Assembly (NCBI RefSeq): GCF_002860325.1 | Contig: NZ_PKOJ01000005.1 | Location: forward strand, 186,001 to 250,000 | DNA: 64,000 nt | Source of the DNA: Neptunicoccus cionae | GTDB lineage: Bacteria > Pseudomonadota > Alphaproteobacteria > Rhodobacterales > Rhodobacteraceae | Direction of reading: 5' to 3' | Shown: positions 1-64,000 of the stretch, one piece after another | How the letters are laid out: the number at the start of each line of letters is the position of its first letter | How positions within the stretch are numbered: position 1 is the first letter of the stretch | Position numbers and translations under genes: made by a program | The notes under the pieces: generated by a model | Seen by the model: only the letters and a program-made list of their open reading frames with translations | Databases searched by the model: none | Told to the model about the DNA's origin: nothing

Positions 1-1225
1 GCACCACCCCCGGCAGCGCGTAAGGCAGATCAAGCAGGCTGTCGAACAGACGTGCCAGACGGGTCTGGCGCCGCTCCATCAGCCACGCCAGAGGCAGGCA
101 TATTGCCATCAACGCAACAGAGGCACCTGCCGCCAGACCGAAAGAATTGGTAAAGGCCCGCGATGTGACCGGCTGGCGGAACATAACCTCGTACCAGGAC
201 GCAAGGGTCACCGTATCAAGGCGCAGCGACACGCCATAGGCTGGCACCAGCGACGTGGCCAGAAGTCCGAACATCGGCAGGACGAGAATTGCAAAGACCA
301 CCGCCCAGAGACAGATTTCAACTGGCAGGCGCGCGGCGCCAAGTGGCAGGGCCAGCGGTCTGGAGGTACTGCCCACAAGGTGCAGTTTCTGACGGCTTTG
401 AAAGAGCCGTTGCACAAGAATGCCCGCCACGGCCACCGCCCCGATCAGCATGGCAAGAACCGACACTTCAGCGAGCACTGTCGTCCCCATGCCGGCAAGC
501 TTTTGATAGACGAGGGTGGGCAAAGTCGCATAACCGGCAGGTATGCCGAGCATGGCAGGTATGCCGAAATTCCCAAGCGCGGTTACAAAGGTTATTGCCG
601 TGCCAGCAGCCAGACTCGGCAGCGTCAGAGGCATCACCACCTGCCACCATGTCCGCAAACCCCGCGCGCCACTGATGCGGGCGGCCTCGACCACGTCCTG
701 TGGGATCGCGCGCAAACCGGCACGAAGAGTCAGAAAAATGATCGACATATGCTGGATGCCCAGAAGAAAGATGATCCCTTCAGGCGAATACAGGGGCTGC
801 TTCGCACCAAGTGGTGGCGCAATTCCTAGCGTTTTCAAAAGAACCGACGACGGTCCCATGATCTGGGTCCACGACAGGGCCGTAATCTGCGGGGGGATCA
901 TCATCGGAATCATCAGGCAGAAAACCAGAGCCGCCTTGGCGCGCAAATCCGTCAGCGCGACCAGAAAGGCGAAGGCAGAACCCAACACCAGAGAGACCAG
1001 AGTGCCAAAACCGGCTGTAACCAGAGAATGCTTCAGTGCGCTGAGCGTTGACGGCTGTGCCAGCACATCACGCATCAAGCCAAGACTGGGGCTGCCCTGA
1101 TCCGTGACGCCTTCCACAAAAAGGCGCAGTACCGGGGCAAGCGTCAGGCAGATCGCAAGGACCAGAATAGCAGAGAGCAGCCGGGCCTCGGACCGGCTGC
1201 CTCCATGATTTTGCGTGGCGCTCAT
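1..1225 (-). CDS. ABC transporter permease, ferric/sugar-phosphate importer type (C-terminus cut by window edge)
   Basis: Inner-membrane permease read leftward off the window edge, so the C-terminus is missing. The translation begins MSATQNHGGS and has many hydrophobic segments. A cytoplasmic EAA-type loop (EAARISGARGLRTWWQ) lies in the first half, and a second membrane half follows with W-Y-E-V-M-F-R-Q-P. This is the duplicated FbpB/AfuB-type architecture. Its ATG overlaps the stop of the binding-protein gene (TGATG), so the two are translationally coupled. The ATPase gene is presumably outside the window. The family imports Fe3+ or phosphorylated sugars; the DeoR regulator next door favours a sugar-phosphate-like ligand, but this is inference. 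Confidence 0.85.
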   Translation of the reverse strand, partial: MSATQNHGGSRSEARLLSAILVLAICLTLAPVLRLFVEGVTDQGSPSLGLMRDVLAQPSTLSALKHSLVTAGFGTLVSLVLGSAFAFLVALTDLRAKAALVFCLMIPMMIPPQITALSWTQIMGPSSVLLKTLGIAPPLGAKQPLYSPEGIIFLLGIQHMSIIFLTLRAGLRAIPQDVVEAARISGARGLRTWWQVVMPLTLPSLAAGTAITFVTALGNFGIPAMLGIPAGYATLPTLVYQKLAGMGTTVLAEVSVLAMLIGAVAVAGILVQRLFQSRQKLHLVGSTSRPLALPLGAARLPVEICLWAVVFAILVLPMFGLLATSLVPAYGVSLRLDTVTLASWYEVMFRQPVTSRAFTNSFGLAAGASVALMAICLPLAWLMERRQTRLARLFDSLLDLPYALPGVV

Positions 1226-2193
1226 CATTGTGCGCCGAAAAGCTCTGCGAACTTGGCTTTGTTAGCCTCTGCATTTGCAAGAGCCTCGGCCGGGTCGAAG
1301 GCCATCAGCTTGATTTCTTCGCGGGACGGGAAACCTTCTGGCACACCCATGCCGTTACGGGCAGGAATATAGCCCATGTCGAGCACAAGGTTCTGGCCAG
1401 CGTCGCTCAGCAGGAAGTCGACAAATTTCTGTGCACCTTCCACGTTCTTGGCGGAGGACATGATCGCCACAGGCTCTGTTACATAAGACACGCCCTCTTC
1501 AGGGAACACAAAATCCACAGGGGATCCGTCGGCTTTGTTCCGGATGGCAAGGAAGTCCACGACCATGCCATAAGGTTTTTCACCGGAGGCAACGGCTTTG
1601 AATGTGCCACCGTTTCCACCCTGCGCACGGGCCTCATTTGCGGCCAGATTTTCGTAATAGCTCCAACCCAGCGTTTCATCGCCGGTCAGGGTTGCGAGGT
1701 GGATCAGGGCCGCGCCGGAATAGAGCGGCGAAGGCATTGCAATTTGCCCTTTGATCGCATCATCCGAAAGGTCTTTCCACGATGTCGGAGCGGTTTCGAT
1801 ACCTGTGTTGTAAACGATACCCGTAGTGATCAGTTTGGTGGAGTGGTAGTAACCTTCACCGGAATAGAGAGTGGCATCATATTCAGCGGCTTCAGGGGAT
1901 TGATAGGCGGTCAGCAGATCTTCCTGCGCCATACCTTCCAGCGTTACGGTATCAGCGATCAAAAGGACATCCGGCTGGGGGTTGCCTGCTTCGATTTCGG
2001 CGCGCAGGCGGGCCATCAGTTTGGTGGTGCCATCGCGGACCCATTCAACTTCGGTGCCCGGATTTGCGGCCATAAAGGCGTCGACAGTCCGCTGCGCATC
2101 AGCATTCGGCTGCGAGGTGTAAAGGGTAATGGTATCGGCCATGGCAGTACTGGCCAAGAGCGCGAAAGCGGCGGTGGTGATGAAGGACTTCAT
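1225..2193 (-). CDS. periplasmic substrate-binding protein of an AfuA/FbpA-type ABC importer
   Basis: A 322-aa periplasmic solute-binding protein. It starts with a Sec signal peptide (MKSFITTAAFALLASTAMAD) followed by TITLYTSQPNADAQ, the usual start of family-1/AfuA-FbpA binding proteins. Its length is normal for the family. It would deliver ligand to the permease encoded immediately downstream. Its start is divergent from a DeoR-family gene, with a TTTCGAACGAAA palindrome in the promoter region. The AfuA branch of this family binds hexose phosphates and the FbpA branch binds ferric iron; which applies cannot be read from sequence alone, but a DeoR regulator is more usual for sugar-phosphate or polyol systems. 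Confidence 0.85.
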   Translation of the reverse strand: MKSFITTAAFALLASTAMADTITLYTSQPNADAQRTVDAFMAANPGTEVEWVRDGTTKLMARLRAEIEAGNPQPDVLLIADTVTLEGMAQEDLLTAYQSPEAAEYDATLYSGEGYYHSTKLITTGIVYNTGIETAPTSWKDLSDDAIKGQIAMPSPLYSGAALIHLATLTGDETLGWSYYENLAANEARAQGGNGGTFKAVASGEKPYGMVVDFLAIRNKADGSPVDFVFPEEGVSYVTEPVAIMSSAKNVEGAQKFVDFLLSDAGQNLVLDMGYIPARNGMGVPEGFPSREEIKLMAFDPAEALANAEANKAKFAELFGAQ

Positions 2194-2214
2194 AGGGCTC
2201 TCCTGGAATTTTTT

Positions 2215-2228
2215 CTTTCGAACGAAAG
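2215..2228. promoter_or_regulatory. candidate DeoR-family operator (upstream of binding-protein gene)
   Basis: Perfect inverted repeat CTTTCG-AA-CGAAAG, 22 bp upstream of the binding-protein start. Its core TTTCGAACGAAA resembles the TTCG-rich operators of GlpR/DeoR-type repressors. A near-identical core occurs in front of the regulator gene. Confidence 0.6.
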
Positions 2229-2344
2229 GTTTTCACAGGTGGCCTTATCCATGAGGAATCTAACAGTTTTGCTACAAAAAGTTAAAAGTTTTAATTATAT
2301 TGCAGGGGTTTAGAGTTTTTCCTAACCTCCCGCAAAATTTGATA

Positions 2345-2359
2345 TTTTTCGAAGGAAAA
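2345..2359. promoter_or_regulatory. second candidate DeoR-family operator, overlapping the regulator's RBS
   Basis: TTTTTCGAAGGAAAA contains TTTCGAAGGAAA, one base different from the core at 2216-2227. It ends 5 bp before the GTG start of the DeoR-family gene and contains its ribosome binding site (GAAGGAAAA), so binding here would give autorepression. Confidence 0.5.
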
Positions 2360-2364
2360 CTATT

Positions 2365-3129
2365 GTGCGACGGGACGTTACCCAAAGACGGGATGAAATC
2401 ATCGCGTTATTGTCCGAAAACGGGTCTCTTTCAGCCGCCGATCTTTCGGCGCAACTTTCTGTGTCGGTGCAGACAATACGCACGGATTTGCGCAATCTGG
2501 ACGAGGCCGGATTTGTGCAGCGCCGCAACGGCAGGGTGCAACTGCGCCAGCAGGGTGAAAACATCGGATACCTGCCCCGCGAAGGCATTTCACGGCAGGA
2601 AAAACAGCGCATCGCTCTGGCTGTCAAAACCCTGATTCCCGATCGCGCGCGTATGGCGCTTGGCACCGGTACAACGGTGGAAACATGCGCGCGGTTTCTG
2701 GCCTCTCATAAAGACCTGTTCGTGGCATCCAACAGCATCCATGCTGTCTGCGCTCTGCAACATGCGCCCGGCGTTGTGGTTGAACTGGCCGGCGGTGCCG
2801 TGCGAATGCGGGATCTGGACATGATCGGCGCATCCGCGCTTGAATTCTTTGACAAATACTGCGTGGATTATGCGGTCTTCAGCTGCGGTGGCCTGTCAAA
2901 ATCCGGCAGGGTGATGGACTACAACTCTGACGAAGTTACGGCCCGCAAGGCCATCGCGAAATCTGCGCGAAAAAGCATACTGGTTTTAGACAGCACCAAA
3001 AGCGGACTGGAACTGGCCTGTCAGACCGGACACGTCTGGGATTACGATATTGTGGTGACTGGCGCAGTTTTACCCGAACCGGTTTTACAAAACTGCGCCC
3101 GCCATGACTGTGTGGTCATTCAGGTTTAG
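2365..3129 (+). CDS. DeoR/GlpR-family transcriptional repressor
   Basis: A 254-aa repressor. Residues about 7-60 form the winged HTH (QRRDEIIALLSENGSLSAAD, then VSVQTIRTDLRNLDEAGFV). The rest is the DeoR sugar-phosphate sensor domain, with GTGTTVETCA near residue 98, a GGAVR segment and CGGLSKSGRVMDYN. I chose the GTG start at 2365 because GAAGGAAAA lies at a normal distance upstream and no in-frame ATG precedes it. It is divergent from the importer genes and probably represses both them and itself through the paired TTTCGAA sites. The inducer is likely a phosphorylated metabolite, by family analogy. Confidence 0.88.
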   Translation: MRRDVTQRRDEIIALLSENGSLSAADLSAQLSVSVQTIRTDLRNLDEAGFVQRRNGRVQLRQQGENIGYLPREGISRQEKQRIALAVKTLIPDRARMALGTGTTVETCARFLASHKDLFVASNSIHAVCALQHAPGVVVELAGGAVRMRDLDMIGASALEFFDKYCVDYAVFSCGGLSKSGRVMDYNSDEVTARKAIAKSARKSILVLDSTKSGLELACQTGHVWDYDIVVTGAVLPEPVLQNCARHDCVVIQV

Positions 3130-3144
3130 GCACGGGGTGTTTGA

Positions 3145-3187
3145 CCGGATAACGGAACCCTAACAAAGCAAACACAGGGTCATCCGG
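3145..3187. terminator. possible bidirectional terminator between convergent genes
   Basis: Outer arms CCGGAT/ATCCGG and inner arms ACCCT/AGGGT enclose an A-rich loop in the short gap between the convergent DeoR gene and the ParB-like gene. There is no T-tract, so confidence is low. Confidence 0.35.
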
Positions 3188-3207
3188 CTGCGAGTTGCCT
3201 TCTTGCG

Positions 3208-5028
3208 TCAGACAATCTTCAGATGCTCTTTCTTGTTTGTCTGCTTTGCTTTCCAGTCCTTATACGCCTCCCAATGCTCGATCAGAAGGGTCAGCGTTTC
3301 CCGCCGGCTTAAGGATTTTCGGCGCCCCCGCACCAGATTGCGCAGGTTCAAAACCGGATTGCCGCGTTCAAGGTTCGTGCCGTATTCAATCCCGTCAAGA
3401 AACTCGGCGCCCCATTCATTGTGATCCCGTTGCACGCGATAAATGAAATAAGTCATCACCCCCGCAGACCCCAGTTCCTTCATACCGCTGCGGCGCGATC
3501 GAGAGAAACCGGCCGCAAGATCGGGGTGTTCTTTCAAAGTGTTGAGGATTTCAGTCGCTGACGGACTGTTGCCCGATCCAGTTAACGGCAGAGCGTTGTC
3601 TTGTTTCCACTGAAGTTTGGCCGCAGCCGCAAGAACACGGTCGTCCACCCGATTACCTGCACGCCGGACCGTCCGTTTGGCATGAGTGTCAAAAGTCGCA
3701 AAAGCCTGTTCGGGAATTCCGGTCGCAATCGGGACATCAATAGCGGTATCGGCCTCGATTATCGCATGCAACCTGTGTTGCCCGTTCAGCAGACGCGGTG
3801 CTTTGCTGTTGTCCTGCAGCAAGGGATTTTCGGTGAAGCAGATGGGTTGCGCGTTCATCATCCAGTTGGAACTCAGAATATCGCGCTTGATCATTGCGAT
3901 ATGGTTTTTCTGAATTTCGCGGTTCCCAGTATTAAATCGCAACCAGTCCCGCGCCATGTCAGGTGTCACGGTCATCATTTTGACTTGCTCGACGCCGTTG
4001 TCTGTTTCCGCGCCCCGTTTGACCTGTTCGTCCGTGCGCCCGCCAAATTCGTCGGTTTCGGAAAAAGTGTCATACCGCCCTTCCCGCAAACCGGGATAGC
4101 CTGTCATGGTCGGCAACCCGAGATTGGGCGGAGCCTGCGCAATCAGCGCAGCCTTGCTCAGCGGTTGTCCGTTTTCATCCAAAGGCGTGTCGCCAAAATC
4201 TTTTTTCCAGATATAGTTTTTGGATACCTTCTTGCCTTCGATGTGGTCGTTAAAGGCCAGTATGGCCAAAGCAAGGATTTCATCAACATTCAGGCCCATG
4301 CCGTTCTGTTCCAGAATGCTGGTCTGCATGCTGAACATTCCGGGCGGTGAATCCAGACCGGAGGTCGCATTCGGGCCAAGCTCACGCAGGAAGCTCATTA
4401 ATTCCGCCTTATGACCGGCGCGCAGCGCCATGTAGATCAGGACGGGGCGCGCCGTAGAGTGCAAACGTGTGCCGCGCACTTTTTCGGAAATGTCCCGCGC
4501 TTCCAGAATTTCGGGATTTGCGTCCAGAACACGATCATATCGGGAGTAGCTGATCGGCGGATTTTCACGTCCCAAACTTCCGTTTTCTATGCGGATCAAC
4601 TTGGACATTGTACGCTGGACCTTACCAGCTTCGCGGATACCCCGGCTTTCAAGAATGCCGGGGTACGACCTGCGGCGATGTTGGTCGATCGTATGCAAGG
4701 TATCCGCCCGCACCCCCCGTGCGACGATGGTCTTGAACGGGGTTTTCGCCTTGATACAGGCGTTCAGGCGTTGGATGCCGTCAATAACACGGTCTTCTTC
4801 GTCAAAAATGACGGGCTGGCCGTTTAATATCCACGCACCGTTTTCCATTGCTTGCGCATAAGTGGCGACAGCTTTGCTGTCGGGCGTCCGGCTGACACCC
4901 TGCTCCAATATACGGGCGGCAATATCCGGTGTGATTTCTTCCACATCAAAGCGCAGGCGGTTAGCGGCCGCAGCGGTCGGAGACGCGTCATCCACGTTGT
5001 AATCGGGATTCTTTTTTTCTAACGACAT
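3208..5028 (-). CDS. tandem ParB-like (DGQHR-type) two-module protein
   Basis: A 606-aa cytoplasmic protein with two copies of a module. Each has a ParB/Srx-like N-terminal fold followed by a helical region. Module 1 (about residues 28-300) has ITPDIAARIL, ILNGQPVIFDEE and IDGIQRLNA at 82-90. Module 2 (about 350-606) has VTPDMARDWL, MMNAQPICFTE and LNGQHRLHA at 414-422. The second carries the canonical N/D-G-Q-H-R-L signature; the first is altered to DGIQRL. ParB-like folds of this class occur in phage, plasmid and DNA-modification proteins and may bind or hydrolyse nucleotides. There is no obvious DNA-binding HTH. It stands alone, unlinked to parA, beside the flagellar cluster. Function unknown. 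Confidence 0.75.
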   Translation of the reverse strand: MSLEKKNPDYNVDDASPTAAAANRLRFDVEEITPDIAARILEQGVSRTPDSKAVATYAQAMENGAWILNGQPVIFDEEDRVIDGIQRLNACIKAKTPFKTIVARGVRADTLHTIDQHRRRSYPGILESRGIREAGKVQRTMSKLIRIENGSLGRENPPISYSRYDRVLDANPEILEARDISEKVRGTRLHSTARPVLIYMALRAGHKAELMSFLRELGPNATSGLDSPPGMFSMQTSILEQNGMGLNVDEILALAILAFNDHIEGKKVSKNYIWKKDFGDTPLDENGQPLSKAALIAQAPPNLGLPTMTGYPGLREGRYDTFSETDEFGGRTDEQVKRGAETDNGVEQVKMMTVTPDMARDWLRFNTGNREIQKNHIAMIKRDILSSNWMMNAQPICFTENPLLQDNSKAPRLLNGQHRLHAIIEADTAIDVPIATGIPEQAFATFDTHAKRTVRRAGNRVDDRVLAAAAKLQWKQDNALPLTGSGNSPSATEILNTLKEHPDLAAGFSRSRRSGMKELGSAGVMTYFIYRVQRDHNEWGAEFLDGIEYGTNLERGNPVLNLRNLVRGRRKSLSRRETLTLLIEHWEAYKDWKAKQTNKKEHLKIV

Positions 5029-5479
5029 AAACTGTCTTCCTCCGCATTATCCCCAAACACCGGGATATACAGCCACTCTTTACTCGGGTCGTTGCGACCT
5101 CGATCGGGTAGGCCCGTTCTATTCAAGTCCGCAACGATAATTCGCACCTTGCATCTGCGCATTTTGGCAGCAGCCGAAAATTCCTGAAATCTTACTGCTT
5201 TTCATGCGCTTGCCTTCTTCAGTTCACATCAAACTGAAAGGATATTAATTCGAAGTTAACACTATTCAAGCAAATCGGAAGAAATCCGTTGCTGTGGGCG
5301 ATTTAAAGCCAGTAATTGCGGTCAAACTTAGGCTTTTTATAGGTAAAAATGGATTCGGCTTTGAAATTGCCATTGTCTGATTTCAGGCGCAACGATGCCT
5401 TCTGCGCTTCAGGATAAGGCAAAAAATTGCTGAAAAGCCAGAGTTTTATTCGTTATTTCACAGATCAAAGACCGGTGGA
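5029..5479. other. 451-bp gene-free region upstream of the ParB-like gene
   Basis: No credible coding frame was seen. It is relatively AT-rich in its middle and holds a TTAA-N7-TTAA site (listed separately). It separates the start of the ParB-like gene from the 3' end of motB, so it can serve as promoter only for the former. Confidence 0.6.
5245..5259. promoter_or_regulatory. CtrA-type box TTAA-N7-TTAA
   Basis: TTAATTCGAAGTTAA matches the full CtrA consensus TTAA-N7-TTAA, about 217 bp upstream of the ParB-like gene. CtrA commonly controls motility genes in Rhodobacterales. About one chance match is expected in a window this size, so it is only suggestive. Confidence 0.4.
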
Positions 5480-6385
5480 TCACTCGGTCCATTGTTGCGG
5501 CGGAAGGGTCAGATCTATGGTTACGCGCCGGTTGCGGGCGTCTTTGGGATCCGTTTTTATCAATGGCGATGCCGCTGCCACGCCGGCAACGCTTACGATC
5601 CGATGCGAGGCAATCCCCTTGTCCAGCATGGCGCGCCGCATGGCATTGGCGCGGTCAGTCGACAGTTCCCAGTTACCATATCCGTCAGAGGTGCGGAACG
5701 GATGGGCATCGGTATGACCTGTGATACGGATTTCAAGCGGCAGTTCTGCGATGGCCGGTGCCAGTTCTCCGAGAATGTCCAGCAGTTCCTCGCTGGGTCG
5801 AGCGCTGGCTGTGTCAAACATCGGACGTTCGCCAAGGTCGATGATTTCCACGGTCATCCCGTCTTCTTTGAGAGAAACCATCAGATTGTCGGAAAGAGCT
5901 TTGAGCTCCGGCGTCGTAGCAAAGCTTTCCTCTATCTGGTATTGAGCCGCGGCCAATTGTTGTTCGAGCGTTTGTTCAGCCTCTTCTTCGGGCTTGGTTG
6001 TTTCCTGATCCAGTTCAAGCCACGGATTAACCGCACCCGTGCGCGTTTCCGAAGAATCTTCGTCCATCGGGCCGACTTCTTGCGGGCCGGTCGGGGTGGA
6101 GGCCGCCACGGGATCCAGCTCGCTTTCAGGCTCCTTGCGCGCGGTGATCTCTGTCCCGATGCCGCTGATTTCCACCAACGGCACTGCAGCCGGTGTGAAA
6201 TAATCTGCAAGACCGCGAAGTTGCTCTTCGTCTGATCCTGACAGAATCCATAGCAGAAGGAAAAATGCCATAAGTGCGGTCATGAAATCCGCATAGGCCA
6301 CCTTCCAGTTGCCGCCGTGATGGCCCTTCACCGCTTTTTTCGGCCTTTTTATTATGATGGCATGGTTGTCATGGTTCGAAATCAT
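5480..6385 (-). CDS. motB: flagellar stator protein MotB
   Basis: A 301-aa stator subunit that anchors the motor to peptidoglycan and forms the ion channel with MotA. The single membrane segment is at about 29-48, with the ion-carrying Asp33 in YADFMTALMAFFLLLWIL. A long acidic linker follows, then an OmpA/MotB C-terminal domain with ITGHTDAHPFR and LSTDRANAMRRAM. It is transcribed leftward, divergent from the sigma-factor gene and 15 kb from motA. The TTGCGAAAAA motif at 6466 lies in the shared upstream region but points toward the sigma gene. Confidence 0.95.
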   Translation of the reverse strand: MISNHDNHAIIIKRPKKAVKGHHGGNWKVAYADFMTALMAFFLLLWILSGSDEEQLRGLADYFTPAAVPLVEISGIGTEITARKEPESELDPVAASTPTGPQEVGPMDEDSSETRTGAVNPWLELDQETTKPEEEAEQTLEQQLAAAQYQIEESFATTPELKALSDNLMVSLKEDGMTVEIIDLGERPMFDTASARPSEELLDILGELAPAIAELPLEIRITGHTDAHPFRTSDGYGNWELSTDRANAMRRAMLDKGIASHRIVSVAGVAAASPLIKTDPKDARNRRVTIDLTLPPQQWTE

Positions 6386-6465
6386 AATCGCCTGATGTCC
6401 TGCTTTTGCCCGTTGTGACCATTTTTTGCCAATGGTTCTATTTGGCTAACGTAGTTCCATAAGAC

Positions 6466-6475
6466 TTGCGAAAAA
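6466..6475 (+). promoter_or_regulatory. flagellar-cluster motif TTGCGAAAAA, copy 1 (sigma gene)
   Basis: Exact TTGCGAAAAA followed by ACATAAAATA, in the motB/sigma intergenic region and pointing to the sigma gene. TAAC lies 19 bp upstream of the motif, as it does at the copy at 9721. Confidence 0.6.
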
Positions 6476-6532
6476 ACATAAAATAGCCCAACTTCGAAAA
6501 TACACCTCCAATCATGGGGGAAATACAACGAT

Positions 6533-6552
6533 CGGGCGGAAACATCCGCCCG
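6533..6552 (+). other. perfect leader stem-loop upstream of the sigma gene
   Basis: CGGGCGGA-AACA-TCCGCCCG forms an 8-bp perfect stem with a 4-nt loop. It lies between the TTGCGAAAAA motif and the sigma-factor start, so it would be within the mRNA leader. It has no T-tract, so it is not a typical terminator. An attenuation or RNA-stability role is possible. Confidence 0.45.
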
Positions 6553-6639
6553 GCATGAGGTCAAAGGGTACGGTGCTACGGGAGATTTCCGCGCAGGCGG
6601 GTTTTCTGACAGCACCCGATAAAGAATTTGGGCAAGCAT

Positions 6640-7356
6640 ATGCGGGATAGCGCCGCGATTGTTTCAGGCAATGATCGTGGCGAAACTAACGGATGTCTCA
6701 GGGCGCATGCGGTCACTTATGACCCGCAAACCCTGACGCAAATAGTAACTGAAAACCTGTCCAAGGTTCAGTCAATGGCGCGAAGTATGGCGCGCACACG
6801 GGAACTGCAAGACGATCTTGTTTCAGCGGGTGTCGAGGCGATGCTGAAATCCCTGTCAAACTATGTGCCAATACCCGGCGTTCCGTTCTTTGCTTATGCG
6901 AAAATGTTTGTGCGATCATCCATGCAACGGGAGGCCGCCTTTCTGGCCCAACTGGTTGATATTCCCGAACTGCACCTGCGCAATGCAAGAAATGGCCGGA
7001 TGGCCGCGCCCGAAGCCGCCTTGGTGCGAGAGGCGCAATATGTTTCCGATATTGATGACATGTTTGAAACGACAAGTGACCAGCCAAGCCACACGGCGGA
7101 ATCCTCGTTAGTTAACAAAGATGTAGCCGAGCATTCGGCACGTATGATCAAACTTGCGGTCAAGGCTCTGAATGCGGAAGAAACGGAAATCATTCGTGCC
7201 CGTTTCCTAGAAGAAGAACCGGTAGATGAAGTGGCCGCCAGACTTGACATTTCGCCCGAAAAAATGCGAAAAATTGAACAACGCGCAAGATCCCGCATGA
7301 AGACTTTCTTGCTTAAACGTGGCGTTACAGCGGGTTTCATGAATTCGGAGAACTGA
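6640..7356 (+). CDS. alternative sigma-70-family sigma factor of the flagellar cluster
   Basis: A divergent sigma factor of about 238 aa containing only regions 2 and 4. Region 2 includes DDLVSAGVEAMLKSL and PFFAYAKMFVRSSMQRE, at about residues 58-98 from this start. Region 4 includes NAEETEIIRARFLEEEPVDE and the helix-turn-helix ISPEKMRKIEQRARSRMK near the C-terminus. Region 2 resembles both FliA and RpoH types, so I do not assign a symbol. I chose ATG 6640; a TTG at 6628 is an alternative and neither has a strong SD. fliK follows after 2 bp, suggesting co-transcription. A cluster-encoded sigma factor and a recurring promoter-like motif make it a candidate flagellar sigma factor. Confidence 0.8.
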   Translation: MRDSAAIVSGNDRGETNGCLRAHAVTYDPQTLTQIVTENLSKVQSMARSMARTRELQDDLVSAGVEAMLKSLSNYVPIPGVPFFAYAKMFVRSSMQREAAFLAQLVDIPELHLRNARNGRMAAPEAALVREAQYVSDIDDMFETTSDQPSHTAESSLVNKDVAEHSARMIKLAVKALNAEETEIIRARFLEEEPVDEVAARLDISPEKMRKIEQRARSRMKTFLLKRGVTAGFMNSEN

Positions 7357-7358
7357 CA

Positions 7359-9035
7359 GTGATAGCCTTCCCTCTCCTTGCGCAAATCCTGCCAGCCACT
7401 GTTGGTTCGGCCGCGCAAGCAGACGGGAACGGCAATTTTGAACAGCTTCTCGATACGGGTAAATTACCGGAACTGAAGACTCTTGTTCCCACCGCTCCCC
7501 TACCGGACGGAGAGGTCGAAGCAGAGGCAGACACCGTCACCGGAGAAGATGTCGCGATCCCCGTTGAAGCAGAGGAAACCGATACACCCGACCCGCTTGA
7601 AACGGTTGATCGAACCGTCCCGCAAACCGCTTCGAAATCCGCGACTCCATTGCAGGGTACGCCGGAAATAGAGTTGCCGCAGCCGAAAGAGATTGCGCAA
7701 GCTGCACCTCTGGAAGGGTCGGGCCCATTGCCGGTTGAGGTGGCGCCAGCCTCTCCGTCCGAGCGTCCGGAGCCTGTTCGCAAAGGCGTTTTGGAAGTTG
7801 CCAGTGACAAAATAGTCACGGCAGGACCGCAGCTTAAGGTGCCCGAACCTGCTGTCACACCGCAAGCTCAGCTTGAAGTGGCGGAAAACCCGACAAAAGC
7901 CTTGCCTGTAGACACCGCTGCTTCTGCGCCACAGGAAAGTGTGATTTCAGCACCTACCGACTTGGAAATTAACGGGCTCCTGGATCCTGCGGCACCCGAC
8001 AACCAAACCGCCCCCGAACCCGACAAACAGACCACCCCCGAAAAAGAAATCGCCAGTTCCTTACCGGCATTAGCTCCGTCCTCTGACGTCGAGTTACCCG
8101 AAACTGCGGTGGTGGAGCCGGTCGTCAACACAGACGCGGACGTGGAAGTGGCGATTTTGACATCTGGGCAAGCCGCACCGCTACCGGCAACGCCACAACA
8201 AAACCAACCCGTCCCATCGGAACAAACCGCTGACCTCCCGCCGGTCATGCCTGCTTTGGACGTGCCCCAAGATCGCAAGGCGGTTGATCGGGACATCCAG
8301 ACTTCTACAAATCCCGAGCCGCGCTCAGCCTCCGTTAAAAATCCCGAGGTGATATCGGTCACAAGAACCGGAGAGACGGTTCAGGTGGAGCTTGCCAAGA
8401 CCAAAAATCCTGTGGCGGGTGAGACGTTCTCACAACAGCTTTCCAAGCCGCAGCCGGAAGTTTCTGCACCGGAAAGCGGATTGGCCAAGGTCCAATCGAC
8501 AGGGGAGCCGACTACAATTGTTGCGCCCCAGCCCCTCCGTCCCGTCCTTGCCCCTGTGCAACCGGCTCCGGAACTGCAAACCGCGCCCGCTCCACAACCG
8601 ACAAAATCCCCGATTGTACGGCAGGTTATGGAGCAACTGGTTCAATATCCAACCGAGGGCGGGGTTGCGACCATCCGCCTGAAGCCCCACGGCATGGGCG
8701 TCATCGAAATTTCGGTCGATCGTGCAAAAGACGGTGGGTTGAACGTTGATATGCGGGTGCAAAACCCGCTGGTGCTGGACGCAATGCGGGCAGAGCGTGG
8801 CGCGATTTCCCATTTGTTCCAACCCACAGGAACCACAGCGGGCGGTACACTTTCGATGGATCTCTTCCAATCCGGCGCGGGCACGGGCCGCGAGGAACAG
8901 CACCGCCAGAACCCGCCTTCGGAATCCAAAACGTCCAGTGATACACAGGCCGACCCCGAACATGCGGAGGATCCCGCCTTGCCCCTTCGCAGCAGACAGA
9001 CACGCGCCTCCGGTGCTGTAAACATTTTAACCTGA
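7359..9035 (+). CDS. fliK: flagellar hook-length control protein FliK
   Basis: A 558-aa secreted ruler that sets hook length and switches export specificity via FlhB. The first 400 or so residues are low-complexity, rich in Pro, Glu, Ala, Thr and Val, as usual for FliK. The conserved Flg_hook C-terminal domain is near residues 410-505, with GGVATIRLKPHGMGVIEISV and DMRVQNPLVLDAMRAER. The GTG start at 7359 lies 2 bp after the sigma-gene stop, which implies translational coupling. flgD follows 12 bp downstream, the common fliK-flgD arrangement. Confidence 0.92.
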   Translation: MIAFPLLAQILPATVGSAAQADGNGNFEQLLDTGKLPELKTLVPTAPLPDGEVEAEADTVTGEDVAIPVEAEETDTPDPLETVDRTVPQTASKSATPLQGTPEIELPQPKEIAQAAPLEGSGPLPVEVAPASPSERPEPVRKGVLEVASDKIVTAGPQLKVPEPAVTPQAQLEVAENPTKALPVDTAASAPQESVISAPTDLEINGLLDPAAPDNQTAPEPDKQTTPEKEIASSLPALAPSSDVELPETAVVEPVVNTDADVEVAILTSGQAAPLPATPQQNQPVPSEQTADLPPVMPALDVPQDRKAVDRDIQTSTNPEPRSASVKNPEVISVTRTGETVQVELAKTKNPVAGETFSQQLSKPQPEVSAPESGLAKVQSTGEPTTIVAPQPLRPVLAPVQPAPELQTAPAPQPTKSPIVRQVMEQLVQYPTEGGVATIRLKPHGMGVIEISVDRAKDGGLNVDMRVQNPLVLDAMRAERGAISHLFQPTGTTAGGTLSMDLFQSGAGTGREEQHRQNPPSESKTSSDTQADPEHAEDPALPLRSRQTRASGAVNILT

Positions 9036-9047
9036 CAGGTCACAGAT

Positions 9048-9704
9048 ATGAGCATTACATCTATTTCCAGCGCATCGGTCACAGGGACAGCGGAAAGCTC
9101 CTTGTCCCAACTTTCCGACGATTACGAGACCTTCCTGAACCTGCTTGTGGCGCAAATTCAGAATCAGGATCCGTTGGAACCGTTGGATGCGACTGAATTT
9201 ATCTCGCAAATCGCAACCCTGACCCAAGTCGAGCAAACGGTGAATACCAATTCCCAGCTGGAGCAGTTGCGCTCCACTCTCGCACTGACGGCTTCCATGT
9301 CCGAAGCCACACTGATCGGGCGCACAGTTACCGTTCCGGCCAGCGCGGTAGAGCTGGATGCAACCGGAACCCCCGTTACCTTCAGCTATGAGATTGAGGG
9401 CGAAGCCTCCTCGGCCACGGCAATCATCAGTGATGCGGACGGGAATGTCTTGCGCTTGATCGAAGACCTGCCGGGAACTGCGGGTGTGTTGAATGAGGTG
9501 TCCTGGGACGGGCTGGACGACAGCGGCACCCTTTTGCCAGCGGGGATTTACACCATCTCGATGGCCGCACAGGATGCGACGGGCGGGTATAACACTTACA
9601 TCCGCGATCGGGTGGCATCGGTTTCCTATGTCGGCGGCGAACAGTTGCTTAACCTTGAAAACGGTTTGGAAGCTAGTAGCGGAGAGATCGTCAAGATCGA
9701 GTAA
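9048..9704 (+). CDS. flgD: flagellar hook assembly scaffold FlgD
   Basis: A 218-aa hook-cap protein needed for FlgE polymerisation. The N-terminal export and scaffold region contains FLNLLVAQIQNQDPLEPLDA and the following EFISQIATLTQVEQ, the diagnostic FlgD signature at about residues 27-65. A C-terminal FlgD Ig-like/tudor domain follows (VSWDGLDDSGTLLPAGIYTI). It lies directly downstream of fliK and is likely co-transcribed with it. Confidence 0.95.
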   Translation: MSITSISSASVTGTAESSLSQLSDDYETFLNLLVAQIQNQDPLEPLDATEFISQIATLTQVEQTVNTNSQLEQLRSTLALTASMSEATLIGRTVTVPASAVELDATGTPVTFSYEIEGEASSATAIISDADGNVLRLIEDLPGTAGVLNEVSWDGLDDSGTLLPAGIYTISMAAQDATGGYNTYIRDRVASVSYVGGEQLLNLENGLEASSGEIVKIE

Positions 9705-9720
9705 CAACGTGCTCAAGAGT

Positions 9721-9730
9721 TTGCGAAAAA
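9721..9730 (+). promoter_or_regulatory. flagellar-cluster motif TTGCGAAAAA, copy 2 (M15 hydrolase gene)
   Basis: TTTGCGAAAAATGTTATT ends 19 bp before the ATG at 9750, with AAGGGGGG as SD between. A -35 role is impossible at this distance, so it would have to be a -10-like or start-proximal operator element. Confidence 0.6.
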
Positions 9731-9749
9731 TGTTATTAAGGGGGGACAT

Positions 9750-10343
9750 ATGATTTCGAGACGCAGGATCATTTGTAGCGGTCTTGCCAGCGCCCTTTTG
9801 CCTGTCCTTCCGGCTTTCGCGGATGACGGGCTGAATATACCCGAACCGGTACGCAAGAATAGCAAACTTGACCAACTGGTTCCGCTGATCGAACCCTATC
9901 TTGATCTTTACAATCCCCATACGAAAGAACGCGAAAAGGTCCGTTTCTTCGGCGCTTCCGGATACGATCTGGCCGCCGTCAACAAAATTAACCACCTGCT
10001 GCGGGACTGGCGGCAGGATCAGGTCGTGCAGATGGATGTACGCCTATATTGGGGACTAGCCGCCATCCGCACCGCGGCTGTGCGGGATGGCCTGACCGGA
10101 GAAATCCAGATCAATTCCGGCTTTCGCACGAAAAGAACCAACGACTATCTGCGCAGTGAAGGTTATCGCCCCGCGGTAAATTCACTGCACCTGCGCGGCA
10201 GAGCAGTGGATTTCGTGGTAAAAGGCGGTGATGTAGCCAATGTAGCGCGATACGCCCAGTGGTTGGAGATCGGTGGCACCGGACATTACCGCGGGCGCTT
10301 CATCCATGTGGATTCCGGCGACCGCAGGGTCTGGTTCGGTTAG
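9750..10343 (+). CDS. Tat-exported M15/DUF882-type peptidoglycan peptidase
   Basis: A 197-aa periplasmic murein peptidase of the DUF882/YcbK (M15-like) family. The N-terminus is a twin-arginine signal (ISRRRIICSGLASALLPVLP) ending AFA. Zinc-ligand positions typical of the family are visible: SLHLRGRAVD (His147, Asp154) and FIHVDSG (His186, Asp188). The fold start INSGFRTKRTNDYL is also typical. It follows flgD after 45 bp and has its own TTGCGAAAAA motif and a strong SD (AAGGGGGG). Because the flgJ-like gene here lacks a muramidase domain, this enzyme is a good candidate for opening peptidoglycan for the rod; that role is inference. Confidence 0.85.
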   Translation: MISRRRIICSGLASALLPVLPAFADDGLNIPEPVRKNSKLDQLVPLIEPYLDLYNPHTKEREKVRFFGASGYDLAAVNKINHLLRDWRQDQVVQMDVRLYWGLAAIRTAAVRDGLTGEIQINSGFRTKRTNDYLRSEGYRPAVNSLHLRGRAVDFVVKGGDVANVARYAQWLEIGGTGHYRGRFIHVDSGDRRVWFG

Positions 10344-10356
10344 ATCCCGTTAAAGT

Positions 10357-10380
10357 TTGCGAAAAATATTCTGATCAGAA
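10357..10380 (+). promoter_or_regulatory. flagellar-cluster motif copy 3 plus 12-bp palindrome, between convergent genes
   Basis: TTGCGAAAAA at 10357-10366 is followed by the perfect palindrome TTCTGATCAGAA at 10369-10380, which overlaps the stop of the leftward gene. As a promoter this copy would read antisense into that gene. TAAAGTTT directly overlaps the motif's start. Confidence 0.4.
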
Positions 10381-11013
10381 ATGCAGATGGGCAAGCGGGG
10401 TCGTCATGATTGCGGTAACACCCTGTATCATGGCCAGATAGGAACTACGCATCTGTTGCTGGCTGGCAAACCCTTCAAATCCCGAAGCCTCGCCCCGCCA
10501 TACCGGTAAAAGACTGCTTGTTTTTGGCGCTTTCAAAGGTTTCTCGGCCCGATATTCAGCCAACGCACCACCATTATTGCGGGTGACACGAATGCCATCG
10601 CACAGGCCGGGCCGGTTGAAATCCAGAATGTAGCCGTCCTCTGATTCCAGCCAGATTCCCTTGTGATACAAGCTTTCCGCGCTTTCCTGCCGGGTCACCC
10701 GACCGGAAACAACACGCCAGTCCGGTTGCTTGCCGCTAGCTTCCTTAACATCCGAAAAAGCATCCAGCGCAAGAACGGTCATATCCAGAACGGGCATTGG
10801 CGCCCCCTGACCTTGCGCTCCGCGATTGAGAAAATTCGAAAGCGGTTGGCAAAAGTTCACTACAGCCTGTGCCGCCCGTTCAATCTGGGTGTGCCGGGAA
10901 GCAGCCGGCATTTCCTGTGACATTGGTTCTACATGACCAATAGCACTGAAAGACCTGTCCGAAACTGCATGTTTGTAAGGGGCGGATCGCACGGGGTAGG
11001 ACAATTCGGGCAT
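10375..11013 (-). CDS. conserved-context hypothetical protein in the flagellar cluster
   Basis: A 212-aa protein that I do not recognise. The ATG at 11013 was chosen because GAGAAGAAT lies just upstream; an 11-residue longer start exists at 11046. No signal peptide or membrane segment is evident. The middle part reads TVLALDAFSDVKEAS and GIWLESEDGYILDFNRPGLC, and the C-terminus is EGFASQQQMRSSYLAMIQGV. It is transcribed leftward, convergent to the M15 hydrolase gene and downstream of the flgF-G-A-H run. Its place among basal-body genes suggests a flagellar role, but nothing in the sequence proves one. Confidence 0.6.
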   Translation of the reverse strand: MPELSYPVRSAPYKHAVSDRSFSAIGHVEPMSQEMPAASRHTQIERAAQAVVNFCQPLSNFLNRGAQGQGAPMPVLDMTVLALDAFSDVKEASGKQPDWRVVSGRVTRQESAESLYHKGIWLESEDGYILDFNRPGLCDGIRVTRNNGGALAEYRAEKPLKAPKTSSLLPVWRGEASGFEGFASQQQMRSSYLAMIQGVTAIMTTPLAHLHF

Positions 11014-11228
11014 ATTCTTCTCGGGTATTCGGCGGATTAAAGGCAAATGTAAAACGGCGAGTCAGCACAATTAATTTGTGCCATGCAAAAAATTAATTTT
11101 CAAACAATTTTGACACGCAAAGGTAGAGTTTTTACATAAATTTTACAACGTAACGTTTGTCAAACAATTTCACCCTTTAAAGGGGCATGCAACCTCGCGC
11201 CAGCCCGGATTCATTACGTCGGAAAGAA
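11014..11228. other. intergenic region with an inverted repeat
   Basis: A 215-bp AT-rich gap. It holds the inverted repeat GCACAA-TTAAT-TTGTGC at 11065-11081 and several TTAA and CAAACAATTT elements. It lies upstream of the leftward hypothetical gene, so it may hold its promoter. No exact TTGCGAAAAA copy was seen here. Confidence 0.5.
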
Positions 11229-11681
11229 CTACAGTCCAGTTTGATAAAGAGCCGCGTTTTCGATGGAAATACCTGAAAAACCGTGCCGGTTTGCCATAAG
11301 CCCGAGCGCATGATTAACAGCCGGAATGACCTTTTCACTTTGCCTCACAAGAGGAAATGATCCCGCCGCAGTCGCCAGCCGCAGGGTTGTGTCCCTAAGA
11401 TACTGAAGGTCCGGTACTTCGTTAGAAGCGGAAATCACGCCAAGGCGGGCATCAAAGATCAGGGTCCCGCGCCCGACCACGTTGATCGTCATCTTTTCAA
11501 GCGTGATTTCAGTGGTGTTTTGCTGCTTTTCCTTAGGGGGAGCTGCGAACAGCATTCCCTCAACTGTAAACCCCAGACCGCCCCCGGCACCAAGGCACAC
11601 CAGCAAGAGAACGGCGAGAAGACCAAACCGCAATTTGCCAGCCCCACCATTTTTGGTGCCCTTGAAGAATATCCTGCGCAT
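11229..11681 (-). CDS. single-pass membrane protein downstream of flgH (FliL-like topology)
   Basis: A 150-aa protein with a basic N-terminus (MRRIFFKGTKNGG) and one membrane segment at about 19-40 (FGLLAVLLLVCLGAGGGLGF), leaving a periplasmic domain of about 110 residues. Size and topology resemble FliL, but a convincing fliL exists at 32030 and no clear FliL sequence signature is visible here. It starts 14 bp downstream of flgH in the flgF-flgG-flgA-flgH run, so it is likely co-transcribed with ring genes. It could be a second FliL-like stator or basal-body accessory; function unassigned. Confidence 0.65.
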   Translation of the reverse strand: MRRIFFKGTKNGGAGKLRFGLLAVLLLVCLGAGGGLGFTVEGMLFAAPPKEKQQNTTEITLEKMTINVVGRGTLIFDARLGVISASNEVPDLQYLRDTTLRLATAAGSFPLVRQSEKVIPAVNHALGLMANRHGFSGISIENAALYQTGL

Positions 11682-11695
11682 TATTTTGTGCTGCC

Positions 11696-12463
11696 TTAAT
11701 ACGGAAGAATGACGTCCAGAACATCCTCGCCATAACGGGGTGTTTGTACACGGGACAGCTGACCCTTCCCGCCATAGGAAATTCGGGCCTCTGCAATTTT
11801 CTCGTAAGGGATCGCATTGCTCATATCCACATCAACGGGGCGGATGATACCTGCAACACGCAACTCGCGCAGTTCGTTGTTCACCTTCACTTCCTGACGG
11901 CCGGCAATAACCATGTTGTTATTGGCAAGGCGACGGATAATCATTACCGCCACTTTCAGGCTGACTTTCTCGTTGCGCGCAATGCTTCCCTGTCCCCGCG
12001 ATGTGCTGCCGGATGACAGATCGATGATAGAGCCCGTTGGCAGATCATCTTCATTGATGCCGGGCAGGATCGCATCCAGTTTGCTGCCGTATCCAAGGAA
12101 AGTAGACCCGTCGATTTCATTCCCTGAAGAACGTGACCTGCGAGATTCGTTTTCCAATTCCGCTTCATCGTCGATTTCGATCAGAACGGTTAGAATATCA
12201 CCGACGCGCGATGCACGATGATCGCCGAAAAATCCGGTGGAGCCGGTCTGCCACAAGGAGGAAGCCTCTGCCCGTTGCGGAATCCGGACCGGTTCCGGTT
12301 CGGGCATGGGCACATGCACCACGCTGGCCTCGGGCATGACGATTTCGCTCACTTCGATCTCGGACATTTCCGGATTGCGGTGTTCTTTATACTGGTCGCA
12401 GGCGGCAAGGCCGAAGCACGATAAAAATAGGATTTTCGCAAATTTACGGGACTTCTGTCTCAT
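11696..12463 (-). CDS. flgH: flagellar L-ring lipoprotein FlgH
   Basis: Outer-membrane L-ring subunit, 255 aa from the chosen ATG. The lipoprotein signal is visible: MRQKSRKFAKILFLSCFGLA followed by A-Cys22. Family hallmarks follow: SLWQTGSTGFFGDHRASRVG, DILTVLIEIDDEA, RGQGSIARNEKVSLKVAVMI and NMVIAGRQEVKVNNELREL. A start 25 codons upstream is open but would put residues before the lipoprotein signal, so I prefer 12463. It lies 77 bp downstream of flgA in the flgF-flgG-flgA-flgH order typical of alphaproteobacteria. Confidence 0.93.
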   Translation of the reverse strand: MRQKSRKFAKILFLSCFGLAACDQYKEHRNPEMSEIEVSEIVMPEASVVHVPMPEPEPVRIPQRAEASSLWQTGSTGFFGDHRASRVGDILTVLIEIDDEAELENESRRSRSSGNEIDGSTFLGYGSKLDAILPGINEDDLPTGSIIDLSSGSTSRGQGSIARNEKVSLKVAVMIIRRLANNNMVIAGRQEVKVNNELRELRVAGIIRPVDVDMSNAIPYEKIAEARISYGGKGQLSRVQTPRYGEDVLDVILPY

Positions 12464-12539
12464 TGCTGTCTCTTTGTTGCTCCGCGAATATCTTCGGGAT
12501 GTTCCTGTCTTGGTTCCTGTCATCCGGTCCGCCCGCACC

Positions 12540-13232
12540 TTACGGCACCACTTCGACCAAACCTTCTCTCACCACGGTTGCTGTCAGAGCTACGTTGGAG
12601 CTCAGGTTTACTATGCGCACGTCATCGCCTTTCGCCCCGTCTTCAAGCGATTTCCCGGGCGCGCTGAGGTTCAACCCCCCTTTCGAAAGCACAATCGTCA
12701 CCTTGTCGCCCCGTTCGATGACTAGCGGTTCCGAAAGCGATCCCTCAAGAACCGGACGCCCTTCCAAAAGGATTCTGCGGGATTCCATTCCTACGATATC
12801 CTGCTGTTTCCGCAGGGATTTGGAAGGCAGGGTATTCAGGGCGATTTCAATCGTGCGGAAATCCCTTTCGCTAAGCAATGTCCCTGCCGGAATACGACGC
12901 ACGGGCACGTAAACCGGAACCGCGACAATTGCCTGTCCGCGAAAACCGATACCCTCCCCTTCGGTCGTGATCAGCCGCGTCGCAAACATGCCGGAACGGG
13001 GATCGAAGGAAAATCCTTCCAGCCGCGCCCCCTTTTCCGGTAAGCCCCTTGGCAGTTTCAGCTCGATACGACCGTCTTCGGGAATGTCCTGCAGGCTGGC
13101 TACCAACAGTTGCTCTTCCACAAGAAGAGAAACCGGAGTGCCTGCAAAAAGGTGATCGTCCGCCTGTAGCATGCCGCCCCAGCACACCAGCAGAAACGCC
13201 ATAACGGCTTGGATCACACGCGTCGTTGCCAT
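12540..13232 (-). CDS. flgA: flagellar P-ring assembly chaperone FlgA
   Basis: A 230-aa periplasmic chaperone for FlgI polymerisation. The N-terminal signal sequence (about 1-25) includes VIQAVMAFLLVCWGGMLQA. The C-terminal half is the SAF/ChapFlgA domain, with VPVRRIPAGTLLSERDF, ILLEGRPVLEGSL, VIERGDKVTIVLSKGGLNLS and ending VREGLVEVVP. Its start overlaps the flgG stop, so the two are coupled. Confidence 0.9.
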   Translation of the reverse strand: MATTRVIQAVMAFLLVCWGGMLQADDHLFAGTPVSLLVEEQLLVASLQDIPEDGRIELKLPRGLPEKGARLEGFSFDPRSGMFATRLITTEGEGIGFRGQAIVAVPVYVPVRRIPAGTLLSERDFRTIEIALNTLPSKSLRKQQDIVGMESRRILLEGRPVLEGSLSEPLVIERGDKVTIVLSKGGLNLSAPGKSLEDGAKGDDVRIVNLSSNVALTATVVREGLVEVVP

Positions 13233-14014
13233 TATCGGATCTGGTTGGCCGTCTGCATCATTTCGTCAGCTGCTTTCAAGGCTTTCGCCCCGAGCTCATA
13301 GCTGCGTTGTGCCGTGATCAGGTCGGTCATCTGTTTGATCGGATCAACGTTCGAGTTTTCAAGATAGCCCTGACGCAGAATGCCATAAGCTTCGTCGCCG
13401 GGGTTGCCGACCATCGGCTCACCGGAGGCTGCCGTCTCAAGCAGGAGGTTGTTCCCGATAGGCTTCAGACCGGCATCATTGATGAATGTGGCGAGAGTCA
13501 GTTGCCCGATCTCGTCGGGTTCGATTGCATTGGCAGTATAAGCGAGAACCAGACCTTCTTGCGTAATTTCGATTTCCTGCACATCGTCCGGCACCACAAG
13601 CGCAGGTTCCACCAGGTTGCCATCCAATGTTACGATTTCGCCCTCGGGTGACAGGATCAGGTTGCCTGCGCGGCTGTAAGCCGTGCTTCCGTCTGCGCGG
13701 GTGATAATGAAGTAACCGTCCCCGTCAATCGCAAGGTCAAGCTGGTTGTCCGTTTGCACCAGACCGCCCTGTGTATTGAGGCGTACAACACCTGTCGCGT
13801 GCACACCAAGCCCGATATCAACCCCGACGGGCCGGACTGTGCCATCCGCATTGGCGGCCCCTTCCCGTTCCAGCGTCTGATAAATCAGGTCGGAAAATGT
13901 CGCGCGGCCTGCCTTGTACCCTGTGGTATTGGCGTTGGCGATGTTGTTGGCAATCACGTCAACGTTAATCTGTTGCGCCTGCATACCTGTTGCTGCAATT
14001 CCAAGGGTCTTCAT
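13232..14014 (-). CDS. flgG: flagellar distal rod protein FlgG
   Basis: A 260-aa distal-rod subunit exported by the flagellar type III system. The N-terminal rod signature is AATGMQAQQINVDVIANNIA and NANTTGYKAGRATF; the C-terminal one is NVDPIKQMTDLITAQRSYEL with KALKAADEMMQTANQI. Its length is standard. It has its own TTGCGAAAAA motif 23 bp upstream, in the 48-bp gap after flgF, suggesting an internal promoter. Confidence 0.95.
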   Translation of the reverse strand: MKTLGIAATGMQAQQINVDVIANNIANANTTGYKAGRATFSDLIYQTLEREGAANADGTVRPVGVDIGLGVHATGVVRLNTQGGLVQTDNQLDLAIDGDGYFIITRADGSTAYSRAGNLILSPEGEIVTLDGNLVEPALVVPDDVQEIEITQEGLVLAYTANAIEPDEIGQLTLATFINDAGLKPIGNNLLLETAASGEPMVGNPGDEAYGILRQGYLENSNVDPIKQMTDLITAQRSYELGAKALKAADEMMQTANQIR

Positions 14015-14037
14015 TGTGGTCTCCGCTTAACGTATTA

Positions 14038-14047
14038 TTTTTCGCAA
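14038..14047 (-). promoter_or_regulatory. flagellar-cluster motif TTGCGAAAAA, copy 4 (flgG)
   Basis: On the leftward strand TTTGCGAAAAATAATACG ends about 23 bp before the flgG ATG, followed by TTAAGCGGAGACC with the SD. It sits between flgF and flgG. Confidence 0.6.
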
Positions 14048-14062
14048 ATGTTTTGCGCAGGA

Positions 14063-14803
14063 TTATTTCGGGGCCAGGCTACTTAAGGTCTGCTTACGCA
14101 GATCATCGCCAATATTCGCCAGATTCATGGAGCTTTCGTATTCCCGTTGAAGGGTGATCATGCGTGACATCTCCAGAATCGGGTTCACGTTCGACTTTTC
14201 AACGAAACCTTGTGCCATTTGCGGCTCCAATACAGGAACGAGTGCAACAGCCCCGTCGCGCGGCGCCAGTTTCGCCCCGCCAACTTGTGCCCAATTGTCC
14301 ACGTTATCCGCTTGAAACACACCGATCCGGGCGATTTCTTCGCCTCTGGCGTCGGTGATCATTCCGTCCTTCGCAATCTCTATTGAACCGGAACCCGGTG
14401 GAATATTGATCGGCGCACCGCCTTCATCCAGAACCAGATCGCCTGTCAGCGTAACCAGATCCCCTTGACCGTTCATAACAAAATTACCGGCGCGCCCCAA
14501 TGCGGTCTGACTTGTCGCTGTCTGGAAACCGAACCACCCGCTGCCGGTTAACGCGACATCCAGCGCGTTGGACGTCTTCACCAACACCCCTTCTTCAAGG
14601 TTCGCATATGTGCCGCCGTCGATCGCATAGGACATCTGCCGCAGGTCGTCTTTTGTATTGGTGTCAGAGATCATGCTTTCGAACACCGAAGTGGAGGCGC
14701 GAAATCCGTCGGTATTTGCGTTCGCCACGTTATTGGCCGCAACATCCGTAGCGCGCTGAAGCAGGGCTGCACGGGAAATGGCAAGATATGCAATATTATC
14801 CAT
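14063..14803 (-). CDS. flgF: flagellar proximal rod protein FlgF
   Basis: A 246-aa proximal-rod subunit. It starts MDNIAYLAISRAALLQRATD and continues AANNVANANTDGFRAS, the rod/hook N-terminal signature. The C-terminal signature is FVEKSNVNPILEMSRMITLQ with REYESSMNLANIGDDL. It is first in the leftward run flgF-flgG-flgA-flgH. Upstream, at 14881, TTATGCGAAAAC on the leftward strand is a variant of the cluster motif. Confidence 0.93.
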   Translation of the reverse strand: MDNIAYLAISRAALLQRATDVAANNVANANTDGFRASTSVFESMISDTNTKDDLRQMSYAIDGGTYANLEEGVLVKTSNALDVALTGSGWFGFQTATSQTALGRAGNFVMNGQGDLVTLTGDLVLDEGGAPINIPPGSGSIEIAKDGMITDARGEEIARIGVFQADNVDNWAQVGGAKLAPRDGAVALVPVLEPQMAQGFVEKSNVNPILEMSRMITLQREYESSMNLANIGDDLRKQTLSSLAPK

Positions 14804-14880
14804 AAGATGCAGGTCTCCGTATCGGGTGATTATTTCCGGTTGATCTGTGCCAACATCATAAACTATACATTATGTTGTGT

Positions 14881-14910
14881 TTTCGCATAACCCTAGAAAT
14901 GCGAAAAATT
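14881..14910. promoter_or_regulatory. divergent pair of cluster-motif variants between flgF and the TPR-like gene
   Basis: TTATGCGAAA at 14881-14890 (leftward) faces flgF, and ATGCGAAAAATT at 14899-14910 (rightward) faces the 585-aa protein gene. Both keep the GCGAAA core of the motif. Confidence 0.5.
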
Positions 14911-14943
14911 AAAAAAGATACCGGAAAAAGGGCTGGTAAATCC

Positions 14944-16701
14944 GTGCATCAGTTTGCCCACTACCGAATGATATTTGCCGCCCGACGGTTTTTCGGGCTG
15001 GTTGCGGTTGTGGCGGGGCTGATCGGGACGGCATCCAACCCTACGTATGCAGCGGATAAAACACCACAACATATAGGGATGGAAGTGCCGCCCCTTCCGG
15101 AGTCTCAACTCGACACACGGTTTGAAAACACACAGTTTAATGCGGCGCAGCAGGCTTTTTCGGCGAATTTTGCGACTGCTGAACCGGCCCAACGTTCGAC
15201 AGCAGCACTGGATTATGCCCAGTTCCTTATCAGCTGGATGATGCTTCCCGAAGCACAAGATTTAGTAGAGTTCAGTCTTAACGGTGCGAAGCAGGACGAA
15301 AGCGAACGCGCGCGGGCTTATATGTCCATGATTGACATCCTTTCCGGCGATCAAACGGCAGATAAAGAGATTCCGGCGGCCATGGGATTGGATCCTGTCT
15401 GGCCGGTTGTAGCCGGATTGTCGGCAGGCGATTCTATTGAAACCGATTTGCTGCGGTCTGCGTCCACACGACTTGAGCGGCACAGTCCGGCAGTCGCCGG
15501 TCGCCTTGTGCCGGTGCTCTTTGATGCAGCAGTTGCGAATAAAGATCTGGATTTTGCAAGAAGCCTTCTAAATGCTTCGGAAATGGGTACAGACCTTGCC
15601 GGAACGTCACAGATGCTGCTGATGCGCGGGCTTCTGGCGCGCGCAGAGCGGCAAAACCAGAATGCCTTTGATTTTTTTGCATGGGCATCAGAGCATCAGG
15701 ACCGCGCAGCAGCACAGGCGCGGATCGAGCTGGCCGATATGGCGCTTGAAAACCCCGATCGCGCGGTGCGGGAACGCGTGCGGGATTTGCTGGTAGAAGG
15801 CCTGGCCCGCTGGCGCGGCGACGCGCTGGCGCTAAGAATGCGCGCCTTGCTGGCGCGGGTTTCCGAAGATCTCGGGGATGCGGAAACCGCAATCCTTTCC
15901 ATGGCATCGCTGCACGCCGACCACCCCGAAACCCCCGAAGCAGAATTGGCAGAACGACGGATCGCTGTAATATTGGGTCAAATGGCAGAGGCGATCGAGG
16001 CAGACGCTATGAGCCTGCCGGACTCTCTGGCCATGGTGCGACGTCTTGAGCCATACATGAGCGCCCATACACAGCGGGTAGAGGTTCGCGGTGCTCTGGC
16101 CGGACGTTTCGCGCGGGCAGGGCTGACAGTCGCTGCCGAAGCTGAATACGCAGATATTTGGGACGGGTTGCTGGAACAAGAGCAAGCCGAAATCTCCCCT
16201 GCCCTGCTGGACCGGTTGTTGCTGGAACAGGCAAGGCGGTACCAGCGGGAAGACATTCCTGCTGCCGCAAGAAATTCGATCGCCCGCCGTCCGGCGGAAC
16301 GCGTGAAAGACCTTGATCCAGAATTTGCGAAAATTGAACTTCTGGCCGGCGGAACACCGGAAAACGAAGGCGACGTAAAGGTATCGCTTGAAGTGGGACG
16401 CTACGCTTTAAGCAAAAACAATGAGGACGCAGCACTTTCCGCACTCTCGCGGGCAGGCGTGCTGCCGTCCGCAGAAGGTATTCACGCCGCCCGCATCGCG
16501 GCTGCTCGTGGGCAGTCCGATGTATCTGGCTACTTGCAAAATCTTACCGGCGACTCGCGCGAAAAAGTGGCGCGGCTCACCACAATCCGGGCCGCAGAAG
16601 CGCCCCAAATTTCCCCGCTTTCGGTAGAAGCTGCACGCGGGATTGTTGAGCGGGCCACATCGGCTCTTGAGGCGGTTGCGGCGTTAAACACGTCCGACTG
16701 A
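14944..16701 (+). CDS. large exported helical-repeat (TPR-like) protein upstream of flgE
   Basis: A protein of about 585 aa that I do not recognise by name. A signal peptide is visible near the N-terminus (MIFAARRFFGLVAVVAGLIG, then a cleavage site near TYAAD), so it is likely periplasmic. The rest is Ala- and Leu-rich, predicted helical and repeat-like, for example LLMRGLLARAERQNQNAFDF and AQARIELADMALENPDRAV. I chose GTG 14944 with AAAAAGGG upstream; ATGs at 14872, 14899 and 14968 are alternatives, and the motif variant at 14899 argues against the two earliest. flgE follows after 62 bp. Rhizobial MotC is a periplasmic MotB partner in a comparable setting, but homology is not established. 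Confidence 0.65.
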   Translation: MHQFAHYRMIFAARRFFGLVAVVAGLIGTASNPTYAADKTPQHIGMEVPPLPESQLDTRFENTQFNAAQQAFSANFATAEPAQRSTAALDYAQFLISWMMLPEAQDLVEFSLNGAKQDESERARAYMSMIDILSGDQTADKEIPAAMGLDPVWPVVAGLSAGDSIETDLLRSASTRLERHSPAVAGRLVPVLFDAAVANKDLDFARSLLNASEMGTDLAGTSQMLLMRGLLARAERQNQNAFDFFAWASEHQDRAAAQARIELADMALENPDRAVRERVRDLLVEGLARWRGDALALRMRALLARVSEDLGDAETAILSMASLHADHPETPEAELAERRIAVILGQMAEAIEADAMSLPDSLAMVRRLEPYMSAHTQRVEVRGALAGRFARAGLTVAAEAEYADIWDGLLEQEQAEISPALLDRLLLEQARRYQREDIPAAARNSIARRPAERVKDLDPEFAKIELLAGGTPENEGDVKVSLEVGRYALSKNNEDAALSALSRAGVLPSAEGIHAARIAAARGQSDVSGYLQNLTGDSREKVARLTTIRAAEAPQISPLSVEAARGIVERATSALEAVAALNTSD

Positions 16702-16763
16702 AGGAAGAATAACAGAACCGGACAGGCCTGAACTTGTCTGGAAAATCCGAAAGGGAAACAGGA

Positions 16764-18050
16764 ATGTCCATTCAGAATGCCATGCAGGCAGGCGTCGCGG
16801 GCCTTAAGGTAAATTCTCAGTCCGTTGCCACGATTTCCAACAATATCGCGAATTCCAGCACGATCGGCTACAAGCGCAATTTTACCCAGATGGTCAGTCA
16901 GGTGGTTGGGGAATCCGGCTCTGTCAGCAGTGTCGACCGCAAGGATATTGAAACCGGCGGCGCGATTATCGGATCTACATCCGAAACGGATCTCGCGGTA
17001 GACGGAGACGGTTTCTTTGTTGTGATGAAAGACCCTGAGAGCAAGGACGCCTCAAACTTCCTGCTGACCCGTGCAGGCTCTTTTGAAGTAGATAAGAACG
17101 GCTATATGGTTAACGCCGCCGGATATTATCTGGCTGGCTACGGCTATGAAGACGGCAGCATCACCGGCGTGGATCGCAACACCTTTAGCGATCTTGAGGC
17201 TGTTAAAATGGGGACTGCGGCCATGGCCGCGGAAATGTCGACTGCAGGCAAAATAGAGGGCAACCTTCCCTCCAGCCTGACAGGTACCGGCGTTGCAGAA
17301 GACCCTTTTGTGTCAAGCATGTCCTATTATACCGCGCTTGGCGAACAGGAAGGGCTCAGCTTTGCATGGACCCCTTCCGACACCACGGAAAATACATGGA
17401 GCATCGAGGTTTCGGGCGACGACGGCACGGTTTACGGCACTGTTGAAGTGGTCTTTTCGGACTCCGGTGCAACAGCAGGGGCGCCGGCGTCCTATGTGTT
17501 TACCGCTGATCCCGGACTGACTGCGCCTGCGGATTTTTCGGTGGATGCAGATGGCAATATGACCCTGACCATCGACAACGGAACAGCGCCACAAAATCTG
17601 GTTGTGGCCCTTGGCGCGGTCGGCACCTTTACCGGCATCACACAGTTTGACGGGGATTATGAACCCCAGCAGATGACCGTTGATGGCTGGTCTGCCTCTG
17701 CGGTGGAAAAATCCGAAATTGACGCGGAAGGCAATCTGATCGGCATTTTCGAAAATGGCGAACGCCAGTCGCTGTATCAGATCGCCGTAGCAACTGTCAC
17801 AAGCCCCGGAGCTATGGAAGAAACCTCTGGCAATGCCTACGCCCTGACACTCGGGTCTGGCGAGGCCGTGATGAACGTGGCCGGATCGGGAGCCGGAACC
17901 ATTGAAGCGGGCGCGACCGAAGCCTCCAACGTAGATATTGCTCAGGAAATGACAGAACTGATTCAGGTTCAGCGCGCCTATTCTTCGAATGCAAAATCCA
18001 TCACCACGTCGGATGAGATGATGCAAGAAGTCAACAATCTGAAACGCTAG
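16764..18050 (+). CDS. flgE: flagellar hook protein FlgE
   Basis: A 428-aa hook subunit. The start at 16764 (AAGGGAAACAGG upstream) gives MSIQNAMQAGVAGLKVNSQS followed by NNIANSSTIGYKRNF, the conserved export and polymerisation N-terminus. The C-terminus DIAQEMTELIQVQRAYSSNA with DEMMQEVNNLKR is the matching rod/hook signature. The central domains are the variable hook body. It is the first gene of a compact flgE-flgK-flgL block. Confidence 0.95.
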   Translation: MSIQNAMQAGVAGLKVNSQSVATISNNIANSSTIGYKRNFTQMVSQVVGESGSVSSVDRKDIETGGAIIGSTSETDLAVDGDGFFVVMKDPESKDASNFLLTRAGSFEVDKNGYMVNAAGYYLAGYGYEDGSITGVDRNTFSDLEAVKMGTAAMAAEMSTAGKIEGNLPSSLTGTGVAEDPFVSSMSYYTALGEQEGLSFAWTPSDTTENTWSIEVSGDDGTVYGTVEVVFSDSGATAGAPASYVFTADPGLTAPADFSVDADGNMTLTIDNGTAPQNLVVALGAVGTFTGITQFDGDYEPQQMTVDGWSASAVEKSEIDAEGNLIGIFENGERQSLYQIAVATVTSPGAMEETSGNAYALTLGSGEAVMNVAGSGAGTIEAGATEASNVDIAQEMTELIQVQRAYSSNAKSITTSDEMMQEVNNLKR

Positions 18051-18061
18051 GATAAGCTGAA

Positions 18062-19459
18062 ATGAGCCTGTCTTCTGCTCTGAGTATTGCGCGGTCCGGT
18101 TTGACCGTCGCCGCGCAACAAACCGATCTCGTCTCCCGGAACATGGCGAATTCCGGAACCGAAGGCGTCACCAGAAAATGGGCCAACCTTTCCACCGACG
18201 CGACAGGCGGGGTTTCCGTCACTTCTGTTGAACGCAGTGTAGATACGCTGCTTCAACGGCTGGACCGTGAAAACATGTCCAAACTGGCGCAGCAGTCCAC
18301 AGTGTCCGACGGGCTGAGCGCCTACACGAGTTTTCTCGGTCAGCCCGATGACGAAATTTCGCCTGCGGCCAAACTGTCCGAACTGCAAAACTCGCTGGTT
18401 CTGCTTTCGACCCTGCCTTCAGAAGAATCCACCCAAATACAGGTTGTGACCGCCGCCAAAGCCATGGCATCGCAGTTGAACGATTTGTCCGGAACGGTTA
18501 GCGACATCAATTCAGAGGTCGAGCGTAACATCCGCTACGATGTTTCCTCCGCAAACGAAGTTCTGGAGGAAATCGCAGCGCTGAACCAGAAAATCCTGCG
18601 CTCTGAAGATGGATCGGTGACACAGGCGGGATATCTGGACGAAATGGACCAGAAGCTGGATGAAATGAGCAGCTTCATGGACATCCAGACGGTGACTTCT
18701 AACGATGGCACCATCAATCTGTATACCGGCGCCGGAACCGAACTGGTCATCGGCAATACAGCGAAATCAATCAGTTACGATCCCGTGGCAGGCACGCTCT
18801 CTGCGGGTAGTATAGATATTACCCCGAACGGCGAAGGCCGCGGTGTGATGCAGGGCAGCCTTAGCGGGTTGTTTGAACTACGCGATGAACAGCTTCCGCA
18901 GCTGTCGGCCCAGCTGGATGCGCTGGCCGCTGGTCTGATTTCAACCATGCAGGATGCCAACCCGTTTGGCTCCGGTGGCACCGGACTGTTTACCGACGCA
19001 GGCAACGTGTATGATCCCGCGTCTGTCGAAGGGCTGGCGGGAAGGATCGAAGTGAACGGAGAGGTCGACAGTACCGCCGGTGGCTCTCCATCCCTGCTGC
19101 AAAGTGGCGGTGATCCGGCAACACCCCTCGGGGATAGCAGCTATATCACTGCGATGCTTGACGGATTCAATGAAAGCCTGACCGTGGATCTGGCGGGACT
19201 TGGGGACAGCCTGACTCTCGCTGAACTGGCACCGGCTCTGGTCTCTCAACAGCAAAGCCTGCGCGCCACAGCCGAGGCAGCGACCCTGACCACCCAATCC
19301 GCCGGCGAGACAATCGCTGCATCACGCAGCAATTTCGAAGGGGTAAATATTGATGACGAACTGCAAAAGCTGCTTGTGATCGAACAGAGTTACGCCGCCA
19401 ATGCACGCGTTTTGACCTCGATCAACCAAATGCTCGACACACTTATCCAGTCGTTCTGA
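18062..19459 (+). CDS. flgK: flagellar hook-filament junction protein FlgK (HAP1)
   Basis: A 465-aa junction protein, first of two between hook and filament. The N-terminus is SSALSIARSGLTVAAQQTDL with VSRNMANSGTEGVTRKWAN; the C-terminus is EGVNIDDELQKLLVIEQSYA with NARVLTSINQMLDTLIQ. The central region LNDLSGTVSDINSEVERNI is typical of FlgK. It lies 11 bp after flgE and 16 bp before flgL. The FlgN-like chaperone gene at 41229 is the likely partner. Confidence 0.95.
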   Translation: MSLSSALSIARSGLTVAAQQTDLVSRNMANSGTEGVTRKWANLSTDATGGVSVTSVERSVDTLLQRLDRENMSKLAQQSTVSDGLSAYTSFLGQPDDEISPAAKLSELQNSLVLLSTLPSEESTQIQVVTAAKAMASQLNDLSGTVSDINSEVERNIRYDVSSANEVLEEIAALNQKILRSEDGSVTQAGYLDEMDQKLDEMSSFMDIQTVTSNDGTINLYTGAGTELVIGNTAKSISYDPVAGTLSAGSIDITPNGEGRGVMQGSLSGLFELRDEQLPQLSAQLDALAAGLISTMQDANPFGSGGTGLFTDAGNVYDPASVEGLAGRIEVNGEVDSTAGGSPSLLQSGGDPATPLGDSSYITAMLDGFNESLTVDLAGLGDSLTLAELAPALVSQQQSLRATAEAATLTTQSAGETIAASRSNFEGVNIDDELQKLLVIEQSYAANARVLTSINQMLDTLIQSF

Positions 19460-19475
19460 CGGGAAGGAAACCGAT

Positions 19476-20375
19476 ATGACCATCAGTACAGTTAGCACCA
19501 GCCAGCAATCCCTGAACATGCGGACCGTCATTGCCCGCCAGAACGAAGAACTGGCCACGCTGACAAAAGAAACCGCAACCGGCGTCAAGGCAGATGTCTT
19601 TGCCGAAAACCCCGGTGCGGCGACGCAAAGCCTGTTGATGCGGTCCCATCTGGCGGCAACTTCGTCTTACAAAACCTCCAACGAATTGTTGGAAGGCAAG
19701 CTGGATGTGATCTACACAGCGATTTCCGGCCTGAAAGCCGAAGCAAGCAGTTTTCAGGATCTTTCTGTTAGCGGCGCAATCACCTCTATGAACCGCGACG
19801 AATACCAGCAGCAAGCAGCGCATACGCTGGAAACTATCGTTTCAGCCCTGAACACCACCTATAACGGCGAATTCCTGTTTTCGGGGCTGGCGACAGATCA
19901 GAAACCTCTGGAAATCGACGGAACCGGAACCGCTGTAACCTATTCAGGCGATACAACCGGAACTGCCTCTGCACCGATTGATGATACCACGACCCTGAAC
20001 TATGGAATCCGTGCGGATGATCCGGCGCTGACTGCGGTGTTTGATGCGTTGAACCTTGTGCTGTCGACTGATCTGAACAGTCTGTCGGACGGCGATTTCG
20101 AACTGATGAGAGACAATGTGACCTCTTTGATGAACGAAGGCCTGAGCGGACTGACCTCGATCGAGGCAGCGATCGGTAACAACCAGAGCATCCTGAGCGC
20201 AAAGATCGACGATCAAAGCACAAGGCTCAACATCTACAACAATGCTATCGCGGGTGTGGAAACCGCCGATCCCGAGGAAACAGCGCTGCGGTTGAACCAG
20301 CTTATCCAGCAACTGGAAGTCAGCTATCAGATCACATCACGACTGAACGGCATGAGCCTGCTGAACTATCTCTAG
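19476..20375 (+). CDS. flgL: flagellar hook-filament junction protein FlgL (HAP3)
   Basis: A 299-aa flagellin-like junction protein. The N-terminus has the flagellin-type coiled coil (MRTVIARQNEELATLTKETA), followed by FLFSGLATDQKPL, a segment usual in FlgL. The C-terminal helix ends QLEVSYQITSRLNGMSLLNY. It is third in flgE-flgK-flgL and probably ends that transcript, meeting a convergent gene 30 bp later. Confidence 0.9.
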   Translation: MTISTVSTSQQSLNMRTVIARQNEELATLTKETATGVKADVFAENPGAATQSLLMRSHLAATSSYKTSNELLEGKLDVIYTAISGLKAEASSFQDLSVSGAITSMNRDEYQQQAAHTLETIVSALNTTYNGEFLFSGLATDQKPLEIDGTGTAVTYSGDTTGTASAPIDDTTTLNYGIRADDPALTAVFDALNLVLSTDLNSLSDGDFELMRDNVTSLMNEGLSGLTSIEAAIGNNQSILSAKIDDQSTRLNIYNNAIAGVETADPEETALRLNQLIQQLEVSYQITSRLNGMSLLNYL

Positions 20376-20405
20376 GATGGCTCGTTTCGGGGTGGCTTCA
20401 GCCGG

Positions 20406-21374
20406 TTACTTGAACAGCTCGTTACGCAATGCGTCTACAGTTCCTTCCGGATTATCCGGATTGATAAAGCTGCCGGTTGTCCAGAACCCGAAGAACACCA
20501 CTGTTGCGAAAAAGTAAGCTGCGAACAGTCCGGCTAGGATCTTGTGGGATTTCGAAACCACCGGCCCGCCGGTAAAAGTGAAATACACCAGCCCGCCGGA
20601 TTCAGAGACAACCGGATGTACAGTTGCACCCGTCGGGACAAGGCTTGCCGGCATAAAGGCAGAAGGGAGCCGGATCTCTGCTACCGGCCGGTTGTTCGCA
20701 ATGCACGCCGAGGCAGAAATGGCAAAACCTGTCCGGTCTTCCCGCAGCAGAATATCCCCTTCGGTCAGCGAGACTGTCGGACCGCTGGCCGCTAGGGTTA
20801 AAACCGCTTCACCGTTTGCGGACTGGCTGTAGCGGAGTCCCTCCAGATATGACGGCACCGGTGCGACACTCTCCAAAGGCACAAACCCCTGCGGCACGGC
20901 AGGTGTGTTTTGTGCATTCTGGGTGGATTTGGTCGGGGCCGGATGCTCCGCCTCGGGGGCATCTTTCACAGGGGCAACGTCAGCAGGTGTTGCCGCCTGC
21001 GGCATTGCAATCCCCATGTCCCGCGCAAATTCGAAATTCACCACGAAGTTTTCGATTTCTTCGCGCAGTTCTGAATCCGGCAGGTTCAGGGCTGTTTCTA
21101 TTCCGGATAGAAGCACAATATCTTCGGAAAACCCCATGTCGATTTCGGGGTAGCCTTCCAACCGTGGATAGACCGCAAGAGTTTGTGGCACCCGAACCTG
21201 TTCCAGAGCTTGCAATCGGGCGACGACACCGGCCGGATTTTCTCCGTCGTGATAAGGCTGCATCTGTACGATACGCCCGTCCCTGACCACCACAGCCAGA
21301 GCGACTTCTTCGGGCCATTCAAAGTTTTGGACAATCTCGGAATTCTCGAACAATCGAATGAAGGGGGTCTTCAC
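20406..21374 (-). CDS. hypothetical protein with a C-terminal membrane anchor
   Basis: A protein of about 322 aa with no family I recognise. The GTG start at 21374 is preceded by AAGGTGAG at proper spacing. An acidic cytoplasmic-type N-terminal half (FIRLFENSEIVQNFEWPEEV) leads to a Pro/Ala-rich linker (about 155-190) and a beta-rich stretch (LTLAASGPTVSLTEGDILL). One membrane segment near residues 278-300 follows (ILAGLFAAYFFATVVFFGFW), then a short tail. It is convergent with flgL and divergent from motA. A degenerate motif (TGCGAATTTT, near 21434-21450) lies upstream. Probably a flagellar accessory membrane protein by context only. Confidence 0.6.
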   Translation of the reverse strand: MKTPFIRLFENSEIVQNFEWPEEVALAVVVRDGRIVQMQPYHDGENPAGVVARLQALEQVRVPQTLAVYPRLEGYPEIDMGFSEDIVLLSGIETALNLPDSELREEIENFVVNFEFARDMGIAMPQAATPADVAPVKDAPEAEHPAPTKSTQNAQNTPAVPQGFVPLESVAPVPSYLEGLRYSQSANGEAVLTLAASGPTVSLTEGDILLREDRTGFAISASACIANNRPVAEIRLPSAFMPASLVPTGATVHPVVSESGGLVYFTFTGGPVVSKSHKILAGLFAAYFFATVVFFGFWTTGSFINPDNPEGTVDALRNELFK

Positions 21375-21460
21375 GTTAACGCTCACCTTACAGGTCCAAT
21401 TCTGGTTCGAGAATGTCTGAAAAATTATAATAAAATTCGCATTCTCGCAAGCTGCATCTT

Positions 21461-21470
21461 TTGCGAAAAA
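21461..21470 (+). promoter_or_regulatory. flagellar-cluster motif TTGCGAAAAA, copy 5 (motA)
   Basis: TTTTGCGAAAAAAAG on the rightward strand, 48 bp upstream of the motA start, in the divergent region with the 20406 gene. A leftward degenerate copy (TTGCGAGAATGCGAATTTT) is just to its left. Confidence 0.6.
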
Positions 21471-21518
21471 AAGAAATAACCTATGCTTGTGCCAAGACAT
21501 ACTTCGGAGACGTAAACC

Positions 21519-22388
21519 ATGTTAATCCCAATTGGGCTGCTCGTCATATTGCTGCTCGTTTTCGGAGGCTTCAGCCTGTCGGGTGGCAATTTCGATGTGA
21601 TCCTTCACGCGCTGCCTTTTGAGGGAATGATGATCGCCGGGGCCTCTATCGGGGCCCTTATTGTTTCGAGCGATCTGCAAAGCCTGAAGCTGACGTTCGG
21701 GGGGTTGAAGCGGGCCTTTGCCGGGCCACGCTGGAAGGCCGCAGATTACAACGAATTGCTGATGCTGTTGTTCGAACTGGCACGTCTGCAACGGAACGCT
21801 TCTCCGGTTGAAATGGAGCAACACATTGAAAATCCGCAAGAATCTGACATTTTCACCAGATACCCGCGTATTTTGAAAGACACCTCCTCTGTGATGCTGA
21901 TCTGCGACAGCCTGCGGATGATCTCGCTCAACTTTGACAACCCGCACCAGATGGAAGACGTCATTGAAAAGCGGATCGAAACAACACTTGAGGAACGTTT
22001 GATCGGCGGGCATGCCATTGCAAAAATGGCGGACGGCCTGCCGGCCATCGGGATTGTTGCGGCTGTTCTCGGGGTTATCAAGACAATGTCCTCTGTGGAC
22101 AAACCGCCGGAGGTGCTGGGCATGATGATCGGCGGCGCACTGGTGGGAACGTTCCTCGGGGTGTTTCTGGCCTATTGTGTGGTACAACCTGTGGCCGACC
22201 GGATCGCTTCGATCGAAGAAGCGGACTACAGTTTCGCCAAAGTTATCCGCGATACTGTTGTTGCGATGACACAGGGCCACCCCCCGAATGTCTGCGTCGA
22301 AATCGGACGGGGCAACATCCCTGAACGGCTGCGCCCCAGCTTTAACAATGTGGATGAATCCCAACGCAATCTGGCGCGGGCGGCATGA
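21519..22388 (+). CDS. motA: flagellar stator protein MotA
   Basis: A 289-aa stator subunit with four membrane segments. The first two are near residues 1-20 and 30-55 (MLIPIGLLVILLLVFGGFSL, MMIAGASIGALIV). The last two are near 170-230, including GLPAIGIVAAVLGVIKTMSS and MIGGALVGTFLGVFLAYCVV. The large cytoplasmic loop between them contacts FliG. The SD GGAGACG precedes ATG 21519. It overlaps the next gene (fliJ-like) by 4 bp; its partner motB is 15 kb away. Confidence 0.93.
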   Translation: MLIPIGLLVILLLVFGGFSLSGGNFDVILHALPFEGMMIAGASIGALIVSSDLQSLKLTFGGLKRAFAGPRWKAADYNELLMLLFELARLQRNASPVEMEQHIENPQESDIFTRYPRILKDTSSVMLICDSLRMISLNFDNPHQMEDVIEKRIETTLEERLIGGHAIAKMADGLPAIGIVAAVLGVIKTMSSVDKPPEVLGMMIGGALVGTFLGVFLAYCVVQPVADRIASIEEADYSFAKVIRDTVVAMTQGHPPNVCVEIGRGNIPERLRPSFNNVDESQRNLARAA

Positions 22389-22816
22389 AGGAGCGGGAAA
22401 AAACCTACGCGCTGCTGGCAAGGCTGCACACGCAGGAAATGGAAACCCAGGCGAGCACTCTTGCCGCGTTGCAGGGTGAAGCTGACCGACTGGTGTCAGA
22501 GCGGAACCGGCTGGATCAAAGCCGCAAGGAAGGCGCCTCTGTTACGATGGTTGAAGCCATGCCGTATCGCGGGCGTTTTCTGAATATCGTGCGGAAAGAG
22601 AACCAGCGTCTGTCCCGCCTTATTGACGATGTGGAACGGCGGATCGAAACCCAGCGCGATAAAGTGATGGAAGCCTACCGCGAGGTGCGGTCCTCGGAAA
22701 AACTGCGCGAGGACGTCAAGGACAACATCCGCCGTGCGATCCGGCAGTCTGCCCAGACAGAAGCGGACGAGTTGATCCTTCTTCGCAGAATTACAGACAA
22801 CAATCCGGCGCGCTGA
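22385..22816 (+). CDS. coiled-coil protein, probable FliJ-type export chaperone
   Basis: A 143-aa highly charged, almost entirely helical protein (LQGEADRLVSERNRLDQSRK, RLSRLIDDVERRIETQRDKV). Length and coiled-coil character match FliJ, which docks in the FliI hexamer and escorts export substrates. No other fliJ candidate was seen in the cluster, and fliI lies immediately beside it in convergent orientation (4-bp gap). Sequence identity to known FliJ cannot be confirmed by eye, so no symbol is assigned. It overlaps motA by 4 bp. Confidence 0.65.
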   Translation: MKEREKTYALLARLHTQEMETQASTLAALQGEADRLVSERNRLDQSRKEGASVTMVEAMPYRGRFLNIVRKENQRLSRLIDDVERRIETQRDKVMEAYREVRSSEKLREDVKDNIRRAIRQSAQTEADELILLRRITDNNPAR

Positions 22817-22819
22817 TCC

Positions 22820-24226
22820 TCAGACAACGTTATCGTATTGGGTCGGAAGCTCTGGCATATCGACCTTAACCCCCGCCTCTTCCAGCAGGCCGTAAAGGGT
22901 TGCAAAAGCTTCTTCGCTGCTTTGGGGCGCACGCACGCCCTGCCCCAGAAAACCGTCTGCAAGTTTGGCAAAACGGATCGCGGCGTCCGTATCCGGATCT
23001 GTTCCGGTGCGATAGGCGCCGATGCGGGCCAGATCCTCTATATCCGCGTGTCGGGCAAGGGCACGGCGCGCGGCGGACATAATGGCAAGTTCGATGGCAA
23101 TGTGGCAATCCGGCAGGGACCGAGACACGGATTTTGCAATGTTTATAGCAGGATAGCGCCCGGACTCTGCAATCTTCCGGTCCAGAACGATATGCCCGTC
23201 CAGAATACCCCTGACCGTATCAGCGACCGGTTCGTTCATATCGTCGCCGTCCACCAATACCGTGTAAAGGGCCGTAATATCTCCGCCTTCCTTGCGCGCC
23301 GATCCCGGACCGGACCGTTCTAACAAACGGGGCAATTCGGTAAACACTGTAGGCGTATAGCCACGGGTGGCAGGGGGTTCACCGGCGGCGAGTCCGATTT
23401 CCCGCTGCGCGGTTGCAAACCGCGTCACACTATCCAGCATCAACAGAACCTGTTTGCCCTGATCGCGATAGAATTCTGCAATCGACGTGGCCGCAAAGGC
23501 AGCCTGCCGCCGCATCAGCGGAGGCTGGTCCGACGTTGCCACAACCACCGCAGAACGGGCCATGCCTTCCGGCCCGAGATCCCGCGTCAGAAAATCCTGA
23601 ACTTCCCGTCCCCGTTCCCCGACCAGCCCGATCACGATGACATCCGCATTCGCCTGACGGGCCAACATGGCCATCAGCGTCGATTTACCGACACCGGAAC
23701 CGGCAAAAATCCCCAGCCGTTGCCCCCTGCAAATCGGTGTGAACACGTCGATTGCGCGGATACCGGTTTCCAGCTTTCCGCCCATTACCCGCCGGTCAAA
23801 CGCATCGGGCGGAGTGTTGCGCAACGGGTAGCCGCAAGGCCCGTCCGGCAGTTCAAGCCCGTCCAGCGGTTCGCCAAAAGCGTCAACGACGCGGCCGATC
23901 CAGTCCTGCCCCGGAAAGATGTCTCCGGCACCCGTCATCAGCTCTACGCGGTCGCCCCGCCCGATCCCGTCCCATGTGCCAAACGGAAGCAGGCGAATCC
24001 CTTCGGAATCGGTTGCGACCACCTCGGAGGGGATTCGCCCCGCGACCAGCGCCCGGTCCCCAATTTTGGCACTTTCCCCGAGTCCGGAGGCCGTCAGACC
24101 CAAACCGCCAACGCTAATAACCTTTCCCGACACCAGCGATGACGGAATTTTACGCATCTCGCTCCGCAATTGCGAAAAAGTTGTTGGGCGCTCCATAAGC
24201 AGGCTTTCAATCATAGGTATATCCAT
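22820..24226 (-). CDS. fliI: flagellum-specific export ATPase FliI
   Basis: A 468-aa ATPase that energises type III export. Walker A is GIFAGSGVGKST near residues 172-183. The Walker B region VLLMLDSVTRFATAQREIGL follows, then GEPPATRGYTPTVFTELPRL, all diagnostic of the FliI/F1-beta family. I chose ATG 24226 (MDIPMIESLLMERP); an upstream extension to 24289 would read through the motif region. The TTGCGAAAAA motif on this strand lies 22 bp upstream. A rightward copy of the motif (24170) lies inside its 5' coding end. Confidence 0.95.
   Translation of the reverse strand: MDIPMIESLLMERPTTFSQLRSEMRKIPSSLVSGKVISVGGLGLTASGLGESAKIGDRALVAGRIPSEVVATDSEGIRLLPFGTWDGIGRGDRVELMTGAGDIFPGQDWIGRVVDAFGEPLDGLELPDGPCGYPLRNTPPDAFDRRVMGGKLETGIRAIDVFTPICRGQRLGIFAGSGVGKSTLMAMLARQANADVIVIGLVGERGREVQDFLTRDLGPEGMARSAVVVATSDQPPLMRRQAAFAATSIAEFYRDQGKQVLLMLDSVTRFATAQREIGLAAGEPPATRGYTPTVFTELPRLLERSGPGSARKEGGDITALYTVLVDGDDMNEPVADTVRGILDGHIVLDRKIAESGRYPAINIAKSVSRSLPDCHIAIELAIMSAARRALARHADIEDLARIGAYRTGTDPDTDAAIRFAKLADGFLGQGVRAPQSSEEAFATLYGLLEEAGVKVDMPELPTQYDNVV
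24170..24179 (+). promoter_or_regulatory. flagellar-cluster motif TTGCGAAAAA, copy 6 (flgB operon)
   Basis: Rightward copy inside the first codons of fliI, antisense to it and 88 bp upstream of flgB. It is the only exact copy seen within a gene, and it faces the long flgB-to-flhB operon. Confidence 0.5.
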
Positions 24227-24248
24227 TGTATAAACACCTACGATTGAT

Positions 24249-24258
24249 TTTTTCGCAA
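24249..24258 (-). promoter_or_regulatory. flagellar-cluster motif TTGCGAAAAA, copy 7 (fliI)
   Basis: On the leftward strand CCTTGCGAAAAAATCAATCG ends 22 bp before the fliI ATG. It lies between the divergent fliI and flgB starts, 9 bp before flgB. Confidence 0.6.
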
Positions 24259-24267
24259 GGACAAAAC

Positions 24268-24606
24268 ATGAGCGATGAATCCACTTCATGGTTGCAAACC
24301 GCCAGTCAGAGAATGAACTGGCTGGCCGAGCGGCAGAAGGTCATCGCCGAGAACATCGCCAACTCCGATACGCCGAATTACAAGGCGCGGGATGTGGAAA
24401 GTTTCGAAAGCTATCTGTCCCAGCAAAACGATCGTACTGTCGCGGTGCGGCAAGCTGAAAATGTTTGGGGCTCGTCTATGGACAATAACACCGTCGTTCT
24501 GGAAGAGCAGTCGCTGCTCGCGGCGTCCACGTCCAGCCAGTACCGTCTGGCCTCCAAACTTTATGGCAAGGCCTACGCGATGATCTCTATGGTGAACGGG
24601 AAATAA
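24268..24606 (+). CDS. flgB: flagellar proximal rod protein FlgB
   Basis: A 112-aa proximal-rod subunit. It starts MSDESTSWLQTASQRMNWLA and continues RQKVIAENIANSDTPNYKAR, the conserved FlgB N-terminus. The start at 24268 has AAGGAC upstream; an open frame extends further but lacks an SD. It heads the flgB-flgC-fliE-fliQ-25625-flhA-fliR-flhB operon, in which most genes are separated by fewer than 15 bp. Confidence 0.93.
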   Translation: MSDESTSWLQTASQRMNWLAERQKVIAENIANSDTPNYKARDVESFESYLSQQNDRTVAVRQAENVWGSSMDNNTVVLEEQSLLAASTSSQYRLASKLYGKAYAMISMVNGK

Positions 24607-24608
24607 CC

Positions 24609-25028
24609 ATGTCTGATCTTGATAGTCTGAGCGCCATCGGGCGCACCGCCGGTTCGGCCCTGAAGGCCCAGTCCGAGCGCCTGCGGGTGATTTCCGAAAA
24701 CATCGCGAATGCAGATACTGTCGGCGCCCCAGGCGGGGATACTTATAGACGCAAAGTCGTTACTTTCGGTGAAATTCTGGACCGTGAAACAGGGGCGAAT
24801 ATGGTCGCTGTGAAAAACGTGACCCAGGACGACTCGCCGCTCCAAATGCAATACGAACCCTCTCATCCGCTGTCCAACGAAGAGGGATTTATCGAGCGTC
24901 CGAATGTGGAGCCATTGATTGAAATGGCAAATATGCGTGAGGCTGCCCGCAGTTATGAAGCAAACCTGAACATGATCGCAACGGGACGGGAAATGCGCCG
25001 CCTGACCCTGGACATGCTCGACAAATAG
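24609..25028 (+). CDS. flgC: flagellar proximal rod protein FlgC
   Basis: A 139-aa rod subunit. The N-terminus SALKAQSERLRVISENIANA and DTVGAPGGDTYRRKVVTF are FlgC hallmarks. The C-terminus has ERPNVEPLIEMANMREAARS with YEANLNMIATGREM. It starts 3 bp after flgB. Confidence 0.95.
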   Translation: MSDLDSLSAIGRTAGSALKAQSERLRVISENIANADTVGAPGGDTYRRKVVTFGEILDRETGANMVAVKNVTQDDSPLQMQYEPSHPLSNEEGFIERPNVEPLIEMANMREAARSYEANLNMIATGREMRRLTLDMLDK

Positions 25029-25039
25029 AAAGCCCTTAA

Positions 25040-25351
25040 ATGGATACTGCCTTTTCGACAGGTGCGCTGCGCGCCTATAAAATCGGCCAAACACTTACTG
25101 CCACACCCACCCCCCAGAAAACCGAACCAACCGGCCCGAGCTTTGCCGAGGTTCTTGAAAACACCGCGAAAGATACGGTTCAGGCCGTACGCGAGGGGGA
25201 CCGTGCTGCTGTAGCCGGACTGCACGGAAAACTGTCTACACAAGAGGTTGTCGAGGCAACCATGGCGATGGAAACTGCGATTGAAACCGCCGTTGCCGTG
25301 CGGGACAAAGTTGTAGGGGCCTATCAGGAAGTCCTAAGGATGACCGTCTGA
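25040..25351 (+). CDS. fliE: flagellar hook-basal body adapter FliE
   Basis: A 103-aa adapter joining the MS ring to the rod. The pattern PSFAEVLENTAKDTVQAVRE, then STQEVVEATMAMETAIETAV and VRDKVVGAYQEVLRMTV at the C-terminus, is typical of FliE. It sits between flgC and fliQ in the rod/export operon. Confidence 0.93.
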   Translation: MDTAFSTGALRAYKIGQTLTATPTPQKTEPTGPSFAEVLENTAKDTVQAVREGDRAAVAGLHGKLSTQEVVEATMAMETAIETAVAVRDKVVGAYQEVLRMTV

Positions 25352-25352
25352 T

Positions 25353-25622
25353 ATGGGCGCGACCGACATCCATGAAGTGATTATTGACACGATCTGGACC
25401 ATCCTGATTGCAGCGGGTCCGACCTTGCTGGTTGCTATGGGTGTCGGCTTGCTGATCGCGTTGTTTCAGGCGCTTACATCAGTACAGGAAATGACCCTGA
25501 CGTTTGTGCCAAAGGTGGCCGCGATTTTTGTCGCTGTGGCGATATCCCTGCCGCTCATCTATTCCGCGCTGACCAAGCTCAGCGACCAGTCATTCGACCT
25601 TATTATAAACGGAGGTTTGTAA
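25353..25622 (+). CDS. fliQ: flagellar export gate protein FliQ
   Basis: An 89-aa protein with two membrane helices of the type III export gate (TLLVAMGVGLLIALFQALTS and FVPKVAAIFVAVAISLPLIY). The SVQEMTLTFVPK stretch is the family signature. It begins 1 bp after the fliE stop. Confidence 0.95.
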   Translation: MGATDIHEVIIDTIWTILIAAGPTLLVAMGVGLLIALFQALTSVQEMTLTFVPKVAAIFVAVAISLPLIYSALTKLSDQSFDLIINGGL

Positions 25623-25624
25623 TT

Positions 25625-26074
25625 ATGCGTAGATTTCTAGCCGTTGTTTTTCTTGTTCCGCTGATCATTCCTGCGGTCGGCCACGCACAAGGGTTGTTCG
25701 CTTTCAAAGGCGCCGCACCGGCTACTGGCGGTTTTCACCAAAACTCGATCGTTACGCCGCCCGTCCAAGCCACGCTCAACGAGGTTCCATCGCTTGACGG
25801 GCCTTACGGTGACCAACTGCCAAGCCTGAGCGAACTTGGAGAGACCGAAGCCGAAACGGCAGAAGCACCCGCGGCAGCGCAACCGCAAAAGGGCACTGCC
25901 GCACCTGTGGTTTCCATGCGTCCCCGCATGAACCCCCTGCGCGAACCGGTTCGGGAAAAACGCAAGGTAAAACGGTTTATCCGCCGGCTTTTGAAACTTC
26001 CCTCTGCTCAGGAACCGCAGGCTGCGAAACGCCAGAACATTTCGAGCCTCCAAACCGGCACACCGCTTCCGTAA
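25625..26074 (+). CDS. small exported or anchored protein of unknown function between fliQ and flhA
   Basis: A 149-aa protein I do not recognise. A hydrophobic N-terminus (MRRFLAVVFLVPLIIPAVGH, then AQG) looks like a signal peptide or anchor. A Pro/Ala/Glu-rich middle follows, then a very basic stretch (VREKRKVKRFIRRLLKLPSA) near residues 109-128. It lies 2 bp after fliQ and 53 bp before flhA, inside the export-gate operon. fliO was not otherwise found; a FliO-like role (one membrane helix, basic tail) is possible but unsupported by visible motifs. Confidence 0.65.
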   Translation: MRRFLAVVFLVPLIIPAVGHAQGLFAFKGAAPATGGFHQNSIVTPPVQATLNEVPSLDGPYGDQLPSLSELGETEAETAEAPAAAQPQKGTAAPVVSMRPRMNPLREPVREKRKVKRFIRRLLKLPSAQEPQAAKRQNISSLQTGTPLP

Positions 26075-26127
26075 ATCCGGTGTCCTAACCCTCAGCCCAA
26101 TCGGGCCACAAGTCGAGAGCCCCGTCC

Positions 26128-28227
26128 ATGGCACAAGCAGACCGGCAGAAGCCGACTGTCCTTGATAGTTTCTCCGCCCGTATGGGGATCATGTCCCAGC
26201 ATCGGGATGTCACCTTTGCGATTGCTATCTGTACCGTTCTGGCGATCCTTTTTGTGCCGCTTCCGGCCATGCTTCTCGACATCGGGCTCGCGCTTTCTGT
26301 TTCCGTGTCTGTACTGGTTCTCATGGTGGCGCTTTGGGTGCGAAAACCTCTGGAATTCAGCAGCTTCCCCACGCTTTTGCTGATCGTCACCATGATGCGG
26401 CTGTCGCTGAACGTGGCCTCTTCGCGACTGATCCTTTCCGAAGGGCAGACAGGCACGGATGCGGCGGGCAACGTTATTCAGGGTATCGCCGATTTTGTGG
26501 TCGGGGGTGACTATGTCATCGGGACCGTAATGTTCTGCATCCTTGTGGCAATCAATTTTATCGTTATCACCAAAGGCTCTACCCGCATTGCAGAAGTTGC
26601 CGCGCGGTTCTCTCTGGATGCGATGCCGGGCAAGCAGATGGCTATTGATGCCGACCTTGGCGCGGGGATGATCAACGAACAGGAAGCGCGCGCGCGCCGC
26701 AAGGAAGTTGAAGACGAAAGCGGCTTTTTCGGTGCGATGGACGGTGCTGCGAAATTTGTGAGGGGCGATGCGGTTGCAGGCATTATCATCACCCTGATCA
26801 ATGTGGTCGGCGGCATCCTCATCGGCATTACCCGCCACGGAATGAATGTGTCCGATGCGCTGCACAATTTTACGGTCCTGACGATTGGCGACGGACTTGT
26901 TACACAGATCCCTGCCCTGATCGTTTCGATTGCCGCAGGGATTATTGTCACCAAAGGCGCCACGGTCGGGGCCGCAAACGAGGCTGTGACCACCCAGCTT
27001 TCGGGCAATCCCAAAGCGATGTTTGTCGCGGCGGCGCTTACCTTTCTTATGGGCCTGTTGCCGGGCTTTCCATTCCTGCTGTTTGCGGTTGTGGCTGCGG
27101 TTCTGGTGGCGTTCGGTCTTTATTCCCGCGAAACCCAAAGGGCCGATCTGGCCACTGCGGCGGAAGTGGAAAAGACCGAAGCCGCGAAAGAAGCTGTCGA
27201 ACCCGAAGCCACTGCCGGTATCGACACTGTAACGCTGGAGATGGGGCGCAGCCTTATCGTAATGCTGAACAACGACACAGCCGCCCTGCCCGGCAAGATC
27301 AAAAGCTTGCGGGACATGTTCCAGCGCGAGTACGGTTTCCTGCTCCCGCCTGTGCGGATCAAGGACGGCGATATTTCCAACAGCAAAGGATATGTTGTTA
27401 AGGTTCAAGGGGTTGAGGTGGCCGAAGGGGAACTGCGCCCGGGCAGCCGCTTGGTGATTGATCCGGCGGGTGAAGGCACAATGCTCTCCGGCGAGCGGGT
27501 CAAGGAGCCAACCTTCGGCCTGCCCGCCGTCTGGATCGACACCGCCTCTGCACCCGAAGCGGAAGCCGCCGGTTTTACCGTGGTTGACCCTGAAAGCGTG
27601 ATCGTCACTCATCTGACCGAGACGCTGAAAGAGAACATGCCCGAAATGATGACATACGGTGTTGCACGGGAACTGATGAACAGTCTCGATCCGGCCTATC
27701 GCAAGCTCATTCAGGACATCTCTACCCCGACGCCTGTGATCCTGTTCCGCAATGTGTTGCGCAAGCTGCTGTCCGAAAGGGTGTCTATCCGCAACCTGCC
27801 CCTGATCGCAGAATCCATCGCAGAGGCCTCTACAGCCACGACAAATGCAACACTTGTGGCCGAACAGGTCCGCAAGGCCCTGTCTGCGCAGATTTGCAAA
27901 TCACAGGAAGGGGCGGACGGGTTTATCCAGACGATTACGCTTGGCGGGACTTGGGAACAGGAATTTGCCAGCACAGTAAAGGTACAGGGCGACGATACAA
28001 CCTGCACAATGCCACCCGCCAAAGTGCAGGAATTTGGCCGTGCCGCCCGCGGTGTGCTTCAGGCTTATGCGGCAAAGGACGAATGGCCCGCTCTGGTTGT
28101 CAGCCCCGAATACCGCCCGATTATACGGTCCATGCTGGAACGGATCGCGCCAATGACCCCCATTCTGTCATTCTCGGAAATCCACTGGAAGGCCAAACTG
28201 AAAACCGTCGCGCAGATCGGCGAATAG
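26128..28227 (+). CDS. flhA: flagellar export gate protein FlhA
   Basis: A 699-aa core of the type III export gate. The N-terminal half has about eight membrane segments and the FHIPEP-family block VRKPLEFSSFPTLLLIVTMM with RLSLNVASSRLIL. The cytoplasmic FPIL-type loop follows (LDAMPGKQMAIDADLGAGMI). The C-terminal cytoplasmic domain (about 370-699) binds chaperones and nonameric-ring partners (VILFRNVLRKLLSERVSIRN). Its length is standard for the family. Confidence 0.97.
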   Translation: MAQADRQKPTVLDSFSARMGIMSQHRDVTFAIAICTVLAILFVPLPAMLLDIGLALSVSVSVLVLMVALWVRKPLEFSSFPTLLLIVTMMRLSLNVASSRLILSEGQTGTDAAGNVIQGIADFVVGGDYVIGTVMFCILVAINFIVITKGSTRIAEVAARFSLDAMPGKQMAIDADLGAGMINEQEARARRKEVEDESGFFGAMDGAAKFVRGDAVAGIIITLINVVGGILIGITRHGMNVSDALHNFTVLTIGDGLVTQIPALIVSIAAGIIVTKGATVGAANEAVTTQLSGNPKAMFVAAALTFLMGLLPGFPFLLFAVVAAVLVAFGLYSRETQRADLATAAEVEKTEAAKEAVEPEATAGIDTVTLEMGRSLIVMLNNDTAALPGKIKSLRDMFQREYGFLLPPVRIKDGDISNSKGYVVKVQGVEVAEGELRPGSRLVIDPAGEGTMLSGERVKEPTFGLPAVWIDTASAPEAEAAGFTVVDPESVIVTHLTETLKENMPEMMTYGVARELMNSLDPAYRKLIQDISTPTPVILFRNVLRKLLSERVSIRNLPLIAESIAEASTATTNATLVAEQVRKALSAQICKSQEGADGFIQTITLGGTWEQEFASTVKVQGDDTTCTMPPAKVQEFGRAARGVLQAYAAKDEWPALVVSPEYRPIIRSMLERIAPMTPILSFSEIHWKAKLKTVAQIGE

Positions 28228-28229
28228 GT

Positions 28230-28991
28230 ATGGGCGGCGGGTTCATCGCACAACTGACCGAGAGCTGGGTGCTGATGACCGCACTTATCTTTGCCCGTAT
28301 CGGTACGGCAGTCCTGCTGCTTCCGGGATTTGGTGAAACCCAGATTCCGCCGCGTTTCAAGATCAGCCTCGGAATCGCGCTGTCCCTTGCGCTGATGCCT
28401 GCCCTTCCGGTTTTGGAAGCGCCTGACGTTACCACGGCTTTCGTCCTGCTGCTGGCCCTTGAGGTGCTGGTCGGGGTGTTTATCGGGATCGGCGCCCGCT
28501 TGTTTATGGCCGCTTTCCACATTCTGGGCGCGCTTATCGGTTTCGCAGCCGGCCTGAGCAACTCTCTGGCACCTTATCAGGGCAGCCCCGAGAGCGGATC
28601 GACCATATCGACCCTGCTGACCTTTGGCGCGGTCGCCTGTATCTTTCTGACCAACACCCACCATGTTTTCCTGACAGGACTTATGCGCTCTTATGCGATT
28701 CTGCCCCCCGGCCAGATCATAATCGGGGATCTGGCCGATCAGATCGCACGGATTGGGGGTGGTGCGTTCTACATCGCCGCCACATTGGGTGCTTCCTTTT
28801 TCGCATTAAGCCTGCTGCTGAACCTCGGTATGGGGCTGGCCAATCGGGTCATGCCGGCAATGCAGGTGTTTTTTGTTGCCGGTCCCGGATTGATCATTGC
28901 CGGGCTTGGTCTGCTCGCCATCACCGCTCCGGCCATCATGATTTACCAGAACGAACAGCTTTCGTTGTGGTTTGAAACGCTGGTCCGCTAG
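28230..28991 (+). CDS. fliR: flagellar export gate protein FliR
   Basis: A 253-aa export-gate membrane protein with about six membrane helices. The ATG at 28230, 2 bp after the flhA stop, gives MGGGFIAQLTESWVLMTALI followed by FARIGTAVLLLPGFGETQIP, matching the FliR N-terminus. It ends LSLWFETLVR. It is followed after 2 bp by flhB, the usual fliR-flhB pair. Confidence 0.94.
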   Translation: MGGGFIAQLTESWVLMTALIFARIGTAVLLLPGFGETQIPPRFKISLGIALSLALMPALPVLEAPDVTTAFVLLLALEVLVGVFIGIGARLFMAAFHILGALIGFAAGLSNSLAPYQGSPESGSTISTLLTFGAVACIFLTNTHHVFLTGLMRSYAILPPGQIIIGDLADQIARIGGGAFYIAATLGASFFALSLLLNLGMGLANRVMPAMQVFFVAGPGLIIAGLGLLAITAPAIMIYQNEQLSLWFETLVR

Positions 28992-28993
28992 GG

Positions 28994-30124
28994 ATGGCAG
29001 AACCGGAAGACGATGGCTCCAAGACCGAACAGGCCACGGAACAGAAGCTGCGCAAAGCCCGCGAAAAAGGCGATGTGCCGATTTCCAAAGAGGTCGGCCA
29101 CCTGTTGATTTATGGGGCATTGCTCGCGGCAATCGGGTTGTTTTTGCCCCAGCAGGCTGCTGTCGGGGCAGTCGCGCTCGGATCGCTGTTCGACCTTGCC
29201 GCCTCCATGGAAATCGGCTCCGGCCTCACTGCAATCCATGATCTGCGAACGGCGCTCGTTTCCCCGGTCCGGCAGGCAACAATTATCGGCGCGGGCGTAC
29301 TTGGGATCATGCTTGCCGCCGCCATGCTTTCGGGTCTGTTGCAAGGTCCCTTTGTGGTATCCAAGGAAAGAATCACGCCGAAGCCGAACAAGATTTCTCC
29401 CCTTTCTGGTATAAAAAGGATCTTCGGCGTCAACAATCTGGTGGAATTTGGCAAGAGTTTTATCAAACTTGTGCTGGTCGGAATCCTTGTTGCAATCATC
29501 GCCCAAAGCGTGGTGAGCGCGATGGTTCCCGGGGGGCTTATGCTGCCGGAGTATCTGCCTGAGATGCTTACCAAACAGTCGTCGCTTATGCTCGCGTGGA
29601 TTGTGCTTTTGATGATCCCGATCACACTGGCCGATATTGCGTGGAAACGATACCGGCACGCCCAGAAACAGCGCATGTCGCTTAAAGAGGTGCGGGATGA
29701 TCTCAAGGACGCCGAAGGCGATCCCCTGATCAAGGCCAAACGGGATATGATCCGGCGTCAAAGGGCCCGCATCCGTATGCAGAAAACAGTTCCCACCGCC
29801 ACTCTGGTGATCACCAACCCGACCCATTACGCCGTCGCCCTGCGCTATGAACGGGGTAAGGACACTGCCCCTGTTTGCGTCGCGAAAGGCACCGATCTTG
29901 TGGCGGCGAACATCCGCAAACTGGCCTACGCCCACGAAGTTCCCGTTCTCGAAAGCCGCGAACTGGCCCGCGCGCTTCACGCCACCTGTGATTTTGACCA
30001 GACGATCCCCGAAGCCCATTGGGCAGAGGTAGCGCAGCTTGTGTCTTTCGTTCTGGATCTGAAAAAGAAAATCCGCCGCAAACCACCGGCCGGTGCCAGT
30101 CTGCGCCATCTGGAAGACGAGTAA
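28994..30124 (+). CDS. flhB: flagellar export switch protein FlhB
   Basis: A 376-aa protein with four N-terminal membrane helices and a cytoplasmic C-terminal domain that self-cleaves to switch export substrate class. The start AEPEDDGSKTEQATEQKLRK with AREKGDVPISKEV is the family signature. The autocleavage motif NPTH is at about residues 275-278 (TNPTHYAVALRYERG). It ends the flgB-to-flhB operon, 4 bp before the convergent motE. Confidence 0.97.
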   Translation: MAEPEDDGSKTEQATEQKLRKAREKGDVPISKEVGHLLIYGALLAAIGLFLPQQAAVGAVALGSLFDLAASMEIGSGLTAIHDLRTALVSPVRQATIIGAGVLGIMLAAAMLSGLLQGPFVVSKERITPKPNKISPLSGIKRIFGVNNLVEFGKSFIKLVLVGILVAIIAQSVVSAMVPGGLMLPEYLPEMLTKQSSLMLAWIVLLMIPITLADIAWKRYRHAQKQRMSLKEVRDDLKDAEGDPLIKAKRDMIRRQRARIRMQKTVPTATLVITNPTHYAVALRYERGKDTAPVCVAKGTDLVAANIRKLAYAHEVPVLESRELARALHATCDFDQTIPEAHWAEVAQLVSFVLDLKKKIRRKPPAGASLRHLEDE

Positions 30125-30128
30125 CCCC

Positions 30129-30743
30129 TTAATCCAGTGTAATATTAACCAGTTTCTGATCGCCCGGTAGGCGGGAGCGTTCCAGAATGATCGTTGAAAT
30201 TGCCCTTGCCCGCGTCGGCTGCATCAGGGCAATGATCGGGCCGGAATTGCGCGGCTCCATTGCAGAGAGCACCAGCACCGCCACCTCGATTCCAGCTTCA
30301 TTCATGATGGTTGCAGCCTGAACAGGTTTCATGGCCTTATAGATATCCACAAGACGCGCCACATCGTCCGTGTTTTCCCGCACCGACCGGCTGAGCAGGT
30401 GGTCCAGTTCGTTTTTGAGCGCGGTCAGTTCGGCAGCTTTGGCATCAAGTGTGCTCTGCGCGAGCGCGATTGTCGCTTCCCGCTCGTCCAGTTGCTGCTT
30501 CCTTTGCGCCAGCCTGTCCCGCTCCATTGCGATCGCCACCAGAAGTTCTTCCGGCGTTGCGGGGGCAGCCTCTGCTCCGCTCTGCTCAACCGGTTCGCTT
30601 TCGGCCACCGTTTCCGGTTCCGCTTCCTCTGCCGCCTTTGCCTGAGCAGGGCTGGCACGGAAGGCATCATAAATGGCGGCCCCCTTAAAGCTGGAGAGCC
30701 CCGCAATGATGATAACAGTTGCGGTCAGCTTCTTGCCCATCAC
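30129..30743 (-). CDS. motE: MotE-type flagellar chaperone (MgtE-N-like)
   Basis: A 204-aa protein with one N-terminal membrane segment (LTATVIIIAGLSSFKGAAIY), an acidic Pro/Ala/Glu linker, a long coiled coil (RDRLAQRKQQLDEREATIAL) and a C-terminal MgtE-N-like domain (VDIYKAMKPVQAATIMNEAG, ALMQPTRARAISTIILERSR). This is the MotE arrangement, known to support stator protein folding in alphaproteobacteria. It is the last gene of fliL-fliM-30740-motE and overlaps the previous gene by 4 bp. Confidence 0.82.
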   Translation of the reverse strand: MMGKKLTATVIIIAGLSSFKGAAIYDAFRASPAQAKAAEEAEPETVAESEPVEQSGAEAAPATPEELLVAIAMERDRLAQRKQQLDEREATIALAQSTLDAKAAELTALKNELDHLLSRSVRENTDDVARLVDIYKAMKPVQAATIMNEAGIEVAVLVLSAMEPRNSGPIIALMQPTRARAISTIILERSRLPGDQKLVNITLD

Positions 30744-31027
30744 TTCACCTCTTTTCCAAAGGCTTTATAGAATATCCGCGACAGATCCTCTTCTTCGGCA
30801 GCCTCGGGCTGCTTGCCGCCAGCGCGCGTGGTCTCGTCAAGCTGGACGCTGAAATTGCTTAGGCTTTCTTTGTGCTTGGCAATCGCAGCTTCGTAGGCTT
30901 CCAAGGTTGGTCCAACCTCCAGAAGTGCGGCGCGCAGCCTGTCAATCTTGCGGTTCAGCCGGATAACAAAGATACCAAGCGCAATCAAAAGGACCAGCAG
31001 GACGCCGTTTACGATCAGATCGTTCAT
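30740..31027 (-). CDS. DUF6468-type small membrane protein of the fliL-fliM operon
   Basis: A 95-aa protein with one N-terminal membrane helix (LIVNGVLLVLLIALGIFVIR) followed by a charged helical region (NRKIDRLRAALLEVGPTLEA). Small proteins of this type occur between fliM and motE in alphaproteobacterial flagellar operons (DUF6468). The molecular role is unknown. It overlaps fliM and motE by 4 bp each, so translation is coupled. Confidence 0.7.
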   Translation of the reverse strand: MNDLIVNGVLLVLLIALGIFVIRLNRKIDRLRAALLEVGPTLEAYEAAIAKHKESLSNFSVQLDETTRAGGKQPEAAEEEDLSRIFYKAFGKEVK

Positions 31028-32016
31028 TCTTCACGCCCCTCCGCATCCGGCTGCTGGATTCCAAGGGTATCAGCCTCAGTCGGGTTCAGATCGCCCCCTT
31101 CGATCTCACGCACGACCCGGAAACCAACGCGCCCGCCTTTGTGTTTACCCGCATACCCCTGAAAAACCGGAATACCCGAGCAGATTATGCTGATTTCCTT
31201 GTCTTCGGAGACACCAAGATCAATGACTGTTCCCGGTTTCCATTCAAGAATATCAACCAGTGGAATACTCAACTGGTGCACCCGTGCGGTAACCTTGACG
31301 CTGGAACCGTTGATCGTGCTCAGGATATGCTCACGCCAGGATTTATCCCCGCCCAGCTTGTCCCCGAGAAACACTTTGGAGAATTTATCCTGCACAGGCT
31401 CTAGGGTTGCCATGGGAATTATGATCGAAAAACTGCCCTTGCACGGACCGATCTCGACAGACATCTTCCCTACGGCACAAGGGGTTTTACCACCTTGCAT
31501 TGCCGCCATTTGCTGGGGTGTTTCCATTGTATCCAGCAGAAAGCGCGCCTCGGTCAGGCGGGACACATTCGCAGAGAAATCGGTAAGAACAACTTCGACA
31601 AGCTGGCGCGCGATGTGGCGCTCTATCACGGACACAGGACGTTTCGGGGCGGAATCAGGGCGCGGCGTCCCGCCCATTTGCAACTCCAGCGCAGAAAAGA
31701 TCATTCCACTGTCGAGACTGATTGCAAAACTGCCGTCCCATGGCTTTGCCTCTACGTTCGCGCAAATGCCAAACGGATCGAGTTCGCCTGCAACGTCTTC
31801 CCAGCTCCGGTATTCCACCTTGTCAAAATGGATGTCGCACAGGAATGCAGCCTTGGATTTGAACGCAGATACGAGCGATACAGCCATCCGTGCGAAAATG
31901 ATGTCCAACATCGGCAGTTCGACAATACCGGCAGACGCCTGAGAGATCAGCTCTTCCTGAATAGAGCGGGTCATCTCGGAATCGGTCTCTGGTAATGCGG
32001 TCGTGTTGGCTTGCAT
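31024..32016 (-). CDS. fliM: flagellar motor switch protein FliM
   Basis: A 330-aa C-ring switch protein. The middle CheC-like domain (about 40-215) contains LDSGMIFSALELQMGGTPRP and SVIERHIARQLVEVVLTDFS. The C-terminal SpoA domain includes VTARVHQLSIPLVDILEWKP and GTVIDLG. The N-terminal CheY-binding LSQ-type motif is not obvious (it begins MQANTTALPETDSEMTRSIQ), which may reflect divergence. It lies 13 bp downstream of fliL. Confidence 0.9.
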   Translation of the reverse strand: MQANTTALPETDSEMTRSIQEELISQASAGIVELPMLDIIFARMAVSLVSAFKSKAAFLCDIHFDKVEYRSWEDVAGELDPFGICANVEAKPWDGSFAISLDSGMIFSALELQMGGTPRPDSAPKRPVSVIERHIARQLVEVVLTDFSANVSRLTEARFLLDTMETPQQMAAMQGGKTPCAVGKMSVEIGPCKGSFSIIIPMATLEPVQDKFSKVFLGDKLGGDKSWREHILSTINGSSVKVTARVHQLSIPLVDILEWKPGTVIDLGVSEDKEISIICSGIPVFQGYAGKHKGGRVGFRVVREIEGGDLNPTEADTLGIQQPDAEGREE

Positions 32017-32029
32017 TCGTTTTCTTTCG

Positions 32030-32506
32030 TTATTGAATCACGAAATCCTGAAAGAGGATACGTGAAACCGTGCGGTCTTCAAGCCGTGCGGCGGCGCGGC
32101 GTTTCAACTCGCTGCGCATGATGCTCATGCCCGCGCTGCCAGACACGTCGCGCACGGACAGTTGAGACAGATATTCGACGAAACTGTCCCGCAGAAGGGC
32201 TTTCATCTCGTCCGCGGACAATCCGTCTTCGGAATCGGTTTCTTCCAGCAGCACAATCGGGTTGACCAGCAAATGCCGCTGGATGCCGCCACTTCCGGCC
32301 TGAAGGGAAAGGGTAATCCGGCCAACATCCACCTGCACCATATTAACCTTCTCGACAACCTCAACCTTTTCGGTTTGGGTCGGGGTAAGCGTTTTATAGG
32401 CGAAAACACCCGCAACAGCCCCGGCAACAAAACCCGCCAGAAGCAAAACAGCAATCAGTTTCATGCCCTTACCGCTCTTGGCGACGTCCGGTGGTGAATC
32501 AGTCAT
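32030..32506 (-). CDS. fliL: flagellar basal-body-associated protein FliL
   Basis: A 158-aa single-pass protein around the stator. The membrane segment is LIAVLLLAGFVAGAVAGVFA, near residues 17-36. The periplasmic domain contains GIQRHLLVNPIVLLEE and ends with RAAARLEDRTVSRILFQDFV, close to the FliL C-terminal pattern. It is first in the leftward operon fliL-fliM-30740-motE, with the TTGCGAAAAA motif 24 bp upstream. Confidence 0.88.
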   Translation of the reverse strand: MTDSPPDVAKSGKGMKLIAVLLLAGFVAGAVAGVFAYKTLTPTQTEKVEVVEKVNMVQVDVGRITLSLQAGSGGIQRHLLVNPIVLLEETDSEDGLSADEMKALLRDSFVEYLSQLSVRDVSGSAGMSIMRSELKRRAAARLEDRTVSRILFQDFVIQ

Positions 32507-32530
32507 GAAAAAGGGCCCAGCACGTTTAGA

Positions 32531-32540
32531 TTTTTCGCAA
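32531..32540 (-). promoter_or_regulatory. flagellar-cluster motif TTGCGAAAAA, copy 8 (fliL operon)
   Basis: On the leftward strand ACATTTGCGAAAAATCTAAA ends 24 bp before the fliL ATG, in the divergent fliL/fliF region. Confidence 0.6.
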
Positions 32541-32586
32541 ATGTATCGTACTCGGCACCCAAAGGAAAGCGCCCCAAGACCGTGCG

Positions 32587-32648
32587 TATGCGAATAAACA
32601 ACTTGTAGCTGTAGGGCTTAAAGAATATTATTTTTTCTAAATTCGCAA
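32587..32648. promoter_or_regulatory. motif variants in the fliL/fliF divergent region
   Basis: TATGCGAATAAAC (rightward, from 32587) faces fliF, and TTGCGAATTT (leftward, 32639-32648) is a weaker copy facing fliL. Both keep TGCGAA. No exact rightward copy precedes fliF. Confidence 0.4.
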
Positions 32649-32679
32649 ATGTATCCGCTCCGAAAAAGTCAGTAAAACT

Positions 32680-34323
32680 TTGAACAATCTTATCGAGAAC
32701 CTGAAAGGGCTGGGGCGTAAACGTCTTATTCTTATGGGAGCGACAGCTCTCGGCCTGACCGCCGCCCTTCTGATCGGGTTGAGCGTTGCGATGACTCCCA
32801 ATCTCCGGCCTCTGGTGATGGACGCCAGCGCCTCTGATTCTTCCCGTATGGTAAGCGAACTTGAGAAAGCCGGGTTCTCTCCTCGAATCTCTGCCGACGG
32901 GACCATGTTGTCCCTGCCCGAAAACGAAATAGCCCGCGCCCGCATGGCCCTAGCGCAGGCTGGTTTGCCCGCCGAGGGAAACGCGGGATGGGAATTGTTC
33001 GACCAGAGTTCCGGTCTGGGGATGAACAGTTTTCTACAGCAGATCAACCGCTTGCGCGCCCTTGAAGGGGAACTCGCCCGCTCTATCGAAACCATTCGAA
33101 ATGTTGAACGCGCCCGCGTTCACCTTGTTCTTCCAGAACGGGAAACCTTTTCTCAGGAACGGCCCGAGGCCTCGGCCTCTGTTGTGATCCACGCCAGACG
33201 CGGCACTCCGCTGGACCGCAGTCAGGCTTTGGCCGTGCGCAGTCTGGTCTCCGCTGCTGTACCACGGCTCTCTCCGGATCACGTAACGATTCTGAACGGG
33301 TCCGGTCAGGCGATTCTCAGCGAAGAGGATATTTCCGAAGGCACCGGCCTGAATTCCGCCCGCGCCGAGATTGAAGAGCGGCTCCGCCGGAACGTTGAAA
33401 GCATTCTTGCTGCCCATGTGGGTGCTGAAAACGTTCGCGTCCGCGTAACTGCCGATCTGGATACATCTCGGGAAGTCGTCGTTCAGGAATCATTTGACCC
33501 CGACCAGCAGGTGCCCCGCTCTGTCGTTTCGGTCACCGATCAGTCCCAAACATCCGACGGCGCCAACAGCACGGTAGATGTGGCCAACAACCTGCCGGGA
33601 ATCGACAACGGTGCTGGGGCTGCCGGCCGGTCGGAATCGAGCACATCGAGCCGTGACGAAACCTCCTTTGAAATCGGCAGCACCCGTTCGGAAATGATCC
33701 GCGAGCCCGGTGCGATCAAGCGTCTGACTGTGGCGGTCGTCGTTAACGGGATATGGAACGATGAAGGCGAATACACTCCGCGCAGTGCCGAAGATATCGC
33801 CCGCCTGACGGCCCTTGCCCATTCAGCCGCAGGCATCAGCGAGGAACGGGGCGATCAGGTAACGGTCGATTCGATGCAGTTTGCTGTGGGCGCGACCCCG
33901 CAAGGCGATAGTGCCGGAGGCGGCCTGACCGATGTGATTGCGATGAACTTCGGATCCATCCTGCGTTCCGTATCTGCAATTGTCGTTGTGGGCCTGCTGC
34001 TGTTCTTTGGCATTCGCCCCCTGATGCGGGCGGTGAACAAAATGATGGCTGAAGCAGGGGACGCGGCAGAAGCCCAAACCGGCGCGGCGGCGCAAAATGC
34101 AGAACCTACCCTGCGGGACGCCACAACCGGAGAGCCCGACGAGACGACTCCTGATCCTGACAATCCACCAGAAACCGTGGAAGAGGACGAAGAATTCGTA
34201 TCCATTGCCTCTGTTTCGGGCAGTGTGATGCGACGCCATATCGACGGCTTGAACAAATTCATTGAAACCGATCCTGAAACCTCCCTGCGCACGATCCGTG
34301 GCTGGATCAACCAGAAAGGCTGA
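32680..34323 (+). CDS. fliF: flagellar MS-ring protein FliF
   Basis: A 547-aa MS-ring subunit. Two membrane segments flank the periplasmic ring domains: RLILMGATALGLTAALLIGL near residues 14-35 and VSAIVVVGLLLFFGIRPLM near 428-446. YscJ/FliF ring-building motifs include LAQAGLPAEGNAGWELFDQS and RARVHLVLPERETFSQERPE. The C-terminal tail for FliG binding reads SVMRRHIDGLNKFIETDPET. The only good start is TTG at 32680 (MNNLIENLKGLG); no in-frame ATG precedes it and the SD is weak. It heads the fliF-fliH-fliN-fliP-fliG operon. Confidence 0.95.
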   Translation: MNNLIENLKGLGRKRLILMGATALGLTAALLIGLSVAMTPNLRPLVMDASASDSSRMVSELEKAGFSPRISADGTMLSLPENEIARARMALAQAGLPAEGNAGWELFDQSSGLGMNSFLQQINRLRALEGELARSIETIRNVERARVHLVLPERETFSQERPEASASVVIHARRGTPLDRSQALAVRSLVSAAVPRLSPDHVTILNGSGQAILSEEDISEGTGLNSARAEIEERLRRNVESILAAHVGAENVRVRVTADLDTSREVVVQESFDPDQQVPRSVVSVTDQSQTSDGANSTVDVANNLPGIDNGAGAAGRSESSTSSRDETSFEIGSTRSEMIREPGAIKRLTVAVVVNGIWNDEGEYTPRSAEDIARLTALAHSAAGISEERGDQVTVDSMQFAVGATPQGDSAGGGLTDVIAMNFGSILRSVSAIVVVGLLLFFGIRPLMRAVNKMMAEAGDAAEAQTGAAAQNAEPTLRDATTGEPDETTPDPDNPPETVEEDEEFVSIASVSGSVMRRHIDGLNKFIETDPETSLRTIRGWINQKG

Positions 34324-34331
34324 TCGTTAAA

Positions 34332-34976
34332 ATGAAAAGCATTCTGAGCCTGCCTGATCTGGACGAGGAAGACCGCGTCGAAGCGGTTCTTTCAGTATCG
34401 CGAGACGAAAACTTTACCCGCAAGGAAATGGATGCCGCAATTGCCGAAGCTGTTGAGGCTGCCAGAGCCGAGGCCCGCGAGGAAGGCTATAAGGCAGGCG
34501 AAGCGGCAATGCTGCAAAGTGCCGAAATCAAGCGGGTCGAAATGCTCGAAGCTCTGGCCCCGAGACTTGAAGAACTGTTTACAGAACACAGCACGTATTG
34601 TGCCGCTCTTGAACAGGAAATGACGCTGTTCATGCGGGACTTCTGCGAAAAACTGTTTCCTGATCTGGTATCCATACTGGGGCGGGATCGGGTCGCTGCG
34701 GAGCTGGTAGACATTTCCCGCCGCGCAATGGGAAGCCAGTGGCTCGAAGTGCGCGTGCCCTCCGGTTACGGGTTTCTGGCGCAGGAATTTGCCCGCCCCA
34801 AGGATGCCAAAATCGAACTGAAAGTCGTCGAAGACCCCAAACTGCGCCCTGTAGCGGTAGAAGCCAATTGGGAAAACGGCCGCTCGGAATACAACTTTGA
34901 CAATCTGTGCGGGGACATCCTGCTTCTCTTGAAGAACCCTAAACCTGATCCGAAATCATCTGGAAAGCGATTATGA
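34332..34976 (+). CDS. fliH: flagellar export ATPase regulator FliH
   Basis: A 214-aa protein that tethers FliI to the C-ring. An N-terminal Ala/Glu-rich helix (AEAVEAARAEAREEGYKAGE) with repeated A/G/R spacing is typical of FliH/YscL. The C-terminal domain contains ELVDISRRAMGSQWLEVRVP and ANWENGRSEYNFDNLC. It sits between fliF and fliN and overlaps fliN by 4 bp. Confidence 0.83.
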   Translation: MKSILSLPDLDEEDRVEAVLSVSRDENFTRKEMDAAIAEAVEAARAEAREEGYKAGEAAMLQSAEIKRVEMLEALAPRLEELFTEHSTYCAALEQEMTLFMRDFCEKLFPDLVSILGRDRVAAELVDISRRAMGSQWLEVRVPSGYGFLAQEFARPKDAKIELKVVEDPKLRPVAVEANWENGRSEYNFDNLCGDILLLLKNPKPDPKSSGKRL

Positions 34977-35314
34977 CAGACGAACCCCGCAGCATTCTGA
35001 ACGATCTCGCTGCCGAAGAGATCGACAAACTTTCGTCCGGAAAGGACGGAGACGGCGGGCAGAGCGTAAATGCAATGCTGAACGTGTCTCTGGATGTTCA
35101 GGTTGTATTGGGCCAGACCCGTATGCCTGTGGCACAGCTTTTATCCCTGACCCGCGGGTCGGTTGTGGAACTGGACAAGCGGATCGGCCAACCCCTTGAT
35201 GTGATGATTAACGACCGGCTCGTTGCGCGCGGGGATCTGGTGAAAATCGGCGATGGCGGATTGGGTATTAACCTGACCGAGATCGTCAAAGACCACGTTT
35301 CGGAGAGCCGTTGA
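34973..35314 (+). CDS. fliN: flagellar motor switch protein FliN
   Basis: A 113-aa C-ring protein. The SpoA domain fills the C-terminal half: NVSLDVQVVLGQTRMPVAQL, TRGSVVELDKRIGQPLDVMI, NDRLVARGDLVKIGDGGLGI. Its stop overlaps the fliP start (TGATG). Confidence 0.94.
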   Translation: MTDEPRSILNDLAAEEIDKLSSGKDGDGGQSVNAMLNVSLDVQVVLGQTRMPVAQLLSLTRGSVVELDKRIGQPLDVMINDRLVARGDLVKIGDGGLGINLTEIVKDHVSESR

Positions 35315-36177
35315 TGCCATCGGGCGCGCTGAACCACAGTTTACTGCGGATTGCAGCCGCCCTTCTTATTGCCGGCTTGGCACTCGCGCTGGGGGCGACG
35401 GTGGTCGCTGCACAGGACACCGGCGTTGGTTCCCTGATCGGAGATCTTGCCGACGCGCTTGACCCGAACGCCGATGAAAGCGGCGAACTGTCAGGGCGTC
35501 TGTTACAGATGTTCGGCCTTCTGACGGTTCTGTCTGTTGCGCCGGGTCTGTTGATCGTCATGACCTCTTTCACCCGCTTCGTGATCGTGCTGTCGATCCT
35601 GCGTATGGCCCTTGGTCTGAATCAGTCCCCGCCCAATATGGTGATCACCTCGCTGGCGATGTTTCTGACCTTTTTCACCATGCAGCCTGTATTTCAGGAC
35701 AGTTGGGACAACGGCCTTTCCCCCCTGATCGCCGGATCAATCACCGAAGAGCAAGCGGTAGAGCGCATTGCAGCGCCGTTCCATAAATTCATGGCCAGCA
35801 ACACCCGTGACAAGGATCTGTCGCTGTTTCAGGGCTTCTCGGTGCAAAACGGCACCGTTGATCCTTCAACGCCTCTGGAGGATCTGGTCGAAAACGGAGA
35901 GATCACCCTGCCCGCAGATCGGTCCGAACTGGCGTGGTCCGTGCTGGTGCCCTCTTTCATGATCTCTGAATTGCGTCGCGCTTTTACCATCGGTTTTCTG
36001 ATCTTTGTTCCCTTTCTCGCTATTGATCTGATTGTAGCCGCAATCCTGATGGGGGCCGGTATGATGATGTTGTCCCCCGTCCTGATTTCCCTGCCCTTCA
36101 AAGTGATCTTTTTCGTTGCGATCGACGGCTGGTATCGCCTTGCCGGTTCATTGATCCAATCCTATGCCGCCGGTTAG
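35314..36177 (+). CDS. fliP: flagellar export gate protein FliP
   Basis: A 287-aa export-gate protein. A cleavable signal peptide is visible (LLRIAAALLIAGLALALGAT, then VVAAQD), followed by four membrane helices. The FliP signature SFTRFVIVLSILRMALGLNQ with SPPNMVITSLAMFLTFF is present. ATG 35314 overlaps the fliN stop; a TTG one codon earlier is less likely. Confidence 0.95.
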   Translation: MPSGALNHSLLRIAAALLIAGLALALGATVVAAQDTGVGSLIGDLADALDPNADESGELSGRLLQMFGLLTVLSVAPGLLIVMTSFTRFVIVLSILRMALGLNQSPPNMVITSLAMFLTFFTMQPVFQDSWDNGLSPLIAGSITEEQAVERIAAPFHKFMASNTRDKDLSLFQGFSVQNGTVDPSTPLEDLVENGEITLPADRSELAWSVLVPSFMISELRRAFTIGFLIFVPFLAIDLIVAAILMGAGMMMLSPVLISLPFKVIFFVAIDGWYRLAGSLIQSYAAG

Positions 36178-36214
36178 TACCGGCCGCGCCCTGACAATAT
36201 GGAGCCCCTAGCCC

Positions 36215-37231
36215 ATGCAACTCGACATAGAAGAATTCTCGCTCTCGGGCGCTGAAAAAGCCGCCGTTCTGTTCCTGTGCATCGGTGAGGAGCGGGGCTC
36301 GGCCCTGATGAAAAAAATGGCGCGTTCCGAAATTCAGGCGGTCATACAGGCCATGTCACGGCTGGGAACCATCCCTGCAAGCGTGGTCGAAACCGTCATC
36401 CGTGACTTTTCCGAAACCGTTTCCGGCGGGGCGGGTGTGGAAGGATCTGTCCAGATTGCCGAAAGGATGCTGTCCGGATTTATGACGGATGATGCTGTCA
36501 CCGATATTCTGGGCGATCTGCGCTCGCCCACCCACGGGCAGAACGTCTGGGACGCTTTGGCGGCAGTCAACGAACAAACGATAGCCACATGGCTGTCCGG
36601 AGAACATGACCAGACGATTGCAGCGATCATGTCCCGTATGAAACCTGCGGTTTCCGCCCGCGTCTTGCCGCTGTTCGGGGCCGAACGGATGACAGAAATC
36701 ACCACCCGAATGATCGGTCTGGGCAGCCTGTCCCGCAGTGTGCTGGAAAATCTGGAATCTGTTATCGTGACGGACTTCCTGTCCACTGCCACGCGAAAGT
36801 CCAACCTTGATCCCCACCAGCGGCTTGCGGATATGTTCAACAAGATGGACGCAGGCGCCTTTGAGGGGCTGTCGGCCAATCTCGAACAACGAATTCCGGC
36901 AGAGCTGGAAGAGATCAAGAAGAAGATGTTCACCTTTGACGATATGATCAAACTGGATGGTGGCGCACTGCAGCGGATCATGCGACTGGCGGAAGGCAAC
37001 ACGCTGGCGCTGGCCCTGCGGGGGGCGAAGGCCGATGTACGGGAGGCCTTCATGTCCGCACTCACCCAGCGGATGCGCGAGATGCTGGAGACAGAGATGA
37101 AAGAGATGGGACCGGTCCGTGCACGCGAAACCCGAGAGGCGCAGGCCGCACTTATCGACATCACCAATGATCTGGTCAGTCAGGAAGTCATCCGGCTGCC
37201 AAGCACAGAAGACGAAATGATCGAGGACTGA
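36215..37231 (+). CDS. fliG: flagellar motor switch protein FliG
   Basis: A 338-aa C-ring torque protein. N-terminal region: LSGAEKAAVLFLCIGEERGS. Middle domain: VWDALAAVNEQTIATWLSGE and HDQTIAAIMSRMKP, the EHPQ-like motif being EHDQ here. The C-terminal torque helix region is MFTFDDMIKLDGGALQRIMR, followed by ALALRGAKADVREAFM. It closes the fliF-fliH-fliN-fliP-fliG operon. Confidence 0.95.
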   Translation: MQLDIEEFSLSGAEKAAVLFLCIGEERGSALMKKMARSEIQAVIQAMSRLGTIPASVVETVIRDFSETVSGGAGVEGSVQIAERMLSGFMTDDAVTDILGDLRSPTHGQNVWDALAAVNEQTIATWLSGEHDQTIAAIMSRMKPAVSARVLPLFGAERMTEITTRMIGLGSLSRSVLENLESVIVTDFLSTATRKSNLDPHQRLADMFNKMDAGAFEGLSANLEQRIPAELEEIKKKMFTFDDMIKLDGGALQRIMRLAEGNTLALALRGAKADVREAFMSALTQRMREMLETEMKEMGPVRARETREAQAALIDITNDLVSQEVIRLPSTEDEMIED

Positions 37232-37244
37232 TCCGAAAAAGAAA

Positions 37245-37265
37245 CGCCGGACCCTGGCTCCGGCG
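37245..37265. terminator. rho-independent terminator between fliG and the DUF1217 gene
   Basis: Stem CGCCGGA/TCCGGCG with a 7-nt loop. On the leftward strand it is followed by TTTCTTTTT, so it is strongest for the flaF-flbT-DUF1217 transcript; it may also stop fliG transcripts. Confidence 0.7.
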
Positions 37266-37292
37266 CTTCGTCATTCATTACAGTTCAGCGCG

Positions 37293-38099
37293 TTACAGGT
37301 ACTTTGACGCAGAAAATCCCTGAACCATATCAATGTCGATCGTGATCTGTGTGTAATCGGTTCCGTTGCTCAGAAGTGTGACCGCGGCGCTTTGGGTTTC
37401 CTGACTGTTTATCACATCCGCAAAGGCCGAATACTGTCGGATCAGCTTTTCACGCACTTCGGGATCTTGCAGTTCCTCGATGGAAAGGCGGCTTTCGAAC
37501 ATGGCCTTCTTTGCATCGATATCCGCACTGTCAAAAGCATCCGGCAGACCAAATGCTGTGGTGAAAAAACTGGTCAGTTCCACATCTGCGAGGATGGAAT
37601 ACCAGTTTGTCATGGACTGGATTTTCTGATCAAAGGTCAGCGCCACACCGACACTTTCGTTCACTTCGCTCTGGGTGTCGATCAGGCGTTGGGTGGTATA
37701 GCGCGCCACCATGCTGTCAATCCACTCGGCGTCCTGAAAATTTTCTCCGGCAAGCCCGTCGGTAGAAAAACCGAGTTCTTCGTTGATGCTGGTGTAATTG
37801 GAATCAGAGAGTTTATTGACCAGAGAGGAACTGTCTTCTGTGTCAGAGGTAATGATCTCTTTCATCATCGCCTTGGCATAGATTTCATCTTCCAGTCCGA
37901 AAGACTTCATCACGAAGCTGAAAACCTCATAGTCCTCAACCAGTTCGTCGATGGTACCAATCGAAGCAATCCGTTCGCGGAAGGCATCGATTTCCCGCGC
38001 TGATGTGGGATCGCGCTGCACGTCAGCTTCAAAGACTTCGCGGTTTTCACGGACCAGACTGATGCCAACAAACGGGGACAGGCCGCTGGTAGAGATCAC
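37293..38099 (-). CDS. DUF1217-family flagellar protein
   Basis: A 268-aa protein of the DUF1217 type, common near flaF/flbT in alphaproteobacteria. Typical features: FRERIASIGTIDELVEDYEV, SFVMKSFGLEDEIYAKAMMK, LTSFFTTAFGLPDAFDSADI and RLSIEELQDPEVREKLIRQY. No signal peptide or membrane segment is visible. It overlaps flbT by 4 bp, giving a flaF-flbT-DUF1217 operon. The molecular role is not established; the operon suggests filament assembly or its regulation. Confidence 0.78.
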   Translation of the reverse strand: MISTSGLSPFVGISLVRENREVFEADVQRDPTSAREIDAFRERIASIGTIDELVEDYEVFSFVMKSFGLEDEIYAKAMMKEIITSDTEDSSSLVNKLSDSNYTSINEELGFSTDGLAGENFQDAEWIDSMVARYTTQRLIDTQSEVNESVGVALTFDQKIQSMTNWYSILADVELTSFFTTAFGLPDAFDSADIDAKKAMFESRLSIEELQDPEVREKLIRQYSAFADVINSQETQSAAVTLLSNGTDYTQITIDIDMVQGFSASKYL

Positions 38100-38518
38100 G
38101 ACGCAATCTCCTTGACCGGCGCAACAGCAGCCAGCGCCAGCAGTTCGTCTTCATAGGTAATAACCGGAAGAAGCCGGCGGTAGGCCGCATAAAGGTTGTT
38201 CGCTTCCACCAGCGCACGCGTGTCCCGCAATGTCTGGCCCTGACTCTTTGCCAATGCGGCTTCAAGTTCTGCAATGGCTTCGTAAATTCGCGGGAACAGC
38301 GTAGCCCTGTCATCCCGACTGACCATTGCAATCTGGATCAGATGGCACAAGCGGCGAACCGGTGTGCTGGCCATGGATTCCGCGAGGATTTCTTCAGCCC
38401 GCAACACATCAGACTGGTTTTCGATTTCGACAATCATCTGGTTGCGGCTGGCATTTCGCAGCACAGCACCGTTCACAACGACCCTGTCGCCGGCTTTCAC
38501 TTTCAGGACCAGCCCCAT
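38096..38518 (-). CDS. flbT: flagellin mRNA regulator FlbT
   Basis: A 140-aa FlbT protein. In Caulobacter FlbT binds the 5' leader of flagellin mRNA and promotes its turnover. Family features include LVLKVKAGDRVVVNGAVLRN and ARLKV-like core variants such as SDVLRAEEILAESMASTPVR. It is downstream of flaF and the two flagellin genes. Its likely targets are the identical leader stem-loops at 39976-39995 and 41130-41149. Confidence 0.9.
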   Translation of the reverse strand: MGLVLKVKAGDRVVVNGAVLRNASRNQMIVEIENQSDVLRAEEILAESMASTPVRRLCHLIQIAMVSRDDRATLFPRIYEAIAELEAALAKSQGQTLRDTRALVEANNLYAAYRRLLPVITYEDELLALAAVAPVKEIAS

Positions 38519-38913
38519 TATGCCGCCTCCGACCCTTGGGTCTGAAGTGCCGCGATCAGGGGCGCGTTCACATCCATAAGTGCCTTAACAGTGCCCTGCC
38601 CGCTCAGAACCAGACTTGTCTGACGCTCTACAAAGATCGCCAGCGACAAAAGACCGGCGCGCAATTCAGGGGGAAGTGTGTTGCCGGGTCTGCTGAGATC
38701 GGCTTTGAACTCCAGCCAGAGCCGGACGTTATCATTCAGCGCTTCACGAAGCGGGCCTGCAAGAATGCCCAGTCGTGCGCCACCGGCTTCGGTTGCGTCA
38801 TATTCGGACTGGTGGGCACCCAGACGCAGGTTCATCTGGCTTAGAATCCGGCGCTCGATCGCACGGGGTGTTTCTGTGGCTTTGATGGTTTTTTTATAGG
38901 CGGAAAGACTCAT
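38518..38913 (-). CDS. flaF: flagellin assembly/regulatory protein FlaF
   Basis: A 131-aa FlaF protein, an alphaproteobacterial flagellin chaperone or regulator. It begins MSLSAYKKTIKATETPRAIE and continues RRILSQMNLRLGA; LREALNDNVRLWLEFKADLS and LLSLAIFVERQTSLVL match the family. Its stop abuts the flbT start. It is downstream of the flagellin genes, past a perfect hairpin. Confidence 0.9.
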   Translation of the reverse strand: MSLSAYKKTIKATETPRAIERRILSQMNLRLGAHQSEYDATEAGGARLGILAGPLREALNDNVRLWLEFKADLSRPGNTLPPELRAGLLSLAIFVERQTSLVLSGQGTVKALMDVNAPLIAALQTQGSEAA

Positions 38914-38955
38914 GAGGTATCACCTTCTGGTGGGGTTATGAGAAAGGCTTGATGT

Positions 38956-38981
38956 CTCCGACCCTGTTCTCAGGGTCGGAG
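38956..38981. terminator. perfect 11-bp hairpin after flagellin 1
   Basis: CTCCGACCCTG-TTCT-CAGGGTCGGAG, perfect 11-bp stem, between flagellin 1 and flaF. No T-tract follows on the leftward strand, so it may be an attenuator or mRNA 3'-end stabiliser that leaves some read-through into flaF-flbT. Confidence 0.6.
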
Positions 38982-39009
38982 CGCCAGATTTAGTAATCTC
39001 GGGTAAAGA

Positions 39010-39945
39010 TTACTGGAACAGGCTCAGAACGTTGGACGGTGCCTGGTTCGCGATGGAAAGCGACTGAGTTGCCAGCTGCTGCTGTGTTTGCAGTGCTTGC
39101 AGACGGGCCGCTTCTTCTTCCATGTCCGCATCGATCATGGAACCCACACCGCTGTCGATGTTATCGGTCAGCTTGTTCAGGAATTCCTGCTGGTTCTCGA
39201 TAGATTTCTCGGATTGACCCAGCTTTGTCGCAATGTCGGTGACGCTCGTCAGATAGCCTTCAGTGGTGGCCAGAACGCCCGCAAGGAATGCTTCGCCAGT
39301 CGCAGCTGTCTCTGCTGCTGTTGCAAAACCGGACGCAACACCTGCAAAACTGCCAACCAATGACGCCATGTCATATGCGCCAACAGCAATATCAGTTGTT
39401 GCATAAGTACCGCCCGCACGGGTGATACCAGTCACAACACTGCGATCGGTACTGACTGTACCTGCGTTGGCTGCGGCTGTTGTCTCGCTACCGTCTGTTG
39501 CGTCAATAGCCGCAGCAGTAACGCTGGCGTAGGTTCCGGCGCTCAGCAGGTCATCCCCGTTAAAGGTGGACTGGCTCAGCGTGGTTTCCATTTGCTTGAC
39601 CAGTTCCTTCAGATCGTTCTCGATCTCTGTCTGGCCACCGGCTGCGCCTTGCGCAAAAGCAACCTTGTCAAGGAACTGCTGGGCAAGATCCTGAATGGTT
39701 TCAGAACCCAGACGGGCCGTTGCAACGGAGTTTTTCGTCAGGGTCAGACCTTCGTTGATGGACGCATAGGCAGAGCTGTCGCCCTTCATGGTCTCGGAGA
39801 TCTGGAAATAAGCTGCGTTGTCTTTTGCAGATCCGACTTTCAGACCCGAAGAAATCCGGTCCTGAGTTGTGGCCATGTTGTCGTTCACTTCGCGAAGGGC
39901 CGAAAGGGCGTTCATTGCAGAAGTGTTTGTGATGATCGAAGTCAT
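39010..39945 (-). CDS. fliC: flagellin, copy 1
   Basis: A 311-aa filament subunit. The conserved D0/D1 N-terminus is SIITNTSAMNALSALREVND with NMATTQDRISSGLKVGSAKD. The C-terminus ends QQQLATQSLSIANQAPSNVL then SLFQ. The central 130-240 region is variable and differs from copy 2. The start at 39945 has AAGGACTAC upstream. It shares an almost identical leader with copy 2. Only a degenerate cluster motif (GAACGAAAAATAAAC, leftward, near 40074) lies upstream, so it may be expressed differently. Confidence 0.95.
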   Translation of the reverse strand: MTSIITNTSAMNALSALREVNDNMATTQDRISSGLKVGSAKDNAAYFQISETMKGDSSAYASINEGLTLTKNSVATARLGSETIQDLAQQFLDKVAFAQGAAGGQTEIENDLKELVKQMETTLSQSTFNGDDLLSAGTYASVTAAAIDATDGSETTAAANAGTVSTDRSVVTGITRAGGTYATTDIAVGAYDMASLVGSFAGVASGFATAAETAATGEAFLAGVLATTEGYLTSVTDIATKLGQSEKSIENQQEFLNKLTDNIDSGVGSMIDADMEEEAARLQALQTQQQLATQSLSIANQAPSNVLSLFQ

Positions 39946-39975
39946 ATTAAGTAGTCCTTGCTTTCTTGCTCTGGA

Positions 39976-39995
39976 CACCGGTCATTCTACCGGTG
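39976..39995 (-). other. flagellin 1 mRNA leader stem-loop
   Basis: CACCGGT-AGAATG-ACCGGTG on the leftward strand, a 7-bp perfect stem with 6-nt loop, about 31 nt upstream of the ATG. The same element is in front of copy 2. It is a plausible FlbT or RNase target. Confidence 0.6.
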
Positions 39996-40033
39996 GTAGG
40001 GATTTTTCCCATGTGAAGAAGAAGCGCTGGTCA

Positions 40034-40052
40034 GGTTTCCATCCGGTTTCCA
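40034..40052 (-). repeat. paired TGGAAACC repeats upstream of flagellin 1
   Basis: TGGAAACC occurs twice with an 11-bp period (40045-40052 and 40034-40041, read leftward), i.e. about one helical turn. The same pair precedes flagellin 2. Confidence 0.55.
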
Positions 40053-40113
40053 AATGAACTCTACTTGAAGTTTATTTTTCGTTCGGCTGGATTTCGGTGC
40101 GCTTCCCTTCAAC

Positions 40114-40136
40114 CCCGCCCCCGATTACGGGGCGGG
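40114..40136. terminator. hairpin after flagellin 2
   Basis: CCCGCCCC/GGGGCGGG, 8-bp GC-rich stem with a 7-nt loop, 25 bp downstream of the flagellin 2 stop. No T-tract. It probably separates the two flagellin transcripts. Confidence 0.55.
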
Positions 40137-40160
40137 ATATTTCGGCTAAACGTCCGTTCC

Positions 40161-41099
40161 TTACTGGAACAGGCTCAGAACGTTGGACGGTGCCTGGTTG
40201 GCGATGGAAAGCGACTGAGTTGCCAGCTGCTGCTGTGTTTGCAGTGCTTGCAGACGGGCCGCTTCTTCTTCCATGTCCGCATCGATCATGGAACCAACGC
40301 CGCTGTCGATGTTATCGGTCAGCTTGTTCAGGAATTCCTGCTGGTTCTCGATGGATTTTTCGGACTGACCCAGTTTGGTTGCGATGTCGGAGACTTTTCC
40401 GACAACACCTTCAGTAGATGCCAGAACACCGGCAAGGAAAGCTTCGCCGGTTGCTGCTGTCGCATTGGTTTCAAAGTCGGTGCTTATAGCTTTGAAATCG
40501 CGCACGAGCTCGGCCATGTCATATGTGCCAACCACGATGTCGGTTGTGGCATAGCCAGTACCCGCACGGCTGATGCCCGTTACGACATTGCGGTCTACGC
40601 CGACTGTCGCATCACTGTTTACACTTGATGTCAGAGCACCAGTGCCCCCGTTAACCGCAGCTTCAGTCGTAAAGGTGCCACTATAAGATCCCGCACCCAG
40701 CATATCATCCCCGTTAAAGGTGGACTGGCTCAGCGTGGTTTCCATCTGCTTGACCAGTTCCTGAAGATCGTTCTGGATCTCGCCTTGGCCACCGGCTGCG
40801 CCTTGCGCAAAAGCAACCTTGTCAAGGAACTGCTGGGCAAGATCCTGAATGGTTTCCGAACCCAGACGGGCTGTTGCAACGGAGTTTTTCGTCAGGGTCA
40901 GACCTTCGTTGATAGACGCATAGGCAGAGCTGTCGCCCTTCATGGTCTCGGAGATCTGGAAATAGGCTGCGTTGTCTTTTGCAGAGCCGACTTTCAGACC
41001 CGAAGAAATCCGGTCCTGAGTTGTGGCCATGTTGTCGTTCACTTCGCGAAGTGCCGAAAGGGCGTTCATTGCAGAAGTGTTTGTGATGATCGAAGTCAT
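40161..41099 (-). CDS. fliC: flagellin, copy 2
   Basis: A 312-aa flagellin. The first ~105 residues and last ~75 are almost the same as in copy 1 (for example SIITNTSAMNALSALREVND and TQQQLATQSLSIANQAPSNV). The centre differs (AGSYSGTFTTEAAVNGGTGA, ATVGVDRNVVTGISRAGTGY). Tandem duplication with gene conversion of the ends is likely. The start at 41099 shares its SD with copy 1. An exact TTGCGAAAAA motif lies 107 bp upstream. Confidence 0.95.
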   Translation of the reverse strand: MTSIITNTSAMNALSALREVNDNMATTQDRISSGLKVGSAKDNAAYFQISETMKGDSSAYASINEGLTLTKNSVATARLGSETIQDLAQQFLDKVAFAQGAAGGQGEIQNDLQELVKQMETTLSQSTFNGDDMLGAGSYSGTFTTEAAVNGGTGALTSSVNSDATVGVDRNVVTGISRAGTGYATTDIVVGTYDMAELVRDFKAISTDFETNATAATGEAFLAGVLASTEGVVGKVSDIATKLGQSEKSIENQQEFLNKLTDNIDSGVGSMIDADMEEEAARLQALQTQQQLATQSLSIANQAPSNVLSLFQ

Positions 41100-41129
41100 A
41101 TTAAGTAGTCCTTGCTTTCTTGCTCTGGA

Positions 41130-41149
41130 CACCGGTCATTCTACCGGTG
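41130..41149 (-). other. flagellin 2 mRNA leader stem-loop
   Basis: CACCGGT-AGAATG-ACCGGTG, identical to the element at 39976-39995, at the same distance from the ATG. Confidence 0.6.
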
Positions 41150-41187
41150 GTAGGGATTTTTCCCATGTGAAGAGGAAGCGGACCTCA

Positions 41188-41206
41188 GGTTTCCATAAGG
41201 TTTCCA
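41188..41206 (-). repeat. paired TGGAAACC repeats upstream of flagellin 2
   Basis: Two TGGAAACC copies 11 bp apart (41199-41206 and 41188-41195 read leftward), directly after the TTGCGAAAAA motif. Confidence 0.55.
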
Positions 41207-41216
41207 TTTTTCGCAA
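41207..41216 (-). promoter_or_regulatory. flagellar-cluster motif TTGCGAAAAA, copy 9 (flagellin 2)
   Basis: On the leftward strand ATTTGCGAAAAATGGAAACC: the motif runs directly into the first TGGAAACC repeat, 107 bp upstream of the flagellin 2 ATG. Confidence 0.6.
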
Positions 41217-41228
41217 ATTCGATTTTTT

Positions 41229-41744
41229 TTAAAATTTGCGTTCAAAACCCTTTCCGGGCGCCTTTACGTTAACATCACCACGTAACTGTCCGGTTTTATC
41301 GTAAACACCTTTCAGACTCTGCCGGCTGCGCAGATGCTCAATCTCGCTCAGGATGGTGCGGGAGGCGTCGGCCATGCCCCGCAAAAGGTGCTCGTTCAGT
41401 TCCAGTTGTTCCGCCAGATCGCGTACCAGCTTGCGCAATTGGGCCACGGCGGGAACATCTACAGCCAGAAACGGCTCAACCGCAGGCTGCTTTCGCTCCA
41501 GCGTTTCCAGCAGCTTTGCCTTTTCTTCGAAGAAGGAGGCAACAGTCGCTACGTCTTTGGCTTCAAGCGCATCGTTCTCCCGACGCAAAAGGCCGAGCGT
41601 GTCCGAAAGCAGCCCCTCGAACCGATGAATATTCTCTTCGTCTTCCTGTGTCAGACCCGCATTATCCGGCCCGCTGCGGGCCTTGCGCTCTCCCAGACGG
41701 ATACCCAGACGGGAAAGAGCGGATGTGGGGGGCACACCGATCAT
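41229..41744 (-). CDS. FlgN-like export chaperone
   Basis: A 171-aa helical protein with the pattern of FlgN, the chaperone of FlgK and FlgL. Its helical core includes LSDTLGLLRRENDALEAKDV, FEEKAKLLETLERKQPAVEP and LAEQLELNEHLLRGMADASR. It is the last gene of a leftward flgI-flgJ-like-flgN-like run, overlapping the previous gene by 4 bp. Its sequence match to FlgN is moderate by eye, so no symbol is assigned. Confidence 0.7.
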   Translation of the reverse strand: MIGVPPTSALSRLGIRLGERKARSGPDNAGLTQEDEENIHRFEGLLSDTLGLLRRENDALEAKDVATVASFFEEKAKLLETLERKQPAVEPFLAVDVPAVAQLRKLVRDLAEQLELNEHLLRGMADASRTILSEIEHLRSRQSLKGVYDKTGQLRGDVNVKAPGKGFERKF

Positions 41745-42022
41745 TTACTATAGACTTTCAACTGGGCCGCAATCGAACGCGCGATCCCTACACCACCGGA
41801 GTTTGCCACTTCCTGCGCCATCGCATTGGCCAGCAACCCGCGAAACATCTCTTCCCCGTGCCCGCCTGCCGGATCGGGAATGGCCTGCGCCAGCATCGCT
41901 GAAAAGGTGGTTCCCAGATAAGCCGCTTCAAAATCCTGCGCGGCTTTCTCGATGCTTTCCTGTTTTCCCAAATCTTTTGGTTCTGCCCGCAGGGTCTGAA
42001 AAAGGGGAATTTGCAAATCCAT
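41741..42022 (-). CDS. rod-binding FlgJ N-terminal-domain protein
   Basis: A 93-aa protein equal to the rod-cap N-terminal domain of FlgJ: IEKAAQDFEAAYLGTTFSAM, GEEMFRGLLANAMAQEVANS, GGVGIARSIAAQL. The C-terminal muramidase domain of enterobacterial FlgJ is absent, which is usual in alphaproteobacteria. Peptidoglycan opening must then come from a separate enzyme, perhaps the M15 hydrolase at 9750. Confidence 0.85.
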   Translation of the reverse strand: MDLQIPLFQTLRAEPKDLGKQESIEKAAQDFEAAYLGTTFSAMLAQAIPDPAGGHGEEMFRGLLANAMAQEVANSGGVGIARSIAAQLKVYSK

Positions 42023-43116
42023 TATATGATCTCCAGTTCGGCATGCAGCGCGCCGGAAGCTTTGATCGCCTGCAGGATCGAAATAATTTCCTGCGCCCCG
42101 ATTCCGATCGCATTCAATCCGTCTACCATTTCTCTCAGGCTAACCTGTCCACCGACCAGCGCGAAGCCCGAATTTTTCTGTTCGACCTGAATTTCAGTGC
42201 TGGGAACGATTACGGTTTCCCCGATGGAAATAGGCGCGGGCTGGCTGACAAAGGCGCTTTCCGAAACACTTACCGTTAATCCGCCCTGACTGATCGCCAC
42301 TTCGTCAATGCGCACGTCAGCGCCAATAACAATCGTACCGGATTTGGCATCAATCACAACTTTTGCGGGGGTATCCGGTTGCACCGACAGATTTTCGATT
42401 GCCGCCAGCATCTCGGATATATCGCCCTTGCCCATCATGGACACTTCGATCGTTCCCGGATCAAGCGTGACCGCCCGTGCACCTTTGGCCTGCTCATTGA
42501 TAACGTCTTTTATTCGCAAAGCTGTGGTGAAGTCAGGATTGCGCAGGGCCAGACGTATGCTGGCCATTTCCTGCAAATTAAAATCAATTTCCTTTTCAAC
42601 AATCGCACCGCTTTCGATACGTGCCACGGTTGGCACACCGCTGGTTACTTCCGCCGCGGCCCCCTGAACCGAAAAGCCCCCGACCACAAGCGCACCCTGC
42701 CCGACTGCATAAATTGCACCATCCGCCCCTGACAGAGGCGTGACCAGCAGCGTGCCGCCCCGCAGCGATTCTGCATCACCCAAAGAGGCAACGTTTACGT
42801 CGATTTCACTGCCGCGTCGGGCATAGGCCGGCAATTCTGCCGTGACCATAACAGCGGCAACGTTTTTCGTGTTCAGGCCCTCGTCGCTCAGGTTGCCGAC
42901 GCCCAAGCGGGATAGCATGCCTTCGATTGATTTTCGGGTAAACGGAGAGTTCCGCATACTGTCGCCCGTCCCGTCCAGACCGACGACCAATCCATAGCCG
43001 ATCAACTGGTTCGCCCGAACGCCCTCAAAGCTGACAATATCCTTCAGCCTCACCTGCGCCTGCGCGCTGGCAGCCGCCAGCGTGAACGCTAAAACGAGAA
43101 ATAACCTTGCGAGCAT
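42022..43116 (-). CDS. flgI: flagellar P-ring protein FlgI
   Basis: A 364-aa periplasmic P-ring subunit. The start at 43116 gives signal peptide MLARLFLVLAFTLAAASAQA, followed by VRLKDIVSFEGVRANQLIGY and GLVVGLDGTGDSMRNSPFTR, the diagnostic FlgI region. The C-terminus is GLNAIGIGAQEIISILQAIK. In-frame ATGs at 43131 and 43191 are alternatives; 43116 gives the usual length. It heads the flgI-flgJ-like-flgN-like run, divergent from the regulator at 43300. Confidence 0.95.
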   Translation of the reverse strand: MLARLFLVLAFTLAAASAQAQVRLKDIVSFEGVRANQLIGYGLVVGLDGTGDSMRNSPFTRKSIEGMLSRLGVGNLSDEGLNTKNVAAVMVTAELPAYARRGSEIDVNVASLGDAESLRGGTLLVTPLSGADGAIYAVGQGALVVGGFSVQGAAAEVTSGVPTVARIESGAIVEKEIDFNLQEMASIRLALRNPDFTTALRIKDVINEQAKGARAVTLDPGTIEVSMMGKGDISEMLAAIENLSVQPDTPAKVVIDAKSGTIVIGADVRIDEVAISQGGLTVSVSESAFVSQPAPISIGETVIVPSTEIQVEQKNSGFALVGGQVSLREMVDGLNAIGIGAQEIISILQAIKASGALHAELEII

Positions 43117-43271
43117 TGGGCAGCCATCCATTCCGGTTTCCGCAAATATCAATTCAGGGCTGGCATTCAACCTTCGACCCGAAAAACCCATTAACGGGAT
43201 AGGGACGGAGATTTCTTTCCGATTGGTCCTGTATTGAAGCCGTTTGCCTTGCTACTGTAGTCTATAGTTAT

Positions 43272-43281
43272 TTTTTCGCAA
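43272..43281 (-). promoter_or_regulatory. flagellar-cluster motif TTGCGAAAAA, copy 10 (flgI/regulator)
   Basis: On the leftward strand AACTTGCGAAAAAATAACTA points to flgI (155 bp to ATG 43116). It also ends 18 bp before the start of the divergent regulator gene, so it could affect both. Confidence 0.55.
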
Positions 43282-43299
43282 GTTCCAGAAAGAGACCGG

Positions 43300-44016
43300 A
43301 TGCGCGTAATTCTACATGATCCCGACGAAAATCGCAGGTCGTCCTTAATCGCGGCTTTCCGGAAAAACGGGATCACCGCCGAGCATTTACCAGAGGCTGC
43401 CATACTTAACGGCAGTTCAGGGCTGGATGAGACTGTTGCGGTCCTTCTTCCGGTTGTTCTGGCCTTTGACGCGAACGACGATGCAAACGCTGCAATTCAG
43501 AAATTTCGCAAGTCCGGTGCGAAAAATCCGCTGTTGGTCTTGCAAGGCAATGTCAGCGCAGAGGGACGCGCAAGCATACTGGATGCCGGAGCCGACGATG
43601 CACTGAGCAGCCCGTTCAATTCCACAGAGATTACCGCGCGGCTTCGGGCTCTTGCGCGGCGCCAGTTTGGTGTCCGCACACAAGAAGTACAGGCCGGTGA
43701 TCTGACGGTGTTTCTTGACGGTCGTCATCCGGATCTTGCCGGACAAACCATCAAAATTTCCGCGAGCGAGCAGACGATCCTTCGTATTCTTGCCCTTAAT
43801 GCAGGTAAAGTCGTCCACCGCGAGGTTCTGTTCGATGCGCTTTATGCCCTGTCAGATTACCAGCCCTACGCCAAGGCGCTTGATGTTCATATTTGCAAGC
43901 TGCGGCGCAAAATTGAAAAGCTGTCCGGCAAGGGTGCAAGCGGTATTCACACTTATACCGGACAGGGTTACGCGCTGGAGACCCCTGCGCGGCGCGAAGA
44001 AACCCTAGCACTCTGA
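43300..44016 (+). CDS. CtrA/FtcR-like OmpR-family regulator with degenerate receiver
   Basis: A 238-aa regulator. The receiver-like N-terminal domain (1-118) keeps an acidic patch (LHDPDENRR, Asp7/Asp9) and AGADD near 96-100. The canonical Lys of TKPF is replaced in SSPF, the conserved Ser/Thr is replaced in VLQG, and the phospho-Asp is at best shifted (LAFDAND). The C-terminal winged helix (about 130-232) is intact: ISASEQTILRILALNAGKVV, DVHICKLRRKIEKL, HTYTGQGYAL. This matches phosphorylation-independent flagellar master regulators such as FtcR and Rem of Rhizobiales (family knowledge). It is at the edge of the flagellar cluster and is a candidate reader of the TTGCGAAAAA motif. Confidence 0.82.
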   Translation: MRVILHDPDENRRSSLIAAFRKNGITAEHLPEAAILNGSSGLDETVAVLLPVVLAFDANDDANAAIQKFRKSGAKNPLLVLQGNVSAEGRASILDAGADDALSSPFNSTEITARLRALARRQFGVRTQEVQAGDLTVFLDGRHPDLAGQTIKISASEQTILRILALNAGKVVHREVLFDALYALSDYQPYAKALDVHICKLRRKIEKLSGKGASGIHTYTGQGYALETPARREETLAL

Positions 44017-44024
44017 TCCGACGT

Positions 44025-44498
44025 TCAGCTAACAACCGTAAGTTCGGTGGGCGTGGAAATACACAAGCACGTCCCGTCCCGCAGACGGTTGCGCAGACGG
44101 CTCCACCGTACCGAAACCCCGTCGTGAACCGCTGTCATTACGGTATTAATTCGCGTTTCATCGTCGGGATAGTAATACCCGTGAAGAGATACGGGATAGT
44201 TTTTCGGACAAGCATGCAACACGAAAGCATCGAGGGTTTCTTCCGAAGCTTCAAGTCCGTCACCTTCTGCGAAATACCCGCTTACATTCTGTCCGTATAC
44301 CTCGATACGGGCCAGTTCGGCGGAAACAGGTATTATTCTGATCCGATTGTCTGCACCTGTCGTCAAATCAAAATCCTGCAGAATTTGGTGAATACGGGCA
44401 GCAGCGCTTTTGTGGACCGGCCCGAAACGCAACCGTCCCTCCTCTTGATCAAAGTCAACTTCGAAGAACTGTTCAGTGAAAACGGTTTGATGAAACAT
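44025..44498 (-). CDS. hypothetical protein convergent to the flagellar regulator
   Basis: A 157-aa protein of no family I recognise. It starts MFHQTVFTEQFFEVDFDQEE with AAGGAATAC upstream, and has no signal peptide or membrane helix. Features include SAAARIHQILQDFDLTTGAD and HACPKNYPVSLHGYYYPDDE. It ends 9 bp from the stop of the regulator gene. It may mark the right edge of the flagellar cluster or be unrelated. Confidence 0.6.
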   Translation of the reverse strand: MFHQTVFTEQFFEVDFDQEEGRLRFGPVHKSAAARIHQILQDFDLTTGADNRIRIIPVSAELARIEVYGQNVSGYFAEGDGLEASEETLDAFVLHACPKNYPVSLHGYYYPDDETRINTVMTAVHDGVSVRWSRLRNRLRDGTCLCISTPTELTVVS

Positions 44499-44922
44499 CT
44501 GCTGGTATTCCTTCTGAAATACGGTCGCGGTTATTAAATTTGATCATACGCTTGGTTGGTCAACGAATGGACGCAGCCGATACGTTCAATTGTATCGCGA
44601 AGGACACTGCCGACAACTCGCGTCAAGGTATAGAGATACGGGATTACTCCCGCTGCGGTGTTCCTGTCTTGTTAACCCGCTGCAAAGTTTCCCTCTAGTG
44701 GAATGTTAAATAACCCGACGACAAAAACCCTAAATGCTAAAGTTTCAGCCATTTTATTTTTAGAGTGTGTGCAAATGACATCATTTTATGCGGCCGCCGT
44801 TTTACCACAGCCTATCCGATGCGGAATCACTGACCTCAAAACCAGAAGTAGTCTCTCCTGAACCGGCGATTCTTGGCAGACCAGTTTCGAAATCCCATAG
44901 GCTGATGCCCTGAAACAGCCCG
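44499..44922. other. 424-bp gene-free region between the flagellar cluster and the TTT locus
   Basis: No convincing coding frame was seen. It is AT-rich near 44700-44790 and holds the upstream region of the leftward 157-aa gene and the 3' end of the gntR transcript. A short inverted repeat CGGGA-TTAC-TCCCG occurs near 44639 but lacks terminator features. Confidence 0.5.
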
Positions 44923-45702
44923 TTAAAATTCGAGCGTGACACGATCTGCAGGCACATGAAGCGTCTGGAAATAGAAAGGGCGCTGGTCGGACAGAAAGGT
45001 AGTGGCTTCGATTTTGAAAAACGGTCCGTCCATTGGCAACTCGAAGAGCGCCGCCTGTCTGACATCAATGTCCTCCAGCGACACCGAGCGTTTGCCCTGC
45101 ACAGCCACAACGCCAAGGCGCGCTTCTAGAATTGTGCGCAGGTTGGACTGGCGCAGGGAATGCGCCGCAAGGCTCGCAGCGGGTACAAGCCGCGCGTCCA
45201 GGATCATCTCTGCCCCCACCCGCAAGTCATGGGTGCCGATGATGCTGCGGCGGATTACAGTATATTCCGGGCATGCCCCGAGATGGTCGCACCAAGGCCC
45301 TTTTGAATCCGTGCTGGCGATCTCGATTTTCTGGTTGATCATGCGAAAGGCATTTCCGGATTCAATATGGTGCATCCGGAAGTGCCAGATATTCGGGGGA
45401 AGGACCGAACAATCCAGCACGCGCGTTCCGTCACCGCGACGCCTTTTGATCAACCCGAGATCCTGCACCTGCCCCAAAGCGGTTTGCACCGTACCAAGGC
45501 TGACCCCCAGACTTTCTGCCAGATCCGTTTCCGACGGCAGCCGCAGACCCGGTGCAAGAGTCCCGCTATGAATGGCATTGACCAGCGCAACCCGAAGCGC
45601 CTGCCGTTTGGTCATGCCGTTCCGATCAATCTCTTGCAGCATCGCACGCTTTAAAGCCTTGTTGATGTCGGAGTCGGATTCGATCGTAGCCTGACGGTTC
45701 AT
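44923..45702 (-). CDS. GntR-family (HutC/UTRA) transcriptional regulator
   Basis: A 259-aa regulator. The winged HTH is at about 35-95 (LRVALVNAIHSGTLAPGLRL, PSETDLAESLGVSLGTVQTA). The C-terminal UTRA ligand domain is at about 110-255 (RMINQKIEIASTDS, YTVIRRSIIGTHDLRVGAEM, ILDARLVPAASLA). Its start overlaps the tctA stop by 4 bp, so it is the last gene of tctC-tctB-tctA-gntR and probably senses the transported carboxylate or a derivative. Confidence 0.88.
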   Translation of the reverse strand: MNRQATIESDSDINKALKRAMLQEIDRNGMTKRQALRVALVNAIHSGTLAPGLRLPSETDLAESLGVSLGTVQTALGQVQDLGLIKRRRGDGTRVLDCSVLPPNIWHFRMHHIESGNAFRMINQKIEIASTDSKGPWCDHLGACPEYTVIRRSIIGTHDLRVGAEMILDARLVPAASLAAHSLRQSNLRTILEARLGVVAVQGKRSVSLEDIDVRQAALFELPMDGPFFKIEATTFLSDQRPFYFQTLHVPADRVTLEF

Positions 45703-47195
45703 GCGTTTTTCCTGCGCGCCATTATAAATGCGCGCACCATAACACCAATGGTCAGCGCCATAAACAGCAGCGCAACCGGAGACAGGATAGCTTCGACATA
45801 TTTACCATTATAGAGCAACAAGGTCTGGCGCAGCGAAGTTTCAAACAGATCGCCAAGCAGAAAGCCGATCACCAGACATACGAGCGAAAAACCGGTCCGC
45901 GCCATTGCAACACCGATGCCCGCGAAAATCAGCATCACACCCACGTCCCAAAGGGATTGGGACGGCAAATAAACCCCGATGATACAGAAAAGGATCACCG
46001 GCGGAAGAATGACACCGCGGGGGATCACTGCAAACTGGACCCAGAGGTTAACCCCCAACCGCCCGACAACAAGATGGATCACATTGGCAATGATCATTGA
46101 GGCAAAAAGCCCGTACACCAGATCCCCGTGCAAGGTCAGCATGAATGGCCCCGGCACAATTCCATGCATCACCAGCGCTCCGATCAACAGGGCAGCGGCA
46201 ATGTTACCGGGAATACCGAGTGCGATGGTCGGCACCAGATTGGCCCCCACAACCGCGCTGTTGGCAGCCTCGGTTGCAATGATGCCCTCCGGTTCACCGG
46301 TGCCGAACCTGTCACGGTTCGGTGATGCCCGCCGTGCGGCGCCATAAGACAGGAATGCCGCAAGTGTCACGCCCAAACCCGGCAGCATACCGACGAAAGA
46401 ACCGATCATGGAGCTGCGCAAAATGGTACGCCAGTAAGAAAAGAACTCGCGGAATGGCAGGGCAGTTGCAGCCCCTGATCGCGGTTGTTCCAAGCTGAAA
46501 CTCTCTCTGCCGCCGCTTCTGCCCAGCCCTAGCATCTCGATCACCACGGACGACAAGGCAAGTGCCCCGATTGCAAGGGACGTCAGGGACAACCCGTCGT
46601 AAAGGTTCACCTGACCGAATGTCATTCGCTGGCTGCTGTGAACAGGATCCAGCCCGACGGTTGCAAGGAAAACCCCCAGAAAAATAGCGATGATGCCTTT
46701 CAGGGGTGAATCTCCGGTGATGCCGGCAAGCAGGGCAAAGGCAAACAGCAAAACGCAGGTGTATTCCAGCGGACCGAATTGCAGGGCCACAGCGGCAAAA
46801 GGAACGACCAGAAGGATCAGCATGCCGTCGGAAATCATATCCCCTGTCACCGAGGAGAAAATGGCGAATTTCAGCGCGCGTTTGGCCTCGCCACGTTTGG
46901 CCATCGGATGACCGTCCAACGCGGTGGCTGCCGCCTCGGGCGTGCCTGGCGAGTTGAGCAGAATGGCCGGTATCGCCCCGCCGGAGGTACCGCCTTTGTT
47001 CACACCGACCAGAAACGCAATCGCGGCAAGCGGTGACATGTAGTAGGTTACAGGGATCAGCACCGCCATCGCTGTAACGCTGCCCAATCCCGGGATAGCC
47101 CCGATAACAATACCCAGAACAATACCGCCACAAATCGCGATAAGATTCCAAAGGGTGAATGCCGCTTCGAAGGCACTTGCAATCTGTTCGAGCAT
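45699..47195 (-). CDS. tctA: tripartite tricarboxylate transporter large permease TctA
   Basis: A 498-aa inner-membrane protein with about 11-12 membrane segments. Family motifs: GGIVLGIVIGAIPGLGSVTA near residue 22, FLVGVNKGGTSGGAIPAILL with NSPGTPEAAATALDGHPMAK, and FVGMLPGLGVTLAAFLSYGA. It works with TctB and the periplasmic receptor TctC to import a carboxylate using the ion gradient. The substrate cannot be read from sequence. Confidence 0.95.
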   Translation of the reverse strand: MLEQIASAFEAAFTLWNLIAICGGIVLGIVIGAIPGLGSVTAMAVLIPVTYYMSPLAAIAFLVGVNKGGTSGGAIPAILLNSPGTPEAAATALDGHPMAKRGEAKRALKFAIFSSVTGDMISDGMLILLVVPFAAVALQFGPLEYTCVLLFAFALLAGITGDSPLKGIIAIFLGVFLATVGLDPVHSSQRMTFGQVNLYDGLSLTSLAIGALALSSVVIEMLGLGRSGGRESFSLEQPRSGAATALPFREFFSYWRTILRSSMIGSFVGMLPGLGVTLAAFLSYGAARRASPNRDRFGTGEPEGIIATEAANSAVVGANLVPTIALGIPGNIAAALLIGALVMHGIVPGPFMLTLHGDLVYGLFASMIIANVIHLVVGRLGVNLWVQFAVIPRGVILPPVILFCIIGVYLPSQSLWDVGVMLIFAGIGVAMARTGFSLVCLVIGFLLGDLFETSLRQTLLLYNGKYVEAILSPVALLFMALTIGVMVRAFIMARRKNA

Positions 47196-47205
47196 GACGG
47201 GTTCC

Positions 47206-47682
47206 TTAGGGGAGTTGGATCGAGAAAATCTGCCACACCAGCAGTTTCAGAAGGAGAGGCAGGCCAAGCGCGATGAGCCCAAGCAACCATTTGTGCTGGC
47301 GGTAGCGTGTAACGGCAATCGCGCAGAGGGTTGTGAACACACCGGCAGCAACAAAGCCGAGCCAGTCGAACAAAGCCAGCGTCGCAATGGAAAAGACAAC
47401 CCAGCCCGCAAGCTCCAGCAGAATGCGGGAACCACCGCTGCTGGGTGTACTGCGATAGGCTTTCCAGTTGGTCGCCACCAGCGCGGTCGCGCAGGCCAGC
47501 ACCACAAATGCCGTGATGTATGGGAAGGTAGAAGGTGCGATTTCGCCGCGACTTGCCGCGCCCGGAACGTTGCGGGGGATCAGCCAGAAGATCGCAAACA
47601 GACTGGCGACCATAAGGACAACGCCGGATTGGAAATCGAGGCGCCCTTTGGCGCCCCGATCTTTGTCAACTGCACGGGTCAA
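47206..47682 (-). CDS. tctB: tripartite tricarboxylate transporter small permease TctB
   Basis: A 158-aa membrane protein with four hydrophobic segments (LDFQSGVVLMVASLFAIFWL, FPYITAFVVLACATALVATN, WVVFSIATLALFDWLGFVAA, LLGLIALGLPLLLKLLVWQI), the TctB topology. It lies between tctC and tctA and overlaps tctC by 4 bp. Confidence 0.88.
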   Translation of the reverse strand: MTRAVDKDRGAKGRLDFQSGVVLMVASLFAIFWLIPRNVPGAASRGEIAPSTFPYITAFVVLACATALVATNWKAYRSTPSSGGSRILLELAGWVVFSIATLALFDWLGFVAAGVFTTLCAIAVTRYRQHKWLLGLIALGLPLLLKLLVWQIFSIQLP

Positions 47683-48599
47683 TTTTGACCTGCAACTTTC
47701 TTGAGCCCCTCATAGGCCTTCGCAAGCTCTGCTGTTGCGCCTTCCGTACCAAGGAAGCTGAGCGGGAACAGAAGTTTCTCGGTCATAAGGCTCTGGAATT
47801 CGGCGTCTTCCATTGCTGCTTCTGCCTTTTCGGCCAGAACTGCGATGACGTCGGCAGGGGTACCGGCGGGAACGGCAAGAATTGCCTCACTTGGCATGGA
47901 GATTCCGTATTTTTCAGCGATAGAAGGAACATCCGGACTGGCCGCAAGACGGTCGGAGTTCATCGACAACAGCACTTTAATCGTATCGCCATACCGGCCG
48001 TGAACACCGCCGGACCATGCGAAATCAATCTTGCCGCCCAACAGGAACGGAACCATTTCGCCGCCCCCTTTTGTCGGGATGCCGTTCCACTCGATACCTT
48101 CCTGCTCGGCAATGTAATCGGTGAAGGCCCGCGAAAGCGTGCTTTGATCCCCATAGCTGAGCGTTTTGTCCTTGGAGTAGGAGATCAGTTCGTCCAGCGT
48201 ATTAAAGGGGGCATCCGCCTTGGCAACGAGCGCCTGCTGGTAATTGGTGATTCTGGCGACAGTATCAAAACTGTCAAAGCTGTATTCCACATCCTGAGTC
48301 AGCGGCGGCCACATCAGGGAAGAAGATGTCGTGAAAATTACGGTGTACCCGTCAGGCTCTGCCTTGGAAACTTCGGTCGCGCCAATAGCGCCACCTGCGC
48401 CGGGACGCACACGAACAATAACGTTCTGCCCCAGTTCGTTAGAGAGGGATTTGCCGAACACCCGCGCCATGGTTTCAGTGGATCCGCCCGCTGCAAACGG
48501 AATAACAAGCGTGACCGGTTTGGAAGGGTAGTCCTGCGCGAATCCGGCAGTACCAGCCAGTACGCCAGCGACGGCAACAGCGATTATTTTTTTGAACAT
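47679..48599 (-). CDS. tctC: tripartite tricarboxylate transporter receptor TctC/Bug
   Basis: A 306-aa periplasmic receptor of the Bug/TctC family. The signal peptide MFKKIIAVAVAGVLAGTAGF precedes AQDYPSKPVTLVIPFAAGGS, the classic mature N-terminus. NVIVRVRPGAGGAIGATEVS is the conserved ligand-site region. The ATG at 48599 has AAGGAG upstream; a longer frame to 48656 lacks one. It is first in tctC-tctB-tctA-gntR, divergent from the DUF3604 gene. Confidence 0.93.
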   Translation of the reverse strand: MFKKIIAVAVAGVLAGTAGFAQDYPSKPVTLVIPFAAGGSTETMARVFGKSLSNELGQNVIVRVRPGAGGAIGATEVSKAEPDGYTVIFTTSSSLMWPPLTQDVEYSFDSFDTVARITNYQQALVAKADAPFNTLDELISYSKDKTLSYGDQSTLSRAFTDYIAEQEGIEWNGIPTKGGGEMVPFLLGGKIDFAWSGGVHGRYGDTIKVLLSMNSDRLAASPDVPSIAEKYGISMPSEAILAVPAGTPADVIAVLAEKAEAAMEDAEFQSLMTEKLLFPLSFLGTEGATAELAKAYEGLKKVAGQN

Positions 48600-48834
48600 T
48601 CTGGAACTCCTTGTTGATGGCCTGACGTTACTATGGAGTTTTAAAAGCGCAAACAATTTCTCACCGACCCATCAAAATTGCAGCAGTTCTACTAAATTTG
48701 TCCAGTTATTATGCACCTTTAGTACAGATCCGGCTATTTCCACGGCGATAACGTAGTTCAAAAAATTACCCTATTGCTAAAACTATATAGGTATGTAACG
48801 CCTAAAGGAACAACACTACAGCGGAGAAGATTTC
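48600..48834. promoter_or_regulatory. divergent promoter region, tctC / DUF3604
   Basis: A 235-bp AT-rich gap containing both 5' ends. CCTAT...ATAGG arms near 48770-48793 surround CTAAAACT and are a weak candidate for a GntR operator. I see no clear palindrome repeated on both sides. Confidence 0.45.
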
Positions 48835-51144
48835 ATGGCAGGCGACCTTAGGCCCGTTCGGCAAGACCTTATCGGAGAAGCAGTTTCAGCTACGATCCCG
48901 AGCGATGACCGGAGCCTCTACGGTTCAGCAGAGCTGTTTGGCCCGAAAACCGCTGAAGTGCGGACGTGGCAGACATTCCGGCTTGTTTATACAACTGGTA
49001 AACTGGGCATCGACGACACTGGCGGCATCCGCATCGCCTTCCGCTTTATTTCCGACGCAGGGTTCTTGCAAACAACCGATCCGGCGGCTCCGAACTATGT
49101 CAGCGCCCGCAGTACCGGCGGCGGAAACCTTGAACTTAAATACGACCGCATTGGCGGACAGCGTCCATGGAACGAAACCCTGACAGTCTACCAGCGGGGG
49201 GGCTACCTGAATCCGGGAGAGCAGATCGAGATCACTTTTGGCGAAACCTCGGGCGGATCATCCGGCCTGCTTATGCCAACGTTCTTTGATTCCGGTAGGG
49301 TCTTTCGGGTGATGGCGGATGTTCAGGCTACGGGCGTTTATGTGCCGCTGGTCGCCGATCCGCTCTATGTGTCGGTTGTTGCCGGTCCGCTGGACCGTTA
49401 CCGCGCCGCCCTTCCGACCCTGCGTCGTCCGGATGAGACCTTCCACCTCGGGCTGAAAGCGGAAGATATTTGGGGGAACCCCACCTCCCAAGGGCCGACC
49501 CGTTTTTCTGTAAAGCCCAGCATGCCCGTCGAAGGCCTGCCCGCCCGGATCGATTTCAACCCCGATTCAGGCGCAATGACCCTTGAAGGATTGAAGTGTG
49601 CGCAGGAAGGCACGCTGACAGTGATCTTTCAGGATGAAGCCGGCCATGAAGTAACGGCGGGACCATTGGTCATCAGCAAGGGTGACGTCGCCCATTTCTG
49701 GGGCGACCTGCACGGCCAGACCGGCGAAACGGTCGGAACAAACACGGTCGAACACTATTTCGATTTTGCACGCAACAAGTCCTTTCTTGATGTCACCAGC
49801 CATCAGGCAAACGACTTCCAGATCAACGCAACCTTCTGGAAACATTTGAACGGACTTACAGCAGAGCTGAACGAACCGGGCCGGTTTACCGTTCTGCCGG
49901 GTTATGAATGGTCGGGCAATACTGCGGTGGGCGGCGATCACAACGTGTTCTATCTGGAAGAAGGCGCACCGATTTACCGGTGTTCCCATGCGCTGGTACA
50001 GGACCGCAACGATAGTGAAACCGACGCGCATACCCTGACGGAGCTTTATGCAAAGCTACAGGCCGAACCTACGGAAACGGTCATGTATGCCCATGTCGGC
50101 GGGCGCTATGCGAACATCTTCTTTGACCATGACGCTACACTTGAAGCGGCAGTAGAGATGCATTCGGCTTGGGGAAGTTTCGAATGGATTCTTACAGACG
50201 GCTTTCCCCTGCGCCGCCGTGTCGGGGTGGTTTGCAACAGTGACGGCCACAAGGGCCGCCCCGGCGCCAGCTATCCGGGCGCATCGGTCTTTGGCGCTTA
50301 TGGCGGGCTGACCTGTTTTGTGACCTCAGAAAACACGCGCGAGTCGATTTTCGAAACGATCCGCCGCCGCCATACCTATGGCACTACAGGACCGCGGGTT
50401 TATCTTGATGTGTCCGCATCCCTGCCCGATGGCGGCACGCTGTTCCATCGCAATCCGGATGCGGTGCCAGATACGAAAACAGAACAGGTAGACAGCTGTA
50501 TTCTGGGCGATATCGTCCGCTGCACCGGCGGTAAAGCAATGGTATCCGTAAACGTGAAAGCGCCGGTCGGCATCGTAAGCGTGGAGCTGCGGGACGGAAC
50601 CGATGTGCTGCACAGCGAACGCACCTTTGGTGCCGATGATCTGGGATCCCGCTACAGGGTCATGTGGTCAGGCGCGGAATACCGCGGGCGGGGGCGCAAT
50701 ACAGCTTGGCATGGTCGGGCAACCCTGACCGGCGGGCGGATCGACGCGCTTGAGCCTGTCAACAAGCTGAACCCCGAAATGAAAATGGAAAAAACCGGAT
50801 CGGCTGCGGTGGTCTGGCACGGCGTAACAACCGGCAACATGATGGGTTTTGATTTGCGGTTGGGTAATCTTACCGATGATGCGAGCCTGTCCATCGCAAC
50901 AAATCACGGTAATCTGGACCTGTCGGTGTCCGAACTTGGATCAGACACGCAGGTGCTTGATGCGGGCGGACTGGAACGCAAACTCGAAGTCATGCGCCTG
51001 CCGGATGCACCGCTGGCACAGACTGTTTCCCTGCATCAAGAAGTTCGGATCGCACCCGAAGGAGATACCCCTGTCTGGGTTTGCGTGACCCTTGAGGACG
51101 GCAATCAGGTCTGGTCCAGCCCGATGTACCTGTTCCGCGACTGA
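48835..51144 (+). CDS. DUF3604-family protein with PHP-type metal site
   Basis: A 769-aa protein. The N-terminal ~280 residues look beta-rich. The DUF3604 core follows with PHP-like metal ligands: FWGDLHGQTGE near 288-298, TSHQANDFQIN near 320, LPGYEWSGNTAVGGDHNVFY near 355, YAHVGGRYANIFFDH near 418, EMHSAWGSFEW near 441 and CNSDGHKGRPG near 467. DUF3604 proteins are predicted metal-dependent hydrolases of unknown substrate. There is no signal peptide, so it is probably cytoplasmic. GGAGAAG precedes the ATG. Its neighbours (TTT transporter, peptidase, peptide importer) suggest catabolism of an imported compound. Confidence 0.82.
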   Translation: MAGDLRPVRQDLIGEAVSATIPSDDRSLYGSAELFGPKTAEVRTWQTFRLVYTTGKLGIDDTGGIRIAFRFISDAGFLQTTDPAAPNYVSARSTGGGNLELKYDRIGGQRPWNETLTVYQRGGYLNPGEQIEITFGETSGGSSGLLMPTFFDSGRVFRVMADVQATGVYVPLVADPLYVSVVAGPLDRYRAALPTLRRPDETFHLGLKAEDIWGNPTSQGPTRFSVKPSMPVEGLPARIDFNPDSGAMTLEGLKCAQEGTLTVIFQDEAGHEVTAGPLVISKGDVAHFWGDLHGQTGETVGTNTVEHYFDFARNKSFLDVTSHQANDFQINATFWKHLNGLTAELNEPGRFTVLPGYEWSGNTAVGGDHNVFYLEEGAPIYRCSHALVQDRNDSETDAHTLTELYAKLQAEPTETVMYAHVGGRYANIFFDHDATLEAAVEMHSAWGSFEWILTDGFPLRRRVGVVCNSDGHKGRPGASYPGASVFGAYGGLTCFVTSENTRESIFETIRRRHTYGTTGPRVYLDVSASLPDGGTLFHRNPDAVPDTKTEQVDSCILGDIVRCTGGKAMVSVNVKAPVGIVSVELRDGTDVLHSERTFGADDLGSRYRVMWSGAEYRGRGRNTAWHGRATLTGGRIDALEPVNKLNPEMKMEKTGSAAVVWHGVTTGNMMGFDLRLGNLTDDASLSIATNHGNLDLSVSELGSDTQVLDAGGLERKLEVMRLPDAPLAQTVSLHQEVRIAPEGDTPVWVCVTLEDGNQVWSSPMYLFRD

Positions 51145-51203
51145 ACCGGCGAGATGAAAATGAAAGGCACCGCAAATATGCAACGAAAGAGGAAAACTTT
51201 GGG

Positions 51204-53141
51204 ATGAAACCGGAAGACATCAAACAGATTCAGGCTCCCTCCAGACCGACGATTTCCCCTGACGGTAAAACCGTCGCCTTCGGAGAAAGACGGATCGAGA
51301 ATGACAAGTATGTTTCCTCACTCATGATCGCCCCCACAGACGGGAGCGCACCGCCCTCTCCTCTGACAGACGGACCACGCGATATGTCCCCTGCGTGGTC
51401 CCCTGACGGGCAGAGGATTGCATTCCTGCGGACAGACGCTTCAAATCAGGCGCAACTGTGGACGGTTCAACCGGACGGAACAGGGGCCGTCTGCCACACA
51501 GACCACGCCGATGGTGTCGGCTGTTCGGTTACAACACGCCATCCACGGGGAATGGCCGCACCCGTATGGGCGCCGGACGGCAAACGCATCGCCTATCTGG
51601 CACGTACGCCGGATGCAAACGATACAGGCGGCAGTTACCGCCGGATCAAGCGGCTGCGCTACCGCATCGAACAACTCGGGTATGTGAACGACCGACGCGC
51701 ACAGATCTATGTGCTGGATCTGGAAACCGGCGAGACAAAACGCGTCAGCGATCTGCGTTGGGACTATTGGGATGTCGCATGGCATCCTGACGGTCGCAAA
51801 CTTGTTGCGGCAACCGAACAGCATGAAGACGCCGATCTCGACGAAGCAAATGATGTTGTGATAATCGATCTCGACGGTTCCGAAACCATCCCGACCGCGA
51901 CATCGACAACGGTAAACCGCCCGACGTTTTCTCATGACGGTACAAGCGTTTACTTTACAGGGGTTGAATTACCGGACTCTGACCGTTCGGACGCCCGTGC
52001 CCGTAACTTCGGGCTGTGGCAGGTCGATCTGGCAAGCAAAAAACTGAAGCGTCTGACACCCGCGGAACCTTTCGATCTTGATGACGGCGCCACGCGGCCA
52101 TTACCGCTGGACGCAAACGGTGTTCTTGTTGGCAACCTAGAACGCGGCGCGGTTTCACTGATGCGTTTTTCAAACGACGGAACCGAACCGTCCACAATCA
52201 TCACGGGGAAACGGCAGGTCGGCGATTATGATCAGGCTGCCGGTGTGATCGTCACAACCATTTCAGACACGCAAACGCCCGGCGAAATTGTTGTCATTCG
52301 TGACGGCGTAGAGACACAACTGACCGACTACAGCGCGAAGATTGCGCCTTGCGGGGTTGTCGCACCGGAGGAAGTCGAAACAACGGCGCCGGACGGTTAT
52401 CCGGTCCACGGCTGGCTGTACCTGCCGTCCGGTCCCGGGCCACACCCGTTGCTGGTCTACGTTCACGGCGGGCCTGATATACAACTGGGGCATACGCTTT
52501 CCCCTGATGCACAAGTCTTCGTCGATCACGGATTTGCTGTCGTCATGGGGAACCCGCGCGGATCAGCCGGTTACGGCGAAAGCCATGCCCGTGTGATCAA
52601 GGCGCAGGTCGGTACGGTTGATGCCGACGATGTCCTTGCACTGCACAAAGCAGTCTCTGCCCGTGCTGACATTGACGAAACACGAACCGGAGTACTCGGG
52701 GGATCTTACGGCGGCTTCATGACAGCATGGCTTGCCGCCCACCACGGTAGAAACTTCAAGGCCGCGCTGAGCGAACGGGGCGTCTATTCTTATACAAGCA
52801 TGATGGGAACCTCCGATCTTGGCCTGTCTGGAACCAGTATGGTCGGGCGCGATCCCGAACAATGGATTGTGCAATCTCCGCTGACCTATGCGGACCAGAT
52901 CGATATTCCTCTGATGATCATGCATTGGGAAGGAGACCGGCGCGTTCCATTCACACAATCGCAACAACTGTTCATGGCGCTGCGCGCAGAACGCAAGGAC
53001 GTGGAATACATTGTCTTCCCCGGCGGATCACACAGCGCAGCCAAGAACGGCCCACCCCCGGAGCGGGTCGAGCGGCTAGAGGTTATAATCGACTGGTTTA
53101 ACAGAAAAATACTCAATCCGGATACCGAGCTGGAAAAGTAA
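51204..53141 (+). CDS. S9 family (prolyl-oligopeptidase type) serine peptidase
   Basis: A 645-aa peptidase. The N-terminal beta-propeller (about 1-380) has WD/TolB-like repeats (MSPAWSPDGQRIAFLRTD, WAPDGKRIAYLARTP, AWHPDGRKLVAATEQ). The C-terminal alpha/beta hydrolase has nucleophile motif GGSYGGFMTAW (Ser near 500), Asp in HWEGDRRVPFTQSQQ near 577 and His in GGSHSAAKNG near 607. There is no signal peptide, so it probably acts in the cytoplasm on peptides delivered by the downstream importer. It lies 59 bp after the DUF3604 gene. Confidence 0.9.
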   Translation: MKPEDIKQIQAPSRPTISPDGKTVAFGERRIENDKYVSSLMIAPTDGSAPPSPLTDGPRDMSPAWSPDGQRIAFLRTDASNQAQLWTVQPDGTGAVCHTDHADGVGCSVTTRHPRGMAAPVWAPDGKRIAYLARTPDANDTGGSYRRIKRLRYRIEQLGYVNDRRAQIYVLDLETGETKRVSDLRWDYWDVAWHPDGRKLVAATEQHEDADLDEANDVVIIDLDGSETIPTATSTTVNRPTFSHDGTSVYFTGVELPDSDRSDARARNFGLWQVDLASKKLKRLTPAEPFDLDDGATRPLPLDANGVLVGNLERGAVSLMRFSNDGTEPSTIITGKRQVGDYDQAAGVIVTTISDTQTPGEIVVIRDGVETQLTDYSAKIAPCGVVAPEEVETTAPDGYPVHGWLYLPSGPGPHPLLVYVHGGPDIQLGHTLSPDAQVFVDHGFAVVMGNPRGSAGYGESHARVIKAQVGTVDADDVLALHKAVSARADIDETRTGVLGGSYGGFMTAWLAAHHGRNFKAALSERGVYSYTSMMGTSDLGLSGTSMVGRDPEQWIVQSPLTYADQIDIPLMIMHWEGDRRVPFTQSQQLFMALRAERKDVEYIVFPGGSHSAAKNGPPPERVERLEVIIDWFNRKILNPDTELEK

Positions 53142-53225
53142 CCCACAACAGAGCGCCGATAAATAAACCACAACAACCCAACGGCGCCGCATCCAACAGA
53201 ACCAACAAGGAGCGAATGACAAGAC

Positions 53226-54752
53226 ATGTTTAAAAGAATGAAAACCGGTGCTTCCGCACTTGCGCTGCTCATCGGCATATCGGGCGCGGCTTTTGCACAG
53301 GATCGCGAGATCGTAGTCGCCCAAGGCATCGATATGCCCGGCTTTGACATCCACGACCACCGCAACACCGCTGTAGAAGCGGTAATGATCAATATGTTTG
53401 ATTATTTGGTCATGCGGGATGAAAAAGGGGTGCTCCAGCCTGCGCTTGCAACAGACTGGGAAGTGATTTCGGACCAAGCCATCCGCTTTAATCTGCGCAA
53501 GGGCGTGTTATTCCACGACGGCACCGAAATGACAGCAGAAGACGTGAGTTTCTCGCTGGACCGAGTGACCAAAGATCCGAGTGTGCAGCTGAACCTGTTC
53601 TACAAGGCCATTTCAGATGTCGAGATTGTGGATGAATACACCGTCATCGTCCGCACCCACAAACCTGATGCCATCCTTCTGAACCGTATCAGCAATGTCG
53701 GCAGCGGTATCGTTCCAAAACACTATGTAGAAAAAGTCGGTTGGGAAGGTTTTGCCACAGCACCTATCGGGACCGGTCCTTTCAAATTCGTCGAATGGCG
53801 CCGCGATGATCGGGTGATCATGGATGTTTTCCCGGAACACTGGCGCGGGCGGGCGCATTGGGACCGGCTTGTTCACCGTACAATTCCTGAAAGTTCAACG
53901 CGTGTGGGCGAATTGATGAGCGGTGGCGTGGATATTGCCCTGCCGGTCCCCGAACAGGAACTTGCTCGGATCAATGCCACCGATGGGGTCGAAACAAAAC
54001 CGTCACCCACCTCGCGGGTTATGAACCTGTTCCTCAATACCAAAGAAGGCTCGCCCCTGCATGATCCCAAGGTCCGTGAAGCCGTCGATCTGGCAATTGA
54101 CGAACAAGGTTTGATCGATCTGGTTATGGGCGGCATGGGTGTCCCCACCCGCGCCTCTATTGTGCCCGGCATTACTGACGTTCCGATGGAACTCTTCGGG
54201 ACCTATCTTTATGATCCGGAGCGCGCGGTGGAGCTTTTGAAAGAGGCAGGATACGGACCGGGCGAACTGACCATTCCCCTTGCAGGCCCGAAAGGACGCT
54301 ATCCCCGTGATGCAGAATTGCTCGAAGTCATTTCGGTCATGCTCAATCAGGTTGGTATCAAAACCGAACTTTCCATTCTAGAGTGGAGCGCATTTCAGAG
54401 CCGTTACTGGGGCATCCAGAATATCGACGGAATGGTGCTGATCGGCAATGCGAGCCCGCTGGGCGACGGATATCAACAAACTTACCGGTTCGTCTGCGGC
54501 GCTCTCTGGAGCGAGATGACAGGGTGGTGTGACGAGCGGTTCAGCGAGTTGGTCCTTGCGGCAAGTACGTCTACAGATCGTGTAGAGCGTCCAAAGCAAC
54601 TGGGCGAAGCCTACCACATCCTGACCGAGGGAAGGCCTATTCTGCCTCTGTTCCAGTTGGAAAATATCGTTGGCATGTCCAGTGCAATCGACTGGACACC
54701 TGATGCGAACGAGTCCCTGTGGATGTACCGCGCACACCCTAAAGGCAACTAA
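53226..54752 (+). CDS. peptide/nickel-type (family 5) ABC substrate-binding protein
   Basis: A 508-aa periplasmic binding protein. The signal peptide ends SGAAFAQ, followed by DREIVVAQGIDMPGFDIHD. Cluster-C motifs include ATDWEVISDQAIRFNLRKGV, LFHDGTEMTAEDVSFSLDRV and GTGPFKFVEWRRDDR. AAGGAG lies 14 bp upstream of the start. It is followed by two permeases and a fused ATPase. The ligand is probably an oligopeptide or similar; the upstream peptidase supports that. Confidence 0.9.
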   Translation: MFKRMKTGASALALLIGISGAAFAQDREIVVAQGIDMPGFDIHDHRNTAVEAVMINMFDYLVMRDEKGVLQPALATDWEVISDQAIRFNLRKGVLFHDGTEMTAEDVSFSLDRVTKDPSVQLNLFYKAISDVEIVDEYTVIVRTHKPDAILLNRISNVGSGIVPKHYVEKVGWEGFATAPIGTGPFKFVEWRRDDRVIMDVFPEHWRGRAHWDRLVHRTIPESSTRVGELMSGGVDIALPVPEQELARINATDGVETKPSPTSRVMNLFLNTKEGSPLHDPKVREAVDLAIDEQGLIDLVMGGMGVPTRASIVPGITDVPMELFGTYLYDPERAVELLKEAGYGPGELTIPLAGPKGRYPRDAELLEVISVMLNQVGIKTELSILEWSAFQSRYWGIQNIDGMVLIGNASPLGDGYQQTYRFVCGALWSEMTGWCDERFSELVLAASTSTDRVERPKQLGEAYHILTEGRPILPLFQLENIVGMSSAIDWTPDANESLWMYRAHPKGN

Positions 54753-54794
54753 CTTCGGGCCAGCCCGAACCCAGATGAAGCAAGGAGGCAACCG

Positions 54795-55715
54795 GTGGCA
54801 AAATATATCTTCTGGCGAATACTGCAAATGATCCCCATCCTACTGGGCATCACGCTGATTGTCTTCCTGCTGGTCCGTGTTTCCGGTGATCCGGTGCTAC
54901 TAATGCTGGGTGAGGAAGCCACTGCTGAACAGATCGAGGCCCTGACAAAGAGCCTTGGCCTCGATCGACCCCTTTACGTCCAGTATCTTTCCTATCTGGG
55001 CGACGTCCTTCAAGGCGACTTGGGCATGTCCCTGCGTTATGTGAACCAGCCTGCGCTTGAGATTGTCATGGAGCGCCTGCCCGCTACGTTGACACTTGCC
55101 AGCACTGCCCTGTTGATCGCTATACTTATCTCGATCCCTGCAGGCATCATTGCTTCCGTAAACAGGCACGGATTACCCGATTATCTGGCCTCGTTCCTGT
55201 CCGTTTTCGGTCAGGCTATCCCCAACTTCTGGCTCGGGATCATGCTGATCCTGATCTTTGGTGTTACCTTGCAATGGCTTCCTGTTTCCGGATGGGACAA
55301 CCCGTGGTCGGTGCTGCTGCCCGCTTTCACACTGGGGGCCAGTCTATCGGCGGTACTGACGCGAATTCTAAGGTCTTCCCTGCTGGACGTGATGGGGCAG
55401 GACTTTATCCGCACAGCCCATGCCAAAGGGGTCTCGCCGGTACATGTGATCTTCGGACATGCGCTGCGCAACGCCGCATTGCCCTATATCACGCTCATTG
55501 GACTGGAGGCCTCATCGCTTATGGCAGGGGCGGTTGTTGTCGAACAGGTCTTTGCATGGCCGGGCATCGGGCTTCTGGCAGTGCAGGCCATCGGCTCGCG
55601 GGACATGGCAGTTGTCCAGACCATCGTCCTGTTCGCTGCAGTCATCGTCATGAGCATCAATCTGATCGTCGATGTGCTTTACAGCTTTATTGATCCGCGG
55701 ATTCAACATGGCTGA
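54795..55715 (+). CDS. dipeptide-type ABC transporter permease (DppB-like)
   Basis: A 306-aa inner-membrane permease. It starts MAKYIFWRILQMIPILLGIT from a GTG with GGAGG upstream. About six membrane segments are present; the EAA loop reads FIRTAHAKGVSPVHVIFGHA, followed by LRNAALPYITLIGL, which is standard for DppB. It overlaps the next permease gene by 8 bp. Confidence 0.93.
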   Translation: MAKYIFWRILQMIPILLGITLIVFLLVRVSGDPVLLMLGEEATAEQIEALTKSLGLDRPLYVQYLSYLGDVLQGDLGMSLRYVNQPALEIVMERLPATLTLASTALLIAILISIPAGIIASVNRHGLPDYLASFLSVFGQAIPNFWLGIMLILIFGVTLQWLPVSGWDNPWSVLLPAFTLGASLSAVLTRILRSSLLDVMGQDFIRTAHAKGVSPVHVIFGHALRNAALPYITLIGLEASSLMAGAVVVEQVFAWPGIGLLAVQAIGSRDMAVVQTIVLFAAVIVMSINLIVDVLYSFIDPRIQHG

Positions 55716-56595
55716 TGTCACTCCCACAACGTTATTGGAAGAGGATCGCCTCAATATGCGTAACTGGCCTCGGATTAATCCGCTTGCAGGTGCCGGGATG
55801 GTTGTTCTCCTGACCATCGCACTGGTCGCAATATTTTCACCGCTGGTTGCCCCATATGATCCGGGTATGCCCGATCTGCGGGCTCGCCTGTCCCCTCCGG
55901 CCTGGACCGCTGAAGGGTCATGGGCCCACATTCTGGGCACCGATCATCTGGGCAGGGATATTCTGTCCCGCCTGATATTCGGTTCACGCATCGCCCTGAC
56001 CGTTGGTTTCGGCGGGGTCTGTATCGCCGGCACAATCGGCGTCTTTGTCGGCCTTGTCAGCGGATACTTCGGCGGCAAAACCGACGCCTTCCTGATGGCT
56101 GTTGTAAATACCCTTCTGGCGATCCCGAACATCCTGCTTTACCTCACCGTGCTGGCAGTATTCAGCCAGAGTATCATTCTGCTGATTGTCGTGATCGGCT
56201 GCATCAACTGGACGGCCTTCGCCCGTGTGGTCCGAAGCGAAGTGATGAGCCTGCGCAGCCGTGCTTTCATCGAAAACAGCACAATCATCGGGCAGCGCGT
56301 TCCTGTCATGCTCTTCCGGCATATGCTGCCGAACGTGTTTGGGTCGGTCATCGTAATTGCAACGTTGAATGTTGCTACGATCATTATTCTGGAAGCTGCT
56401 TTGTCCTTTCTGGGGTTCGGCGTTCAGGCGCCTACAGTCACATGGGGCGGGATGCTGGCAGATGGTCGGGATTACGTGGCAACAGCTTGGTGGCTGGCCT
56501 GCTTTCCCGGCGTAACGATCACCCTACTCACACTTTCGCTGATTTTTATCGGTGACTGGCTACGAGATGTCCTTGATCCAAGGAGCAACGGATGA
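55708..56595 (+). CDS. dipeptide-type ABC transporter permease (DppC-like)
   Basis: A 295-aa permease. ATG 55708 gives MADVTPTTLLEEDRLNMRNW. The N-terminal helix is GMVVLLTIALVAIFSPLVAP, followed by HILGTDHLGRDILSRLIFGS, the DppC signature; the EAA loop is SLRSRAFIENSTIIGQRVPV. It pairs with the DppB-like subunit to form the channel and overlaps the ATPase gene by 4 bp. Confidence 0.93.
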   Translation: MADVTPTTLLEEDRLNMRNWPRINPLAGAGMVVLLTIALVAIFSPLVAPYDPGMPDLRARLSPPAWTAEGSWAHILGTDHLGRDILSRLIFGSRIALTVGFGGVCIAGTIGVFVGLVSGYFGGKTDAFLMAVVNTLLAIPNILLYLTVLAVFSQSIILLIVVIGCINWTAFARVVRSEVMSLRSRAFIENSTIIGQRVPVMLFRHMLPNVFGSVIVIATLNVATIIILEAALSFLGFGVQAPTVTWGGMLADGRDYVATAWWLACFPGVTITLLTLSLIFIGDWLRDVLDPRSNG

Positions 56596-58430
56596 ACCAG
56601 ATCCTTCAAGACACCAAACCGATTGACGGGACAGGCACCGGAACAGCCGTGCTGCAGGTCAGCGATCTGAAGGTGTCCCTGCGCCTGAACCGCCATCGTA
56701 AAATTGATATTCTTCACGGAATCGACTTCACGGTAAATCAGGGCGAGACGCTCGCACTGGTTGGCGGAAGCGGGTCGGGCAAAAGTGTTTCGTCTCTCGC
56801 AATCATGCAGCTTCTTCCCGAAGGCACAGACATTACCGGTTCTGTCAGGCTGGACGGACAGGAGCTGCTAAATCTTGATACGAAGCGAATGCGCCAGTTG
56901 CGCGGTTCGCGGATTGCCATGATATTTCAAGAGCCGATGACATCCCTGAATCCGGTCCATACAGTCGGCCGCCAGATTTCAGAAGTGTTGCGGATTCACG
57001 GCGGGATAACCGCCAGTGCAGCCCGGACCGAAACCATCAGGCTGCTTGACCGTGTACATATTCCGGCGGCAAGTTCGCGGTTCGACGATTATCCGCACAA
57101 TATGTCCGGCGGCATGCGCCAAAGAGCCATGATCGCAATGGCTCTTGCGGGCAAACCCCGTGTCCTGATTGCAGATGAACCCACAACGGCGCTGGACGTA
57201 ACAACGCAGGCCCAGATACTGCGCCTTGTTCGGGAACTCCAAGACGATGAAGGCATGGGTGTTCTCTTTATCACGCACGATATGGGGGTTGTGGCAGAGG
57301 TGGCTGACAGTGTGGCAGTGATGCGCGATGGGCGCATCCTTGAAACCGGCACGACACCGGAACTGTTTGCGCATCCCGCCGACCCTTATACGCGCCAGCT
57401 TCTGAACGCCGTGCCACGGCTCGGGTCCATGGCCAACGAGCCTGCCCCGCTGCCCTTCCCCGATGAAACTGGTCATGTAGAGAGACCCGCCGTGGTGGAG
57501 AGCCCATCCGAGGCTCCGGTTCTTGAGGTGCGTAACCTTGTTACGCGGTTTGACAAACGCGCGGGCCTGCTGGGACGCGTTCAACAGCGGGTCCACGCTG
57601 TTGAGGATGTCAGTTTTTCCCTGAATCCGGGCGAAACGCTTTCGATTGTCGGAGAGTCAGGCAGTGGCAAGTCTACAACCGCCCGATCCATCCTGCGGCT
57701 CAACGAACCTACAAGCGGCAACATCCTGCTTCAGGGCACGGATATTTCTGCAATGCCGAAATCCCGATTGCGCACCATGCGGCGGGGCATGCAGATGATC
57801 TTTCAGGATCCTTACGAAAGTCTTGATCCCCGTGTCCGGATCGGGGAAACGATCATGGAACCGATGCTGACACAAGGCACCCATAACCGAAGCGAAGCCA
57901 GAGTCAGAACAGACGAGCTTCTTGAACTCGTTGGCTTGTCTGCGGGCATGAAAAACCGCTTTCCACACGAATTCTCCGGTGGTCAGCGTCAGCGCGTCAG
58001 TATCGCCCGTGCGCTGGCACTTGAACCCGCTGTGCTGGTTGCAGATGAGGCTGTGTCTGCCCTTGATGTAGCGATTAAGGGGCAGATCGTTAATCTTCTG
58101 CTGGACCTTCAGGCGCGGTTGGGAATTGCGATCCTGTTTATCAGCCATGACATGTCTGTCGTCGAACGGGTCAGCCACCGCGTTGCGGTCATGTTGTCAG
58201 GCCGTATTGTAGAGATCGGACCCCGCGCAAGTATCTTTGAGAACCCGAGCCACCCTTACACGCGCAAGCTGCTTGCTGCTGTACCTATCCCAGATCCCGC
58301 ACTCAGAGGCACCCGCGCCATACCGGAAGAAGAAATCCGCAAAACGCCGTTGTATCCAATAGATCATATAGCGCCGCCGTCCAGATACACCCCTGTCGGG
58401 CCGGAGCACTTCATACTGGATGAAAGCTGA
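56592..58430 (+). CDS. fused dipeptide-type ABC transporter ATPase (DppD-DppF)
   Basis: A 612-aa protein with two full ATPase domains. Domain 1 (about 20-280): Walker [11 protein letters not shown], signature [13 protein letters not shown], Walker [13 protein letters not shown]. Domain 2 (about 310-560): Walker [12 protein letters not shown], signature [12 protein letters not shown], Walker [13 protein letters not shown], in which the usual Pro of DEP is Ala. The C-terminal oligopeptide-transporter zone follows each. The start ATG has GGAGCAACGG upstream. One chain replaces the usual two ATPase genes. Confidence 0.95.
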
Positions 58431-58434
58431 CTGA

Positions 58435-58471
58435 CGGGTTGCCGGTTGCGCAGGGCACAAATGGCAACCCG
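58435..58471. terminator. hairpin after the ABC transporter operon
   Basis: CGGGTTGCC/GGCAACCCG, a 9-bp perfect stem with a 19-nt loop, between convergent genes. No clear T-tract. Possible bidirectional terminator. Confidence 0.5.
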
Positions 58472-58538
58472 CCGTGGCCGGATCGAATCCTGACATGTAC
58501 AGGACAACCAGCACAAAGGTTGCCCTGCCCCGCCGGCT

Positions 58539-59348
58539 TCAGGTATTTGGTCGCACGCGGGCGGCGGTTTTGTTTGCAAAGGCTTCCAGACGCTCCCGCG
58601 CGGCGGGCTGTGTGTTGACGACCCCGCCCACGAAAGCCTCAGCATAGGCCGCATCCATGCCCGACATATTGTTTATATGGCTCACCGCAGAGCAAATTGC
58701 GAAGTTTGTGAGCGGCAGGTTCTGCGCGACCTTTTCGGCCAGTTCCATCGCTTTGGTAAGGCTGTCGCCTTTGGTGGTGATGTATTGCGCCAACCCCAGA
58801 TCAACAGCCTCCTGTCCTTGATAGACACGGCCCGTCAAAACCATATCGATCATCCGGTATTTGCCGATCATGTCAGACACACGAATGGTCGCCCCACCGC
58901 CCGTAAAAATTCCGCGCTGGCCTTCAGGCAGGGCAAAATATGTTGTGGAGTCGATCACCCTCACATGTGCCCCGCTGGCGAGTTCCAGACCGCCCCCAAC
59001 GACCGCACCTTTCAGGGCAGCAATAATCGGAACCCCGCCATATTCCATCTTGTTGAAGGCTTCATGCCAGCGCAGGCAAACGTGCATGAACTCATCTGCG
59101 CTGCGGTCAGCTTTCCAATGCTCGACCAGATCAAGGCCCGCACAGAAATGCTCCCCTTCTCCGGTCAGAACCACAGCTTTTACACCAGCCCTGCGGGCGC
59201 CACCGAAAAAGCGGATCAGTTCCTCGATCGTGGCTTCATCCAGCGCATTCCGTTTGGAGGGCCGGTTCAGAGAAACCACAAAGAGACCATGGTCCCGTTC
59301 CGAAATAGCAAGGTTTTCATATGTGTCAGCGTTAACGACATCGTTCAT
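58539..59348 (-). CDS. crotonase-fold enoyl-CoA hydratase/isomerase
   Basis: A 269-aa crotonase. The start [20 protein letters not shown], oxyanion-hole segments [12 protein letters not shown] and [16 protein letters not shown], and [20 protein letters not shown] are family hallmarks. Members hydrate, isomerise or hydrolyse acyl-CoA thioesters. It is transcribed alone with AAAGGACC upstream of the ATG, 165 bp from the upstream cupin gene; its exact substrate is unknown. Confidence 0.88.
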
Positions 59349-59513
59349 CGGGCTGGTCCTTTCGGGAATTTTTTCTTAATCGCCGCGAGCAACGGCAATT
59401 TTGCTTTCGCGACATCCTAGCCTTCGCAAAATTGCATAACAGCTCATAAACTGCCAAATTATTATCCGATCACGCCAAACTGCATCGACGACAGTACCGG
59501 TTATGCCGTGGGC

Positions 59514-59870
59514 TTACGACAGAATGAAAAATACCTTTCGCACGTCGCTGAGGTTCTCCCACGTCCCGTTGAAACCGGCGGCCACAACAAAACTGTCCCC
59601 CGCACCGAAGGTTCGGGAGTTGCCGTCCGCATCGGTCAGGCGCACTTGGCCCGTCAGGATATGGCACATCTCGTCATAATCGCAGTTGCAGCGTTCCTTA
59701 TGGGGGCCGGCCTCCCAGATACCGGAGATCGCGCCTTTCCCGGGGCTTTCAAAATGCCGCCAACTGCGGCTTTCATAAGGGGTGTCCACCACTGCGGGAT
59801 CGTCGACAACCGAAATCTTCGGGGTAGACAGCGCATCGTCAAAGCCGATCACATGTTGTGGATTTTTCAT
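59514..59870 (-). CDS. cupin protein (Cupin_3/DUF861-like), small
   Basis: A 118-aa single-domain cupin. The start at 59870 has GAGGTACAAC upstream. Motifs: GIWEAGPHKERCNCDYDEMC, HILTGQVRLTDADGNSRTFG, AGDSFVVAAGFNGTWENL. Putative metal ligands are Cys, Asp and Glu residues plus His. It is the last gene of the five-gene leftward operon and resembles the partial cupin at the window edge. Such cupins occur beside amine- and ureide-degradation genes; whether it is catalytic or a ligand sensor is unclear. Confidence 0.8.
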   Translation of the reverse strand: MKNPQHVIGFDDALSTPKISVVDDPAVVDTPYESRSWRHFESPGKGAISGIWEAGPHKERCNCDYDEMCHILTGQVRLTDADGNSRTFGAGDSFVVAAGFNGTWENLSDVRKVFFILS

Positions 59871-59883
59871 GTTGTACCTCATT

Positions 59884-61272
59884 TCAAGAACCAAATCCGA
59901 TCCGGAGCCTGTCGAGCGTGCGTAACACCAGGGAACGTTCTCCGGTTTCGTCCTCTCGTGCCAGATCCGCCTGCGCCCGTTTCACCATCCAATGGCGGAG
60001 CGGTTCCGGCGGAAATGGCACCGGTGTGCTGCGCAGCATCTTTAATCGGGTCCGCTCTGTGTCGCGCCCCGCCAATAGATCCAGCATGGTAAGGGCGCCG
60101 AACCGCGTGGCCGACACACCCTGCCCCGTGAACCCCATCGCATAGGCCATACGCCCCTGCATCGCAGTACCGGCAAAGGCGGTCAGCCGTGCGGAGGTGT
60201 CGATGATACCACCCCAGCGGTGGGTGAATCCGATGCCTTCAAGCGCTGGGAAGGCGTCAAAGAAATTCTGCTCCAGCCGGCGGTAGGTTTCGCTGCGCTC
60301 TGTCAGGTTCGGGTCTCTGTTGCTGCCATAGTAATAGACCGCATCATAGCCGCCCCACAGAATGCGATTGTCCTGTGTCTTGCGGAAATAGTGGAACTGG
60401 TTGCCGCTGTCGGCAATGCCGTAACGGTCCTGCCAGCCGATTGCTGCAAGCTGCGCGTCGCTGAGCGGCTCGCTCATCAATGAGTAATCCCAGATCGGCA
60501 GGATCGCAGGCCGCAACCGACGCAGCAGTGGCACGGCGGCATTGGTAGCAAGGATCACCTTTTGCGCTTTGACCACCGCCTGCGCGGTTGTCAGAACGAT
60601 GCTGTCGTTGCGGTTCGTAAGCGCTGTGACCTGTGTGTCTTCGTAAATCTCCACACCGCGCGCAACGCAAGCTTTGGCCAGCCCGTCCACCAGTCGGGCC
60701 GGATTAACCAGCGCGTAGTTCGGCTCATACAGACCTGCCTGATAGCGCGGCGTGTTGAAACGGGCGTCCAGCGCTGCGCCTTCCAGAAAAGTCGTCTCGA
60801 TCCCGAAACGGGCGTAGGTTTGTTGCATCGCGCGCAGCCCGTCCACTTGCCACGGGGTTGCGGCAACGTTCAATTTGCCGCTGCGCTCAAATCCGCCGTC
60901 GATAGCGTAGGTCTGCAAGTCCTGTTCCAGCCCGTCGAGGTTTTCCCGACCGAGCCGAACCAGAGTTTCGGCCTCTTGTGGCCAGCGTGCGACCGCGTTT
61001 GAAACCCCGTGAGAGATGCTCGGTGCGCAGAAGCCCCCGTTCCGCCCGCTGGCGGCATTGCCGATGCACCCGCCCTCCAGCAGGACGATACTGGCATCCG
61101 GAAACTGCTCGCGTGCTTTTAGGGCGGACCAGAGGCCGCTGAACCCGCCGCCGACGATGGCAAGGTCGCAGGTGGCATCCTGTTTCAACGACACTGCCCT
61201 GAAGGGCGTTGAAACAGTCCCGATCCAGAACGGATCGGGACTGGCGCTCTCATACCGGAAGCGGGTGCTCAT
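59884..61272 (-). CDS. FAD-dependent amine oxidoreductase (DAO family, PuuB-like)
   Basis: A 462-aa flavoenzyme. The dinucleotide-binding motif is CDLAIVGGGFSGLWSALKAR near residues 36-55. GCIGNAASGRNGGFCAPSIS follows, as in gamma-glutamylputrescine oxidase-type enzymes of the DAO family. The C-terminal FAD contact is HRWGGIIDTSARLTAFAG with MGFTGQGVSATRFGALT. The start at 61272 has GGAGACAATGCC upstream. Next to an aldehyde dehydrogenase it would oxidise an amine to an aldehyde; the substrate is inference. Confidence 0.87.
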   Translation of the reverse strand: MSTRFRYESASPDPFWIGTVSTPFRAVSLKQDATCDLAIVGGGFSGLWSALKAREQFPDASIVLLEGGCIGNAASGRNGGFCAPSISHGVSNAVARWPQEAETLVRLGRENLDGLEQDLQTYAIDGGFERSGKLNVAATPWQVDGLRAMQQTYARFGIETTFLEGAALDARFNTPRYQAGLYEPNYALVNPARLVDGLAKACVARGVEIYEDTQVTALTNRNDSIVLTTAQAVVKAQKVILATNAAVPLLRRLRPAILPIWDYSLMSEPLSDAQLAAIGWQDRYGIADSGNQFHYFRKTQDNRILWGGYDAVYYYGSNRDPNLTERSETYRRLEQNFFDAFPALEGIGFTHRWGGIIDTSARLTAFAGTAMQGRMAYAMGFTGQGVSATRFGALTMLDLLAGRDTERTRLKMLRSTPVPFPPEPLRHWMVKRAQADLAREDETGERSLVLRTLDRLRIGFGS

Positions 61273-61285
61273 GGCATTGTCTCCG

Positions 61286-62791
61286 TCAAACGTGCTTGCG
61301 ACCGCCCGCGTCCAGAAACCAGTCATCATCATAGGGATACCACCAGTCATGGCGCACGGGTTTATGGTCCATAATCACCATCTTCGTGCGCCGGAAGGTA
61401 TCAAGCCCCATGCGCCCCAGCTCCCGCCCGATGCCGGAGTTCTTCCAGCCGCCAAAGGGCAGCGCATCATTGTCGATCATCGGGTTGTTGATCCAGACCA
61501 TCCCCGCCTCCAGCTTTTCATAGGCGTCATGGGCCTCGGCCAGATCGGTGGTGAAAACCGACGCGCCCAAGCCGAATTCACTATCATTCGCCATTTCAAT
61601 GGCGGATTCGAAATCCGGCACGCGCATAATGCTGACGACAGGGCCGAAGACCTCTTGGTGCAGGATGTCCATTTCAGGGGTGCAATTGGTCAGGATGGTA
61701 GGTTCATAGAACCAGCCGGTGTCCTGATCCGCCGGAACCCGCCCGCCAATCTCTACCTTTGCCCCTTTTGCCACGGCGTCCTTTACCAAACGGGCAACCT
61801 TGTCTCTTGCGGCCTCGCTCACCAGAGGGCCGATTTCAGACCGCGCCAAGCCGTTGCCAATGCGCAAACGTTCGGTTTCCGCCTTGAATGCGGCGACAAA
61901 GGCATCATGCACGGCGTCCACCACATACATCCGCTCGGTTGAAGTGCAGACCTGTCCGGACATATGAAACGCCCCCGTCACGGCACCTGCGGCGGCAATT
62001 TCGATCGGGGCATGGGCAGAGATGATCATCGGGTCTGATCCTCCGGCCTCTATTACGGCGGGTTTCAGGCGCCGCGCCGCTGCTTCGGCCACCGCCTGCC
62101 CTGCCTTGACCGATCCGGTAAAGGCCACTGCATGGGTTTTGGGGCTGTCGACCAAGGCACGCCCAGTCCCTGCATCGCCGGGCACACAGGCGATCAGGTC
62201 TTGGGGCATGTCGCTGAACACTTTCATGAATTCCAGCGTAGAGAGGGTTGTCGCCTCGGCCGGTTTGATCACCGCCCCGTTGCCCGCCGCCAGCGATGCG
62301 GCAACCGTCCAGCACATCAGCAGGATCGGAAAGTTGAACGGCATGATATGTGCCGACACCCCCAAAGGTTCGTATCGCGCGAACTGGAGAGAACCGATTT
62401 GCGTTGTGCCTGCCACTTTTCCCGCCTCGTCACGGGCCATTTCCGCGTAATAACGAAAGATTGGTGCGCAATTGGCGACCTCTCCTATGGCTTCGGGATA
62501 GGGTTTGCCCATCTCGCGGCTCATCAGGATGGCGCAATCGGTCATGTCATGGGATTCAATCCGGTTGGCAAGTTGATGCAAACGTGCGGCACGGGTCTTG
62601 GCATCGGTCTGCGCCCAGAGCTTTTGCGCCGCATTCACGCGGTCTAACACGCTTACCAGTTCCGGTCCCGAGACAACCGCCCGCTGCCCGACCTGTTCCA
62701 GCGTTGCAGGGTCAGTCACATCGCAGGTCTCTCCCGCCGCGGCATGAAAGTCGGGGGTAAGAAAATAGCAGGGTTTGGTCACATCAGACAT
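61286..62791 (-). CDS. NAD(P)-dependent aldehyde dehydrogenase
   Basis: A 501-aa aldehyde dehydrogenase. Catalytic Cys near 282 in HMSGQVCTSTERMYV, catalytic Glu in VIEAGGSDPMIISA. The NAD region is AFTGSVKAGQAVAEAAARRL, and KNSGIGRELGRMGLDTFRRT is the usual C-terminal signature. The ATG at 62791 was chosen over a TTG at 62809. It is immediately upstream of the FAD oxidoreductase (13-bp gap) and likely oxidises that enzyme's aldehyde product. Confidence 0.92.
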   Translation of the reverse strand: MSDVTKPCYFLTPDFHAAAGETCDVTDPATLEQVGQRAVVSGPELVSVLDRVNAAQKLWAQTDAKTRAARLHQLANRIESHDMTDCAILMSREMGKPYPEAIGEVANCAPIFRYYAEMARDEAGKVAGTTQIGSLQFARYEPLGVSAHIMPFNFPILLMCWTVAASLAAGNGAVIKPAEATTLSTLEFMKVFSDMPQDLIACVPGDAGTGRALVDSPKTHAVAFTGSVKAGQAVAEAAARRLKPAVIEAGGSDPMIISAHAPIEIAAAGAVTGAFHMSGQVCTSTERMYVVDAVHDAFVAAFKAETERLRIGNGLARSEIGPLVSEAARDKVARLVKDAVAKGAKVEIGGRVPADQDTGWFYEPTILTNCTPEMDILHQEVFGPVVSIMRVPDFESAIEMANDSEFGLGASVFTTDLAEAHDAYEKLEAGMVWINNPMIDNDALPFGGWKNSGIGRELGRMGLDTFRRTKMVIMDHKPVRHDWWYPYDDDWFLDAGGRKHV

Positions 62792-62805
62792 GGCGGGACT
62801 TCTTT

Positions 62806-63840
62806 TCAAGGGTTGAGACGGGTGGGGAGTGTCGCGGCTACACTGCGCCAGTCGCCAAGGGTTTGGTCGAGCAAAGTTTCGATTTCGGTCAGCTTGGCAG
62901 CCGTAAGCGCGGTCTGGAACTGCGCCAGAACGCGGCGCAGGAATTGCAGGTAGCGGGGCTTGGCATCGCGCTGGCAGAGCCGCACAAAAACGCCCAGAAT
63001 GCGGGCGTGCCGCTGCGCGCCCAGCAGGTGATAGCGCCGCCGGATCGCATCCCCGCCGCCCAGAAATTCCGGTGCGCTGGCGATATACCGCTTGAGCATT
63101 TTGTCTTCCAGTCCGGCCCGAAGATCGCGTCTGGCGTCCTGCAGCAGCGAAACCAGATCATATTCGCAAGGCCCGATCAAAGCGTCCTGAAAATCCAGCA
63201 ACCCGCAACGGGCAATACCGCTACGCCCCGCAAGCAGCATCAAGTTGTCCACATGGAAATCCCGCAGCACAAGCGTGTGCCTGTGCTCTGCAAGAGGTGC
63301 CAGTGTGACCCGCCACAGATTGCGCCACTTTGAGCGGAACGCGGCCACCTTTAAATCCGGTAGGACAGCGGGGGCGAACCAGTCCGTAAACAGGTCCAGT
63401 TCATTCAGAAAAACATCGGGATCATAATCCGGCTGGTCCACCTGTGCGGCGCGGATGTCATGGTGCAGGTGCAACAGCGCATCCACTGCCAGTTCGTAAA
63501 GCGCGGTTTCGTCCTGTCCCTGTGCCAGCGGATTGGAATAGGTACCGTCGCGAAAATCCTCGATCAGCGCCACGCCCTGCTCCTGCGCTGCTGCAATCAC
63601 ACGCGGGGCAGACAGGCCAAGGCCGTTCAGATGCGCTGACAGCCGCAGGTAGGCGGCAAAACCCGCCGGATCGGCGGGATCTTCCATCAGGATCAGACCC
63701 TGCCCTTCCAGCCGGAAATACCGGCGCGGTGAAGCGTCCGAGGCAAAAGCCGTCAGATGCGCCCCGCCCTGCCCCTGTGCCGCCAGAAGTGCCGCAGAGG
63801 CCGGAAGGATCGGAACCGCTGATCGCACGGGCTGGTTCAT
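62806..63840 (-). CDS. aminoglycoside-phosphotransferase-fold small-molecule kinase (AmgK-like)
   Basis: A 344-aa APH-fold kinase. The N-lobe ASDASPRRYFRLEGQGLILM resembles AmgK-type sugar kinases. The catalytic loop is LRDFHVDNL at 192-200 and the metal-binding segment is LLDFQDALIGPCEYDLV at 214-230. AmgK phosphorylates N-acetylmuramate or N-acetylglucosamine, but this operon context (amine oxidase, aldehyde dehydrogenase) suggests another substrate. Its start overlaps the stop of the upstream cupin by ATGA. Confidence 0.82.
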   Translation of the reverse strand: MNQPVRSAVPILPASAALLAAQGQGGAHLTAFASDASPRRYFRLEGQGLILMEDPADPAGFAAYLRLSAHLNGLGLSAPRVIAAAQEQGVALIEDFRDGTYSNPLAQGQDETALYELAVDALLHLHHDIRAAQVDQPDYDPDVFLNELDLFTDWFAPAVLPDLKVAAFRSKWRNLWRVTLAPLAEHRHTLVLRDFHVDNLMLLAGRSGIARCGLLDFQDALIGPCEYDLVSLLQDARRDLRAGLEDKMLKRYIASAPEFLGGGDAIRRRYHLLGAQRHARILGVFVRLCQRDAKPRYLQFLRRVLAQFQTALTAAKLTEIETLLDQTLGDWRSVAATLPTRLNP

Positions 63841-64000
63841 CGGATCATATAGACCTTTTTGATGGTCTCATGAACGGTGCAGACACCTTTCCAGTCCTTG
63901 GGGAAGAAGGCTGCGGTGTCGGGAGTGACTTCGATCACATCGCCGGATTCATGCACATAGGTGCAGCGCCCCTCCAGAAAGTGGCAGAATTCGTCGCTGG
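63837..64000 (-). CDS. cupin protein, N-terminus cut by window edge
   Basis: The last ~54 residues of a cupin enter from the right edge, beginning SDEFCHFLEGRCTYVHESGD and ending VHETIKKVYMIR. The sequence parallels the small cupin at 59514 (DEMCHILTGQVRLTDADGN), so both are Cupin_3/DUF861-like. The stop overlaps the kinase start by ATGA; it is first in the visible operon. Confidence 0.75.
   Translation of the reverse strand, partial: SDEFCHFLEGRCTYVHESGDVIEVTPDTAAFFPKDWKGVCTVHETIKKVYMIR

Follow-up and report, generated by a model that had tools for sequence, protein, structure and literature searches.

Some Rhodobacterales carry two flagellar systems, and the available part of one report (PMC12363192) treats the coordination of their expression as a question on which C. 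sphaeroides alone has so far given hints. The 64-kb stretch of Neptunicoccus cionae DNA analyzed here (the window) contains a flagellar cluster extending from motB to flgI (5480-43191), within which an earlier note had recorded ten exact copies of the 10-mer TTGCGAAAAA and proposed a shared promoter element or operator. The locus raises the question of what reads this word, and whether it serves this flagellum alone.

Distribution of the box in the window and genome

All ten copies are exact in position and strand, and an eleventh (20504, + strand) had been overlooked. The 11 copies all lie inside the flagellar cluster (6466-43281) with none elsewhere in the window, in agreement with the note. 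Shuffling the sequence 100 times gave a chance expectation of 0.37 copies (largest value 3) rather than the ~0.1 claimed, and the extension to TTTGCGAAAAAT attributed to most copies is present in only five (9721, 10357, 14038, 32531 and 41207). Across the genome there are 22 copies in 4,286,347 bp and 11 are in the cluster span, so that half of all copies occupy 0.9% of the DNA (P ~1e-17 for at least 11 of 22). The reversed word, used as a matched control, occurs 14 times genome-wide without this concentration. A de novo search for over-represented words in the window returned TTGCGAAAAA and its core, TGCGAAAAA, as the top two. That such a pattern is the product of chance or of coding bias (Leu-Arg-Lys and Phe-Ala-Lys codons) is barely credible. 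The copy at 20504 and several near-copies do lie inside genes, but 11 copies against 0.37 expected, recurrence in the related genomes described below, and retention of the box between diverged flanks lead us to reject this explanation.

Outside the cluster, six of the 11 copies are within long ORFs, one has no clear gene start, and four are positioned in the sense orientation 13-52 bp before a likely ATG, of genes encoding a fatty-acid desaturase, a PAN/A2M protein, an HI0933-like oxidoreductase and an RTX protein. None of six genes scanned near off-cluster copies is flagellar. Many copies at non-flagellar genes, which the earlier note had named as grounds for abandoning its proposal, were not found, although these four do precede such genes.

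Box positions and their conservation in related clusters

Maritimibacter sp. NAT7 and a congener (G473 and G476), whose genomes are related to that of the window, have eight TTGCGAAAAA copies each, seven in the orthologous cluster and one outside it; five of the seven are at the same promoters as in the window, one precedes fliF and one is inside a gene. In G016, 11 of 21 copies are in the flagellar cluster. The genome-wide scan and comparison of related clusters that the note had proposed thus showed a concentration of copies at this flagellar locus, both in the window's own genome and in G473 and G476. In both of these, TGCGAAAAA ranks first among over-represented words.

The first box (6466-6475, +) is 152 bp before a sigma-factor gene and has an orthologous box in G473 and G476. 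The box at 9721-9730 (+), just past flgD, is an exact copy 19 bp before an M15/MepK-like gene, whose start in G473 and G476 has only ATGCGAAAAA variants, that of G473 overlapping the coding start. In the flgF-flgG gap, a box (14038-14047, -) precedes flgG by 23 bp and is kept at 17 bp in both relatives. Upstream of flgF, the near-box ATGCGAAAAC (14879-14888, -), with TATAGT 15 bp downstream, forms an inverted pair with ATGCGAAAAA on the side of the 609-aa gene and flgE (14899-14908, +). The motA box (21461-21470, +; 48 bp before the gene) is kept in G473 and G476, where there is an extra ATGCGAAAAA 45 bp upstream. Two boxes precede flgB and fliI: one (24170-24179, +) is 88 bp before flgB within the fliI reading frame and is TTGCGAAAAT in both relatives, and the other (24249-24258, -), kept in both, lies 52 bp upstream of the orthologous fliI start (24196) and 22 bp upstream of an ATG at 24226. 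The fliL box (32531-32540, -; 24 bp) is replaced by ATGCGAAAAA at 21 bp in G473 and G476; in all three genomes fliL, like flgG, thus has a box 17-24 bp ahead of its ATG. The box before flagellin 2 (41207-41216, -; 74 or 107 bp) is TTGCGAAAAC in both relatives. The last box (43272-43281, -), kept in both relatives, lies between the divergent flgI (80 bp) and a regulator gene, 18 bp from the ATG of the latter, which is on the opposite strand. Flagellin 1 and the window fliF are without an exact TTGCGAAAAA.

Two copies do not point at a gene start. That at 10357-10366 (+) lies between convergent genes and has no counterpart listed at the orthologous place in G473 or G476, and that at 20504-20513 (+), within a 364-aa gene, is probably incidental; both are kept in G016. 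With start codons checked, nine of the 11 copies are therefore directed at gene starts, bearing out the note's estimate of all but one or two. When the starts were instead taken automatically from alignments, seven copies were sense and four had no start, and hand correction changes flgB and fliI. For TGCGAAAAA, the automatic counts were eight sense, one antisense and seven neither in the window cluster, 9, 1 and 6 in G473, and 9, 1 and 5 in G476. The note's spacing of 19-24 bp before the ATG in several cases is correct at M15, flgG and fliL, and at fliI applies only if the ATG at 24226 is taken as the start.

At ten shared promoters, chosen for presence of the box in both genomes, identity is 0.96 in the box, 0.37 upstream and 0.46 downstream; with flgB, flgF and the 609-aa gene removed, the values are 0.97, 0.29 and 0.42. 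The comparison excludes M15, fliF, 10357 and 20504, where the box is missing from one genome. The second flagellar cluster of G473 and G476 contains no exact TTGCGAAAAA. Concentration, this footprint at orthologous promoters, orientation and absence from the second cluster all favor the shared promoter element or operator originally proposed, for which 'specific to this cluster type' is a better label than 'flagellar-specific'. Alternatively, the protein that binds the box could be encoded elsewhere in the genome, as a housekeeping or unrelated factor, and the four sense copies close to the ATG of non-flagellar genes are what such a factor might leave. We consider this rather improbable, given the word's concentration in the cluster of three genomes and the absence of exact copies from the second flagellar cluster.

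Candidate readers of the box

Judged from the sequence, TTGCGAAAAA seems to be a control element reserved for one flagellum, and we see about an even chance that it is an oriented box bound by a cluster-encoded regulator, most probably the OmpR/PhoB-type protein encoded at 43300-44016 (+). This protein has the C-terminal winged helix of the family (PF00486, 3.4e-16, with alignments and a model; PmrA/BasR chains, about 1e-21) and an atypical receiver, in which the pairing of a conserved phospho-acceptor Asp with the switch Lys was not found. The Lys is replaced by S in the window, by A in G473 and by T, A or L in four others compared, and the end of strand 3 has no conserved acidic residue, the window protein itself having D57. 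A regulator gene adjoins flgI in the window, G016, G473, G476 and Marinovum algicola, as well as in all but one of 16 more distant clusters, the exception being G387, which showed no flgI. Of 103 loci from a scan with the regulator, 80 were retained and two (L051 and L052) were used; the other 78 had identities in the 30s (%) or short matches, in other phyla.

In a tree rooted on Azospirillum lipoferum alone, the window clade is sister to 16 canonical fla2-type clusters (support 1.000), and so the window cluster falls outside the fla2 clade. The M. algicola pMaD5 fla2 cluster has genes similar to those of the window cluster, among them one for sigma-70 and one for a response regulator linked to flgI, and FlhA of the Rhodobacterales plasmids listed is about 58-62% identical. 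The boxes, however, differ: canonical clusters are not enriched for TTGCGAAAAA and carry CAAGNATAR. There are 16 copies of TGCGAAAAA in the 64-kb window and none in 34 kb of pMaD5, whereas CAAGNATAR occurs twice in the window and seven times in pMaD5. In the window clade, the regulator's recognition helix reads KALDVH and its wing TYTGxGYA; elsewhere the two read DKV(I/L)DVY and T(V/I/L)xGRGYK. Helix and wing change where the box changes, in the window clade, which counts for the regulator as the binder. CAAGNATAR sites (109 found, 99 of them outside annotated genes) are arranged in inverted pairs and also in pairs 30-32 bp apart, which would suit a DNA-binding factor. Sister lineages with mutually exclusive boxes provide a natural experiment on the joint change of a regulator and its sites.

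The link between regulator and box is weakened by the A. lipoferum lateral cluster, in which a regulator helix of the canonical type (DKVIDVY) is accompanied by no CAAGNATAR (0.3 expected) and no annotated sigma gene. CAAGNATAR could also be owned by the MucR-type or second response regulator that some canonical clusters encode. The four off-cluster copies before non-flagellar genes likewise count against the cluster regulator, as do the many cluster copies of TGCGAAAAA that the automatic count did not place before a start, and the fact that the sigma factor has also changed in the window clade.

That sigma factor, of the sigma-70 family (6628-7356, +; TTG start, ATG at 6640; TIGR02937, 9.3e-19, with Pfam regions 2 and 4), provides the main rival reading, which we hold to be unlikely: the box would be a -10-type promoter element, with transcripts starting a few bases past it and leaders consequently short at M15, flgG and fliL. 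This accounts for the strict orientation, for the 17-24 bp to the ATG, and for the Shine-Dalgarno-like stretch that directly follows the flgG and M15 boxes. Among the cluster genes scanned, this is the only one for a sigma factor, and its own operon has a box. Its region 2.3/2.4, FFAYAKMFVRSSM, differs from that of canonical fla2 sigmas (e.g. FSTYAAWWV) in the clade with the different box, and CAAGNATAR tracks the annotated sigma gene, being present in M. algicola and absent from A. lipoferum. Among canonical sigmas, however, region 2.4 varies while the box is constant. No exact 5-mer or one-mismatch 6-mer recurs within a 3-base window in at least five of the 11 or 12 promoters, and a scan for -35-like sequences gave Fisher p values of 0.34 and 0.20. 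This lack of a partner at fixed distance fits a single-box factor better than a two-part promoter. The 54 CAAGNATAR sites with an annotated start downstream, from which the logo was built, have no upstream column above 0.25 bits. At flgF, the TATAGT 15 bp downstream of the box, found in the window, G473 and G476, suits a position on the -35 side. The signal from -10-like hexamers downstream of boxes generally is weak (Fisher p 0.28 for the window and 0.023 for G473), which counts against the regulator reading. It is a shade less likely still that the box is the promoter of a flagellum-specific, cluster-borne sigma-70 factor and that sister lineages have switched boxes, giving each transferable flagellum a private transcription code; in the available part of PMC12826043, a flagellum-specific sigma-70 factor inside the cluster is said to be of a kind unknown in Alphaproteobacteria.

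An element acting in RNA, read as UUGCGAAAAA in 5' leaders and controlling translation, would also explain the sense orientation and the sites immediately ahead of the ribosome-binding region at M15, flgG and fliL. It would need a promoter upstream of each box, whereas flgF has TATAGT downstream, and in a transcript the two inverted boxes between flgF and the 609-aa gene would fold onto each other; we regard this as very improbable.

Concentration in the cluster, footprint, orientation and the different box of the sister clusters are computed; that the box acts at the initiation of transcription, that the regulator binds it and that the net effect is activation, we infer. Binding of the OmpR/PhoB-type regulator before many operons would switch the cluster as one unit, and would feed back on the sigma operon as well as on the region between flgI and the regulator gene itself. 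The box would overlap the -35 region at motA, flgF and flgI. At M15, flgG and fliL it is too near the ATG for such overlap, and the action there may differ, as repression or auxiliary binding; at flgG and fliL, the 17-24 bp fit an ordinary activator site poorly. A cluster-private box, a likely regulator and a sigma factor in one cluster offer a testable answer on how two flagella are coordinated.

Known flagellar regulators and other repeated words

FliA (sigma-28) systems resemble this locus in having a sigma gene inside the flagellar cluster, but the cluster sigma scores 32.9 bits against the FliA model (cut-off 189.6). The FliA promoter consensus is TAAA-N15-GCCGATAA, and TAAA-N14-16-GCCGATAA has no match in the window. 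For sigma-54 (TGGCAY-N5-TTGC), with TTGC placed in the box, there are 17 one-mismatch matches with 12.3 expected, none at a box. CtrA has the consensus TTAA-N7-TTAA, and its sole match in the window, at 5245, is outside the box promoters. As in the available parts of PMC12363192 and PMC6180460, CtrA acts at promoters of Phaeobacter fla1 and Cereibacter fla2 genes, and control of flagella by a response regulator is the likeness, within the same order. FtcR of Brucella and the FtcR-like ActR of Azorhizobium are also OmpR/PhoB-type and often encoded beside flagellar genes (PMC9456535, PMC8639532, available parts). According to the available part of PMC9456535, FtcR recognizes one non-palindromic motif of 8 bp and also binds its own promoter; compared by description, its motif, TGTGGGCA, is present in 118 of 363 ChIP sites genome-wide, whereas TTGCGAAAAA is concentrated in one cluster.

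A search of titles and abstract beginnings found the TTGCGAAAAA motif named in none, and among the papers listed for the exact word no title concerned flagellated bacteria. Three further words are over-represented in the window. CCCGTTAA has eight sites, six in genes and three of these in flagellin genes; AGGAATTCCT has two places (counted on both strands), both in flagellin genes; and ATGGAAACC has eight sites, five of them in or before flagellin genes.

The flagellar box and its genomic distribution

Judged from sequence, the 10-mer TTGCGAAAAA (the box) is best regarded as a genuine, conserved and cluster-private regulatory box; its binder and the sign of its regulation are what we infer. 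A literature search found it named in no title or abstract opening. All ten positions assigned to the box in the earlier note carry exact copies, and an eleventh, absent from that list, is present at 20504 (+) inside the gene for a 364-aa protein. Shuffled windows contain a mean of 0.37 copies, with a maximum of 3. The genome scan that the earlier note proposed identified 22 copies in the 4,286,347 bp of N. cionae, versus 14 of the reversed word, with 11 inside the 36.8-kb flagellar span and the other 11 outside it; the probability that at least 11 of 22 copies fall in this span by chance is ~1e-17. With one mismatch allowed there are 471 matches versus 277 for the reversed word, and weak box sites are therefore indistinguishable from background. 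The only FlhA of this genome is encoded in the window cluster.

Six of the 11 off-cluster boxes are within long reading frames, one has no clear gene start and four (loci L002, L003, L005 and L021) precede a likely ATG in the sense direction, by 13 bp (fatty-acid desaturase), 41 bp (HI0933-like oxidoreductase, if translation begins at the residue-18 ATG of the long frame), 51 bp (PAN/A2M-like protein) and 52 bp (RTX protein). These four, positioned before non-flagellar genes, may be extra targets or chance occurrences, and there is no flagellar gene among the 6 of 11 off-cluster neighbour genes scanned by Pfam.

Family searches identified in the cluster motB, a sigma-70 factor, flgD, flgH, flgA, flgG, flgF, flgE, flgK, flgL, motA, fliJ, fliI, flgB, flgC, fliE, flhA, flhB, fliM, fliL, fliG, flbT, flaF, flgI, two flagellins, a weak FlgN, FliK-like and M15/MepK-like genes and an OmpR/PhoB-type regulator. 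Proteins of 609, 364 and 223 aa (14872-16701, 20406-21500 and 10375-11046) have no Pfam or NCBIfam match; homologues are present in the relatives G473 and G476. As had been claimed, the box points to gene starts, in 9 of its 11 exact copies. When starts were assigned automatically by alignment, 7 copies counted as sense and 4 as none; correcting the starts altered flgB and fliI. The copy at 10357 lies between convergent genes. There are five further TGCGAAAAA sequences in the cluster, only one of which, at 14899, is in promoter position, where it forms an inverted pair with ATGCGAAAAC at 14879 between flgF and the gene for the 609-aa protein. Flagellin 1 has no TTGCGAAAAA box. Both flagellin leaders (window about 40030-40060 and 41188-41216) contain a repeated GGAAACC ~11 bp apart, likewise present in the G473/G476 flagellin, a possible leader element.

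Conservation in relatives with the orthologous cluster

The near-identical cluster of G016 (MAG P03SST1bin.12) retains all 11 boxes intact (110/110 bases; flanks 836/880), even that at 20504, and the closeness of this pair limits what it can prove. More distant orthologous clusters are present in G473 (MAG Maritimibacter sp. NAT7) and its congener G476, with 58-60% identity in the regulator and 47-51% in the sigma factor; being close to each other, these two count as one independent lineage. In each of the two, 7 of the 8 exact genomic copies are inside the cluster and one is outside. Five of the cluster copies precede the same genes as in the window (sigma, flgG, motA, fliI and flgI), one is before fliF, where the window has no exact box, and one is within a 214-aa gene; flgB, fliL and flagellin have versions with one mismatch. 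De novo word counts, made without use of the box, place TGCGAAAAA top in G473 and G476, and TTGCGAAAAA first and TGCGAAAAA second in the window.

Across ten box-aligned promoters of the window and G473, agreement is 0.96 in the box, a value partly built in because these promoters were picked for a box in both genomes, 0.37 over 30 upstream and 0.46 over 30 downstream positions (0.97, 0.29 and 0.42 when flgB, flgF and the gene for the 609-aa protein are excluded). The informative part is the flanks, which have diverged close to chance around the box.

A second FlhA and a second flagellar cluster are present in both G473 and G476 (G473:C47, L194-L195; G476:C1:1890001-1930000, L196-L197). The surrounding 40 kb contain no exact box in either genome and 0 and 1 TGCGAAAAA, respectively, and tblastn at 1e-5 detected nothing homologous to the cluster's sigma factor or regulator nearby, which argues that the box follows the window-type cluster and not flagellar genes generally.

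A different box in sister clusters

In a ten-protein tree, the window, G016, G473 and G476 (the window clade) are sister to 16 canonical fla2-type clusters with support of 1.000, rooted on A. lipoferum, a single long-branched outgroup that leaves the root not beyond doubt. A set of 16 more distant clusters has 0 to 2 TGCGAAAAA each, with one exact 10-mer in G124 and one in G010. They contain instead 3 to 14 copies of CAAGNATAR versus 0.3 to 3.4 expected, although G006 (7 versus 3.4) and two short fragments, G025 and G026, are weakly enriched. There are 7 copies (0.3 expected) in M. algicola pMaD5 (L184), 9 (0.8 expected) in Sulfitobacter mediterraneus (L186), one in an 8.5-kb Salipiger fragment and none in the A. 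lipoferum cluster. In the 16 clusters, 99 of 109 sites are outside annotated genes; several are inverted pairs, for example TATACTTG-N5-CAAGAATA, and at fliF two sites are 30-32 bp apart in G216, G429, G172, G168 and G434. CAAGAATAR is not rare across whole genomes and frequently does not outnumber its reversed control (37 versus 28 in G434, 16 versus 20 in G392, where 9 of the 16 are on the contig of cluster L153); it is therefore less cluster-specific than TTGCGAAAAA. CAAGNATAR may be bound by the regulator linked to flgI, by a MucR-type protein or by a second response regulator. Control dedicated to one flagellar cluster is of a known kind; a change of box between sister lineages is unusual.

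Candidate readers of the box

The preferred candidate reader is the OmpR/PhoB-type regulator (43300-44016, +), divergent from flgI. It has an OmpR/PhoB winged helix, in which the recognition helix and wing of the window clade are unlike those of the others; at the position that contacts bases in PhoB, the window clade has His and the others Tyr. A modest structural model (mean pLDDT 70, pTM 0.52) has the N-terminal half in the strand-helix order of a receiver. The regulator has neither the switch lysine nor a conserved acidic residue ending strand 3 (the window protein itself has D57 there) and so, from its residues, is probably not under ordinary phosphorylation control.

The second in-cluster candidate is the sigma factor (6628-7356, +), for which the box would be a promoter element. 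It is a divergent protein of the sigma-70 family (TIGR02937, 9.3e-19) that scores far below the cut-offs for both RpoH and FliA, although its region 2.3/2.4 looks FliA-like. It too differs in the window clade, where the WW pair in region 2.3/2.4 of most canonical fla2 sigmas is missing. However, the canonical sigmas differ in region 2.4 although their box is constant, and neither TTGCGAAAAA nor CAAGNATAR has a second element at a fixed distance. For these reasons, and because -10-like hexamers are present 15-16 bp downstream of the box at flgF (TATAGT), motA and flgI, the regulator is preferred. Points against the regulator are that flgG and fliL have their boxes 17-24 bp upstream, that the -10 scan is statistically weak (Fisher p of 0.28 and 0.023) with spread spacing (20 bp at fliI, 18 bp at flgB), and that a similar regulator occurs in A. 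lipoferum without either box.

A passage in PMC9456535 describes FtcR as an OmpR-type flagellar regulator that has an 8-bp motif and autoregulates; if the window regulator binds the box, it would work in a similar way. According to the abstract of a 2025 paper (PMC12826043), Alphaproteobacteria have no known flagellum-specific sigma factor; the sigma gene of the window and of fla2-type clusters (e.g. MALG_04549) is a candidate for such a factor.
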